A stretch of 64,000 nucleotides of DNA from Desarmillaria ectypa (taxonomy: Eukaryota > Basidiomycota > Agaricomycetes > Agaricales > Physalacriaceae), in assembly GCA_030407005.1 (NCBI GenBank), contig JAUDYN010000006.1, forward strand, positions 2,976,001-3,040,000, written 5' to 3'. Position 1 is the first letter of the stretch; each line of letters opens with the position of its first letter. The position numbers were made by a program, and so were the translations under genes. Shown here piece by piece: positions 1 through 64,000 of the stretch. The notes below the pieces were generated by a model, which saw only the letters and a program-made list of their open reading frames with translations, ran no database searches and was not told the origin of the DNA.

Positions 1-2560
1 TGACCCAAAAATTGCCTGGTGGGGGAATGAGTCACTCATTCCTTGCCAGAGGAGGCACCAGGCAAAGGATTCAAGGTCATGCCAATACCTCCGCTTAACC
101 GGACTGTTGGCATGATCCAGCAATTCCAGCGCCATGAACGGCTTCGTCCCTGTCTGCTCCCAGCCTTTTTTTTGTGGTGATACGTCTCCAGGATTCATGA
201 GTGCAGCTAGGTCAAAGTCATTCAAGATTGCCTTCCTGGTAATGATATCATACATCAAATTGTTGATACTGATGTCGCCATGTGCTACACCAATGCACCA
301 GAGCAGATAGTGGCCTGTACTAAGCGTGTTGTCAAGAGATAATGGTATGAAAGGAATAAAATGTACAACGGATGAGCTCCCAGAATGCCTTCCAGAAATC
401 CTGTCCGTCATAGCTCTTGATAGGGTGTAGTTTGTGAGAAACCATCCAGAGCAGGGTGCATGAGTGCTCAGCATGGAGACCGAGGAGTTGACGAATGATG
501 GCGGTTGATGTATACTTCACCTCTTGCCAGCTAACGACTGTCGGAATGTGCTCAAGGACATGCGCCTTGAATTCGCCAAGATATTGATTCGCCCTAGAAA
601 TAGCCTCTGCGATGATCTGAGGCTCTCTATCTCGAGAATTCTCCGGCCACGCTGCCTTGAAGAATAAAGGCTGTGGTTTCCTAGTCGAACCTGGCGCGTT
701 GGAAGGAATGCTCAGGGGGCTTTGTTGCAGTACTGGAAGACTCGACGATGTGTTTTCCGGAGTATTCGAGGCTTTGAGATGATTGGAACGTCGCCTCTTA
801 GGGAGAGTTGGCATGGAACCAGGACTAGGAGGCGCCGAGGTGATCATGGGAGCATTGGATAATACATCGTGGGGCCCTTGAGGAGCGATGGACTGCTCGG
901 AACTGTCAAGAACATGGGAGGCAGCCGTGGATGGAACAGAGGTCACTGAAACAAGTGGAGGTGGACTGATCTTTGCATCGTCGGACGACCGTGCATCTGC
1001 CCCGAATGTTCGGCGTCCCACAAGTTGGAAAAGTGCTCTCTTTGCTTTGTCGCACTCGAGGTAGTAGGAGACTAGTCCATTCTCTGTCGTTTGAGATATC
1101 TGGATGTCAGATAATCCCCACATCGCAGTGTCAAACCGCTGGAGAATAATGACCATCACGACAAAGAGTGGAAGTCGTCCAATGATGTCGATAGGTTGTG
1201 TCACGATGCAGCCCTCGGCATCATACCAGCGAAGACTGAGCATGTTATCTATGGATGTCATGTCAGCCTTGATGAAAGCGCAAGGGTAAGAATCACAACC
1301 TTCAAGTAGAAGAACGATACTATGGGTTACATTCCATGCTGCCCAAAGACGCTCGATGGCGTAATACGCACACTGAATTTCTGCGGTAATGCGGGGTGGA
1401 CCGGGATGAAATATCTTGCGCTTCTTCTGCGAGAACGTCGTTTTCTGTGCATACTGTGATCCCTCTGCCTCCGCATGACTACGCTTCTTCTCACAGCTGC
1501 GGGAGGAAGCAGCTCCAGTGAAAGAACCCGAAGCTTGACTGGCCAATCGACGTTCGATTTCGCTCTTGGGGTCACTAGACTGTAGAACATCAGATGCAGG
1601 AGTGGAAGAAGCTGAAAGTAGAGAGTCAGAACAGATATCAAAATCGGAAATTGAACGAGGAACGTACTGTCGCCCAACATCTGTTTCTCGGACGTAGGCT
1701 GATCAAGCGGCGCACTCCCAATGACTCTGTATGCCTTCAATTCAAGGGAACAATGAACGTCCAGCCAACTTGTCTTTTCATCAGTGCCTTTCCGTGCCCA
1801 CTTCCATTCCTTAGACTCGGTCTCAACCGACTGTACCCATGATCGATAATCGAAATCTTTGCACGTATCGTCGAGCTTGAGGAGGTGGGATAGTTGGACG
1901 ATGATGTTATCGGGCTTGCGCTTCGTGGTCGGTAAATCCAGCTCAATTTGCTTGGATTCGATGACCAGGGGATCATTTGGAATAACGATGATTCGGTCGT
2001 GGTCGCCTAAGCATGGTAGCCCGCCAAAAAGGCACTCATCATACTGAAGCATAATGGTATTTATGGCGTTGGAAATCGGGAGGTAGCGCTGCATCTCTGA
2101 CTTTCCCTGGCAGCTGAGAGGCATCAATGTACACATTCAAAAGAGGAGCTATGACGCACAAGTCCTTGAGGTGGGATTTCATTCTTTGCGACATCTCGGA
2201 CCGGGTCTTGGTCTCCGGGGCAGTCTCTGATGGTGAGAGCTCCGGCGAGGTTTTTGCTGACTTCGGAAGACTAGAATTGCAGAATTTGATGGCATCTTCG
2301 AGAATCTCGTCAAAGAGCTGATCGGCGTCGGATTTGGCTGTGTCCAAGGCCGCCGCATCCTTCCCATCAGCAGAGACACCGAGCAACATCCTTGCAAGCA
2401 GGGCCTTGAGCAGGGACACGAATTCGACTATTTGCGTGCCTTCTAGATCGATTTCAACAAGCCTGACGTTGTCTGGTCGATGTAAGCCTTTTGGTGCTGT
2501 TGAACGCAGAACGGAAGTAGGGGTTACGCACCTCTCATTGTTGGGCACCGTAGTGGCCAT
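1..2560 (-). CDS. FunK1-type fungal protein kinase (partial, runs off left edge)
   Basis: Protein kinase-like protein of the fungal FunK1 family, expanded in mushrooms; substrates are not established. The ATG at 2560-2558 opens MATTVPNNER. Inferred introns at 2089-2134, 1612-1667 and 315-369 keep one frame. The middle part has the family pattern with CIVTQPIDIIGRLPLFVV (roughly 1140-1215). The catalytic lobe, 1-314, reads HGDISINNLMYD (HGD in place of the usual HRD, Asp likely the catalytic base), then LNDFDLA (DFD for DFG), GTKPFMALELL and the late FunK1 motif WHDLESFAW. A Ser/Pro-rich, basic insert lies between N- and C-lobe regions (about 620-1000). The C-terminus is cut by the window edge. 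No lesion was seen in the visible part. Family call is confident; kinase activity is inferred. Confidence 0.85.
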
Positions 2561-2937
2561 TCAGACAACGGAAAGGGGATATTGTGAGTAGAGAGAGAGA
2601 GAGTCAAGAATACAAGCAAGTAAGGTCGTGACAAAATATTTAAAGACGACAAGGAGACCCTGACAGATGACGTAGTAAATAACCAAGTACGGCCGGCAAG
2701 CGGCAAGGTCCGCTACCTTGTAGCACATCAGTTCTACAACATGGCATTGCTCTGTCGATATTGGACAGGTACCTGCAAAATTCCAGTCTTTTAAGTCAGC
2801 ATGCAGAACTAGCAAAAGGCCGGGCAGTGCAAAGCTTCAACAAATACCGCGACGCAGTTACTTGGGATTTGATACAGTATGGCTTGGAATACAGACGTCT
2901 AATCAGTTAAGGGTGTGTTCGTGGTTTACCTCTAAGA
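2561..2937. other. Intergenic, upstream of the kinase
   Basis: No coding region, RNA gene or clear repeat recognised. It is the presumed 5' region of the kinase gene and the 3' side of the dead reductase-like gene. Confidence 0.5.
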
Positions 2938-4540
2938 GTCAAATATAGCCCCAAAAGCCAACATTCCTCTACTCCTCAAGCCATAAATAACCTTCTCAGT
3001 CAGCTTCTGGTTTGAAATGACACAAACACACTCGGGCTTAGACTCGTCCACCAGATGATGTGTGAGCTTGATGATATCCGGCTTACCGTGCTTGCGAGTA
3101 TCTAGAACACAATCAGCCAATATCGATGCAGAGAAAGAATAGACATTCCGCACCAGGGCTATTTACTAGCACCATATCAACCAAAGGGTTACCAAACGTC
3201 TTCCTCGTATTCGGCACCATCTAGAGCGACTTGTGGTCAAATTTCCCACTCATGATATGGGGTGTGAATGGAGCAATACCACTCCCCGTAGCAACAAACA
3301 GTACCCGCCTGAACAGTGGCACGATCCGCAACAAGCTACACGTCGAGATCCTGCGAACCTATATCTCTTTTGGAGGGTTATTGATCATTTCCGTTGGCCA
3401 GTCGCCAACTTGGGAGATGATGATGGAGAAGCCAGTCTCTACAGATATAGAAATGGTAACAAAGCTATGCCATTCATACAATGGGTCAGTGGAGAACCGC
3501 TGGAATGATCCGGGAACGGGGGAGGGCATGATAAAAACAAGATAGAAGAAGAGAAGAGAAGAGCGATGTTTTATACCGTAGTCGACGAACGTTTGGACAG
3601 CATGGTCGGAGAGAACGACGCTGCGGACGGGAACCTTTTGGAGTTTAATCCAGGGCAGGAAGAGCGAACAGCTGAGGACGACCATCAGCCAAAAGGGAGC
3701 CGAATGAACAAGAGCGTTTCCCAGGATCTTATGGTCCCTGTGATCATTCGTAAGGAGGACAACCTGTAGAATTGGGTTAGAACAAGTTCGAGGATAATCA
3801 TGCCCTCCCTACCTGAGCCCAAACTAATACTGTTGCAGTCCACCCCATGAATCTATGTACGCGTTCAAACGTACCGTGACGCTTCACACAAAGTGTCAGG
3901 CATGCAATAATAATAATGCTTGCCAAGAACACCAAAATGATGTAGGCAAGGACAACCGCTGCTACTGATATAGCAAAGGGCCAGTGAATGAATCAGACAG
4001 GCAGCGAAAGAGGTCTTACTCCCTTGTTGCTGGCGAGCTCCCTAGTGGCTTGTACGGCGAGGAGAATCAGCCAGAACGTCCCGGAAACAGCTGCACCAAA
4101 GTGAATTCCTCTGTGATGATACATCCTTGCAGCAAGTTTACGGATCCGGAAAGGCCATCTGCCGAATGCGTCAACGCCAGCACGATTCCCAAATAAGCAG
4201 GAACTGACGTCTGGGGTACCGCACAAGCAAGAGTGAACAATGTATTGATAACCAGCTCCTGACGCATAAGAATCGCAATGAGGAGATTCGCGTAGGATAT
4301 GAAGATGCCCATGTTGGTGATGAACATTACTGAGAACAGACGCCGGTAGATGAAGAAGATCTGTAATCGCAAGTTCGTACCAGACGCGGTTGAACTTTTT
4401 CCGGCACATCTTCGTTCTCGTAACCATCTCATGGGTTCATCTGTTTCTCATCAGCGAGCTTGGACGACGCGAGGGAGATCATCGTCTCAGCGGGGCTGCT
4501 CGGGAAGGAGGTGCTGCTAGAGAACTGTGCGTTGCTCATG
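2938..4540 (-). pseudogene. Dead integral-membrane reductase-like gene (NRPS-like-associated membrane/flavoreductase family)
   Basis: The translation follows a fungal membrane protein family with an N-terminal multi-helix part and a C-terminal ferredoxin-reductase-like part. Recognisable pieces in order: FIYRRLFSVMFITNMG, WPFRIRKLAARMYHH (after a 50-nt intron), FERVHRFMGWTATVLVWAQ, VGDWPTEMINNPPKEI, FRRVLFVATGSGIAPF, RKTFGNPLVDMV, KPDIIKLTHHLVDES and the typical end RGMLAFGAIFDS. Several lesions cannot be explained by introns: a TGA after MNP near 4430, a one-base frame change just before FIYRRLF, and TAG codons at 3359-3361 and 3221-3223. Relatives have Trp at or near both TAG positions, so TGG to TAG changes are likely. 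The start at 4540 is the first plausible ATG. A family identity is likely; the exact function of living homologues is unclear to me. Confidence 0.65.
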
Positions 4541-7384
4541 GTGAATGTGGCGAGCTTGGGAGATGGGCGATGCTGGGAAAGATATTGAAGCCGCGTGGTT
4601 TTAAGTGAACACATAGTTGGCTTGCAGCGCCCTTGTAGACTTGGCAATCATGCGCACGACATCATTATAAGCTTGAGTTTCTGTCGCGGACGGTATGCGA
4701 GGAATCGAGAGCATCCCGAGGCAGGTGGAGAAAATGATGCGTTTCAAACATGGTCTTGTTTTGATAGTTTTTGACTTCATGTCTAGGGTGGCATCTGGAT
4801 AAAATCCTGAGCAGATCCCTGGTGCAGTATTCAGTGGGACAGAAACGCCTCATTGGAGAGTACTTACCGAAAGTTAACCAATGCTTCTCACACCGCACCA
4901 GGGCCAACAAGGACTTTTTGCACTGCAGGCGCCATCGATAAAACCCAACATTACTCTAGATAATCTACGCGCGGCGCGCTGGTTCAAGCACGCTGTCCTA
5001 TCGTAAGCATGTGCATAGTTTCGGTGAGTCGTTAAAGCAATCATTCAGTCTCTGGCGGCTACGTATAGTAGAGTCCAAGCGGCTCAAGACGTGGAAGAGT
5101 CGGTTTGGGCCAAGATATTGAACTAGAACAATATGCATGTAGAGCCAAGGTAGCTTGGCAACGGCGGTACGTGATCCAACAAAGATCCTCCTGCGGTATG
5201 CATTGCTTGAATCCGTCTGCACGGGCCGACGCTTCGCACACTTCTGACGATCCCATATGCTCTCTCGTCCTTGAAGATTAAAACGTTCTCACGGCATATG
5301 GGGCAATCTCGCTCAGATCATCACCCTCCAACGCAGCACATAGGAACGGAGCCAGTGCAGTGGTAGGGTCGCGTTAATGTAAGGTAAAACAACTCTGACA
5401 TCGCTTTATGAGAGTGTGACCGAGACAAGGTGAGACGACTACATACTTGAGCACTCTTCGAAACACGGTCAAGGTGGCCGACCATGCGAAAGGGTGGGAT
5501 TTGGAGAGCCAACAGTAGTTTGCTCATCGCCGTTATCTCGCCGTGGCTAGTTCGGCGAATGGTCCTTGCCCCTTCCACGCGTTCACCTAAGCAGGCGAGA
5601 TGAGAGGTATGAAATTACATAACCATGAATATGGGAAACAGCGATGGAGATTGATGCCCCCCGGTTATATGTGGCCAATGGTGCGTCCTGCAATATGAAG
5701 TGCTATTCAGTCATCGTTGAGCAAGGAGATTGATGAAGGGATTACTCTTTCGAGAACATGGCATATCAAGTACGTGAAAGAACCAAAATGCACCCCCGCG
5801 ACTCAATGAACCCCAAGTTCTAATATATTGAGTGACATTATCTCTTCAAGATAAGTGCACGGCATAGGTCTGGGTACGGCGAGAAGTGGGGTTGATGAGA
5901 GTAAGGAACTGAGGATCATGATTCATGTAGGAACATCAACACATACCGTCACCGGTCCAAACTTATGTGATTTCTCACTTGAATATATTTTCAGCTCCGC
6001 CTTAGGACTTTGATGAATTCATTCTATATGACTGTTAATAACTTTTATAGCATTTGAGATACGATGCACCCTGGAGAGGAAGAAGCGTGACAATGACATC
6101 ATTCGAGCATGATGTTGGTTATGATTGCACCAATACTCGACTTGCTAGATATCTTTTCCGTGAATCGGACAACGTCAGCTTCATAGTTGGTTAGGAACGC
6201 GCTTCATCGAAAAAAGGACGTGGTTCACATCCAGCAAAAGCCATTCCAGTAATCCTATTCGCAGGAACCATTTGTACGCCAAATGCCATACGGTCCCAAG
6301 TACGAAGTTGTCGCATGTCCATGGCGTCAAAGCGCTGAGATACTGCATAGAATAAATGATCAGAGCGAGAGGACGCTTGAGGCGTCACGTCGTACGTTCT
6401 GCGACGGCTTGGGAGGCAAGATTATGCTACACCCTATCTTAGAGACTGTATTGGCGAGAAGAACGAGTCACATACAAAAAGTATTTCATCGACATTATAC
6501 ATCCTATTTTTTCACCGGCCCCTAACCAGGCTCGGGAATTATCTGCCTGAATGGGTACCTGCGACTCGACACCTGGCAGCAACGACTCCTTGGTACGTAT
6601 ATGCTCCACGATACGGTCTCATTATATTGATCTTTGTCACGATCTTACCGCAGGTGTCATCATTAGTATTGCTAGAAACCGTCCGGCATCCTTTGCAAAA
6701 AGAGCGCGTCTTCGGGGACAGAATATGGCACTGTGAAAGGACGTCGGGGCCAGAGAGGCGAAGAAGAGGACTCTGAAGAGCCCAGCGGCGCACATTGCGA
6801 TACTGGATGTAGCCTGAGAATTAGAAGTACATTGTTTGGCAAGGACTTTTCTGGGGTGCTCTTGCCAACCTCTGACATAAGTGCAGCAAGATTTCAGACT
6901 CGGCAATTTCCGTCCCTTGTTCTCACAGCCTACTTTTGATCCAAATATCTTAGAAGGTTTTTGTGAAACTCATTCGGCGCGTCTTAATTCGGGTAAACCC
7001 TGAGAAATAAAAACTGTCGTTGTACATCGCTCTTTTTGAAGAACTCACAAACCGTCATCCATTCTGATACGATTTTCCTGGCTCGATCTGGCACCCCGCC
7101 GGTTACGCGAGGACTCCCCAAAGGTTGAGGAGCTGTGTCGCTACCCGGACGAAATCCGAAAGGTTGAGCTGGCTTATTCCATGTCCTCCGACTTCGTGTC
7201 AGAATCTGTTGGGCCGCCTCCCAGAAGGGACATTTGCCCTGCTTAATCTTTGCCTTCGACGAGGAACTGGAAGATGGTATTTCAATTTGTAGACCGATCA
7301 CAGGCGACGTCATCGAATCTAATGGAGACCTTTATAAGCACTCATCCCCTGTGTCAGACGTCCTTTCCTACCACCACTACCACC
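4541..7384. other. Long gap without a recognised gene
   Basis: About 2.8 kb with only short, unconvincing open frames on both strands. A 109-codon ATG frame on the minus strand (7313-6984) sits 72 bp from the DUF1295 start and would be divergent to it, but it matches nothing I know and has no supporting splice or domain signal. Confidence 0.4.
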
Positions 7385-8383
7385 ATGTCCAACTCGAGTT
7401 CTCTTCCAATGATTCGAGGAAGCTACCAGCGCTCCTTCACGGGAATGCTTACCTTGATTGGGCTACGCGTCGCCGAGTGAGTCTTAGCAGCCCACCAACG
7501 AGACGCGCTGGTAATGATATAGTACCGCAGCCCCGTACTCCAGTACACGCTCTTCGAAAAAGGATACGCCGCCGACACGCTCGTACGCGTCGGACTGCTT
7601 CATCCAGCCAGAACATTAGCGTTAGGGAACGGTATTGGCCCAGTACCGACTTTGCTCGTGGGGATGTACTCGGTTGCCGCCCTTCGTCATGTGCGTTTAC
7701 ATCTTCGAAGTCTTTCCCAATTCTGACCTGTGTTACAGTGCTACTGGGTGACATGCACCAATGACTCGACGTATTTCCCGCCTTCTGCAAGTCTGTTCGT
7801 TGGCGGCTTTAATGTTGTTGCGTCGACTTTCAACACATTTGTCGCGGCATATACGCTGTCCAAGGCGTCCTATCTGCTGAGCCCTCCCGTCGATAGCTTT
7901 GAAGGATGGATATCGGCATTAGGATGGCATCAGTACGCTTCCTGATCTTCCTCGTCCTGGCTTTCAGTTGATTCTCTTCTGCAGATGGGTCGGACTCGGG
8001 ATGTTTTCAGCAGGAATTGCCATGGAAATCGTTTCTGAGGAATCACGAAAGGCGTTCAAGGCAAAACCAGAGAATAAAGGCAAAGTTGATGATACAGGTC
8101 TTTTTGGCTTCGTGTATGCGTCTTGTTTTTGCTTTAAACGCGTTCGTTATCTGACACCTACAATAGGAGGCATCCTAACTATCTGGGCTACCTTCTATGG
8201 CGCTGCGGGATGACCCTTGCTACCGGCTCTATCCCTGCTACCATCACCTATGGGATTTTCCAGTTTACCCAGTTCGCATTTTCCATCCCAGACCTGGCGG
8301 GGCATATGCGCAAGAAGTATGGAGATGAATGGACGGATTACCAGCATCGCGTCGCATCCCGCATGATTCCTGGTATTTATTGA
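7385..8383 (+). CDS. DUF1295 / steroid 5-alpha-reductase-like membrane protein
   Basis: Polytopic membrane protein of the DUF1295 group, related in fold to steroid 5-alpha reductases and isoprenylcysteine methyltransferases; probably an ER enzyme acting on a lipid, substrate unknown. Five exons: 7385-7476, 7531-7690, 7739-7932, 7985-8113, 8167-8383. The ATG at 7385 gives MSNSSSLPMIRG. Exon 4 carries GMFSAGIAMEIVSEESRKAF. The join of exons 4 and 5 restores the family signature GFVRHPNYLGYLLWRCGM. The C-terminus has KKYGDEWTDYQHRV and ends MIPGIY, close to the usual end of the family. Without the GT at 8114 the reading frame would stop early, so that splice is needed. All joins keep frame and no lesion is seen. 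Confidence 0.85.
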
Positions 8384-8821
8384 AAGTAGACTTTGGTGTG
8401 AGTTTCAAGGAAGTCAAAGTGTATCCCAACCGCTGTGTTGGCCCATTGTAACATATTGAAAAACGCAATTATCTTCGTTCGACCAGCTGTCGCACATCAG
8501 GTTTTCTCTACCTCCATTGAACGACTTATCTTCATACAGATCGTTGAGTCTGGCTTACAAGACTACAAGACTGCCTGTATGTGCGCTCCTAAAAGTTGAC
8601 CATCCACCGGCCCCCGATTGCGGCCCGACGTTTCTTGAATTTGAATTCATCACATTTCATTCCACTTTGAAAATCGCGACTTGACAACGAATGCCTCTGA
8701 AAGCACGTAACGGAGCTAAAGGACGAGCGCATTGAGGGCAATAGGGAGGAATGTGTGCAACCATTAATAAAATTTATACGCTTTGGCTGACTTGATAGGC
8801 TAGTCAATCTTCAGATACTGA
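8384..8821. other. Convergent intergenic region
   Basis: Space between the 3' ends of the DUF1295 gene (+) and the following minus-strand gene. Nothing recognised beyond presumed 3' UTRs. Confidence 0.5.
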
Positions 8822-9558
8822 CTATGATGCCTTTACAGGATCCAACACCTCCCTTGTCAAAGTACACTCCTGGACCCGCTTGTCGCCCTTTACACCAACC
8901 AGTAGATCCTCGTCCTGGTCATAGCACAACACCCACACCCCCTCACTCTCCTCCATCGCTACGAACCCCTCCCAGCCTTCGAATGTCATCCTCTCCTGGT
9001 CCTCCGTCCAATCCCATGGCCCGACAATGTGCGGCAGACTCTGTGTCTTGCCGCCATACGTGATGACAAGTGTGTCTTTATCCACGTATATCCAATTGAG
9101 CTCGGGCGGGTCAGGTTGGATCGTGCTCACGAGTCCCATCGGTTTGCTGTTCCACGGGTACTGGATAAAGAATCCGGCGAACCCGTGTCCCCCTTCCTTG
9201 CGTTTCTCCTTGTCAGGGTCGGCGAGGTATAGCTGCATCGTCGAGGATCAGTAACCCACACAGTTCCGTGAACGACTGATTTGCTCACCTTGTGATCCCT
9301 CAACACTACTTGCTTGCCTTCCACAAACTCCTTTAATGACGCATCCTCACTGCAGTGCGCATACAACGTGAACTTGGCTAAACGTGGGTCATTCTTATCC
9401 GCCTCCTTGGGTGCACTGTTGCTGTTGTTGTTGTTCTCGGCGGCTCTTTGTTGATTCCCTGCCCCCTGGGCTATACTCGCTACGGACGTCGCCGCTCCTA
9501 CTGCAGCGAGCGGAATGGCTACAGCGCCTGCTGCAACACCGATGACGCCAACAACCAT
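8822..9558 (-). CDS. Conserved fungal protein of unknown function
   Basis: Two secure exons, joined across a 56-nt intron at 9233-9288. The N-terminal part is an Ala/Gly/Val-rich hydrophobic stretch (VVGVIGVAAGAVAIPLAAVG), possibly a membrane segment, followed by an Asn/Ser-rich linker. The C-terminal part has FAGFFIQYPW, LNWIYVDKDTLVITYGG and PHIVGPWDWTEDQE, and looks like a compact globular domain rich in Trp, Asp and Glu. I have the impression of related hypothetical fungal proteins but know no function. The true start is uncertain. The frame is open upstream (GNFFGSGSRYAKKSS) to about 9610, so an extra 5' exon, perhaps from an ATG at 9719 or near 9775, is likely. The stop at 8822-8824 follows DPVKAS. 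Confidence 0.65.
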
Positions 9559-9719
9559 GACTGTTTCGATTCGGTTTGCAGTGGACGACTTTTTTGCGTA
9601 CCGGGAGCCGGATCCGAAAAAGTTGCCACTGTGAGGGGGAATGAAGAAACGGTCAGGTCGGTCAGGACGCGTGTTAGGCCCCCGTTGTCAAGCCCGTATA
9701 TTGCATCCGCTTTCGTCAT

Positions 9720-10306
9720 TCGAGGGCCAGACCCTATTTCGTAAACTTAGCATCTTCGCTTCCATGGCATTGTCCCATTTGGAATATCATTAAGCATTCT
9801 TTCTAACCAAGGTCCAAAGCTATACGATGGAGCGTGCCCAAGTGGTACCGTGCCGTGTAATGATGATGATGATGGCCTAGACTACGGTGCCAGTGGTCTT
9901 CGGAGTTCTGACTGGGCTGTCTTCGGCGGAAAGGAGATGCTCACTCGTGACGCATCAATCTACCTCTAACATTGTGGACGTTGAGCATAGGTGCGTAGTT
10001 CCTGGAGGGAACCGTAGTGTACCTGCTTACTTGCTTCGGCGCTTGGATTTAATTAAGTGTCACATTTCCAAGGAACGAATTCGAAAATCAGTGCGCGCGA
10101 ACCCGGATCAAACTTCACGAAAACTTTGGCACAATTCCAAGGCAGGTACAGGTAATCCTCGATCCCGACCGTAACCTACGGTCGAATTTCGCTCCCGTCC
10201 TATGTTGGCCGCCGGAATTGGTTAGGTTGACGCGCACGGTTACTCCAGCATTACTCCACCGCCTGTTTAAAAGCATGACAGTCTTCCTACCTCATAACCA
10301 AGAAAC
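9720..10306. promoter_or_regulatory. Upstream region of small-protein gene copy 1
   Basis: No gene recognised. A TATA-like TTTAAAAG lies at 10266-10273, 34 bp before the ATG of copy 1, the same arrangement as in the other copies. Confidence 0.5.
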
Positions 10307-10641
10307 ATGTCTGCTCCTGCTGCATCGCTCAAAACCAAGACGCGTTCGCGCTCCTCGTCCTCGTCCTCTTCCTCCTCGTCCTCCTCCGACGAGGATGCCC
10401 CCGTTTTCGCTCCGCTGAAGGAAAAGAAACTTCAATTATCCGCCCGCCCACCTGTCGCGGCGTTAGGCAAGCATGGAGCGGGCAAGCAGAAGGAGGCTCT
10501 GAAGCTCAGGTTGGATCTTAACCTCGAGGTGGAGATCGCTATCCAGGCCAAGGTCAATGGTGATATCACGCTTTCGCTTTTGTGAGTGCATTCGAGTCTG
10601 AGGGGGCTTGGCAGTCGATTAACCGGTTTTTTAGGCAGTGA
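10307..10641 (+). CDS. Small-protein family, copy 1 (Ser-rich, longest)
   Basis: About 93 aa. Starts MSAPAASLKTKTRSR, then a run of about 12 serines and an acidic DEDAP patch, a different N-terminus from the other copies. It then joins the shared module: KQKEALKLRLDLNLEV followed by EIAIQ and AKVNGDITLSLL. The donor is at 10582. Acceptance at 10634 (53-nt intron) gives a C-terminal Gln and a stop at 10639-10641. Acceptance at 10638 would give FEGW and a stop at 10649-10651. The other seven copies end in Glu, so this copy has diverged at the splice. A further donor (GTGAGT) sits at 10686, 44 nt after the stop. No signal peptide or known domain. Function unknown. The conserved module and splice position make the gene itself credible. 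Confidence 0.85.
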
Positions 10642-10651
10642 AGGATGGTGA

Positions 10652-13124
10652 TGATAACCCACCGCCGGTGTAGTTTGCTCGATAGGTGAGTGCTTTTTGA
10701 CGGCTTCTTTGTAAAATCTTTCTAATAAAATTTGTGCTGTTAGTTGCTGCTGCACTTAATTGCGGCAGTTGATGGTGGTCGTAAAATGTGACGCGTATAC
10801 ACTTGGAATTGTCGGATTCGTACCTTCGTTAATCATACTCATCCAGTAATAACCATAGTTTGAATTATAAGGATGACGATTAAGAAAATACATAAAAGTA
10901 TCAGTAGCAGCGTCATAAAAATTATGAATCAGTCGCTGTTCTTTTTCAGGCCTAATGGTACCGGTTTCTTCGTAACGACGACACTTTCTGGCAGGCATCA
11001 TTTTTATTCATCCATTCAACTTGGTACATGCCTCGAAACCCGGGATCATGCACGTTGCGTCTGTCCCGATGGCATATCCCGTGATGAGGGAAGATCAGGG
11101 TTCTCCCGATGATAATTCACCCTGTATCGAACATATTTCTGATGGGATCTCTATGGTATTGAAAGCGTGACAGTTTTGGAATAAACCCCTCAGGGGGAAA
11201 TGCCCATATTTACCCCGTTCTTTTTCAAGGTCATGGTGCGAAAATCTTTGGATAGTCTGTATCTAGCAGTGGGTCGCCCTGTCGGTGCGAACTCGAATAC
11301 TCCGTGGAGAAAGCCAGGTACATCCAGAGAAGATCAGGGAGCATGGAACGTAGGAAGTTGGAACCCACCGTTGATGCAACCACACGGACGTCGGGTTAAA
11401 CTCTAAATAGCTCACCTCGCTTTTTTATTCATTCACAACGACTGCGCCCAAGGGTCACTCAGGCTGGGAAGTTCTAGTCATACCTGAGGACGCTTCTGTG
11501 GCAACCCGGGGCCAATTGACTTGCAGTGCAGAATCGTGCTGGGCGCAAATAACCCAGTTCGACACTTGGATCCCATCGATATATTGACTTAAGAATGAAT
11601 AGTAGAGACATCAGCCCTTCTGTTTCGTGACGGCTTACTGACAGCGGAGTTTTGGTAAGGTTACCTAGTGCAATACTTCTGCGATTGCATGGAGGATGCG
11701 AACAAAGCCCTGAATACTTCCTGCTGGAAAGTACCACTTTCGTTCGACTTCGAGATTGACAAACGATGAAAGACGGGGTTCGGTCCGACTTCCGACTGCC
11801 TGGCAGAAACGGCTCAAGATTTTTGATCGCGTTGAGCCACTAGGCCGTTTCCAGACTCTGATAAAATATTCCTCCTCCTCTCGACGGTAATACGAGGTAA
11901 ATGCTGTGAATCATATGATATTGTCTGAAATGTGATAAAGAAGGCTCAATTTTAATTTGGCATAATTTCTCCATTCCAATTGTACTTAGTTTATAACGCA
12001 AATTCTCAAAACCCGTTTGACAGCGCTCCATAAGCTCCAGCAGCACGTCAGGAGTCGAGTCTAAGATTCGTTTCTTTTACTGACATTGAAAAAATGCAGG
12101 AGCGAACTGTGACTGTGGTATTTAAGTCCCCTATAGCCAGAAGGGCTCAGGAAATTTTACGACATGGAAGCAAAGGGACAAATATTTACCAGGCTCGGAA
12201 AAATTCAAACGTGCTTATTTTGGTTCTATCTCCAACATGCGAAGGCTTAGAATTCTTTTTGAATAGAAAGAATTTAAACGGTACTCAATTCCCCAAGCCA
12301 TTCGATGCTCAAAGAAGCGTCGCAGGCCCCTCGTGGCAAATTGTAGAACAGGGTAAATTGCTTCAATTCATCAAAGGCCACAAGAACCACAAGTTTTTAA
12401 GACGGGTGCTGTATTTGTAGCGAATGAATCCGCTGAAATCTCGATTGGTTTCAGGCACCTGGCTTGCGTTTGTGTGCGGATACCGCACGAATTGACAACC
12501 GTGAGGACTCAGTGGTTAGATGGTGTGCTTCCCCTCGAAAACAAGGGCCTTCGTCAACTCCACCGCAGCTCCCACACGGTGTCAGCCAAAGTTTGAGCCT
12601 GGACCGTACTTTCGTATCATTAGGTCAATTGGCGCGGCGTTCAAGAGTCACGCGTAGTAATACGCATCAAAACGCGTCTCCAGGTACTGTGCTTCGAACC
12701 CACCGAAAGGGATGGCGAAGAATGGAACGTGCATCGCTTACCGACTATCAGGCCTTCGTCTTGGATTTCGTGCTCTCTTCTGCTTCTCGATGCGTTCGGA
12801 TGCCCCACACTATCTGATTTTCTGATTTTCGCTGTTCCGAGGCTTTATCGAAGCATGCTATATATAAATTGATTGTTATAGCTTGTGCTTCGCGTCATGT
12901 GTATACAATTATTTTTTGATTTTGTTATGTTATGAAATGAAATTCGTTCGACACCCTTCGTGAACAGTCAGGAATCGCTCGCAGCCGTTACCATAACGTA
13001 CCTACTACCGGGAGTTCTCTTCCAGAAAGGGTCATGTTGCTGTGACAAGACAGCTGTTCTGGGGTGTAACTGTTGGGCTAGAAATTACGTTGCTCCTGAT
13101 CCGGAAGTAGCGCTGGAAAGTCGT
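10652..13124. other. Gene-poor gap between small-protein copies 1 and 2
   Basis: About 2.5 kb. A 108-codon ATG frame at 12094-12420 (+) and several shorter frames show no known domain. A tRNA-like A-box resemblance near 12505 has no matching B box at a tRNA distance. Nothing further can be supported. Confidence 0.4.
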
Positions 13125-13132
13125 ATAAAGGG
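13125..13132 (+). promoter_or_regulatory. TATA box of small-protein copy 2
   Basis: TATAAAGG, 46 bp before the ATG. Comparable TATA elements precede all eight copies at a similar short distance. Confidence 0.7.
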
Positions 13133-13177
13133 GCAAGGTGTTCAGCAATCTCTCCAGCCATCCACAGCTACAACATC

Positions 13178-13445
13178 ATGTCTGCTCCAGAAACCGCTAC
13201 CAAATTCGCCCCCGTCGACAACGCTACTGGTGACAACCAGGTCGCCCCCGCCACCAACAAAGGATTGGGCCGTGGTGGTGTCGGCAAGCAAAAGGAGGCC
13301 CTGAAGCTCCGCTTGGACCTCAACCTCGAGGTCGAGATTGCTATCCAAGCCAAGGTAAATGGCGACATTACTCTTTCTCTCCTGTAAGCGATATTCCCAT
13401 TCGTTTAGTATTAGTCCCATTCTGATTCTAATTTACAGCGAGTAA
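13178..13445 (+). CDS. Small-protein family, copy 2
   Basis: 70 aa. Exon 1 at 13178-13383, intron 13384-13438 (55 nt), exon 2 coding part 13439-13445, which supplies one base of Leu, then Glu and TAA. N-terminus MSAPETATKFAP with a Gly-rich GLGRGGVGKQ linker. The module runs EALKLRLDLNLEV then EIAIQ then AKVNGDITLSLLE. Ten alternating hydrophobic residues precede an NG turn, suggesting an amphipathic beta-hairpin (inference). Codons are mostly C- or G-ending, fitting high expression. A second donor lies at 13493, 47 nt after the stop. The protein differs from copy 6 at only two residues (7 and 25), pointing to a recent duplication or gene conversion. No function is known to me. Confidence 0.9.
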
Positions 13446-16400
13446 ATGTTGAAAATCCTTTGTGATCGAAAGGCCGGTTGTTGGATTGTCAGGTAAGTCT
13501 ATCACTTCTGGTAGTTTTTAGGCACTTAGAGTTTATGTGTATAGTCGCAACGGCTGGGACTTTTGATGGCGATGATTTCGGTTCTGGAAGGATTTATCTG
13601 AACATAGTTTGGCGTTCGATGAAATTTATGACGATACTTACGGTTTCTCAATTTGCACTGTTTTTTTACGTTCTGAAGGAGGTGCTGATGGCGTGATTGA
13701 CTTTCTGAGAGCAAGATGTTACCTTGTTCCGCCGCGTATCACGATAAAAACCTAAAACCGGTTTCTCCTGTGCGAACTATAGGAATGATTTAGTATATTT
13801 TTCTAGCGCGCGTTAATCATCGATAAACCGACTTACGACGCGTTAATTAAGGCCTGTCGCGAGTATTCACGCGCCTCGGTTAAGTATGACGTAAAATGCA
13901 CGCAGAGCTATGCTCCGCGGACGCACTCAAACACCTCACTTTGTCCCCTTATGTTTAAAATTGTAGCTCCTTACGGTCGTACAGTTATAACGAGCTATAA
14001 ATCACGCTTCTTCGCATCTACAATAATCTATTTGAATGATTTGATGAGCAAACTATTCAAATGCGCCAGTACGTTAGCCGCTCTCTGAGACTTTTGGCTT
14101 TACCTCAGGCTCTTGTAGTTTCTTTAGGAGTTCGCGACAAAGAAAAGATCTTATCGCGGGCGCTGTTTCGAACCCTCGCGAAATAGCAAGTCACCTGACG
14201 CTCAGTCCGCAAGGATTCAGGAAGGAAAATGAAATGGACTGCGGAACTTGGATTGAAGCACGGGTTGAACGTAAATGCGGCCAGGATCCGTATTACTGGC
14301 TATAATGGAAGTGACGGCACTTGCGCTTAGCTGACTGAAATACGGATGATGGGAATGACGGATAAGTCAAACGCGGCCTAGCCTACCATTACAGTCTGAG
14401 TGAGTGGAGCAGTTGTACGCACCCCAAATGCAAAGCCTCTCCGATCATGCTCGACTTAGAGTCCCGTGTTGAGCTGGCCGGGGAGTTGCTATTTCCGCCG
14501 TAAGCACATCCAACAATTGTCCATTGGTCTATCGAGTCTGGCCTCGTACAAGATTGCATGGCATCGAAAAGCGTCATGATTCAGACGACCCGATTGGCTG
14601 GAGCAACTCAGATGTCTACGGGTGCTCTTCGCCTCATAAGTCGCAAGAATACGAACGCACAAGAAAAGTAATCTGTACCTTGAGGCTAAGCACCTAGTTC
14701 CGCATGGCAATTCAACGACCTGCCACGATGCGTTTCGAAAGGATGGCCCTCACTCAAACCCGGGTCTCAACAACAGAAACCTGAACTACAAAAGAAAAGA
14801 ACACCACGCAAGTTTTGCGGTACCTTCAACGGTTGCATCCGAAGCCAAAAGGGCACGATACGGTCTTCGCAAGCCTCGAGGCTCGGAGTCGATGCCGGCA
14901 GCCATGAATTGAGTTTCCAAGTCGAGAACACTGTGCGCTGATGGATTTCAAGTTGCAAGATTCGGTAATCACGTGGAAGGAACAGCCACCAGGCGACTGA
15001 TCGAAGCACATGTGATGGTAGCCAAGCGGTTCAGTTCTGCCGCGATATTGCTGAGGAGAAGCGACAAGTGCTCGTTGGGTGGAGGTATCAATGAAGGCGC
15101 TAGTGAGTACCATTTATTGAGTCAAATGAATAACAGCGCATTGATCGGAACCGACCCGCATATCGCGTTGAGTTTCCGCGTTTACCAGCTTTCACCGTGG
15201 ACTGTCATGTTCGACAGTGAGTAGCTTAAGAGGCCATGTGAGCACCCCAATCTTAGGCTGTATTTTGGCTTCCAATTGGAACTCCTGTGGAGAGGGGGGA
15301 AGATCTTTCCGCAGGTTCAGCGTTTTGATTGGTACGTTTGACAGACTCCAGACTCCAGACCTCTGAATGTATTGTTTGTTACTCGTTGCCGATTGGGCAG
15401 TGAAGGATCCATGAACTTCATTGAGCCCCAGATGTTCACGGCCTTCGTTACCGTGCAACACGGTTTCCGCCCGCCTTACAAACTTCAACTTGAAGCTCAG
15501 CCTAGAGTGGGTCTAGTGCGAGGAGACCGTCTCGTAACCATTTCCGGCCAGCATGTTTCACGACATCCCGATGCTTCCATCGCGAATGAATGCACGATTG
15601 CGTTTTTTTCCCAAGACAACTACCTACAGCCCTTGTAAGCTACTCTTTGTTGGTAAACGAAACGTTGGTTGTCTTCCATCCCATTTTCCGTTTGGAAACT
15701 GGCCAAAGAGAACATTCCAATATTTGCTTGTCAAGCTCAGGAGAGCACTGAACGATCTACGGCTGTTCGCTGCCTCCGACCTACGCTAAGTACAAAGAAA
15801 ATTCGAAAGATAGCTTCTATACCCGACCCCTCTTGAAGGAGGAAAGGCTATAGTGACCTTGAATTTGAAGATTGATTAAACTGCCGGTTCGCTCCTGAGG
15901 ATCTCGCATAAGACATAGGAGAGCCGGTAAGTCGGGATTCCCGAATCTCCCCAAATGGTTTTCATTACCATCAGCGCGAACAAAAAATACAACCGAACAA
16001 CAAGGTCACAAGGCCATTCATTGAAGAAACACCAAGCAACGGAGGAACATAATAGAAAATCCAGGACTTCGGCGACGGCACGAAACATTTGTGAGTCAGA
16101 CATCTGGAAAGATTAAATTTGTAAGTGACAAGGGCAGAATAATGACCCATTTGGAGTACCTTCGACACGGATTGCCGTACCCATTCATAGACAAAGCTAT
16201 CGCCTTGATACAGCTCGGGTAAAACCGCATAGACTGAGGCCTAGGTCAATTCTATGAGGCCAAGAAGTCGTGGTTCAACTCGGTTTTTTTGAAGAGCCGT
16301 AGGGAAACCACGAAATATCGCGCCTGTAAGAGTCAGCGCCAATCACGGCCTTTTGAGCTACGTTTTAATTTCCTCCGCCTAAGAGCCCATACAGATAGCC

Positions 16401-16606
16401 CATCACGAAGCCGATAAAAGGACCCACTTACGAGAATCCATTTAGCACAGCATATGCCACCGGCAGCGGGTAAGTATCTTTAATTTCATAACTGCTTGTG
16501 ATGACTTTGACTTCATCGTGAAGGTCCTCTCTTCCAGGATTAGTCAAGTTGCTACAATAAGACAATCAATTCACTCACTTTTGTAAAGCGTAGCAGTGGA
16601 TATGCT
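13446..16606. other. Gene-poor gap between copies 2 and 3
   Basis: About 3.2 kb. The start holds the 3' UTR intron of copy 2. On the minus strand, 16470-15876 contains scattered hydrophobic pieces (FIGFVMGYLYGLLGGG; VYAVLPELYQGDSFVYEWV; CDLVVRLYFLFALMV) that look like remains of a membrane-protein gene, but frames are broken and no family can be named. Confidence 0.35.
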
Positions 16607-16614
16607 TATAAAAG
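16607..16614 (+). promoter_or_regulatory. TATA box of small-protein copy 3
   Basis: Perfect TATAAAAG about 50 bp before the ATG. Confidence 0.7.
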
Positions 16615-16664
16615 TCCTCGAATTTGACAAGTAGCACCATCGAACCCCCAGTTCAAGTATTACG

Positions 16665-16951
16665 ATGTCTTCCGCTGCTGCTCCTTCTATCTTCGGCTCA
16701 GCCCCCGCTCCTCGTCGTGGTAGCGACAGCTCTGATGCTTCCCCCGCCGCTGGTGCCGTCAGCCACCCTTCCCTCGGACCGGGTGGTGTCGGAAAGCAAA
16801 AGGAGGCTTTGAAGCTTCGCCTGGACCTCAACCTCGAGGTCGAGATCGCTATTAAGGCCAAGGTCAACGGTGATATCACCCTCTCCCTCTTGTAAGTGGG
16901 TTCGAGCTCGTTTCACGGTACTGTACTCTTACCTGTACTTCCAGGGAGTAA
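16665..16951 (+). CDS. Small-protein family, copy 3
   Basis: 77 aa. Exon 1 at 16665-16891, intron 16892-16944 (53 nt), final coding bases 16945-16951 giving Leu-Glu-stop. The N-terminus is private to this copy: MSSAAAPSIFGSAPAPRRG followed by a Ser/Asp/Pro/Ala-rich stretch. It meets the shared module at GGVGKQKEALKLRLDLNLEV, with EIAIK instead of EIAIQ, then AKVNGDITLSLLE. A second donor GTTAGT lies at 17001, 49 nt after the stop; an acceptor at about 17052 would make a 52-nt 3' UTR intron. No secretion signal. Role unknown. Confidence 0.9.
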
Positions 16952-17052
16952 ACGTTCTGCGAGTTCATAGCAGTCGGAAGGACAACTGCCGGAATATCAG
17001 GTTAGTCTCAACTTTGTGTCCTTGATTTGGTTCCAGTGCTGAGATGTCACAG

Positions 17053-18815
17053 GACTGCCGCCGGAAAAATCCATTTTTCAGTCTTTGGATAGCCTATACC
17101 TTGATACCGATTTTCCTTCTTTCCGTTTTATTTTCTCCTTTGCCTTGTTTCCGGAAGTCACTAGTGGAATTGTATGTAGTTAAGTGCTGCCTGTTAAATG
17201 TTAATGTCAATGTTACTGTGAAACTTGGGGTCTTACAATCGTCGAGGACGTTTGTGACAGTACGCTTTAGAGAGCGGTAGTCGGAAGTGTACGTACGATA
17301 GCGAACCCTTGATTTACTCCTCTGTTTCACTGTATGTCAGCGTGGGATAAATGTTAGGTGTTCTGAAATGGTAGACCATCACCGTAATGAGTACATTGAG
17401 CGACCTGTATGATGCGAATGTACGACTGTTACTAACCATTAGAGCTCCGAGGTATTGTTCGCCTAGTGATCTTCTACAGCAAGCAAGACTTCCCACAAGG
17501 CCAAGGCACTGGAGGAATAATTTGAATAGTGACCGAATGCGCTGTAATTGCAAGAGTCCTCAGGCGAACATCGCTGGCCACTGTAAAAGATGCAGGCGTC
17601 GGAGTTTGAAACTATCTCTTCCTCGACTGTGACGATGTTGACGACGACAACGATGGCTGCAGACCGTTGCTTCTTCACCAAAACTTCTACGAATACTGCG
17701 TTATTCCTAACTTGATGACTATGGACATGATAGAGGAGGTGAATTTCTTGCCAGGTATCGTTGTTGCTCGGACCGCTGAACGACGGCGTGCTCATTACCT
17801 CCTACGGCCCTGGCGATGCATTGGTAGTGACGTCTCTTTTCAGCCCTGCCACGTTAATCTTTTCTACTATCACCCTACACTGTACTAGTCCATGCGCAAT
17901 TTGGACTCAATATTATCAACGCTGCAGGATATTGCACTCGATGTCTGCTTTGCATAGTATCATCACTGATCTGTACATGACGACGACGACTTGTTACACG
18001 CTTTCAGCAACGCAGCTCAGTCTTCCGAAGTAGTCTGTGTAAGGCTTTTATCCAGTGAGGAGGTCGTCGAACTTCCTCTGTGTCATTGCTTTAAGTGGGT
18101 CGTGCCTGGCTACCCAGAGGCTTTGTGGATCAATTCTCGGACGGGAATACAGACCGTTGCCCAAATTTACTGTTAGAACCCCCACCGCTTCTTGAGGGAC
18201 AACTATCCAAGACGATGGTGATGGATGGTCACGTCCGGGCTGTGTTGCGAAACTGGACACTATCACCATCAACCCCTGGCCGCTGGCGGGTACCTTACCA
18301 GTAGGTTAATGAACCTGGGTACATAGCGCCCACTTATTTCGTTGTCCATCATTAATTCGGCATTGTCATTTAGGCACGCCATCGGCCGCGAGAGTACGCT
18401 AACACAACCCAAAATTCCGAGATAGCAATCCCCTAAGAACACGAAGGCGAAGTTGTAGCCTTCATCTTTAAGGAATATTCAAGTACGACTGCTACCTATG
18501 CTGCCAGATTCTCTCTCAAAATATTCGGTGGACTCAAAAAGGAAATCTATGTTGCTGGTGCAGGATAGATGGGGTTTTGCGCGACCGACGAGATTCTTAC
18601 TATGGACCTTGACGTCGTACCTCTCCAGGGTCTCGACCCTTCCTCGTCCAGTTCCAGCGGACGGATGTCATCCGAGGCGCAATGTTGATTATACTCACAC
18701 ACCGCACACTTTACGAAACGACGTGAACAGCGCTCGAATTTATGCGCCGATGGGGTCCAAAGCGGTACCTGATTTCCATGCCTAAGGCAGCAAGATTTCC
18801 TTACTCTTTGGCTGG
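17053..18815. other. Gap between copies 3 and 4
   Basis: No gene recognised. Short frames on both strands lack domain, splice or codon-bias support. Confidence 0.4.
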
Positions 18816-18823
18816 TATAAAAG
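18816..18823 (+). promoter_or_regulatory. TATA box of small-protein copy 4
   Basis: Perfect TATAAAAG about 56 bp before the ATG. Confidence 0.7.
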
Positions 18824-18878
18824 GAGCGGTACATCCTAGGTTTCAGTACCAACACAAACCAGTATCATCATCCAAATC

Positions 18879-19139
18879 ATGCCAGAATCTGCTTCTTCTC
18901 GTGCTTCCTCTCCTGGCACTCCTGCCCACGGCCAAGCTGCCACCATTAACAAACAGACCTATGCTCACGCTGTCGCTAAGCCGTACAGGGAAGCGCTGAA
19001 GCTTAGGCTGGACCTCAACCTCGAGGTCGAAATTTCTATCAAGGCCAAGGTCAATGGCGACATCACGCTCTCTCTCCTGTGAGTCTATTATCTCTCGGAA
19101 TAGTTTCGAGTTCTTACTTGCTTGTTCCACAGCGAGTAA
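18879..19139 (+). CDS. Small-protein family, copy 4
   Basis: 68 aa. Exon 1 at 18879-19078, intron 19079-19132 (54 nt), last coding bases 19133-19139 adding Leu-Glu-stop. The N-terminus starts MPESASSRASSPGTPAHG, Ser/Pro/Ala-rich and different from the MSAPET copies. The module reads REALKLRLDLNLEV, then EISIK, then AKVNGDITLSLLE, with Ser for Ala and Lys for Gln on the exposed face of the predicted strand. A second donor lies at 19189, 49 nt after the stop. Function unknown. Confidence 0.9.
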
Positions 19140-19188
19140 ATCATCACAATGGTTTACCATCAATTTCACAATTGCGGCACATAAACAG

Positions 19189-20830
19189 GTTGGTCTTTTC
19201 CAATTGCAGGTCTTCGTTATGATGACTGAAATGTACAGTGCTAGCCACATCTTTTGTTTGGTGGTCGGTGCTGGACTTGTTCAAAAGAAGGATGATGGAA
19301 TTGATGGATGTGAAATGCTCTACTTGTACGATTGTTAGACATGCTCGCTCTCTTTCTCTTGATCAATTCATCGTTTCTGCATGAAATCACCCCTGAATCG
19401 TCTGAGCTAGTAAGGGATGATTATGGCCGTCGTGTCACTCAGTGACATCAGAACTAGGATAGGAATTAGGAATCAATTCATCGACTCTATCTTCGTCCAT
19501 CCGAATGATTTTGCTTGAAGCCCCAGCCAGGAAATCGGAAAAGGAAACTATCACGGTCACGGGATATCAAGTTCAGCATTCGGAAACGCGATCACGCCGC
19601 GTATTGTGCACGTAACCTACTTCACAAGTCGGTTAGTGACAACATCAACATCCCCTGCTTAGTCACATGTTGAATCTCAATGATTTAAGGTCCTTCGCAC
19701 ATACTTCAACTTATTGGAGACTTAGTATGATGATCAGTTAATGCAGTGCCAAAAGAAGCCCAGAACGTACATGAACATTGTATGGCACATAGTTAATGAA
19801 GTCTGGAATAATTTTGACCCCCGCGCAGCATCACACAAAGTGAGATCTGATGTTAGTAGTCCTCAATCTTGCTTCTAGTAAGTAGTTTCAGACAATGTTT
19901 CTAAGAAGTTTCCATCTATCTTTATTCATCAATTTTCGCATCATATCGAGTCTAGATATCTGATATCTCACCGCAGTCTAGAAAAATATCGGAGTAGTCT
20001 GTACGCCGTTGTACAAGGGGTGGACTCTGCCGACGCTCATTCAAGTTGTCAAGTTGCCGAACAAGGTTCGACATATTTATGCACGATATGAGCGCTAGTG
20101 CCTCCGAGTCTTCTTTTCATCAAATTAAATGTAATTACTGCGCTTCTCTGCAGGTGAACTTGCACCAGGTCGCGACGGCAAGAAAAATGACGGCCAGCGG
20201 TAGGTACGTCCCAGTCAGAAAAGCAGGGATGGTCCATAGGCAGAATTTTAGTCCCGACGCAGTGAGTAAGAATTAAGGTACGGAATGAGGGACACCATTG
20301 TCGTATCCACGTGTAACAAATCCCCGAAGTATCTCGACTGTGGGGGCTGATGGCAAATATCGATTCGTATGAATTCATAGGACACAAAGGCGGCTTGAAT
20401 CGTGAATGATTGGGCAAAAGTGCTGTACCTCCTTCCGGAGAAAAAGAAGGATCGTTGTCGTATGTATTTAGTATAACACAGGGGGACGGCATGCAACCTA
20501 TAAGGCAGCCAATAATAATGTCGCGGTGCTCATCAATAGACAAGTCCTCGGAGGAACTAGATTCCAGACTTGGTTTCCCCATGAAGCCTGTGCGCCTCCG
20601 CTCAGTGCCCTCACATCGGAGCTACTAATTCTGTTCATCGCAAGCTTTTCATGCGCTGTTGGGCGGGAATCTCGTGTGCACCACAGAGGACTCTGATTGA
20701 CAGATATCATGATGTAAATCGGCCGTTACGTAGCCGGAGCTTCAGTCGATCCTCCTCCTCAATGACCAATTTACTGACAAACCAACGCCCCCACAACGTC
20801 GTTCATATTTCCCACCACCGACTTTACTCG
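19189..20830. other. Gap between copies 4 and 5
   Basis: No recognised gene. A 177-codon open frame on the minus strand (20582-20049) starts at a non-ATG codon and shows no domain or consistent codon bias, so it is not annotated. Confidence 0.4.
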
Positions 20831-20838
20831 TATAAAAG
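20831..20838 (+). promoter_or_regulatory. TATA box of small-protein copy 5
   Basis: Perfect TATAAAAG about 49 bp before the ATG. Confidence 0.7.
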
Positions 20839-20886
20839 GCACTTCTGTCAGGGTATTACTCCAGACACCACAACTGCCGCAGTATC

Positions 20887-21148
20887 ATGTCTTCTCCCCA
20901 AGCCGCTCCCAAAGTCACCACCGCCGAGCATCCCTCCGTCGTTGGTGGTGATAAGCATGTCGTCCACGTCCCGGCCGCAAGAGCACCCCACGTCAAACAA
21001 AGGGAAGCGCTCAAGCTCAGGTTGGACCTCAACCTCGAGGTCGATATCCAGATCCATGCCAAGGTCAACGGCGACATCACGCTCTCTCTCCTGTGAGTGA
21101 ATTTGGCTACGCCGGCCTTCTTAAGCTGATCGTGATTGCAGCGAATAA
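20887..21148 (+). CDS. Small-protein family, copy 5
   Basis: 70 aa. Exon 1 at 20887-21092, intron 21093-21141 (49 nt, shortest of the set), final bases 21142-21148. Here the last Glu codon is GAA rather than GAG, a synonymous change that supports selection for the terminal Glu itself. N-terminus MSSPQAAPKVTTAEHPSVV with several His and Val. The module is the most diverged in its middle: EALKLRLDLNLEV, then DIQIH, then AKVNGDITLSLLE. Every change falls on alternate positions, so the hydrophobic face is intact. A second donor GTTGGT lies at 21202, 53 nt after the stop. Confidence 0.9.
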
Positions 21149-21713
21149 ATCCATAATTCGGGGATAGAGGTAGAACTTTGACCGAGTGGTTGGGTTGGTA
21201 GGTTGGTCTTTTGCTTACTCCCCAAAGACTGCTCCGTGCTAAGGTTCCGTCTCTTATAGGACTGGTCAAAAAATTCCATTAAACATAATCATCGACAAAA
21301 AAAATCAGTTTTAATACCTTTTGTTATCCTCTTTACATCCCTCCAGCAAGGACTTGATCTTCCGTTCATTATGTTTCCTTTTATCTGGTATGAGGACAAG
21401 TAACTACCTAGGAAAATCAGTATCGTATCAGGTCCAAATTGAAGTATCGTCGCATACCACCAAGGCAAACTTGTCACCCATAATTGCAGTCATGGGAGTT
21501 GGAACCCGCATAAGCAGACGTGGTCGATTTGGTGTAAAGTGACGCAGTGATGATTCATGTCTAACCACCCAGTGAACTTGGCCTGAATTAAGTAAGAAGG
21601 CAGAACTTGAACCCCACAGACCAGCGGAGACAGACTCTCAACACCAACGAAAGAATGGGAGTTTCGAGGTGGATGTCGAGCATCGCAAACGAAAATTCAT
21701 CCTTGTCAAATGA

Positions 21714-23571
21714 ATGACTTTACTTCTTCCCCTCATCGTAAACTCTGGCACCTTTGCCCCATCTTTCACCCTCTTCTCAATCCTCACGAACGCCCCGTAT
21801 ATAGTTTTCACGGAACTGGGTAACAAGCACCTGAAGCTCGCTCGAACGATATGTTCTTCCATAGCTAGCTACCACGCTGCCCCCTTCCCACGGCTGTACC
21901 TCCGGATCCCATTGGCAACGTGTATGATATGCAAGACTAGTCATCTCCATCAACCTCGAGAACGCACGCTTGAACGCAAACTGCTCGTCTTTCCCTGCAA
22001 GAAGTCGTCGAGTGTACAGCCAGCTGGAAGGAGAGAAGGTGGACATACCAGAGAAGATGGATAGAGTTTCCAGCCTGAGTCGCACTCGGGGTTCTTCCTG
22101 CTTGCTAGCATCTGAGTAGTGGTATGAGACCACATTCGAGCGGTGCTTCTCCGGACCGACAGACTCCGCCAACATCACATCTGAATTGTCTGTTCCGCAG
22201 TCAATGTCTATCTGGAAGACATTGTCCAGTTGTACGTCTGTCATGCACACTACCCTACAGTAGGCTTCATACAGAGCGTCAACGAGACTGATAAACCTCC
22301 TAGCCTGGTTCTGTCCGGAAGGAAGACGAATGATGAGTATGTCAGTGATGACGATGGTGCGAAACGTGGAGGAAAGTGTGAGGTAGTCTGCAGGGCCAAG
22401 GTACTAGGTATTTGAGTTCTCTGTCGGGAAAAGGCTGGATGACTATATCTCTTCACAAAGTTGTTGAAATGAGAACATGCATGCGTCTCCTTGAGGTGAT
22501 ATGACATGGAGCTGACGGCCAAAGACGGTAAGGTCACGTGATGACAAAAAGGTCGACCTGCGCATCTACGAAACTCTCGAACTTGTCCTTTTCTGCATTG
22601 ATAAACCACATCTTCCGCCCCGCTCCGGCCCCCCGAATTCTCCAATCTTTGCTCTCGTCTTCCCCAACGTTGACGACCTCGCGCCACCGAATGCACCAAG
22701 CGTCTCTCGCTAAATTCCATTGACGTATAGATCCTCTGGAACTCTGTTTGACGTCCAGACGACGATACCACCCATGCGCCAATACCATATCAGGACATAC
22801 GAGAGAAGAAGCGCGCTGGAGATATCTTGGAGCTGAAATTCATCGACAAGGAAAACATACGATGAGTAGTATCTTGAGGCGAGAACGTACGGTATAGGTG
22901 CTGAGTACTGAGGTGAAGAGGAGGGTCGTCGCAGGCAATGCCAGAACGAATCGGCCCTCTCGATGTCGGCCTTGAGCATCTGGCGCACTTGATTACGGAT
23001 AGATCTGGTCCAAGGCGTCGTTTCGATTCTACTATCAAAGGGATCAACATCGCGCATTCGTTTGGCTGTTTCCTCCCATACGCCGCAGTAGATATCGAGC
23101 ACGAGCTCGCTGTAATGTTTGCGGGACTTGTAGGGTGTCGACAACGATGCGAACTAGGTATCGGCGAGGAACGTCTTTCCTTAGCCTGTTGGACTGGTGA
23201 GAAATAAGCCTTTAGGAAGCGTCAGCTGTGCCAGGTCCTTGGACTTGATGAGCGCTTTGATTTTTAAGGTCAAATGTCTAAAAGGGACGTCGGCCAAAGG
23301 AAGGGAAGAACTTTGGGTTGTCGTATAGTTGCGAAGGTCTCTGCTGAGCCTTCTGAGCTACTAATGATATCACGAAAAGATTGGCAAAGTCACGTACCTT
23401 CATGATTGCTCTTACCCACCCTTCATCCCATTCTACGCAACCAAAGTCGACCAAGGCGTTATACCTGTCCAGCAAGTCTGTATGCGCAAGCTGGGTTGAA
23501 TAATAACGGGCCCTCGGAAGCGTCGCTCTCATCAGTAAAACGGAATAAGGGTGAATAATATTGGATTGCAA
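21714..23571 (-). pseudogene. Dead AFG1/LACE1-like ATPase
   Basis: Living AFG1-like proteins are mitochondrial P-loop ATPases involved in protein quality control. Recognisable family pieces run along the minus strand: DLLDRYNALVDFGCVEWDEG; LTLPKGLFLTSPTG; YKSRKHYSELVLDIYCGVWE; PWTRSIRNQVRQML; SYVFLVDEFQLQDISSALLL (Walker B region); WRMGGIVVWTSNRVPEDLY; RRFISLVDALYEAYCRVVC. The copy is broken. A TAA (23181-23183) sits inside the Walker A loop, where SPTG is followed by a stop and then GKT. A TAG at 23154-23156 follows LADT, and another TAG at 22710-22712 falls where the family has Gln after VNGI. The frame also shifts in the 22.5-22.7 kb part. Ends are approximate. It is flanked by small-protein copies 5 and 6. 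Confidence 0.8.
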
Positions 23572-25896
23572 GCCACGTTCGGTTAACGATAAAGCCTCGA
23601 ATTTTCAAAGCGAGGAGCCTGGCGTGTCCTGTAATGATGGTGGTAAGAAAAAAAGGGAGCGTCGGAAGCACGGCCCGCCGACATTTGTCTTCTCTGATCG
23701 ATCCACGCACAGCCACCAAGGCCCTTTGCTTTACCGTAGTGCTTTATGAACAGCCATCGCCACAACATTTCCATCTATACTAAACAAACACGGACTCTTC
23801 TCAAGATAAATTATAGGTAACATGATTTTTTCGATTTCTACAATCTCCCCTGTCCTGGGGTGACAGTCGAATACCCGGCGTTCTCAAATACAGTTCGGAT
23901 TTCCTCTGTACCATTAACAAATTCGTGCAAATATTTTCTAACAGCCATCAAATATCCCACGTGAGGCGCATTGTGAAAGGAAATTTCCCGAAAAATAACG
24001 TTGGTTTCAGGCTCGTGCTATGGTAATGTGGCGAATGATACTTCGACCTCCTTCGGGAGCGTATATATACCAGAGGGGAATGCCATGTTCCGCGGCAATC
24101 ATAATCATAAATTGTTCTGGGGATTATCAGATTTAATTGACTCGTACTTCTATTTCTGAAGCAATTTGCCTGATGTTAATTCATAGTCGGGATCACGAGA
24201 AAATTACTGAAAATTACCATCAATCTGTGCATACTGATGCTCTCTGGGAAGGACCATCCGAGAAATATGGCTATCTGAAAATTCCTTTCGTGGCTTTTCA
24301 TTACTGGGACTTGACTGGTGTACCCGGCTCTCCATTTACCTGCTTCATTTAATAAGCCCTAACCGAAACGGCTCCAGAACCTTTTCGTCACATCGCGTGT
24401 TTCCCGGAGAGCGATGTACGTCAGGTTGGGACCTTTTGGTATTTACAAGAATCCCGTTGCAGAAATTTATACAGTCATCTGTCGAGACCTGTTTGAACTG
24501 GTAAAACCTGGGCCTGCTCTGGTCAGGAATTTCCCATAATGACTCTATCTCCTGTTTTGTCTGTCGTGAGTCATGGTCCTTGAGCTCAATTTCGGTTGGT
24601 CCGATGATCTATAACCTTAAAAGGAAGGAAAGTTACCCAATATGGGTGAGCAGGACTTGCGGTACCGTGCTAATTCACGCCGGGGATGAAAGCCCATGAG
24701 AGATTCAAGGAGCCGAATTAAGGCCCATATGCTTCGAGCTGTTCTTCAGGGCTCAAATGAGAGTTGGTCATCGCGCAAGCTGTTCCATGCTTGAATTTCA
24801 CGGTGGAAATTCTAGAGTGATATTGGAAAATAGGACCACCATGGTAATAGGTCGAGAGGTTTCGAGCACCAAGAAGCCAAGTCATTCCAGTAAACTCAGG
24901 CTCGGAACGTTCAAAGTCAACCCGAACTTCGAATGGATCCAAGAGAGTCTGGGTCTATTACTACTACCTGTCTCCACGGCGCCTCCCGGTTCTTCCATAT
25001 TACGATGGAACAACGACCACAGTGACGACATTTTGGCCAATCGCATTACAACTCACTTGCGACCGATCACAAGTCGCAGAATAATGGCGAACGATGGTCT
25101 CACCGAATTCTGGACATCTTTTAGTTTTGCCATCGGGCACAGCTGCCCGCAGGGAGACTCTGGTCTCCGCCAGTAATGTTGGAAAGGTGAAAAGTGCGCT
25201 TCCGTCTGCTTAGATTGAAATTTCCGTTACCATTGGTACCTAATTGCTGGTAGTTTGCGAGCAAAGCGCAAGTTTTCAAACCGCACAGTAAGTCGGAGAA
25301 TATTGCTATGACTCAAGACATCTTACAAGAACCAGATGCGGCGCAGCGATGCTTTCATCAGATTCACCACCGAGAAAGGCGGCGTAAATCTAGAATAGAA
25401 GATAATTGGCGAGCGTCGGCAGCGAGGCTTCGCGGGTTGATATCGCAATGCACCTCATCGTGCGGTGCTTTCCAAAGAACTCTTTCTCGGCCCGTCCACT
25501 TACGGCACCTAGTTTCCCGGACTTCTGTCCGAATACGCCCGCCGCCACCTCCCCAAGGACCAAGCCAATCAGATGCATAACTGGACGGTCTCGAATTACT
25601 CCTCACCCCAACTCCACTGGACAGATGTCATTCCAGGAGGTTACCGTATTTGATTTACAACTCGTGGACAGCTCGTGTACGTAGCAAACTGAATTCTGGG
25701 CTTATGAAATGGGGTTGCGTCCGATGCACGACAACACACCAGACAGTCCCGAGCTTCACTTGGAAAATTCTACTCTTCTGAACGAGTGAAGTCACTTGGA
25801 TCGAAGAAACCAGTTACCTGAACAGTAGTCCTGCGGCGCAAATGACTAGACCGTCATTTACGTTGTTCCCAATCTGTAAGCAGAGCTCGATGGTCA
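23572..25896. other. Gap before small-protein copy 6
   Basis: About 2.3 kb without a recognised gene. The left end may hold the decayed 5' part of the AFG1-like gene. Frames near 24757-25176 (+) and 25308-25680 have no domain support. Confidence 0.4.
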
Positions 25897-25904
25897 TATA
25901 AAAG
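25897..25904 (+). promoter_or_regulatory. TATA box of small-protein copy 6
   Basis: Perfect TATAAAAG, 43 bp before the ATG. Confidence 0.7.
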
Positions 25905-25946
25905 GATGATGAATCCGACACTAACGCCAGCATTCACAGCTATATT

Positions 25947-26211
25947 ATGTCTGCCCCAGAAACCACTACCAAGTTCGCCCCCGTCGACAATGCTACTGGT
26001 GACAACCAGGTCGCCCCCGTCACCAACAAAGGATTGGGCCGTGGTGGTGTCGGCAAGCAGAAGGAGGCTCTGAAGCTCCGCTTGGACCTCAACCTCGAGG
26101 TCGAGATCGCCATTCAGGCTAAGGTCAACGGCGACATCACCCTCTCGCTCCTGTGAGTACTCTGTCCAGTTCCGCTTTTTTCGCCCTCTGAATCTGGCTT
26201 GCAGCGAGTAA
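25947..26211 (+). CDS. Small-protein family, copy 6
   Basis: 70 aa. Exon 1 at 25947-26152, intron 26153-26204 (52 nt), last coding bases 26205-26211. N-terminus MSAPETTTKFAP. It is identical to copy 2 except Thr for Ala at residue 7 and Val for Ala at 25, although intron and 3' flank differ more. The conserved module is unchanged, ending AKVNGDITLSLLE. A weaker second donor (GTTCGT at 26262) lies 50 nt after the stop. Strong codon bias. No known function. Confidence 0.9.
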
Positions 26212-26269
26212 ACATTTCTCGAGCTCAATTCAGAGAATCCGGCTAGTTGTTGGGCTATCAAGTTCGTAT

Positions 26270-28050
26270 TGCTTCGTTTCCGGTTCGCTTTGCTTGCTGA
26301 AGCCGTATTTCTAGACACATGTTAATGATTGATGAAAGATAAGACATGACGCATACATACATGGATAGGGAATGCGCCCTTTATACCATTGTTACCCCGT
26401 ATATAGTTGCAATTCCCAATACCTTTCTTGATCATCTTCAATTGCGCGATGTGAGAACGGTGCCGTGGATATTTGTGCCTAGCTAATCTGCTTCATAGTC
26501 GACATTCCCAGACAGATCTGTCTGCTCTCAAATCTATGAGACAGAGATACGCTTAGCTTCATATACAGTCTACATACTTTAACCTTGTGGCCAAATACTT
26601 AAAGTTGACGCGGCAAATGCTTCCAACCAAAGAAAGCACGTAGAGCACTAATAAGTCCCCTTTCTACGACCAGATCATTACATGTCAAGCTTTCCGGGTC
26701 ATTTAAAGCCGTTGCACGCTTCGCTTAGCATCAAACCCGTCATCCCTAGATTGGCCGTATCCCCGGAACGCAGAAACGAACGCATTACAAGTATTGCAGT
26801 ATCGAGAGTAAACGTGGCACAAGTTTGCAAATATAAGTCAGAAATTGTGGGGACGAAACATCACGGTGTCGGGCCAACTAGGAGGGGATAATGGGATGTA
26901 TCAATGGCATTTTTTAATCTCCTTGGAGAGGATCTGTAGGTTCCTTCAGGTTGAGCTTGCCCTTGTCTAATCGGTAGATGCACTTACTGCACTAGGGAAA
27001 AGTGGCAAGACAGCCTGCAGATAGAGCGGGACAAAACTTGCATCGCGACTAAAGGTGATTATAGATCATAGAGATCCATATTGATAGGTTGATGAGTATG
27101 AATGAAAATCGGTCGCGGCTGAGAAGCCCTGCATGAGAACTTGAACGACACACGTTTCCCTATTGAGTTCCTAAGAGCACTGGGATTCTGACGTTGGATT
27201 ACGAGCTTCACATGGTGTTGATCTACCTGACGGTCACTGGGTCAGCCACCATTAGGAGATTCTCGTACCAATCAAATCTACTTATCTTTTTGCTTCATCT
27301 CCGAGGTCTTGCCGTGGTATATTATAAAGCCTACCAGTGGCTATCTCGTCTTTAGTTCTCTGTCGGGTTTGGAAAAAAAAAAATACCTTATATTTTTATT
27401 CCCCAGGCGGTGGTCTATTCTCGCGATCCTAACGTTTGGAGCTGGAGAAAAATCGAGGGAGGAGCAGGATGGTAAGTTGTATTTTAAAATTGATCCGATA
27501 CACAGCCACGATACGACGAGCACGCGATTGACGCGACTTGCTCTGAACCACGACCACGGTCACTGGTCCCCTACATTATGAAAATTCTAAAGCATGTATT
27601 GTGCCCTTCTTATTGAACCATATGGCCTACATTCACTCAGGTGGTACATCGTATAGGCACTCATATGGATTCCAGTCACACTCCATGAGTCTAGGACTGT
27701 CAAAATGTGGCTTCCTTTGCGATGGATCCATGGTTTTACTTTATTTCTACTTAAGGATCTATGCCTAGGGCTTATATGGCCTATCATAACAGTTCAGCAT
27801 GCCAGCTTCAATACCGCGGCGAGAATTTCTTTCTCATACCCGTGTGACTTCCCCACACTTGTAACAAGTCAGCATACTAGATCCAGGAACTCCTACCTTT
27901 ATTAAGACCACCTTTCCCTCGTCACGACCTACTGGTTCTGAATCTTGATCGAGTGATCCAAGTTATTTTTGGCTATCTCTGGTCGTCCTTGTGCCCAAGC
28001 ACCAAGACAGCATACCTTGCTGCACGTTTTTCGACCATGTTCCTGCTTTC
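26270..28050. other. Gap between copy 6 and the protease gene
   Basis: About 1.8 kb with no recognised gene or repeat. The right end is the protease promoter. Confidence 0.4.
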
Positions 28051-28054
28051 CAGG

Positions 28055-28062
28055 TATATAAA
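28055..28062 (+). promoter_or_regulatory. TATA box of the sedolisin gene
   Basis: TATATAAA about 60 bp before the ATG at 28121. Confidence 0.6.
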
Positions 28063-28120
28063 GCGTCAGGACTCTGCTTCCAGTATTATCTGTGCCCATC
28101 TCTCGGTACTGTCCTGAATC

Positions 28121-30450
28121 ATGTTTGGAGTCATCTCTCTGAGCGTTGCTCTGCTCGCAGTATCTTCTGTGGTGACTGGGAGTCCCGCTCCCCGCGTCAT
28201 GACCATCCACGATCAGCGCGATGCTGCCCCCAACCGCTTCGTCAAAGGGAACGCGGCAGATCCCCAGGCTAATCTGAATTTCCGTATTGGCCTCACGCCA
28301 AAGGATATCACTGGCCTCGAGAAAGCCTTGTACGCTGTCAGCGAACCAGATAGCGATCTATACGGGCAGCATCTTAGCTTCGAGGAGGTGTGTCTATTTC
28401 CCCCTCATGTTTATATACCTGTTTATTCATCGTTACCTAGGTCAAAGCATTCAGCGAGCCAACTTCAGAGGCAGTAACTGCTGTCACTAGCTGGCTTGCC
28501 GATAACGGGATCACTGACGTCAAACCTAGCGGTGCTTTCGATGACTGGCTGACGTTCACAATTCCCGTTGAAAAAGCCAACACTCTTCTCAATGCCCAAT
28601 ACGAAAACTTTGTACACACCGAAACGGGGGAAAGCCTCATCCGTACCTTGACTGTTTCGATACCGTCAGACCTGACCGACTTTATCGAGGTTGTGCACCC
28701 TACGACGTCTTTTGCGAGGCCTACCTTTGGCCCGAAACCCGTGGTGTCCATTCCTCTGACGTCTAACCTTACCGAGCGAGCGAATCCAGCTCCTTCGTCG
28801 TGCAACAGCATCGTTACACCCGCTTGTCTGCAGGCTCTCTATGGTATTCCCGCAACTCGCGCTACGCAATCGAGTAATCAATTGGGGGTTTCTGGTTTCA
28901 TTGATCAGTTTGCTCAAGTAAAATTCCCGGTTTTTCGTTTGTATCAAGCTGACAAGTGCTACAGACGGCAGATCTTCAAACGTTCTTACGTGCATTGAGG
29001 CCTGACGTGCCATCGACGACGACATTCACTCTGCAGACTCTCGACGGTGGTCAGAACCCTCAGAGCGCGAATCAGGCTGGAATTGAGGCTGTAAGAAATA
29101 AATTCGAACCTTTCTTGATCGTCGGGCTGATACTGGCTCAGAACCTCGACATTCAGTACACTATTGGTGTTGCTACCGGTGTTCCGACCATTTTCATCTC
29201 TGTCGGCGACGCGACAACTGACGGCGTGGCTGGTTTCCTTGATATCGTCAACTTCCTTCTCGCCGAAACTAGCCCACCTCAAGTATGTTGTTATTTGTTC
29301 AGAATCACATAGCTCAATAGCATTCCCATAGGTCTTGACGACCAGCTACGGTTTCGATGAGACGGATCTTCCGGCTAGTGCTGCAACGTGAGCTATTTTC
29401 AGAGCTGTTCACACGCAAATTTTTTCATGGTGGCGCAGACGCTTGTGCAACGCATACATGGCTCTCGGTGCTCGGGGCGTGTCAATTCTCTTTGCATCCG
29501 GTAAGATCTTGAATTATCCCAGCCGATTTCTCTTCTGAATGTGACAATGTAAATCCAGGTGACGGTGGTGTAGGAGGCGGCCAGCAAGGTTTATCTAGTG
29601 TCGCTTTTCGTTCCTTGTCTTAGTCTGACAATTCATAGGCACAACTTGCACGACCTTCATTCCCGCATTCCCTGGAGGTTGTCCGTGTGAGTATCCAATT
29701 ATGCAGACTGAAAATTTTACTTAAAATTGATGCCTGTAAATAGTCCACACTGCTGTAGGCGCAACACAGGGCGTAACCGAGACTTCGGCGACCTTCAGCA
29801 GTGGCGGTTTCTCCAACGTTTTCACTCGCCCATCATACCAAGCCTCAGCTGTTACCACCTACCTCAACGCACTGGGTAGCACCAATGCCGGAAGGTTCAA
29901 TACAGCTGGCCGAGGATTCCCCGACGTCGCAGCACAAGGCAACAATGTTGAGATCGTGTCCGGCGGACGAGCAGGCCTGGTTGGTGGAACCTCATGCTCA
30001 AGTCCTATATTTGCAAGTATCATTTCCCTTATCAACGATCGCCTGATTGCAGCGGGGAGACCGGTACTCGGCTTTTTGAACCCCTTGTAAGTGGAAGTCA
30101 AGATCGTGAGAGCGGGAACTGAAATGAATTAGCTTGTACGCGCACCCGTCTGCGTTCTTTGATATCACTACCGGGAATAACCCGGGATGTGGGTTGCTTT
30201 TTTCCCGCGTTCGATATGGGATGCTGATAATCATAAATCAGGTGGCACTACTGGTTTCCCTGCACGAGCTGGATGTAAGTGGATGGTCATTTGTTGCACG
30301 AAATAAGACTAACTCAAAATTTCAACCTTTTCAAGGGGACCCTGTACGTCGCGTCCACTCCCAGGCTGATATTCCCTACTGATTTTACTCTAGGTTACCG
30401 GCCTCGGTACACCCAACTTTGCTGCATTGTTGGCAGCGGCAGGCTTATGA
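28121..30450 (+). CDS. Secreted sedolisin (peptidase S53, tripeptidyl-peptidase type)
   Basis: Secreted acid serine protease that degrades extracellular protein. The ATG at 28121 gives a signal peptide (MFGVISLSVALLAVSSVVTG). A pro-kumamolisin domain follows (RIGLTPKDITGLEKALY; HLSFEEVKAF), then the S53 catalytic domain. The catalytic Glu/Asp pair is in AGIEANLDIQYT, restored by an intron between GIEA and NLDI. The oxyanion Asp is in FASGDGGVGGG, and the nucleophile Ser in GGTSCSSPIFASI. The calcium-site region FFDITTGNNPGC and the end GWDPVTGLGTPNFAALLAA are created by several short 3' introns. There are roughly eleven introns (first 28388-28440). All joins keep frame and the full family length is present, so the gene looks intact. 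Confidence 0.92.
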
Positions 30451-30799
30451 AGGGTTATTTCACGATGTATCTGTTATTGTTGTAAAATTTTTTAAGCAAA
30501 GAAGTTTTCAATTCATCCACTTACGGTGTCTTGACTCCGGGGGCTCATCCATTTAAGTTCATATATGACATCTGAACTTTGATCCCTTTTTTCAGAAGCA
30601 AAGAAAATCTTGCTTTCAAAACTATGTTCACTTGATCATTCTGAGGCAAACTGAATGTCGTTAATGTCAAGTGGACGTTTTGAGATTGTGCATTGACGGT
30701 CTTGAAAGCACCAAATCGTGAACTCGTCAATGGTTGAAGTAGAAGGGATAGTCTACGTATGCAGACTGTTTCAAGGATATCCGTGGTGATCGTGGCCAA

Positions 30800-31786
30800 C
30801 GTTCTTGCAAGGTATGACTAGCATCTTTTTTCGGTGGTATTCACCCTGGGAATGAAATGGATGGAGCGAAGCTTGCCGCAAGAGCCGAGGTCAAAGGTCT
30901 CCGGCGTGTTCTGTATGAATCAATGTCAAGTCCACATCGGACTGAACATGAAAAAGCAAAAACATACCAGTATAAGAATCTTCGATGACCAGATTTATGA
31001 CGTGCGTGAGCAGGGAACCTGCTCTTGGTCTAACACCAAGACGGGCATGCCTGAGGTGCAATGCCAGGCACCATATTGATTGCATATCCACCACGGAATT
31101 ATGGCACAAAAGATAGTTGACGATGCATTTAGATACGTGAATGCTACATGTCCGGAGTTGGAGACGAGGGCTGTCGATACCGACAGACCTAAGCCACCCG
31201 CACAGTGACTAACGTCACTCCCTTCGTCATGCTACAGGGAAAGAACTTCGAGGGAATTTATAGAGGGACCGCAACCAGAAAGGAAGTTGAAGAGGTTGCG
31301 ACACGAATTAACAATGTTCCCGTCCAGTCGTATGCACTCCAGATGGGGGGAGCGGAAGGCGTTGATAAGTGAATTGCCTAAGGCATCAGAAGTACGCTGG
31401 ATTGCAAAGGCATGGATCTATTTTCCTTCATCATCGTGTTCGGGCTCGCTGACGATGGAGATACTTCGAAGACGGCTAAGCGAAGATAGTACGACTGGCA
31501 AAATGGGGTCCTGGACTATCCAGGTCGCCGTCGCCTCTTCATCTTCCAAAAAAGGGGGATCTCAAGGATATCTAGGCGGTGAGGGAAGGAGGCGACGTCA
31601 GGATAGGTCACCGAGATTTCTTGGAAACGCCGACACGACTCGGCGTTGTACAGAAAGATCATCTTAACAAGAGAGGTCGGCTACGCGTTCTGAAGGAACG
31701 ACAAACAGAGTTGCAGCTGATCAGTGGAGATCATTCGTCTTCTAGAAAATTGATGATTTCGTCGACGAGTTCTTGTGGCGGCAGCT
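30800..31786 (-). pseudogene. F-box protein relic
   Basis: At 31786-31735 the minus strand reads LPPQELVDEIINFLEDE, an F-box start like those of the other F-box genes here. It is followed directly by a stop, then by SPLISCNSVCRSFRTRSRP, the next part of the same motif in the same frame. More in-frame stops follow every 20-30 codons. Leu-rich fragments continue to about 30800, but their frame cannot be tracked. The left boundary is approximate and only the F-box part is firm. Confidence 0.5.
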
Positions 31787-32173
31787 AGATCGACATCGAA
31801 TGACAGTCACGGAAAAGGGAACTTGGCGTAAAAATCTGACTCGGAGCCCGGTGAATTTGCCAAAATAAGAGGCTACATTATATTTTTTTCAAGCAAAGGC
31901 GCAGGCCCCTCCCCTCTCCTTTGCTCCCCTGGAGGGTTTGTTGCTGCTACCTTCAACGCAGTATATGGTAACATTGACCGGAAAAGTCGTGGAACGGCGG
32001 AGCTCCGTGCGGAAATAATCACTACTGCTTAAAGTCGCGCCCTTTCCACCCCAAACGTCGCTCTCCCTCCCAAAACTTGGGTTGGCCGACCTCAGCGCGA
32101 CATAACCTTTTTTGCTGTTTGAATTGAGACAGCCGCGATAGATCGGCAATTCCCGGCGCTCTACAATTCTGCA
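31787..32173. other. Upstream region of the SHMT gene
   Basis: Presumed promoter and 5' UTR. No gene recognised. Confidence 0.45.
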
Positions 32174-34116
32174 ATGATTCGTCTGCTCTTTTCTCGACCC
32201 CCACTATCCCGGATACCTTTCCCCCTCCCTTCTTCACGCCTGATTCATCCCAGCGTTAGAAAAATGGCCACAGCGTCGACACCTGAATTCGTATGTGCTC
32301 TGTCTCCGTCAATGAAGCAGTTCATGACTCGTTCTTGCCAGAATAAAATGCTCTACGCCCCTTTGGCGGAAATCGACCCAGAGGTTCAAAATATCATTGA
32401 AAAAGAGACGTGGAGACAGCTTTCTGGTCTTGAGCTGATTGCTTCAGAGGTGCGTTGTTACGACAATCTGAAACGCGCATATAAGCTGAACGGAAGCGTA
32501 GAACCTTACCAGCCAGTCTGTCATGGAAGCGAATGGCTCCATTTTGACGAACAAGTATTCAGAGGGTCTACCAGGTGCCCGTTACTACGGTGGTAACGAA
32601 TACATCGATGAACTTGAGAACCTTTGTCGCAAACGTGCGCTCAATGCCTTTAATCTTGATTCTGCAAAATGGGGTGTTAATGTGCAGCCTTACTCTGGAA
32701 GCGTGCGTCTGTCCTCTCCTCCACTGGGTCGTATCTAAAGTTTGTTTTACGTTTAGACGGCCAAGTACGTTGGCTATTGAATTCGAGCGACATTTTCTTA
32801 CCTCTCATTTAGCTTTGCTGCCTTTACCGCTCTCATTCAGCCTAACGATCGTCTCATGGGTCTTGGTCTCCCCGATGGTGGCCATCTCACTCACGGTTAC
32901 TACGTGCGTATTGCTCAACAACGAGAATGACTGCTGTTTGACTCGATATCACTAGACCGCGAAAAAGAAAATGACCGCCTCCTCCATCTACTTCCAATCG
33001 TTACCGTACGCCATCACCCCCGATACAAATCTCATCGATTATTCTGCTCTTGCTGCCCAGGCCAAGACGTTCAAACCGAGAATGATAGTCTGTGGCGCTT
33101 CTGCGTACCCTCGTGACTGGGACTACGCCGAGCTCAAAAAGACTGCTGAGAAGGAGGGCGCATGGCTTCTGTGCGATATGGCCCACACGAGCGGTCTTGT
33201 CGCTGCACAAGAACTTAACAGCCCATTTGACTATTGCGATGTAGTGACGACTACAACGTGAGTTTCTCTGTCCTTGCTTGCTTCACGCGTTGACGCGTAT
33301 CTATAGGCACAAGACGCTCCGTGGACCCCGTGCTGGTCTCATCTTCTTCCGGAAGGACCTCGAGAACGCCAAGGACCTCGAGAAACGCGTCAACGAGGCC
33401 GTCTTCCCCGCATGCCAGGGTGGTCCCCACAACAACGCACGTTCTATCGCTTCACCTGGCTTTGCCTACTATACTCACTATTTTGCAGACTATCGCTGCT
33501 GTCGCTACTGCCCTCCTTCAAGTCGCCCAGCCTGCATTCAAGGATTACGCGAAACAGGTTATCCTGAACGCCCGCGCTCTCGCTGCCTCACTCTCTGAGC
33601 ATGGCTACAAGCTCCAAACGGGTGGAACAGACAATCATCTCGTTCTCTGGGACCTTCGTCCTCTCGGCTTGACTGGTAGCAAGATCGAGAAGGTCTGCGA
33701 TCTCATGGGCATCACCATTAACAGTACGTTCATTCCTTTCTATGAGAAATCCCACGTTAATTACTTTTTCTAACATAGAAAACGCTGTCTCTGGTGACGC
33801 TTCTGCCCAAGTCCCCGGTGGTATCCGTCTAGGCACCTCCGCTTTGACGTCACGCAACATGGTTGAGTCGGATATCAAAGTCGTCGCAGACTTCTTGCAC
33901 CGCGCCGTCCAGCTATCTCTGATCCTGCAGAAGGAGGCTGGAACAAAGATACTGAAGGACTTTGTGCGCGTTGCGACGACGCAGGAGGAGGGCAAGGAGG
34001 GCTATGCCAAGGTGAAGCAGCTGAGGGATGAGGTACGGAATTTTGCGAAGCAGTGGCCACTCCCGGGTGTAGATGCAGCGACGTTCAAGAAGCCTGAGGG
34101 TATTCATGACGATTGA
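32174..34116 (+). CDS. SHMT: Serine hydroxymethyltransferase (mitochondrial, possible dual start)
   Basis: PLP enzyme interconverting serine plus tetrahydrofolate with glycine plus methylene-tetrahydrofolate, the main one-carbon entry. The ATG at 32174 opens an Arg/Ser/Pro-rich, acid-free leader ([16 protein letters not shown]) typical of mitochondrial import. A second in-frame ATG at 32264 (MATASTPEF) would give a cytosolic form. Family blocks: ELIASENLTS (across an intron), [64 protein letters not shown], the PLP-lysine segment [14 protein letters not shown] (Lys codon 33311-33313), [11 protein letters not shown] and [17 protein letters not shown]. An 8-nt internal exon (32757-32764) lies between two introns and is needed for STANFAAF. 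All joins keep frame and the length is normal. Confidence 0.95.
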
Positions 34117-34264
34117 GACCTAGCTGGTGATGCTTGCTTTTTGTGATGATGTTAGCTTTGATACGACTCGTGTAGAAGATTCAACGATCATTGTATTTGT
34201 AGTCATAAGTACTAGCGGACATTCAACATCGTCCGGATGTTATACTGTAATATTCGTGCCATAA

Positions 34265-35435
34265 CTATCGTGGTAGGAGCGGAGCTGTGCATCTCTCAAT
34301 CAACAGGTTACCTCGTTCACTACACGACGCTAGCCTGTCCTTCAAACCTTTGCATACTTGCTCAAAATGAGCGTGGCCGTATACTAGAAACCTCAGACGT
34401 GCTCGTGCCAGTTGCTCTGAGAAGAGCCGATCCAGGTCCACCCAGTCGATAGGTTCATCCTGCGCATCCAACTCGTCTAATGACCAAGGGGCTATCCCTA
34501 GATCGACCTTTTCCAGTGTAGAGGGATTTAGTTGGTGTAGGATCTTTAGGACCCACGGCCCAGCACTCGTCACCTGGGATACCTCCGTGTTACTGATGAA
34601 ATAGTCGACCCTCAGATGGCGCAAAGTGGTATTCAAACCCAAGTTTGCTGAGAGGTAAAGATCCTCTAGTATCCAAAAGTTAGAAAGAGAAATCTCAAAT
34701 ACGTGTACGGACCGCACCTGCGTCGCCCCCAGCATCAAATGACCAGAACCCGAACGTGAGGGTCTGTAATGTCTCCCCGAGGCGGGAAAGGTACGTGCCG
34801 ATGGACTGGGTATCTGCAGGTCGTACAGAATAGCCGAGGTCGATGTGCGGTATCAACGGGATGGGCTCGAGGGAACACAGCCAGCGGAAGATGTCCCGCT
34901 GATAGCAGTCGGACAAGGTTAAATGGGTTAGGCTGATCGGTAGCAGGTGTGTATCCAGGTGAGGATCCGTCCAAGACGTGTCGTGGATGGAGAGTGACTG
35001 GAGAAGAGGGAAAGACGTGATGAAATCGAGTGCATGGGAGAGGGAGTTGAATATGACTGTGTCCAGGCGGAGAATCGTGATCCCGGGAAACTTGGCCGAT
35101 AAGGTGGATAGAGGTGGTTCCCACTTTGCGAACTTGATACGTAGGGAAGTTGTATTCTGTAGGACCGGAAAGTATTCGAGGGTGCGGGAGAATGTCTCTG
35201 GTGGCTGAGCTTCCAGTACAAGGTCGATCTTGCGTAAGGTATGTGGAATGAAGCTGTTGGTATTGGCGCAAAGTTGAATGAATTTACATAGGTTCACTGT
35301 TGTTACAACAGCACGGAAAGAATGACGCCGACTCGACTCGAGCCAGTACTTGGAGACGAGACTGCACGTCCTCAAAGTCTCAGAATCGTTACGCAAATAA
35401 TCCAAGATGACATCCACAAGCTCAGCGGGAATCAT
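34265..35435 (-). CDS. F-box protein
   Basis: Mushroom-type F-box protein, probably an SCF ubiquitin-ligase substrate adaptor (inference from the domain). The ATG at 35435-35433 starts MIPAELVDVILDYLRND, the F-box, followed by CSLVSKYWLESSRRHSFRAV. The rest is Leu/Ser-rich with irregular LRR-like strands (SLSIHDTSWTDPHL; LTHLTLSDCYQRDIFRWLC). The frame seems broken near 34.7 kb, but a 52-nt intron (34666-34717) restores GGDAEDLYLSANLGLNTTL, so I read the gene as intact. An open frame extends upstream of the chosen ATG without another good start. It ends CTAPLLPR at 34265. Confidence 0.8.
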
Positions 35436-36436
35436 TGTAAAAATATTTCTTCGTTTCAAATCAGAAAACTGAGTACAAGTCTGAAAGGATGTAACTTTCA
35501 CCACTATCTAGAAATCCATCATAGCCCGTAAGCGTAGTGTTGCTAGCGAAAGCGAAGTCGAAGTGGATCTACGACGGAACAATATCTCCCGTACAATCTT
35601 CTGCTCTGGAGGAGCATGTATGGAAGGGATAAGTCGTCGAAGAGATTTGAAAAGAAAGATTTACGACGAAAATTTATGGCGGGGCGGCAGCTTCCGATCC
35701 AAATATGGCACGCAAATACATGGTCCGTGCGCAAACTTTCAGACATATATAAGGAAGCTTCCGACACCCAGAATCTTTACCACTCTGGCCTTTTGGCTTA
35801 GATCAAGTGTAGTATCTGTTCTTAATAGTTTAACCACTATTACGGAGGCACCGCCTCCCGTATTGGTTATCTAATTTTTGCCGCCCTTGTCCTCTGTGCT
35901 CTGCTTGCAACACGGAGGCGTGATGACTTTGCTACTGCAGTATCGGCTTGCGTCGTCGGGGGATCCCTTTTTCTTTGCTGTTTACTTGCGAGGACTTCCA
36001 ATTGGCGGTCTTTGCGTTGCAGCAAACAAACATGGGATAGTTGAACTTTTATTGTTAGGTTATTTACTTGTAATGTCGAAGGTGGCTGGTAGTCGGTTGG
36101 ATGTACCCAAGTTTTTGTATAATTTATTCCAAGACTGAGGATCTGTTCATAACAGAAATTTTGAGTGGCGTGTAGTGTAGTCAGCTTCATTGCCTGAGAA
36201 CCGCCTTTTGAAGGTCAACAGCTTATCTTCATACCGACTGAAGAGTTCGGTTTACGAGACTAGGTCAAGAGCGCCGAGTTTTGCTCAATCACACAAAGGG
36301 ATGGTCGGTCAAAAATGTATTGGAAAGCAGCGCTACATGTAAGAATGATACATCCATTCACTATCAAAACATTGAAGAGCTACACATTAAAAGCGCTCTC
36401 AGTAAAGCAACATCTGATAACGAAATCAAGACTAAC
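35436..36436. other. Gap between F-box gene and small-protein copy 7
   Basis: No recognised gene. The right end is the 3' flank of copy 7, with its second splice donor at 36436. Confidence 0.4.
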
Positions 36437-36486
36437 CCGACAATTTATGACCAACCTCTCCGTCACATTCAAGTACGACAGCAAGT

Positions 36487-36738
36487 TCACTCACTACGCG
36501 CGGAGAAAATCAGCCAACCTCACTCGATGAGTGCATAATCTACTCACAGGAGCGATAACGTGATGTCGCCGTTGACCTTGGCCTGGATCGCGATCTCGAC
36601 CTCGAGGTTAAGGTCAAGACGGAGCTTCAGAGCAGCAGGAGGTGCAGCCTGGCGCTCAGAGCGACCAACTATTTGTCCGCCGAGGACAGAGGAGGATTGG
36701 GTGGGTGCGAATTTAGTAGCGGTTTCTGGAGCAGACAT
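36487..36738 (-). CDS. Small-protein family, copy 7 (only minus-strand copy)
   Basis: 65 aa. Exon 1 runs 36738-36548; intron 36547-36494 (54 nt); final bases 36493-36487 read T-GAG-TGA, giving Leu-Glu-stop. This copy uses TGA where the others with a terminal Glu use TAA, yet keeps it. N-terminus MSAPETATKFAPTQSSS is shared with copy 2 for its first 12 residues. It enters the module as PPAALKLRLDLNLEV, lacking the usual Lys-Glu. A second donor GTTAGT begins at 36436, 50 nt after the stop. The gene is divergent to copy 8, with 984 bp between the two ATGs. Confidence 0.9.
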
Positions 36739-37722
36739 TGTTGGAAGATTTGCTGGCCAGCCAACTCTCTTTTATACGCGACCGGCGATGTTGTGGGGGA
36801 GGATATTTTTTGGGAGTCCAGAGCCCTCGTGTTCTAGTGTCAAATTGGAAGCACACTTGTATTCGAGCTGTCGTAAGCTTGTAGCAATGGATTCTTACTG
36901 ACCCAGCGCATCCACAAGCATGATGTTTATCGAATTTGGCGCAGAGATATTCTTCTTCTCCATGACAGACCTACCTGGGCCGGGCACAAAGAGGAAAAAG
37001 AAGAGCATTTAGGGCGAGAAATGGTGGGGGTGGCGGCTGCCGAAAATCGGGCTAATTCGTTGCAACAGGACGATGAGCTTCGGACGATACCCAGACAGGC
37101 CGACTCACGAAACTGCCATTCCGTCGAAGGCTCTTTTCTCATGACGGCTGATTTTGAGAGCAGCAATCGTTGCATTTTTGATGTAAAGATAACGAGATGG
37201 GGTCCATCGAGACCGAAGGATGGGAATATTTTCTAGAACTCTACTCTGGGGGACGAAGATGTGCCTCGGTGTCCGTCATGCGGAATTGATGGTGCAAGAG
37301 TAACACAGTCGTGGATGATGGTGTTTGCAAATCAAGCCGGACCTTCCCGCGATGAAAAACTTTGGAGTGAAATTTGGGACCCACAAGCACCTATACATGT
37401 GGCTACTCTTCCCGGCCATGCCATCAACAAAATGCTGTATTATACCTCCACCCTGTGCATTCTACTTCACCGGTCTATGTTCAACAGTCCCCGAGTCTCA
37501 GGCAGGGATATCTTCTGCAGCGTGTTCTTTATGAAATAAGAACCGTTACGTAGTGAGTACCTTCCTTACAGCTTCGAGACGAAAAAAGTTAAGTTGCTTG
37601 GACGAGGCACCCGACTTGTTTAGCTGCATTATAGCGTGAAAATATCCTCATCTGTACCCTGGGTCAGTCGTTTCTCAGATAAAAGCCTGAGGTCCAAGTC
37701 ATACATTCATCATCAGCACAAC
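36739..37722. promoter_or_regulatory. Divergent promoter of small-protein copies 7 and 8
   Basis: The minus-strand TATA box is at 36769-36776 (TATAAAAG read leftward), 31 bp from the ATG of copy 7. An AGATAAAAG element at 37677-37685 lies 38 bp before copy 8. No gene recognised between them. Confidence 0.6.
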
Positions 37723-37941
37723 ATGTCTGCCCCAGAAACCTCTACCTCTGTCGCCACCCGGTCCAACCAGGGCACCGTCGCTCCCAAGGAAGCTTTGAAG
37801 CTCCGTCTTGACCTCAACCTCGAGGTGGAGATTGCCATCCAGGCCAAGGTCAACGGCGACATCACCCTTTCCCTCCTGTGAGTCGATAATTACCGCTATC
37901 TCGGGTGCCTCCCGCTGACCAGTCATTTTCACAGCGAGTAA
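37723..37941 (+). CDS. Small-protein family, copy 8 (shortest)
   Basis: 53 aa, the minimal form. Exon 1 at 37723-37877, intron 37878-37934 (57 nt), last bases 37935-37941. MSAPETSTSVATRSNQGTV leads almost straight into PKEALKLRLDLNLEV, then EIAIQ and AKVNGDITLSLLE. It shows that only about 20 residues are needed ahead of the module. The second donor GTGAGA lies at 37993, 51 nt after the stop; an acceptor at about 38049 would give a 57-nt 3' UTR intron. Confidence 0.9.
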
Positions 37942-38291
37942 ATGTATCGCAGGATTGGAGAGAGCGTATTAGACTCCGATCGTCTTGTTCAGGTGAGATT
38001 CGCTTTGTTAAAGACCAACCGTTGTCGGTCCTGACGGCCGTCTGCTTAGCACCATGTCGATTACCTTCTTCCCATCCTTTACTTCCCCCTTTCACAGATG
38101 TTATTGGTATTCGGGGTTCATGCGCATAGTACATACCAATATCAATATTGCTTTTAGGGTTCCATACTTTTAAGTCAGAGTCCCATTTCCAGTCAATAGT
38201 CAGTACAAGCTCAGTAACTCACTGTGTGAGGCACGTGAGATTTGCGACCGCCAATGACACTCCTGCACAGACCAGAATGCACTTAGTACGC

Positions 38292-41020
38292 CTCATGGGC
38301 AAAGTCTCATTATGGCCATTTCGGTTATTCGATTAGAAGACGACGGCCAGGACAGAGAAAGAGGTGTGTTAGTCGTTGTAACTTTCCCCTTTAATCCAAC
38401 CTCAGGCAAGAAGTACAAACCCGCCCCAAAGCGAATCATATACAATGACCGAGACATCGGTAGTCTTAGTATATTTAAACGGTACATCCAACGTATAGTC
38501 AATGTAGGTGCTGCACGGAACGATGAACCATCTGTCTGAATGGCGAATGTCAGCGAAGGACATATTTACGGAGACATTTGAACCGGATTCATGCATATCA
38601 AATCGCCTGTGCTTCCGGATGGCCAGTGAGCTGAAATTACCAAAACACATAGAGTACAGTCCGAAAGCGACATCGTTTCTGAAGATGTCGCCATTGCTAG
38701 TTAAAACCTCGAGGTCGTGAAAAGAAAACACATCTGATAGCAGGTATGGCAACGCCAAATGATGTGCACTGGACGAAGCTTGGTACATTGAGGCTTGAAC
38801 ATGTGTGCGTTTACCACTCACCTCCCATGTAGGCAGAAAAATATATGTCGCCTAAATAGTGATGTAAGTATTAGTTGAAGAACGGTATAACGGGCAACAA
38901 ACGTACTTTCCGTGATCTCGCAATTCAGACGCCCTAGCTTGTTCATTTCGGGCATACCATCCACCACCAAAAAGTTTCGAAAATAATCTTCTAGATCACC
39001 GCAAGTTGGCCACTGACTGTAAATGTCGTCTTCGTGTACGGGATCGCTAAGGGTGTCGTCAACAGATATCCCCAACCTTACTGTGAAATTCCATGGATAG
39101 CTAGCAAGGATATGATCCAGCTCTTGCCACTCCTTTTGTTTTTGACGTATCAGAATTGCATCATATGGTCTAAAACAGATTTGGATGAAAATATCCTCCA
39201 CCGATGACGGAAGCGTCTGAAAAAATCGCTGAGCCCATGGGAAAGGTTTGGGCCAATTTTCGTTATTCAGAGAGTGGCTATCAAATCTAAGACTAGTGCA
39301 GATGCTCCGAAGGCGGCCTAGCTGTCGCAGGTCTACGTCGTATCCAGCTGCTATCATGAGAAGTGAAAACACATACAAGACATTCAGAGACATAACATAC
39401 TGTATGCGTGATTCCCCCCAAGGCGAAACGTTAAATGTTCTAAAGATGAACTACTAAGGGAGAGAAGGGAAGTGATGGCGGGGACATTGTGCTCGAATGC
39501 CACGACGTTGAGGACACGAAGGTTGCCTACGGATATCGTGGATTGAGGGCAGAACAGGCACTCTAGGGAATCACCACCTATATTCAGTTCTAGAGTAGAA
39601 GGAGCACAATGATGGGATGGAACGGGAATGTGTTCCATGCCATCGGGGTCATCAATGCGGATTCTGGACATAGTGATCACCTCAAGGTCGCTGAAGCTGC
39701 CGATAAGGGAAAACATCTGAGAGTACGTGTCGAAGACTATGGCATTTAATATGAGATGGCGGACATTTGATATTGAATGGGGAGGAAGGAAGAGGTTAGC
39801 TCCGAATATTCTTGTTTTGTTCATCGCTAGATATATGTGACCCCGTCGAAGGTCGGGAATGAGCTCCAATAGGGAAGGAAATATGCACCGGTAGTCGATG
39901 TCCTCTATCGAATACCAATGATTTAATATTAGGGTACGAATGGACGATGATATGTATTTTGAGGCCACGAGAATTTGTCGGAATTCGAGACAGATGTCTG
40001 TATGGCTAATTTGCCAACGATGGTGGAGTTTCACCTCGGAGAAAAGGAGTCGGCGGGTTGGAGGGAGAAAGGAGGAATGGGATAATGAGCATGCCTTGAT
40101 TGAGGGGTGATCCGAGCTAATATGATGAAGGATTTCTTCTAATATATCTTGAGGGATGTCCATGATGATTGATGAAGGAGCGAAACTCGACACAGCCACA
40201 TGAAACTTGAATCACTCGACTCACGCCGGCACCCAGCAAGCTTTGTTGCCTTCCTGTAAGAAAAACAATGAAAATTAAGGGCCCCTTGAATTCATTTTTG
40301 TTGGGATTTGAGAGTTGAGCCGAGATGATGGCAATCCGGCATCATGCCGAACTTGCTGATTAAGAGAGAAATATTAGGAAACTTGTAGAAGATTCTAGTA
40401 AATTAGCATTTAGTATATAAGTAGGTACAGTAGTGTACATCTGCATGCGTTTGCAGAGCTCAGCCAAGCGCAATACTATTGGCCTGACACCGCGCATGTA
40501 CTAACTGGGAACGAACTGATCTATTCATCCCCCGGTTTTCACAACAATTTTCATTCATACATGAGGATACACATAATGTCATCTAAATAAATCAATTGCC
40601 AACCTGCTTTGGTCGCAACAAGCCAAAGAACCTTCCTCGCTTTGCTTTTGCCTCGATGCTCTCCCTCACCTCGTGCTCGATCTCTTCTTCGGAAATATAC
40701 CCACCCGTGGAATACCACACAACAGTAATCATACCAATAAGAGCGGTCAGAACACAGCTGTCCAGACCGTCAGCACAAGAAGATTCAGGAGGGAAACGAA
40801 GTGTTACTCACCCAGCCATAGCACCAATACCTTTTGAATGCCAACCAAGCTTTTGCGGGTATGGTCCCAAGGACAAACCGCTGAGGTCAGTCGCTGAAAC
40901 ATGTCCTGCGGCGTTCCCAGAGAACGGCGTATTCAAGGCTTTGCAGTTGTCATACATTGCTTGAGGGACGGCATTGCGCTGCTGAGCGACGAGTGGAGCC
41001 TCGACCAGTTCTATGGCGAG
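38292..41020 (-). repeat. Inverted segmental duplication, copy A (FET3 3' end plus F-box gene)
   Basis: This block is strongly similar, in inverted orientation, to 56815-59117. It covers the last part of FET3, the intergenic stretch and the whole F-box gene with its 3' flank. Copy A has about 247 bp (40300-40546) that copy B lacks. FET3 is complete only here, so this is probably the donor locus. Ends were set by eye. Confidence 0.85.
38402..40163 (-). CDS. F-box protein (duplicated gene, full-length copy)
   Basis: The ATG at 40163-40161 gives MDIPQDILEEILHHISSD, an F-box, then CSLSHSSFLPPTRRLLFSEV. Probably an SCF adaptor. Four exons: 40163-39401, 39350-38907, 38851-38822, 38733-38402. The middle is Leu-rich (LRQLGRLRSICTSLRF). 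The third intron (38734-38821) uses donor GTGAGT after TACATGGGAG and joins a distinct C-terminal exon (DVFSFHDLEVLTSNG; FGLYSMCFGNFSSLAIRKH; FIVPCSTYIDYTLDVPFKY). If that intron is retained the protein ends four codons later at a TAA (38811-38813). It lies 429 bp downstream of FET3 on the same strand. Confidence 0.75.
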
Positions 41021-43020
41021 ACCTGCTTGGAGATGCCATTCGATATGACCTAGTTATATTCATAAGAGGCGACGAAGTCGAGAGGCTCGGGCGAAGCTTA
41101 CAATGGAGGAACCATGTTCCGGGATTATCCGCGACGACACGAAGAGTTACAGAACCCATCGAAGGGATCTGAACCGTGTCGCGACGCATAGGGTTCGCTT
41201 GGCCTTCCACAATAGGCGGATTCAGAAGGGGGTCGTCGGATGTGTAATCCTCAGCACGACCGACGATCATGGGTTTGTGCCCATGCAAATGGCTGGGAAA
41301 AATGACACATTAATGGCGTGGAAGAGACGTGACGAAGCCGGACTTACAACGGATGCTTCCCTGCGTCTCCATTCTTGATCACGATGTCGACAATGTCCCC
41401 ATAATCGACGACGAAACTGAGAGGGGTATATGCACTCTCAACAGTAGCGTTCTCTCCCAAACTCAGTGCGCTGAACATCGAAGGTACCTTTGGGGAGTTA
41501 TATGTGATCTGGTTGAACATGCCACGGTTCGTTCCATCGTCCATGGTGTCAAAGGTGACTTCTAGATCGATCGTTTTGTTGGCCGTGGGAGCTGCGATAA
41601 CTTTTGCAGGGACAAGCGCTGTGTCATTAAGATCGACATATGCATCAATGGTTCCAAGATCGGTAAGGGACGCGGACGAAGAATACGTGATGGAGGAAGT
41701 CACATCTAGGGGTACATGAGATCAAGAATTCTGAATTAACGATGAGGGAGCTCACTGGGGTTCAACGAGTCTGGAACGGTATCGAACATGTCTGTATCCA
41801 TGTTCGCGTGGATAGCCCAGTTACTGGGGTTGGTATCATTACGAGCTGTGACCAGAACAGAGTACCGTTGAGCAACAGTGATACTGAGTACATCAACGGG
41901 TGACTCTTCGACGTCAGTCTAGAAGAGATTGGTTTAGGTACTTGTCCATTAGCTTCAAGCGAAAGCATCTTACCCCATCAACCTCGATCTTAACGGAGTA
42001 AAATTCATGAATGGAGAACTGCAACAACCAAGAAAGGCACTTACGATGCGCATTTCATGTCCGTCAATCCAAAAGTAGAACATAGAGAAAGCGCCCGTGT
42101 TCAGGATCCTAAGGCGGTAGGTTTTACCAGCTTCGAACGGGAGGGTGGCGTTCTCATTGAACCCGACAGCTGAAGTTACTGGAGCAGGAGAAGTTCCAGA
42201 AATGGGTCCAAGGTAAGAGCCGTTTTGAGCAGCAAAGTAGATCAAACCAGATTCTACCACATTGTCACTCAGATGACGTCATACGGTACATATGGTCGCG
42301 CTTACCGGGTACAGGTTCGGCACCACCAGGGTTGGAGATGCTAATGAACTGTTTCAAGAGGTCTGCATGCTGGTCGTGGTACCAGTCAGCGAGAATGATA
42401 ATATATTCCTCATCGTACGAGTGAACCTCTTGCGAAGGATGAATAACAACAGGCCCGCGCAAGCCGTCAACATATTGACCCTGAAGGATAAAAATTACAT
42501 CTGGACACTGTCAAGGCATATTTTTGGACTTGCCTTTGCATGACCGTGTACCCAATATGTTCCCCATTGACCAGAAGAGTTGATGGGTACGACGTAGTCA
42601 AAGTGTCCACCGGGTGGAATACCGCTGAACACGGGTCAACATTGACGAGAAGCGAAACAAGGATATAGGTTTACCATTCGGAGACACGTAAGGCGCCGTC
42701 CATCCATGATGTTGAGTTGAAGAACATGCCATGGTGATGAAGAGTCGACACTTCGTCCAGCGAATTCGTGGCATGAACGATAAGCGAATCATTAGCCGAA
42801 ACATTGATCACCGGTATGCTGAAAGAGTGGAGTTAAACCAAGGTCCCGGTCGAAGGAAAACTACTCACGGCCAAGTATTATTAATGCCTACGACTCTCCG
42901 GTTGAACAGACCATCTGGATTGGCATCCTCGACATATGTCATGTTCCACCAGATTTCTTGGACACCGGCAAGAACAGCAGGAGCAAACAGTAATGGGGTC
43001 AGTAAAAAAGGCGACCACAT
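40592..43020 (-). CDS. FET3: Multicopper ferroxidase Fet3
   Basis: Plasma-membrane ferroxidase that oxidises Fe(II) to Fe(III) and hands it to the Ftr1 permease. The ATG at 43020 starts a signal peptide ([18 protein letters not shown]). Copper-binding blocks in order: [39 protein letters not shown]; the restored [17 protein letters not shown]; and [18 protein letters not shown] with the type-1/type-3 Cys-His pattern. The C-terminus has a membrane helix ([17 protein letters not shown]) and an acidic/basic cytoplasmic tail ending LLRPKQVGN. About nine short introns; all key motifs appear after joining. It is divergent to FTR1 with a 693-bp shared promoter. Iron regulation is likely through GATA-type sites in that promoter. 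Confidence 0.95.
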
Positions 43021-43192
43021 CTTGAGCAACGCTAACACCTGGGAGTAGAAGGGAAAGCGGGTACAAGGCAGGTCCGAAGTACCATTTTAAATACGGTATT
43101 ATTTAAAAGGAGGCCAACACAATGGAGCACGGGTCAGTTCGTCGCTGAGCGGACATTGACAGTTGAACTATTTTTAGGCGGAGAATTTTTTA

Positions 43193-43201
43193 TCTGATAG
43201 G
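43193..43201 (+). promoter_or_regulatory. Iron-GATA-like site
   Basis: ATCTGATAG, eight of nine matches to the SreA consensus ATCWGATAA. Confidence 0.55.
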
Positions 43202-43212
43202 GAAACGATGTA

Positions 43213-43221
43213 TCAGATAAG
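43213..43221 (+). promoter_or_regulatory. Iron-GATA site, perfect match
   Basis: ATCAGATAA matches ATCWGATAA exactly. It lies 12 bp after the preceding near-match, so the two could bind a two-finger GATA factor together. Confidence 0.65.
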
Positions 43222-43282
43222 GATAACGCCACCCATTGGTGCATCCGGGCCTTTCGGGCCTCGGTCTCTAGGCCTGTCTGGG

Positions 43283-43291
43283 ATATCTGAT
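43283..43291 (-). promoter_or_regulatory. Iron-GATA-like site
   Basis: The minus strand reads ATCAGATAT, eight of nine matches to the consensus. Confidence 0.45.
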
Positions 43292-43559
43292 TATCGAACT
43301 AGTATACTCACGATGTCGTGAGGGACCGCCAGGGTGAGAAGTGGAAAAAAAAGGAAGAAAAAAATACAGCCTCTTGGCGATCGCGGATGTATCTCGCAAA
43401 AATACGGGAACGAAGCTGGGACAAGTAAAGAAGCAACGACGGAAATATTACGTTCAGGGAAATTCTGTACCTTCTGTACCACCCTTCAGAACAGCGGGAC
43501 GTTTCAGGGCGCTAAATGTGCGGAAGTTGGCATCTAATCTTGGATCCGATTTTCGCATC

Positions 43560-43568
43560 TTATCAGAT
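43560..43568 (-). promoter_or_regulatory. Iron-GATA site, perfect match, FTR1-proximal
   Basis: The minus strand reads ATCTGATAA, a full match to ATCWGATAA, about 145 bp before the FTR1 ATG. Confidence 0.6.
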
Positions 43569-43713
43569 TTGATATGATGAGGCATTTGCGGGTTTCATGT
43601 GACACATGCTTCAATCTCGCGCCGAAAATGCTCAAGTCCGAAAGGGTTAATTTAAACGTACTGATGCTTCCTGCCTTATCCCCACCCTTCCTTGCTTCCA
43701 GGTAGTCGCGGCA

Positions 43714-45395
43714 ATGACGAAGAACGTATTTTCCGTCCCCATTTTCTTCATCGTTTTCCGTGAAACTTTGGAGGCAGCCATCATCGTTTCGGTTCTCCTG
43801 GGTCTCGCTGAACAGATAGTTCAAGATGATCCAGGCCGAATTGATGTAGTGACTACGCAGAAGGATTCACACGACTCTAACGGTAGCACTCGCGACGATG
43901 ACGCGTTGCCTGACCTGTCAAACGAGGATGATGAAGTCCACCGCCGCCGCCTCGTCCGCAAGCTGAGAATTCAGGTAAATCGTCTCACAGCATTCATGCT
44001 TGTCCTATCTGACGCCGCGAAGATTTTTCTTGGTGCAGGACTAGGTTTATTCCTCGCCCTCGCTATCGGTGCTGCGTACGTCTTCCTTTAACCCAATTTT
44101 ACTCTTCGGACTCAAATTTGAATAGGTTTATCGCCGTCTGGTTCACGCAAGCGTCCGATTTATGGTCCAAGTCTGAAGAACTATGGGAAGGTAAAATGCC
44201 CTTTTTTCTCGCTCAGGTCTGTTCACTGACCGGTTTCTCTCCAGGTATATTCGAACTTATTGCCTGTATCATGATCTTTGTCATGGGAGTTACCATGCTC
44301 AAGATGGATCGGGGTATGAACCCTCCACCTTAAACCCCTACTTCTTGTGCTGATTTCGCCGCCTTTAGCTAAGGCAAAATGGCGCGTCAAGCTTGAGCGC
44401 GCTTTTGAAGGAAAGCGTATGTCATAAGTTCTTTCCTCTCGCGGACTTCTATTCTCAACACTTGTCCAGGAGCCGACGGAAAGACCGCGACAGGAAAATG
44501 GGCTCTCTTCGTCCTTCCTCTCATTACTGTCCTCCGTGAAGGTAACTCGCTGTTCATTTTTCTACCGCTCCAGTTCTTACTCGAGGTATACAGGTATGGA
44601 GGCAGTGGTATTTGTCGGTGGCGTTTCTTTAGGACAGTCTGCCACATCCATCCCGCTCGCTGCAATTGTGGGCTTGGTATGCGGTCTAGTCTGTGGTTTC
44701 TTGATTTATTACTTCGCCAGTCGTACCAGTAAGCATACTTTTGACTATTAAATGTAGCATGTAAGCTGATCATAACTTTAAATAGCCCTCACGATTTTCC
44801 TCGTAGCCATGACCAACCTTCTCCTCCTCATCGGGGCCGGCCTTTTCTCTCGCTCAGTTGACGCCTTCGAGAAAAATGCCTTCAACAATCTTCTCGGGGC
44901 AGATGTTGACGATGCAGGTGGAAGCGGCCCAGGATCTTATCGAGTTCAAGGAAATGTATGGCACTTGGATTGCTGCAATCCCGACGACAACTTGAACAAC
45001 AACGGCTGGTCGGTGTTCAATGCCTTACTTGGTTGGACCAATAGCGCAACTCGTATGTTCTCCGAGTTTCTAAATTCTCGTCGTCCTTTGATTTGGTTTT
45101 ATCATTCTAGTCGGTACCGTATTGTCCTACGTATTCTATTGGTTGGCCGTTATTGTTACACTCGTATTTCTTAAAGTTAAAGAGGTACGTTGAATGGATA
45201 CTGACATTTTGCCGACGACGAACTGATGATGTTCCGTAGGGTCGCAGCGAATTCTTTGGATACGAGTCGGCCACCGGTGCTCGTCGCCGACTCAGGCGAG
45301 AACAACGAGCTGCAGGAGCAGCATATGACAGCGATATGTCTGAAAGCAAGGAAGAAGTCAGGGCTGAGAAAGACGGCCAGGTCCTTCCTAAGTAA
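43714..45395 (+). CDS. FTR1: High-affinity iron permease Ftr1
   Basis: Plasma-membrane Fe(III) permease working with Fet3. The ATG at 43714 opens MTKNVFSVPIFFIVFRETLE; RETLE is the first iron-binding REXXE motif. The second, REGMEAVVFVGG, is split by an intron after REG and restored by joining. Hydrophobic segments include LGAGLGLFLALAIGAA, IFELIACIMIFVMGV, LAAIVGLVCGLVCGFLIYYF and TIFLVAMTNLLLLIGAGL. An acidic loop (DEDDEVHRRR region) separates helix 1 from helix 2. The hydrophilic tail ends KDGQVLPK at 45395. About seven introns keep frame. Divergent from FET3, the usual fungal arrangement. Looks intact. Confidence 0.95.
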
Positions 45396-45948
45396 ATTAG
45401 TTCTTTCACGAAGTGGTCTATGCATTTCTTTCCTAGTTCAAGGTTTCTACTTAACGATTTTTCATTATTGAAGTAACGAAAATGTGATGACCCGAGTTTT
45501 CGTAAAGGCACCATTGAGTTCTTTATGCACGTATGGCAACAAACATGCGAACCCCTGAGCATTTCCAATTGCTCGACTAATCCAAAATTTATTTATAACT
45601 TTGCCAAGAAGCCAAGGATATGCCCTTAGGCACAACCGAGGCAGGCACTTGTGGGTCTGTTTCGGCTTATCAGATGAGATTGGAATAGTATTTGAAAATA
45701 GATGCATTTAGTATAGTACCAGGACCAAAAAACGGTACGAACAGGCTGAGAGGAGCTCAAGGTATCTCCAGGGAGAAATAGCTGTAAGCGAGCAAGACCA
45801 TCCCACCATTAGCAGTATTTTAGGACACGCCAGAGTACAGGAACGTGTTACATGCATATGCCAAGGTGGAGCGTTAAGGAGAACTTCAAGGATAAATTCG
45901 AATGTGCGTACACCGCAAGAAACCAAAGCAGAAGCAGAAACAATTGCC
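45396..45948. other. Convergent intergenic region
   Basis: 3' flanks of FTR1 and of the following minus-strand gene. Nothing recognised. Confidence 0.45.
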
Positions 45949-47889
45949 CTAATGGCAAAAGTGCCGATACGATGAGAAAAACTCAGTCATCGGACGGAAC
46001 AAGTCAAACGTGGATTTGGAATCGAAGCATGGGAATACTAGTTGTCCACCCTGTTCTTCCACCTTCTGAATTGTTCGGTCCCATCCGCTTTCGCGATCCC
46101 TATACTCCACCGCGGACCTCATTGTGATAGCCATGGGAATAGAGACGTAGTCGAGCGAAATGACCAGGGGGTGTTTCAGCTGACGCTGATGCTTTTCCCG
46201 CAGATCTTTAACGACTTTTAGATGTTTGTATATGTCATTCTTCGCCACCGTGATTAGGAAGTTAGTATCCGTAGCGGAAATTATTGTGGGGCCACCATCT
46301 AAAGCAAAATGAATGTCAGACAATACCATGCGATATGTATGAAAAACTCGCCATGCTGATTTTCTTGCAGCGAAGTCGATGAGAAATCCAGGCTTGCTTC
46401 TGGTATTCTCTAGAGCAATAATAGGCCTGGCACCCTTGGTAACGCTTTACTGCTCGCTTTGAATAATTGATTCCATCAGGTGGACACTGTAAGGGAGCAA
46501 GTTGATTACTTCATTAGGGCGGCTGAGGATCTTGAGACGTACGTCCGTTTTCACACCTGTCGAGTTCCTTATTGGCCCTCACACATCTGATGGCCTATCG
46601 ACTATCCGCCGTCTTCTTCAATGCAAACCATGCATCTCTGATAGTTTCGGGGACTGCAGAGATATTTCCTTCCAGGCCCAAGCACTGTATTCGCAGCGTG
46701 CTCCTGCGAACTTCTCATAAGATGGCGCGGTAAATGAGATAAGAATTGATCCAATCGAATATCCGCACGATGGTCGAGAAGAGGGGCGATGGCGCTGAAG
46801 GGTCTTCTTTGGGAAAGAAAAGAATACATTTCAACAGCAAGTCGCTGCACAATATCTGAGCATTCCCACCATTGGCATAGAAAGGTGAGACGAAATCAGG
46901 CTTGCGTGACGTGATCCTTTCCATCAGTCGAAAGATCCAGTGGATGGAGATGGTTTCGACGAAATGTCAGGGAGTTGTCTGCTGTGTGCTCGAGAAATGC
47001 GAGTGAGATCATAAAATGTTTTGTAGATGCGGCAGGCTGTTGTATGAGGTGCATGAGACCCATGAGAGGAGCATTGACGTTTTCGGGAGGCGTCGCATAC
47101 AAAGCTGTGGTAACGGCGCCGAAGGCTTCATCATGATGCAGGCAACCTGTTTGGTAGAGCACGCCCATTAAGACAGGCATTGGTTGTCTCCTCCGTACCA
47201 TATACCATAAGAGACACCCAAATCTTCATCAAACACGATATAAAGTCAGGAGATTTAATTACAGACGAAATCTGAGGTGTTTGGAAGAGTCTTTTCAGCA
47301 ATCGCAGGTGTGAGTCGATCATGACCTCAACGTACTCATGAGGGACGAAGGACGTATCATCCGAAACCTCGATGACATAAGTCTGGAGAACTGGGATGAT
47401 CCAGCAGGACAAGTCCGGCTACAACTTTGCTACCAGTGCAACATTACGGCGATTGTTGAGAGTATGGTAGGCGAAAGTCATAATAAGAGCACTGAGGCTT
47501 CCATGAATGCTCTTCAATGCGCCCAGGTACTCTGAATTTAAGCCTGGGTCGATGAATGTCGTGGGCAAGGGAACTGATAGCAGATGATGGCGGATGGCAG
47601 CGATGATAGAGGAAAAAACGGTTGAATCCTCGTTGACTTTCAATGACAGCCTGCAAAGAGCATTCAACGATCCCGCCTCCGCTTCTCTCTGTTTGCGCGA
47701 TGATTCAATGACTACAGCGATACCACAGAAAAGCCTGTCCAGCATGAAAAGCTTTTTGTCTTGAAGATCAGGAGCTATTGAGCAAAACAAAAGCAGGGAA
47801 CGAAAGCGAAACCAATATTTGGAGTCAAGAGGAGGGTAGCGATGTTGGGAGTAGAGAGGGAAGACGTGAGGAAGCTGGAAAGGCAGCTT
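45949..47889 (-). pseudogene. Unrecognised multi-exon gene, probably frameshifted
   Basis: A Leu-rich, probably helical protein. Starting near the ATG at 47889 (MSRGTSKLPFQL), the first three exons join cleanly through two short introns (about 47395-47445 and 47150-47210): RNVAL to TYVIEVSDDTSFVPHEYVEV, then SLMVYGCLHHDEAFGAVTTALY. After NSLTF, near 46960, the expected continuation (VETISIHWIFRLMERITS) is one base out of frame; one T fewer in TTTC would restore it. The 46.4-46.7 kb part has further stops. A last coherent block at 46329-45949 (LVISLDYVSIPMAITMRSAVE) looks like a real C-terminal domain. I suspect a large mushroom family of unknown role. Pseudogene status is likely, not certain. 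Confidence 0.45.
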
Positions 47890-48067
47890 CGAAGTCCCAC
47901 GTGACATGTGCCACATACGCGCCAGTGTGCGGAAAAATAGAACAATTAATTACCTAAAGAGTTAAGACATGCTCAGACTCAATGCCGAAAATTGTAAATT
48001 CATATCATTTTTCAAGTATCCAATACAACAAACACACGATCGAGTTAACAAGAAGGAAATTGATGTC

Positions 48068-50133
48068 CTATAAATTATCCGCAAGTACCAGAGCTGAGGC
48101 CCTTTCAGATCGAGGCTTGATGTGGTACTTGAACGGTTTTGGATGGCTTGAAAATCAGGTATGAATACGTCTTCCATATGTGTAGGAAATGCCAACATAC
48201 CTGACAATACCCGACGTGTTCTCATAGACAGGCACAATGGGAACACCGTTTTCCACGGCGTTCGTGATATCAAAGACGGCGAGAGACATTGCGATACATA
48301 TGAAGAGAGAAGCTTCAGCCAGATGAAATCCGGCACAGTACCGTCGTCCATAACCGAAGCACGCATGCCGTGGATCACGCTGCACCTCTTTTCCAGGTGA
48401 GGCTATAAATCGAGAGGGGTCGAAAGCGAATGGATCAGGATAAACTTCAGGGTCATGCAGTATTTGCCTGATGACAATAATCAGGGTCAGTGGAGGCCGT
48501 TCGTGCGGAAGCAGAAGACCGACCAAAGGTTCGTGATAATGATTGAGCCCTTGGGAACGAAGTACCCGCCTACGACGCCATCTTCCGTGGCCGTATGCGG
48601 AAAGCCTTATATCACCATGTTAGTAGATGCCTAGACGGAGAACAAGATGGGGATGTCATACCGATAGGTGCGACGTTGTTCCATCTCAAAACCTCCGAGA
48701 CAATAGCATTAATATATGGCAGATTTTCGCGGTCCGCAAAGCCTGGGAGCCTATCGCTTCCAACTATGGCGTCAATTTCTGCCTGAGCCTTCTTCTGCAC
48801 ATCTTTTCAAGACTTCGATGATATGTACCAAGTGTGGGGGTAAGATGACCACACGCACCAGGATAAAGAATCATGGCCAGGAAGAATGCATATTGAGCCG
48901 AGACTGTAGTATCAGCCCCGGCTAAATTCATCAGTCATCAGTCATAATCTGTGGTAGAAATTGATCAAAAAGATTTGAAAGCATACCTCCGTACAGGGAA
49001 GCAGCTGTGTGCTTGATATCAAGAAGTTCGCTAGGTGATAAACCTTCTTCATCCGTGAGAGCCGAGGATAAGAATGAGGGAGGAGCGATGCCAGCATCCT
49101 GTCAATACGTATTTCAGCCCTGATTAATAATTAGCAAGAATAGGTCGTACCATTTGCCCCTTCGTAAAAGCAAAAGGAACCTCAACGACATTCTCAAATA
49201 CCTTGGCCCACTTCTTCGCGAGATGTTTGAATCCGGCTCCAGGCCAGTTCTCTGGTACGTGGCGGAGGATAGGGAAGCTGTCGACCAAGAAAGCACCTGG
49301 GTGAAGTTCAGCGGGCGCTAGAAACTCGACCCGCCACACCAGCGACCCACCTGGTACAGTAGCGATACCAAAGTTCGTGTTTGAGGATTCGATAAGCTTC
49401 ACGAAGGGGTCATTCTCCTCTTGTACATCGATGCCGTAAGTGGCCTTCAATATAATTGATCCGGATGTTCTGCCGACCTTAATGATCACAGCCGTATAAA
49501 GGAGATTCAAGGAGAACTTACTTGCGCAGACTCTCATTCAACTTCTCAGGGTTGGCTAGAACCCGTTGTAAATGCCGCTGTGTCTCGTGTTCTTCCATAG
49601 GAAGATACTTTTGAATTGAACTGATCGTTCCCATCATTTTCGAGATGTGCTTCCGGCAATTGCGAAAGCGGGTGTTATACCGAAGCAGAACGACTGTGTT
49701 TGCATATCCAACGAGCTCACCGGCCATCTCTAGTCTCGGTCTGTCAGAATAGATGGCGCCTTTTCTGTCAAGCTCGGCAAGGATTTTGGCGTCATTGACA
49801 ATGATCATACGCTGCCCTATGAGATTAATAGAACATATGGGACCTGGCGAGGAGATAAGAGGAAGTTAGAAAAAGTACAACAAAAGAGCAGAGTGAACGA
49901 ACCATACTTCCTTCCCCATTCAGCATAGGTCAGCCAGTCGTTGTGCGTTGGCATGTTAAAGATATTCTGTAGAGCATGAGCCTTCGCAACAACTTTCTCA
50001 GGCAACTACTTACCCCAATTACAGGCCAGCCCTTTGGGCCTGGTGGTAACATGTTAGTTTTGCGACTGCGAAAGAAAGCCAGTGCTGCCAGAAAGAAAGC
50101 GCAGGAATAGAGCAAAGTAGCTGTGAGCGCCAT
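48068..50133 (-). CDS. Cytochrome P450 monooxygenase
   Basis: ER membrane haem-thiolate monooxygenase; the substrate cannot be told from sequence. The ATG at 50133 gives an N-terminal anchor ([20 protein letters not shown]) and the Pro-rich hinge [13 protein letters not shown]. Further: helix C region [17 protein letters not shown]-helix [12 protein letters not shown]-helix ExxR in EVLRWN; HPDP-like region [18 protein letters not shown]; haem loop [15 protein letters not shown] with the axial Cys. It ends [13 protein letters not shown] at 48068. About nine or more short introns, all frame-keeping where checked (e.g. the last one restores [14 protein letters not shown]). It resembles the basidiomycete P450s often labelled O-methylsterigmatocystin oxidoreductase-like (inference). 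No biosynthetic partners lie next to it. Confidence 0.92.
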
Positions 50134-50372
50134 GTTGGAAAGAGGGTGCTAACTGAGGGGCAATATCAGCTTTTTATTGGGTTCAGCATGTTTAAATGCA
50201 TTGCCAAAACCCACAGGCATTCTCCGTGACCAATCAGATCCCGAAAGAACAGTGGTTTATGGGCCCTTATACTTATGTTTCATATTGCCAAATCCGCCTC
50301 GCAGAACCCTAACACGCTCTCGTGTTGGCTGTCAATGATTCCAATTACACAGATGTAATACAGCAGACACGG

Positions 50373-51386
50373 TCATATTTTCACGTATAAATCTACTGGG
50401 CGGCGAAAACCTATGCATGACTCGTCATACGGGAAACGGAGCTACGCAACTGGGAGACGTACCTCCTTCACCTGTCAAGCCAAAGTGCTGTGCAGGACTG
50501 AAGCCTATGCGAGACAGGAGCAACTCGAAATCCTCGGGTCGTATTTTCAGGGTCGCCGCTCTGTCCCTCAAACACTTGTCCGATCTTTTCGCCTTCTTGT
50601 ATGTATCCCATGATTGAGGTTCAAGGACAAGAGTCCCTCCTGGTCGAAGAAGAGAATGTACTCGATGGAAAAACCGCTGGAGTCCTTCGTCGCCTTGGTT
50701 CAGATGGATCCATTTCGATATCGAGAACCTGGGAGAAGATTGAGATGAGCAGACCGAGGACGCTATACAGGACGCACGCTATTATGATATCATATGGCTC
50801 AGAATCCTCCGGAATCTGGTTGTTGACCCAATCTGACGCGCGAAACGAAACATTATGCGGAAAGATATGCTTGCCGCGATTCTGGTTGGGCGGTATAGGC
50901 AAAGACCCGAACATGTGCTCAAACGATAGAGGAAAGTAATCTGGGTGTATTTCTTGTGCCGAGCCGTCCATTCCAGGTGCTGAAGGGGATTGTTTAGACC
51001 AGACGACGGCCCGTCTCCTCCACGCCGCCCGGACCAGAGACTCGTCAATATCAACGCCGACGACCTTGTGAGCTCCCCAGGACTGTGCTATCTTGGTCAC
51101 TTCAGCCGTAAGCGACACTTTCAGTATGGCGTAACTCACCAATTTCGCAAGTAACATAACCCTCATTGCATCCTACATCTAACACTCGCTTTCCAATGAA
51201 GAAATCCACAGGCAGCAGGGCTAGTCTTGGATCGTTCACAAAAGGCCTTTTAGAGTAGTAGCTAAACAATTTTAGTGGGCGAGAACACGCAAGACGACGA
51301 AGATAGACGAACCCATGATAGTTCCCATAAATCGGAAGGTTCGAGTCCGTTGCGTGTGGCCTTGAGGTCGTATCTCGTTTCTTCAT
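50373..51386 (-). CDS. Bin3/MePCE-type RNA methyltransferase
   Basis: SAM-dependent methyltransferase of the Bin3 family, whose members methylate the gamma- or mono-phosphate at the 5' end of small RNAs (7SK, U6, pre-miRNA or tRNA in other organisms). The ATG at 51386 gives MKKRDTTSRP. Motif I is VLDVGCNEGYVT (Asn-Glu variant typical of Bin3) and the acidic motif is VVGVDIDESLVRAAWRR. An insert with SAPGMDGSAQEIHP follows, then NVSFRASDWVNNQIPED. The 3' exons give FSISKWIHLNQGDEGLQRFF, LLRPGGTLVLEPQSWDTY and the family end GEGGFRRPVDLYVKI. Three introns, all restoring frame. The gene looks complete. It may correspond to fission yeast Bmc1; orthology is not shown. Confidence 0.9.
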
Positions 51387-51757
51387 AGAAAGCGACGTTG
51401 GCGATTATTACTGCTTGGTAAGTGAAGCGTCGGCAAAGTGAAGATGATGGTGACGGTACTGGAAGAAGTTCATAGCCACGTGTAACGCTGAGTTATAGGT
51501 CTGTGTTCTTGAACTTTTTGTTACTTGACGTCAACCTAACGTCTGCATCTAACGACGATGTTTCTAAAAAGTGGGTTAGATTTAAGGCAACCGCATCCAT
51601 CTTGTTGGAGATTGAGAGGAGCCAATTTTTTTTTTCCAAAATAGAAGATGGTGCCAAGTTACATTGTATGTGGCTATCATCAAGAAACGTTCACAAAGAG
51701 GTTCGTCGATCTACATAATACTATGTACGCAAGGGGTCCTTGATCCTGCAGCAAAGT
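51387..51757. other. Intergenic
   Basis: 5' flank of the Bin3-type gene and 3' flank of the zinc-finger gene. No gene recognised. Confidence 0.45.
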
Positions 51758-53923
51758 CTATACGGCGGCCAAGTCGAGCTTGAATAAACAGTACAGTAAC
51801 GTGGGGTTGTTACAAACCGGACAACAGGACGTCGACATGACAGCGTGTACAATGCAACTGACAACTGGCCGTCAGTATAAGTTCAATGAATACGAGATAA
51901 AGCTTACTTGTTGCAAAAAATATGGCCACACATAGTCGCAGTGACATCTCGGCATGGATTTATCCCGCATAGACGGCAATGCAGGCGCAAGCGCGAAGAC
52001 GAGCTTTCCCTTTCGCCACCAATGGGCGACGTCGAACTGTCTGGAAGGGAATACGAGCCACCTGGATCGCTGCTGCTGTTTGAGCTTGAACCAGGAGCAG
52101 CTGAAGCGGGCGACACTGGAGTATGACCACCGTGGGACGAATTTGACTTCGAGCCCAAGCTGTGATGGTCAGATACCATTTTGAAAGGCGAGAAAATCAA
52201 CGCCACGGGAGATTGGCCATTCTTCCCGGAGACTGTTGAAGGCGTTGACACCACTGGAGACATCGTGGGGATTTGTGCAAGGTCGGCCGGAGATGAGACG
52301 TCCGGTGAACTAGGTAGTGCTGTTAGCATCTGAGGATATTATCGTCTAATATTGGTACCTATAGTCGCCGCCAACAAATGGAGTGAGCCACTCTTCAGAT
52401 ACCGGATTTTCTCCGAACGGATCGTACTTGGGCGTATGTGACTGCTTCACGATGTATCATGAATAAAACGGTGGTATGTGCAAAGCTAAAGTCACGTACC
52501 GAAGTCAGGCCGGACAGACCAAATGTCTGAAGGCGGGGGAGGTCGGGGACGTGGTCGACTTGGATGTGGGGCAACAGCGATTCAGGTGCGTCGTCGACAA
52601 GCTTTTGAACCATCAAAGCCGCCGAAGACGATGCGAGAATGTCATCCTCGTCTTCTGCTTCGCAGATTGGCTAATGTAGAGATCAGTAATGGTACCCTCG
52701 CTCAATAATTATTATCTATACCGAAACCGTCCCTTGAACAGGACTCCATAGAGGCAATGTATGCTTGAGGAGATCGCTGTTGTTGATAGGCTAGAACGCT
52801 GTAAGTTCGGAAGAATATGGCTAGTAATGCAAACCCACATTGAAGACAGGACTCAAAGGTGATTTTGCGGACAAGAGTGCCGAACGATAGGGTGTTGTGA
52901 GAGCTTGATCGGAACGAGAAAGCGCGGGAGAATTCGCAGTCTACATAGCATATTCAGTTGATCATGACGAGGCTGTCGTGAGGGAGCCACACTAACCATT
53001 CTCGGCGCCACTGGCCCTACTAGCGCTGGTGAAAATATGCCACGAGGAGGCGGCATAAGCGAGGTCAGTGCCGGGGACACAGGAGAGTGTGTAGCGACGT
53101 GCTGAAGTTCAGGTGAGTTAACGTGCTGGTACGCGACATTACAAGAGCTTACAGCGGCATATTCGTTTTCATTAGTAAAACCCGTCTTGCACTGTATGCA
53201 TTTCGGATGTTGAAGAGAATTGGCATAATGATTCTGGAGCGCGTCGACATCAAAGAATTGCCGGTCGCATTCGACACAGTGCGCGTCTGAATGGACGATG
53301 GCACAATGCTATGCCGTTTTGAAGTGTATAAGTTTCGGATTCATCATTCAGGAATAACACCGTACCGAAGTGTAATCTGCATCATTTGCAAAGCCTTCGT
53401 CGCACGAATGACATTTTGGGTGCCGTGGAGATTCCTTGAAGTGTTTTGGCATTTCATGCTCATATATGGTCCTTCGGCAGGTATCGCAAGTCGCCCGTGG
53501 ATGACTCTCACTGTGGTGCTAAAATACACTGTGAGGCCATGATATCATCCGGAATGTTGAAGCACTTACGGAGTCTGCCAAAGCTTGGGTCCGGAACCCT
53601 CGTCCGCAAACGGGACAGTTGGGGTGGTTGGGAGAGCCACGAAAGTGTTCGTCAAGTGAGACCTGTGATTTGAAGGGCCTACCACAGTCCATACAGTCGA
53701 ACATTGGTGGGTGCTTTGCGACTTTGTGCTGAGGATAGATGAGAACTAGACATGTAGCAACGAGGCAAGGTAAAACACGTACGGATTTCAGGGATAGTTC
53801 GTCGATAAATCTTCTGTCACACAGCTTGCAGTATGGATGAGGCAAGGATGAGGTTCGCATATGATCCATAAGAGCTGCACCCGTTATAAATGGTCTATAG
53901 TTGCATTGAGGACATGTAGGCAT
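51758..53923 (-). CDS. C2H2-array protein with C-terminal RING finger
   Basis: Likely E3 ubiquitin ligase or nuclear zinc-finger protein (inference). The ATG at 53923 starts MPTCPQCNYRPF. A series of paired Cys2-His2-like units follows, each around CxxC with a later HP or H: CKLCDRRF; MFDCMDCGRPFKSQVSLDEH; NCPVCGRGFRTQA; ATCDTCRRTIYE; KCHSCDEGFAND; AHCVECDRQFFDV; KCIQCKTGFTNE. Introns repeatedly fall just after each finger, as if the exon itself was duplicated. A Ser/Pro-rich disordered middle leads to a C3HC4 RING: CRLCGINPCRDV, CGHIFCNN then, after an intron, CIVHAVMSTSCCPVC. It ends KLDLAAV at 51758. The in-frame region upstream of 53923 has no ATG. Confidence 0.8.
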
Positions 53924-54551
53924 TGTCAAGGGGCGAAAGAATGAGTCAGTCAATGTGTGCTGTAGAATTCACACCATGTGCCTTGTGCCAATCTCATGGC
54001 CATCGCAGAAACTCGTGTTGCATTGATGAAGTCGACATAGAAATCTGGAAATTGATCGGAGTGAAATAATTCAGTCCAAGATCAACGCGAGAGGAGTGGG
54101 AGTTACTTGTTTGGCTCGGGCCAGAATTTCGTTCCCGTGAGTCTTGCACGAACGATACCGAGTAGAGCTTAGTAACGATGACGATATCGCAATGATTTGA
54201 GAACGTGCCCACCGCGTGGGCGACGGACCATAGAAAACATATCCCGTAACGCGGAATCATTGCAAGCAGACCTTTGGAAGCGCTTCCTTCATCGGAGCCG
54301 TATATGAGTGACATACTAGTACACGTCTCCATATGATTTCCAGGTACGAACCCAGGACCTGAAACACCATGAAGCAACTTGGAAGCAGCTGAGCAAAAAA
54401 AGCTTAAGAGAATACAAAACAAGCTTACTTTGGCATTTCCACTTCCAGACCAGGTCGGGGACTCCTAATCAGTTTAGCTATGACCGAGCCCGTACAAGAA
54501 CTAGAAAAAATGAATTGGGTACTCTATTACACAATACTTGATCAACCACGG
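53924..54551. other. Intergenic
   Basis: A minus-strand open frame at 54422-53994 has no domain and starts at a non-ATG codon. Nothing else recognised. Confidence 0.4.
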
Positions 54552-55765
54552 CTAATTCAAGAAGAATTTATAAGCATCCTTCCAAGCTTGCTTAGCGTCC
54601 TTTTCAATAACGTCCTAAGAAAGATGAGAAGCACCGTCTGTGTGTCCACAAGAGAATACGTACTCCATGACATGGGATGATCCTCTGAAAGTCCCATCCA
54701 TCAACAGTTTTCGCGGCATTTTTCATGGCCCTTGTAGATATCTGAGCGGCGCCTTTTAAACTAGTCGGGGTAGCTTACTCTTTATCCATACCCATACTCC
54801 AAGTAAATCTCGGATGTAACCAAGACTGAGGTCCCAACGATCCGATGATTGGGACTTTTCCAGAAGCGTCGCTTTTAGAGTACTATGTGTAGGTATGAGA
54901 AGGGGTCAGCATCCACGATCATATATAACAGACCTGTTCCGTCCCAGGAAGGTTGAGAAGCAAATCCGCTTCGATCATACTTTTTGAAGCTTCGTGAAGG
55001 AAGGCGACATCTTTATTGATAAATCCTGAGAAGTAACTGAGAATACATCAGACAATGACTGAGCGCGACGATATTTGCAGACCAGTGTTTAATCTGCAAG
55101 CCGGTGAGCGTTTAAAGTGGGATTGACTGAAGCAGACGAACCTCATCCTCGAAGCCGTATTTCGTATCTGGAGGATCCAGCCCCCAAGCTAGTTGCCAGA
55201 CTCAGAATCACAACTACATCACGTGCAAGGCTTTACCACCATCAAATTTGAGGTCCTTATTATCGTGCCTCTTGATGGCATCTTGAGGCGCGATTAATTT
55301 AGCATGCGGATAGGCGGTTTTGAATTCAGCTAAACTTAGTCAGCACAATGATTGACGATGGCCCTTTCAGACTAACTCAAGAACAAGTGGTGGACAGCAT
55401 CTGCGCCGACGATGTACCTAGAGTAAGCAGCAGTTAGTGCGGAGGTAAACTCAGGACAGCATGAAAACTCGCTGAACCGGTCCTAGTTCATTCAGCTTGG
55501 ACCTAGTCTCGGCGTCCAATGGCGTAGAAGCTAGAACCCAGACGCTGCCGTTCTGCAATTTGATCGCAGTCGAACGCCCGCCAAATGGCATGCCCATGCG
55601 AGAAAATGGCCTTGAAAACCGTTAAAAACCGGGTATCACAGATAAAAAAGGAGACAAGTACTTGGAAAAGGTCCAGACATTTTTTGCAACCTGGAAGAGA
55701 TGATATTGGAGTCGTACAAACGCGAAAAAGTCAGGATGTACCTCTCGAATCACTAGTTCTGTCAT
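54552..55765 (-). CDS. DUF4336 protein
   Basis: Protein of the DUF4336 family, found in fungi, plants and bacteria, with a metallo-beta-lactamase-like fold suspected; function unknown. The ATG at 55765 gives MTELVIREVAKNVWTFSK, then PFSRMGMPFGGRSTAIKL and NGSVWVLASTPLDAETRSKL. Next come YIVGADAVHHLFL, AYPHAKLIAPQDAIKRH, WGLDPPDTKYGFEDEIKHCY, EADLLLNLPGTEQYSKS, LGPQSWLHPRFTWSMGMDKE and WDFQRIIPCHGDVIEK. The end is YKFFLN at 54552. About nine short introns; those at the 3' end (after DKE and after PCHG) were needed to recover the family ending. No lesion seen. Confidence 0.88.
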
Positions 55766-55992
55766 TTCTGCGGCTGTAAATTGAATATTCTGTGGTGGTA
55801 AGAAGGAAAGAATGGGGGATCCAGCGGACACACACTGCACCAACTACGTCACCATACGTCACACTGACCTAATTCAAATTCGACTGATTAGGATGAGACC
55901 TACGTGTTGCGTTTTGTTTTTCACCAAAAAATTCTAGCGTTCGACTCTCATCTCATAAGGTTAAGCGACGTTGAAGCGCAAGAGGAGGCGGT

Positions 55993-56697
55993 GTGACGGT
56001 CAGGGTTGCCGTCAATGGCAGGAACCATGACATTCACTCCACCAGTAGAAGGCCCTTCAGACCGTTAATCCTGCCTCATGAGAAAATTGTCGTTCTGAGT
56101 TGCCATCAGTTCCCCACAATCTTATACCACATACCTCTGCTTGTATTCATGACATATGCATTTGATATCTTGGCTATTTTTGCATCTTTGTACGAGTCTT
56201 ATTTTGCCTGGAAAACGTGCTTGTATGTCTCCACTGTCCAGATGACAGGCGCTGAGTATATAATGCTCTGTGCCCCCTTCCTGTACTTGGCCTCGTCACT
56301 AGGGATCACGGCTGGTAGTTTAATCTTCTCATATTTCAGCATCATCGTTTCAACAGCCTTTATGGTGCTTCTTACAGGATCACCCATCTCTAGAGTACTT
56401 CAAGATCCGCGTCGTACGCATAACGAAATAATCTATCTTTCATTCCCTCGTATCGCAGCACCCTTACACGCTAGTATCTTATCGTCGCATGTGCTCGTAG
56501 CGGAAGCACAAAGAATACAGTGTAAGCCAACTGCTTGTAGGTCGTTTCGGGGCATAATACGTTCCAGCCCGCTCCTAGGCTTCCCGCCTGCTCCTAGGCT
56601 AGTCACGGCTGAGATCCGTTGGGAGTCTCTACAGGTACATTCTCGGGGGACGCTCTATTTGTACGCTTGCTGTGGTTACCCACACGAATCATGGTGA
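55993..56697 (+). other. Hydrophobic open frame, possible membrane-protein gene fragment
   Basis: A 234-codon open frame starting at GTG, with its first good in-frame ATG near 56149. It contains four or so likely helices (FMTYAFDILAIFASLY; YIMLCAPFLYLASSLG; ITAGSLIFSYFSIIVSTAF). The last third is ordinary sequence and may lie beyond a real exon. I do not recognise the family. It could be one exon of a membrane-protein gene or a relic, sited just before the duplicated block. Confidence 0.3.
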
Positions 56698-56814
56698 TTT
56701 TTCTCTCTACCTGCACAGAGTTGTCCCCGAACTGAATACTGGCATGCTGGGGATGGAGAAATCGACGCACAGCCACATGCATCGCAGACCGGCATCCGTG
56801 ACAAATGCTTAGCC

Positions 56815-57105
56815 TGGCATGAGATACTTGACATATTCTCGAGGCCCCGTTCGTCGCTCAGCGCTCAGCAGCGCAATGCCGTGCCTCAAGTGTTGATTTG
56901 TTCCCCTTCCGAACCTTCTTGCGCCAACAATTTGGGCTGCTGCGTTCTGACCGCTCTTATTGGTATGATTACTGTTGTGTGGTATTCCACGGATGGGTAT
57001 ATTTCCGAAGAAGAGATCGAGCACAAGGTGAGGGAGAGTATTGAGGCGAAGGCAAAGCGAGGAAGGTTCTTTGGCTTGTTGCGACCAAAGCAGGTTGGTA
57101 ATTGA
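56815..57105 (+). pseudogene. Truncated FET3 3' end
   Basis: Carries the FET3 membrane helix and tail ([47 protein letters not shown], stop at 57103-57105). Upstream there is only a damaged bit corresponding to [14 protein letters not shown], with a 7-bp duplication and about 170 bp lost relative to FET3. No start, no copper sites. Confidence 0.85.
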
Positions 57106-57278
57106 TTGATTAAATGACCTTATGTGTATCCTCATGTATGAACGAAAATGAATTCAAGGGGCCCTTAATTTTCATTGTTTTTCTCACAGGAAGGCAACAA
57201 AGCTTGCCGTGTGCGGCGTGAGTCGAGTGAGTCAAGTTTCATGTGGCTGTGTCGAGGTTCACTCCTTCATCAATCATC

Positions 57279-58631
57279 ATGGACATCCCTCAAGATATAT
57301 TAGAAGAAATCCTTCATCATCTTAGCTCGGATCACCCCTCAATCAAGGCATGCTCATTATCCCATTCCTCCTTTCTCCCTCCAACCCGCCGACTCCTTTT
57401 CTCCAAGGTGAAACTTCACCATCGTTGGCAAATTAGCCATACAGATATCTGTCTCGAATTCCGACAAATTCTCGTGGCCTCAAAATACATATCATCGTCC
57501 ATTCGTATCCTCATATTAAATCATTGGTGTTCGATAGAGGATATCGACTACCGGTGCATATTTCCCTCCCTATTGGAGCTCATTCCCGACCTTCGACGGG
57601 TTCACATATATCTAGCGATGAACAAAGCAAAAATATTCGGAGCTAACCTCTTCCTTCCTCCCCATTCAATATCAAATGTCCGCCATCTCATATTAAATAA
57701 CATAGTCTTCGACACGTACTCTCAGATGTTTTCCCTTATCAGCAGCTTCAGCGACCTTGAGGTGATCACTACATCCAGAATCCGCATTAATGGCCCCGGT
57801 GGCATGGAACACATTCCCGTTCCATCCCATCATTGTGCTCCTTCTACTCTAGAACTGAATATGGGTGATGCTTCCTTAGAGTGCGTATTCTGCCCTCAAT
57901 CCACGATATCCGTAGGCAACCTTCGTGTCCTTAACGTCGTGGCATTCGAGCGCAATGTCCCCGCCATCACTTCCCTTCTCTCCCTCAGCAGTTCATCTTT
58001 AGAACATTTAACGTTTCTCCTTGGGGGGAATCACGCATACAGTATGTTATGTCTCTGAATGTCTTGTATGTGTTTTCACTTCTCATGATAGCAGCTGGAT
58101 ACGACGTAGACCTGCGACAGCTAGGCCGCCTTCGGAGCATCTGCACTAGTCTCAGATTTGATAGCCACTCTCTGAATAACGAAAATTGGCCCAAACCTTT
58201 CCCATGGGCTCAGCGATTTTTTCAGACGCTTCCGTCGTCGGTGGAGGATATTTTTATCGAAGTCGGTTTTAGACCATATGATGCAATTCTGATACCTCAA
58301 AAGCAAAAAGAGTGGCAAGAGCTGGATCATATTCTTGCTAGCTATCCATGGAATTTTACAGTAAGGTTGGGGATATCTGTTGACGACACCCTTAGCGATC
58401 CCGTACACGAAGACAACATTTATAATCAATGGCCAACTTGCGGTGATCTAGAAGAGTATTTTCAAAACTTTTTGGTGGTGGATGGTATGCCCGAAATGAA
58501 CAAGCTAGGGCGTCTGAATTGCGAGATCATGGAAAGTACGTTTGTTGCCTGTTACACTGTTCTTCAACTAATACTTACATCACTATTTAGGCGATCTAAT
58601 TTTTTCTGCCTACATGGGCGGAGGGTGGTAA
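57279..58631 (+). CDS. F-box protein, duplicated and shortened copy
   Basis: The ATG at 57279 gives MDIPQDILEEILHHLSSD, about 95% like the 38.4-40.2 kb gene. Exons 57279-58041, 58092-58535, 58591-58631; introns of 50 and 55 nt are conserved, and the first acceptor is a NAGNAG that could add or drop one residue. It ends FSAYMGGGW at 58631. The donor of the third intron of the other copy (GTGAGT) is changed here to GAGGGT. A base is also missing after the old acceptor (TTTTCACGACC became TTTTCAGACC). The C-terminal exon sequence (58731-59016) therefore survives only as an orphan open frame. Expression unknown. Confidence 0.7.
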
Positions 58632-59016
58632 ACTCACACATGTTCAAGCCTCCATGTGCCGGAGCTTCGTTCAGTTCACATTATCTGGCGCTTCCGTAAC
58701 TGCTATCAGATGTGTTTTCTTTTCAGACCTCGAGGTTTTAACTAGCAATGGCAACATCTTAAGAAATGGTGTCGCTTTCGGACTGTACTCTATGTGTTTT
58801 GGTAACTTCAGCTCACTGGACATACGGAAGCACAGGCAATTTAATATATATGGATACGGTTTGAATGTCTCCGTAAATACGTCCTTCGCCGACATTCGCC
58901 ATTCAGTCAGATGGTTCATCGTTCCCTGCAGCACCTACATTGACTTGGATGTACCATTTAAATATACTAAGACTACCGATGTCTCGGTTATCACATGTTG
59001 CCCAGAGTTGGATTAA
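58632..59016 (+). pseudogene. Orphaned last exon of the F-box duplicate
   Basis: Reads DLEVLTSNGNILRNGVAFG, FGNFSSLDIRKHRQF and DLDVPFKYTKTTDVSV in one frame to a stop at 59014-59016, matching the last exon of the other copy with a 6-nt deletion. No in-frame splice into it from the preceding exon was found. Confidence 0.65.
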
Positions 59017-59991
59017 AGGGGAAAGTTACCACGACTAACACACCTCTTTCTCTGTTCTGGCTGTCATCTTCTAATCAAACAAGTGAAATGGCCATAATGA
59101 GACTTTGCTCATGAGTATGACCTCCTATACTGGACAATAAACAAGATCTTGTGTGATTATGGATGATGCCAGTGGGACTGTCAGACATCAACTGATATGG
59201 AAGGATATCATCTGAATCTGTATGGCCATGGTAATTCTACTGAAGTTCCATCACAATCACATAAGATCAGGTCTTTAAAAATATATGCTTCAGTTATGGA
59301 TCACAACCCAATCATAATTCAATCCTGCACTACTCACACATCTGTGGTTCTAAATCATTCTTCCCTCACACATGACTTCTACCAATGATGGCTTACTATA
59401 AGATATTATTAGATGTGCTTTCCTCTTCAGGGTCTTTCCATGTCTTAGTCCAGATGGAATGATGTCACTATAGCCAAATGTGAATTGAAGGGCTCTTTTT
59501 AACATTGCAGATATTGCTGGAAACTAGTTTGCAATCATGCAACAAGTGGTTTGGATTAACATCCTGGCATGCAGAAGCCTCTGAGTGTGTAACAGACCAA
59601 CTGCCCCAATGGATATAAATACAGCCACCAAGCATGATAGATAGATAACTGATTGAGGTCCCAGAGGGATATAGATATGACACCAATATACTTCATACCA
59701 GAACAGGTCATCTGTCTAAAGAATGCCAGTCCCAAATGATGATATTGAGTGTCATCACTGCACTGCATGAAGTAGGTCTACACTGGGGATAAAGATGGTT
59801 AATGTCACAGACATTATATGAGGTGGCAGAGAGTGACAGGGACAGCCACCAGCCAGCCTCAGCTCACTCACATCAAGAGATCTTGTCTTGCAGAAGGGGA
59901 CTGAAGGAATGAAGGAATGAATGGGGAACTGATGTGTTTATATGTATGAGAAGGAAGGAAAAGAAGGAAAGGGACAGCATGATGGTGGGCT

Positions 59992-60005
59992 GTGTGTGTG
60001 TGTAT
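59992..60005. repeat. Short (TG)n microsatellite
   Basis: About seven TG units inside the CpG-free block. Confidence 0.6.
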
Positions 60006-60817
60006 AGGGTAGAATAATATTTGTAATACAGTAGTCTTATACTAGTAGAAGACAGTAGAAAAAGAAAAAGGATAAGACAGACTCATGAGGTCATTCCCCT
60101 TGCCAGAAGGGAAAATAAAAAGGTGGGCACCATATCTTAGTTTGTTGTGTAAAAAGAGAAAGAAAAATAATAATGCAGGAGAGAAGGAACAGAATCTTTT
60201 GAGCTGAGCCATTGTTTATATAGTATTCATCCTTGTCACCATTGTAGGCATTTGTGCCTCATGCCATATATGTTGCCAGACCTGCCAGGCCTGACTTGAA
60301 CATCTTTTTGGTCCATATCCTGACCATTTTTTTTCAAACTTCAGCATGCTTTGAATACACTTCCTGCTCTGCCAAAAATCTTTGGAAGTTAACTAGAGTC
60401 TGAAAAATGATGTTTGGCTCAATTTTCATGAGGTGGTCTATGCTCTATTATGTGCTGATTGTTCTTTGGTCAGATTTGGTTGAGACAACATGTAGTGACT
60501 GGATCTATTACTGCTATTTTGTGCATGCTCCCTATGTGCATGAGGAAATATGATAGTATTCATATTATCAGTACAGTATAAAATGATGCATTTTAGTTCT
60601 AACAACTTGAATGAGGATAAAACTACAGCAGTGAGAAGAGTTCAGTGCAGCCTAAGCAGTCATAGTATACTGTATCACATATACATATACACCAAATTTT
60701 AGCTTCTGCCAAGCTAGTACTCACCATAGGACTAACAACATCCATCTGCTCAGTTAATGGGAATACAAGACTAGAATCTGCTAGAAATAAAGGAAATGAA
60801 GGTTAGAGGACAATAGA

Positions 60818-60942
60818 TTATTATTCACATGGCTATCTGTTGTCAGTAACCCACTTTTCTACCAGACTAGGAACCAGGGGTCAACAGACTGCTATTCACA
60901 CTATCATCCACTATCAGTAACCTGCTTTTCCACCAAAGCATA
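60818..60942. repeat. Diverged tandem repeat, two units of about 60 bp
   Basis: Unit 1 contains ATTCACATGGCTATCTG, then TCAGTAACCCACTTTTCTACC. Unit 2 contains ATTCACACTATCATCCAC, then TCAGTAACCTGCTTTTCCACC. Likely part of an LTR or leader of the Gag element. Confidence 0.5.
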
Positions 60943-61119
60943 ATAAATGGCTATTTGCCAGTGGAAGCCCATGCCTCTGCCTTAATATTATCAAGAATGG
61001 TGATCCTATATGGTTTTCCTTAGGAGAATCATTTAGGAGTGTAAAAAGGGGTGGATACAATAGAGTGGGTCACTACTTGGCAAGATTATCATAGCAGATA
61101 GGTATAGGGGTAAGAAGTT

Positions 61120-61362
61120 AGAGAAGTATAAAAGCACCAATGTAACTAGAGAAGAAAAACAATCAAGCTCATAGCACACTAAAGGAATAAATTCCTTATC
61201 CAAGCCTCTAGCTTAGTATACTTTAGCAGCCTTGTGCCTAGTATTGCTAGTGGACAGCATGAAAGCTTGTTGCTATCACTTAGAAATTGCTCTTAAAACC
61301 CAAATCTCTTGAAAGGATATTGAGTCTCACTCTTTCACTCTTTTCCACTATCAGAAGTGGAT
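61120..61362 (+). mobile_element. Possible LTR end and primer-binding region of the Gag element
   Basis: AGTATAAAAG near 61124 could be the LTR promoter. GGAATAAA at about 61182 could be the poly(A) signal. CTATCAGAAGTGG at 61348-61360 resembles a tRNA primer-binding site after an LTR. No second LTR copy was found in the window, so this is tentative. Confidence 0.3.
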
Positions 61363-61590
61363 CCTTATTGATCTAAAGTGGGTGATTCTTGCACCTCCTC
61401 ATATACTTACTGTATATAAAAGATCTTGCAAAAGCAAACTGTAATTCTCTCACCAGAGAGTTTGCCAGCCTTATAAGTGGAGTCTACTGTGAGAGGGGAT
61501 TAAACCACAATTGCAGGAGAAAAAAGAACTCTTCATCTGACTCCACAATGCTTAGAAGTGAAAGCACTCAAAGCTATCTTACAAGTCACC

Positions 61591-63190
61591 ATGAGTGATA
61601 GAATATCTGATGAGGAGGATCTATTTGACTTGGTACCAGATAATAAGTCAAGACACTTTCATTATGATACAACCTTCACATTCACATATGAATAAGAATT
61701 AAGAACTATCCTAGAGTCCTTATTATCAGAACACTCACAGTCAGAGAAAATATCTATAGAGTTACCCATCTGCCAATGCTTAAACTCAGACCCAGAGCCT
61801 AGCAGCTCACACCCAAATAACCTAGGATTACACCATACCTGGTCCTTAGAGCAGGAAGAACCAAGCCTACCTCCTTTACCAAGATTTCTACTATTAGACA
61901 AAATATATTATTGAGCTAGGAATAGAAGAATCCATTTACATTTCAACATGATGCAATAATCACAACTACCTATTATAGGCTCTGATAGAGCCCCAAGCTG
62001 GAGGTAGAAAGGAGATCAAGACTTTGATAATCCTACCTGTCTACTTTGATGAGGTAGAGCAGACATAAAGTAGATAAAGTAGTCAGATAGCAAACAGATT
62101 AGGATTTCATCCAGGTAGCAATCCTATATGCAGATCCAATCCAGGCAAACTTATGGTGAAAGTCATCTGAAGCTATGCCAGCTAATATGGCTGCAGCAAA
62201 TTGGGCTGCTTTTAAATCCCAAATATATGAGTTTTATCCAAAGTCTAATGAGACCTGCTGCTACATGCCCACTCATCTAGAAGAAGTGGTTAGAATGTTG
62301 AGGGTCTCATTTATAGCATCATTGGACAAATTTGGCTGCTTTGACAGATATATTCAAAGCATTAAATTAGACCTTACTATAGGAACTAATCTGCTCATGT
62401 CAGCATACAAATATGCCAGAGCATATATATCTGCTATCCATCCAGGGTTGAGAATATTGGTTAACCAGTGGCTAGCCATGCTATTCCCTAACCAGGATCT
62501 GGCACAACTTTTTCCTGTGGAAGAGGTCTAAAATGCTGCCAAGTATATGCTGGAAAGCTATAGGTCCCCTTATGTCAATCCTGCTCTAGTATATGCATCA
62601 TACACACCTCAAGCAATGCTATCATTTTACTCTATGCAAGATTAGCAAGCAGCACCTGCTCCAGCTTATGGACAACCTCTAGTAGCACCTGGGGGAAGCA
62701 TAGCAGAAATGATAGATGCCTTACAACAGGCATCTGCTATGAGTCCACTGCTTACCTTCTACAATCCATATGGGTATTCACCTTATAGGCAGCTAATTTC
62801 CACAATTCTAGGCCAAGTGGCCACACCAACCACTCCATAATAAGCTGCTCCATTGGTTAAAACAGAGTCCATGGAAGAAAGGTTACTGGCTGCTATCCAG
62901 AAACTTGCAGACAAAGGAGGAGCTAGCAGCAATAACAGGAAGTGCAGATATGATGGATATAATATGGGTTACAGAGATTGTGCTGCCAGAAAAGCAGATA
63001 CTGATAGTGGTCTCATTAAATAGAACTACAATAAGTGGAGGCTAACTATGCCAGATGGTTCTAACCTATCCAAGGGGTCAGGATTACTCAAGGCATAGAT
63101 TGACAAGTAGTATGAAGAGCATAAGAAATCCACTTCCATCAATATGATATTCATGCAAGCTATGAAAACCACTGGAATTGTATATCCATG
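61591..63190 (+). pseudogene. Degenerate retrotransposon Gag
   Basis: Begins MSDRISDEEDLFDLVPDN at 61591. A capsid-like block follows at 62175-62531 (ANWAAFKSQIYEFYPKSNE; LEEVVRMLRVSF) of the type seen in mushroom retroelement Gag (W..FK..IY..YP). Near 62940 comes a decayed zinc knuckle (CRYDGYNMGYRDC, where GH has become GY). The spacer KWRLTMPDGSNLS follows. Many in-frame stops fit C-to-T and G-to-A decay. Confidence 0.6.
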
Positions 63191-63734
63191 AGCATATGGG
63201 AAAAAGGTGGTACTTATTATCAGCATAGGTAGGTTCAGATTTCCTCTCCCCACATCAGGAATATGAGCACAGTGAAAAAGACAAGTAGAAAAGCACTACC
63301 AATAGTAGTACTGAGAGCAATGATACATGTTGGTTTTTTGGTCATGTGAGATTGTTTTTTCATGGCTGGTGGTGAAGAAACAGAGGTGATATCTTTCATC
63401 TAATTGTTAGACCCATGGTCCACATGATCTTCAGACATGCATAATTCTGACAGCTGCCTCATCTTCAGATTATAGCTATGGTCTGCACTATAGTCTGTGG
63501 ATCTTTATGGAGACTATATGGTATAAAGATAAACTTTAGTTGAAAGATGGGGAATATATAGCATGAATTACATGACTTATATACTAAAGTATCAATCTAA
63601 ATATATAACTATAATAATGAGGTGTCCAGGTAAGAATAAAGAGATGGCATACTTATTGTGTGAGAATAGTGTGGTTGTCATGTGGTGCTATCATAGATAT
63701 AAAACATATTGATGAACACTGAGTGTTGATGGAG

Positions 63735-63800
63735 ATATGAGATAAGATGAGGGCAATGATAAGATAAGATGGAATTAGATAAGATAAGATAAAAGTGAAA
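63735..63800. repeat. GATAAGATA-rich low-complexity repeat
   Basis: Imperfect repeats of GATAAGAT next to the integrase fragment; no function inferred. Confidence 0.5.
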
Positions 63801-63821
63801 ATGAAAAAATCATAACAGCAC

Positions 63822-64000
63822 CCCTTGACATAGGCCTCCACATCTTTCTTCAACTTTGGCCACCAGTATTTCCTGAGGATAAGTTCTGTGGTCTTGGTGA
63901 TACTGGAATGTCCAGCAGTGATGTGATCATGACTTTTGGCAATGATCTCACTGCATAATAATTCCTTTCTTAGCACATAGATGCACTAGTCATAGTACAG
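63822..64000 (-). pseudogene. Ty3/Gypsy-type integrase zinc-binding fragment
   Basis: Minus strand reads ...YYD-stop-CIYVLRKELL, then HDHITAGHSSITKTTELI, then KYWWPKLKKDVEAYVKGC. This is the H2C2 zinc-binding head of a Gypsy integrase (His, His, Cys visible), with one nonsense codon. Homology stops at about 63822. The element continues past the right edge. Confidence 0.7.

What the first reader, a model, noticed from the sequence alone, without database searches (positions are those of the whole stretch)
10307..37941. Eight-member small-protein family with an invariant C-terminal module and private N-termini
Eight genes (10307, 13178, 16665, 18879, 20887, 25947, 36738 minus, 37723) encode 53-93 aa proteins. 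Their last 31 residues are almost the same: EALKLRLDLNLEV, a five-residue E/D-I-x-I-x variable patch, then AKVNGDITLSLLE. N-termini differ in length and composition. The module alternates hydrophobic and polar residues over about 19 positions and then has an NG turn, suggesting an amphipathic beta-hairpin. Variation falls on the polar face. No signal peptide, TM segment or known domain is visible. I do not recognise the family. Possible roles are a self-assembling structural or amyloid-like peptide, a membrane-active peptide, or a tag directing variable N-terminal peptides. The last three are speculation.
Basis: partly seen in the sequence, partly recalled or inferred. Interest (0 to 1): 0.92.

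Follow-up and report, generated by a model that had tools for sequence, protein, structure and literature searches.

The report
Ancient fungal tail module, locally multiplied
A mushroom genome carries dozens of tiny proteins that end in almost the same 28-residue tail, and the same tail closes otherwise disordered-looking proteins in distant fungi, so it looks like an old, still unexplained attachment or assembly device.

Summary
In detail: 8 of 8 genes are there, and after splicing one small intron they encode proteins of 53-93 aa with a near-identical C-terminal module. The genome has 53 matches to the module, 40 of them in one 258-kb array. In 44 copies the module has pN/pS 0.09, so it is under purifying selection.

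Seven of 8 N-termini are not private but recur in paralogues and other species. The module is not a local family: a profile finds it in Mycena, Psilocybe, Coprinopsis, Sordariomycetes, Aspergillus and the chytrid Spizellomyces, mostly at the C-terminus of S/P/Q/R-rich proteins. Pfam and PDB sequence searches, prokaryotic and viral scans and letter searches in the literature found no relative.

Best mechanism, inferred: an amphipathic beta module that folds on meeting copies of itself and clusters disordered heads. Close rival: a docking strand for one conserved partner. AlphaFold models are low-confidence; parallel in-register stacking looks unfavourable.

The parts
10307..10641 (+). Gene 1: exon 1 10307-10581, intron 10582-10634, last codons 10635-10641; 93 aa, Ser-rich private N-terminus (RSRS12DED), ends SLLQ
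   Evidence: intron is a prediction from sequence
13178..13445 (+). Gene 2: exon 1 13178-13383, intron 13384-13438, last codons 13439-13445; 70 aa, ends SLLE
16665..16951 (+). Gene 3: exon 1 16665-16891, intron 16892-16944, last codons 16945-16951; 77 aa
18879..19139 (+). Gene 4: exon 1 18879-19078, intron 19079-19132, last codons 19133-19139; 68 aa
20887..21148 (+). Gene 5: exon 1 20887-21092, intron 21093-21141, last codons 21142-21148; 70 aa
25947..26211 (+). Gene 6: exon 1 25947-26152, intron 26153-26204, last codons 26205-26211; 70 aa, N-terminus 95% identical to gene 2
36487..36738 (-). Gene 7: exon 1 36738-36548, intron 36547-36494, last codons 36493-36487; 65 aa, the commonest N-terminal subtype
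37723..37941 (+). Gene 8: exon 1 37723-37877, intron 37878-37934, last codons 37935-37941; 53 aa
13301..13384 (+). Example of the 28-residue module (LKLRLDLNLEVEIAIQAKVNGDITLSLL), 84 nt; the other seven start at 10499, 16809, 18996, 21010, 26070, 37795 (+) and 36630 (-)

Best explanation
The 28-residue C-terminal module is an amphipathic beta element with one fully aliphatic face and one polar face. I propose that it is largely unfolded alone and folds by pairing with copies of itself and of its paralogues into a small beta oligomer, most likely with antiparallel strands and the two aliphatic faces packed together. Each protein would thereby bring a flexible, variable head into a common cluster. 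In most fungi seen here one or a few proteins with long S/P/Q/R-rich heads carry it; in the Armillaria group a short version was multiplied in a tandem array so that many different heads can enter the same mixed assembly. Shown: gene structure, copy number, purifying selection, C-terminal position, fungal breadth. Inferred: beta structure, self-assembly, co-assembly, clustering.
For: Aliphatic residues at every odd position 1-19 and at 23, 25 and 27, with few exceptions among 58 distinct modules. Two-thirds or more of the module is held even between a chytrid and a mushroom (24 of 28 between P0160 and P0138). 26 of 44 D. ectypa copies have the identical module protein although synonymous sites are at pS 0.49, as expected if all copies must fit one another; N-termini of the same genes vary more (pN/pS 0.0-0.53 over 7 subtypes, against 0-0.05 for the module). 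No transmembrane-like stretch. 43 of 60 codon-level and promoter traits were not compared with a genome background, so expression is not claimed as evidence beyond a TATA box in 36 of 43 genes, 0.57 expected.
Against: AlphaFold2 gives no confident fold: one module pLDDT 63.7 and no strands reported; a chain with two modules pLDDT 50.1 with one short strand in each module. The best antiparallel charge register is no better than in permuted sequences (85% and 97% of permutations reach it). Parallel in-register stacking scores -7.8. Polar positions such as K2 and N8 are held nearly residue for residue, tighter than a generic self-assembling peptide would need. No experiment.
Confidence: 0.4

Rival explanations
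1. Docking strand: the module is a C-terminal binding element that completes a beta sheet of one conserved fungal protein; the many paralogues compete for, or adapt, that partner.
For: Near-invariance of the polar face as well as the aliphatic face, K2, L3, G21 and L27 without exception in 58 distinct modules; C-terminal end in 51 of 59 long-type proteins; no confident fold of its own.
Against: No partner is known. A partner would have to serve about 44 paralogues in this genome, and no shared neighbour or fused domain was found; Pfam columns were empty in the listed relatives.
Confidence: 0.35
2. Interface anchor: the amphipathic strand lies on a lipid or membrane surface (recalled analogy: amphipathic beta strands of apolipoprotein B) and brings the heads to an organelle or lipid droplet.
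For: One face purely aliphatic, the other polar; no signal peptide-like or transmembrane-like stretch needed.
Against: Polar face is mixed in charge and fixed residue by residue, more than surface binding needs.
Confidence: 0.1
3. Functional amyloid or prion-like signalling motif with parallel in-register stacking.
For: Short, beta-prone, attached to low-complexity heads.
Against: Seven to eight charged positions would stack on themselves; mean charge score -7.83 for the parallel in-register arrangement. No fused effector or receptor domain in the listed relatives.
Confidence: 0.08
4. Ordinary multigene family without a specific module function, the similarity being due to recent duplication or gene conversion.
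For: Tandem array of 40 of 53 matches.
Against: pS 0.49 with pN 0.044 and the same module in other orders and phyla.
Confidence: 0.03

Closest known systems
Uncharacterised long-type fungal proteins carrying the module (for example Spizellomyces SPPG_06961, Mycena filopes C8R46DRAFT_1148894, Hypoxylon sp. GGR52DRAFT_565994)
   Same: The same 28-residue C-terminal module, 18-20 of 28 identical to the window's commonest module, and the same end-of-protein position in 51 of 59
   Different: Long N-termini (median 95 aa against 37), Q/G/S/P/R-rich, polybasic runs in 36 of 59 and S-P motifs in 45 of 59; H at position 20 instead of N in most
Septal-pore SPP proteins of Aspergillus oryzae and SPA proteins of Neurospora (passages of PMC10023807 read)
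   Same: Fungal proteins of unknown biochemical function with disordered parts that are needed for accumulation at the pore
   Different: No sequence link was tested or found. The SPP set was chosen as present in Pezizomycotina and absent or divergent in yeasts, whereas this module also occurs in a chytrid
Designed beta-hairpin peptides with strict V-K alternation (recalled, from no call)
   Same: Strict alternation of aliphatic and charged residues around a tight turn
   Different: Natural, C-terminal to a disordered head, mixed charges, asymmetric strands
Bactofilin (PF04519)
   Same: A weak resemblance of ...AKVNGDI... to the repeat, 1 of 60 members at E 0.068, below cut-off
   Different: Whole genome has no bactofilin match at E<=10; the 19 uninterrupted alternating residues do not look like its short coils (recalled)

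Membership tests
Any Pfam-A family | Score over a curated cut-off in the module | tested here: not met
   0 families for 2 window proteins at E<=10. Over 60 relatives, 14 families each matched a single member at E<=0.1, best E 0.00072 (HemX); no family was shared by two members
Bactofilin | Profile match over the cut-off of 27.9 bits | tested here: not met
   13.9 bits in 1 of 60; none in the genome
Protein of solved structure | Sequence match to a PDB chain | tested here: not met
   0 matches at E<=10 with profiles A2 and A1
Fungal C-terminal module family (named here) | Module matched by profile, located at the C-terminus | tested here: met
   51 of 59 long-type and 45 of 132 short-type database proteins end within 3 residues of the module; the other short-type models carry extra 3' exons that I think are misplaced (see full report)
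Functional amyloid | Cross-beta fibrils, dye binding, seeding | not testable with these tools
   Only charge stacking was scored, unfavourable for parallel in-register
Septal-pore SPA or SPP proteins | Localisation at septal pores | not testable with these tools
Beta-hairpin fold | Two strands joined by the N-G turn | tested here: inconclusive
   Low-confidence models

The most novel reading that the evidence does not exclude
A kingdom-old fungal assembly device: one 28-residue beta module, kept almost letter for letter from chytrids to mushrooms, that builds a defined oligomer at the tail of disordered proteins; in the Armillaria group it became a mix-and-match scaffold in which some forty paralogues present different heads on one polymer.
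Probability: 0.25. Interest if true: 0.85.

Novelty: new variant of a known kind. Interest (0 to 1): 0.62.

Why it matters
A short module that is nearly fixed across fungal phyla yet has no family model, solved relative or printed description found here is a clear gap in annotation of fungal proteomes. It is small enough to synthesise, so its assembly, partner and location are directly testable. If it is an assembly tag, the D. ectypa array would be a natural library of heads on one polymer; if it is a docking strand, it points to an unknown conserved fungal hub.

Tried and rejected
Private N-termini: rejected for 7 of 8. Local or lineage-only family: rejected. Recent duplication or gene conversion as the reason for identity: rejected by pS 0.49. 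Prokaryotic or viral origin: pattern scans gave 100 and 67 stretches, none confirmed at E<=1e-3; a 28-residue match is short, so distant cases could be missed. Bactofilin: weak single match, not supported. Charge-pairing register as proof of an antiparallel dimer: not informative, permutations do as well. Single protein search with the C27 copy reached only itself. First attempts at finding TATA-to-stop anatomy used a splice position off by one and were redone. A two-module chain for AlphaFold: alignment rows fell on one module only and the model was poor. Papers: letters of the module, six locus tags, and topic searches gave no paper describing it; only passages of PMC10023807 were read, the rest were seen as listings. 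Recalled but not from any call: a PANTHER entry named 'expressed protein' may already group ascomycete members; I could not check it, and a text search for its number found nothing.

Full report
Check of the observation. Six-frame reading finds the module at 8 of 8 stated places. Exon 1 ends at ...SLL with CT|GTGAGT, CT|GTAAGT or CT|GTAAGC; an acceptor follows 49-57 nt downstream and gives one more residue and a stop. Seven end in E; the 10307 gene ends in Q. Because the donor is GTGAGT or GTAAG, an unspliced transcript stops at once after SLL, so the protein loses only its last residue either way. The introns are predicted from sequence; no transcript was available.

Copies in the genome. A search with the 30-residue module gave 53 matches in the 40.6-Mb assembly, 40 of them between 2,756,163 and 3,013,878 on contig C29 and 13 elsewhere; the tool warns that such counts are lower bounds. 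Six contig lengths equal those listed for Desarmillaria ectypa proteins (C29 and C3, C30, C27, C1, C32; against 11, 15, 19), so the organism is inferred with good confidence (lineage: Physalacriaceae, Agaricales). From the loci fetched around the matches, my extraction pattern took 51 rows, two of which are one decayed copy fetched twice; three matches (C29:2952868, C29:2897941 and C27:1290099) do not fit the pattern and were left out. Leaving out the decayed copy and five divergent ones, 44 remained for the selection test.

Selection. Among the 44, 26 have the identical 28-residue protein, there are 40 distinct DNA sequences, and over 946 pairs pS is 0.49 and pN 0.044, ratio 0.09; for the 8 window genes alone 0.50, 0.046 and 0.09. 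Pairs are not independent, so this is a description, not a test with a P value. In 7 N-terminal subtypes of equal length (31 genes) the head has pN/pS of 0.0 to 0.53 while the module has 0 to 0.05 where it can be computed (5 of 7). So heads evolve faster, but several are conserved too.

Gene anatomy. 36 of 49 copies looked at have an acceptor of the form AG|NGANTRR at 49-60 nt, giving LLE and stop (34 as LSLLE, one LFLLE, one LSFLE); 13 do not fit this strict form, among them decayed copies and the 10307 gene, which reads LLQ. 27 of those 36 have a possible second donor 44-52 nt after the stop, which may mark an intron in the 3' untranslated region (pattern only). A TATA box lies 35-70 nt before the ATG in 36 of 43 genes with a start, 0.57 expected in shuffles; 6 of the 8 window genes have it. 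Codon choice leans to C- and G-ending codons (GC3 0.65), but I did not compare it with other genes of this genome.

N-termini. 7 of 8 window N-termini match a paralogue at 88-100% and a protein of another species at 74-100%; only 10307 has none (best 34%). Database relatives from Armillaria, D. tabescens and Guyanagaster show the same subtypes. So the subtypes are older than the species split and the heads are not free-running.

Breadth. A single-protein search gave 173 proteins at E<=1, of which 120 were listed; all that were named are from Armillaria, Desarmillaria or Guyanagaster. A profile of ten modules, three of them designed by me, gave 1034 proteins at E<=10 among 7992 candidates scored, 120 listed. 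Of the listed rows 17 are named from outside these three genera: six Mycena, Mucidula, Cylindrobasidium, Coprinopsis, Psilocybe, Hypoxylon, Annulohypoxylon, Apiospora, Xylaria, Mariannaea, Aspergillus keveii and the chytrid Spizellomyces punctatus. The chytrid module shares 24 of 28 residues with that of Mycena filopes and 18 of 28 with the window's commonest one. 191 of the 194 collected proteins fit my module pattern; 59 are of the long type and 132 of the short NGD type. 51 of 59 long-type proteins end within 3 residues of the module. Only 45 of 132 short-type database models do; the rest carry varied extra tails. I read these tails as gene-model errors around the tiny last exon, because the acceptor before NGAGTAA is conserved, but that is inference, and the alternative of real longer 3' ends is not excluded. 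Prokaryotic genomes (one per 84,980 species) and viral contigs gave no confirmed relative.

What the module looks like. Positions 1, 3, 5 ... 19 are aliphatic, then N/H-G-D, then aliphatic at 23, 25 and 27. Over 58 distinct modules K2, L3, G21 and L27 never vary; position 14 varies most; 10 and 12 are nearly always acidic; 16 and 18 mostly basic or Q. This suggests a long strand, a turn and a short strand. AlphaFold2 did not confirm it: pLDDT 63.7, pTM 0.19 with no strands reported for a window protein, and pLDDT 50.1, pTM 0.22 with strands at 59-64 and 129-134 for a two-module chain. I made no fold search with such models. Charge scoring favoured an antiparallel pairing about residue 7, but 85% and 97% of permuted sequences do as well, so it is not evidence; parallel in-register stacking scores -7.83.

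Mechanism. The aliphatic face cannot easily stay bare in water, so the module should meet something: itself, a partner or a lipid surface. Mutual compatibility of some 44 paralogues argues for co-assembly (0.40); residue-level fixity of the polar face argues for a specific partner (0.35). I keep both, with a lipid-surface anchor (0.10) and amyloid (0.08) behind.

Standing. No curated family, no solved relative by sequence, and no printed description found in the searches named. The proteins are already in public databases as hypothetical proteins. I therefore rate it as a new variant of a known kind (a conserved module of unknown function on disordered proteins, with a tandem expansion) and keep the bolder reading as the novel case.

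Noticed in passing
window 35777-35965 (+): A U2 spliceosomal RNA gene (Rfam RF00004, 109.4 bits) lies inside the array.
   Followed up: no
window 21780-22403 (-), 28441-28995 (+), 32123-33770 (+): Ordinary genes sit between array members: AFG1-like ATPase, pro-kumamolisin and serine hydroxymethyltransferase fragments.
   Followed up: no
L017 minus strand, around 2942 (C29:2897941-2898030): A copy inside the array joins a long, different head to a module with VHGD instead of VNGD; it could resemble the founder of the short type.
   Followed up: partly
L035 (C12:3588524-3588610) and L009/L036 (C29:2756163-2756246): Copies with changed module residues or an in-frame stop, apparently decaying; close relatives of L035 are open in other species.
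   Followed up: partly
P0122, P0123, P0124: Database models with two modules look like read-through models of neighbouring genes; P0124 combines the two D. ectypa genes of L025.
   Followed up: partly
after the stop codons of the array genes, e.g. window 13446-13500: A possible second splice donor recurs 44-52 nt after the stop in 27 of 36 copies, close to the distance at which nonsense-mediated decay is said to start (the latter recalled).
   Followed up: no
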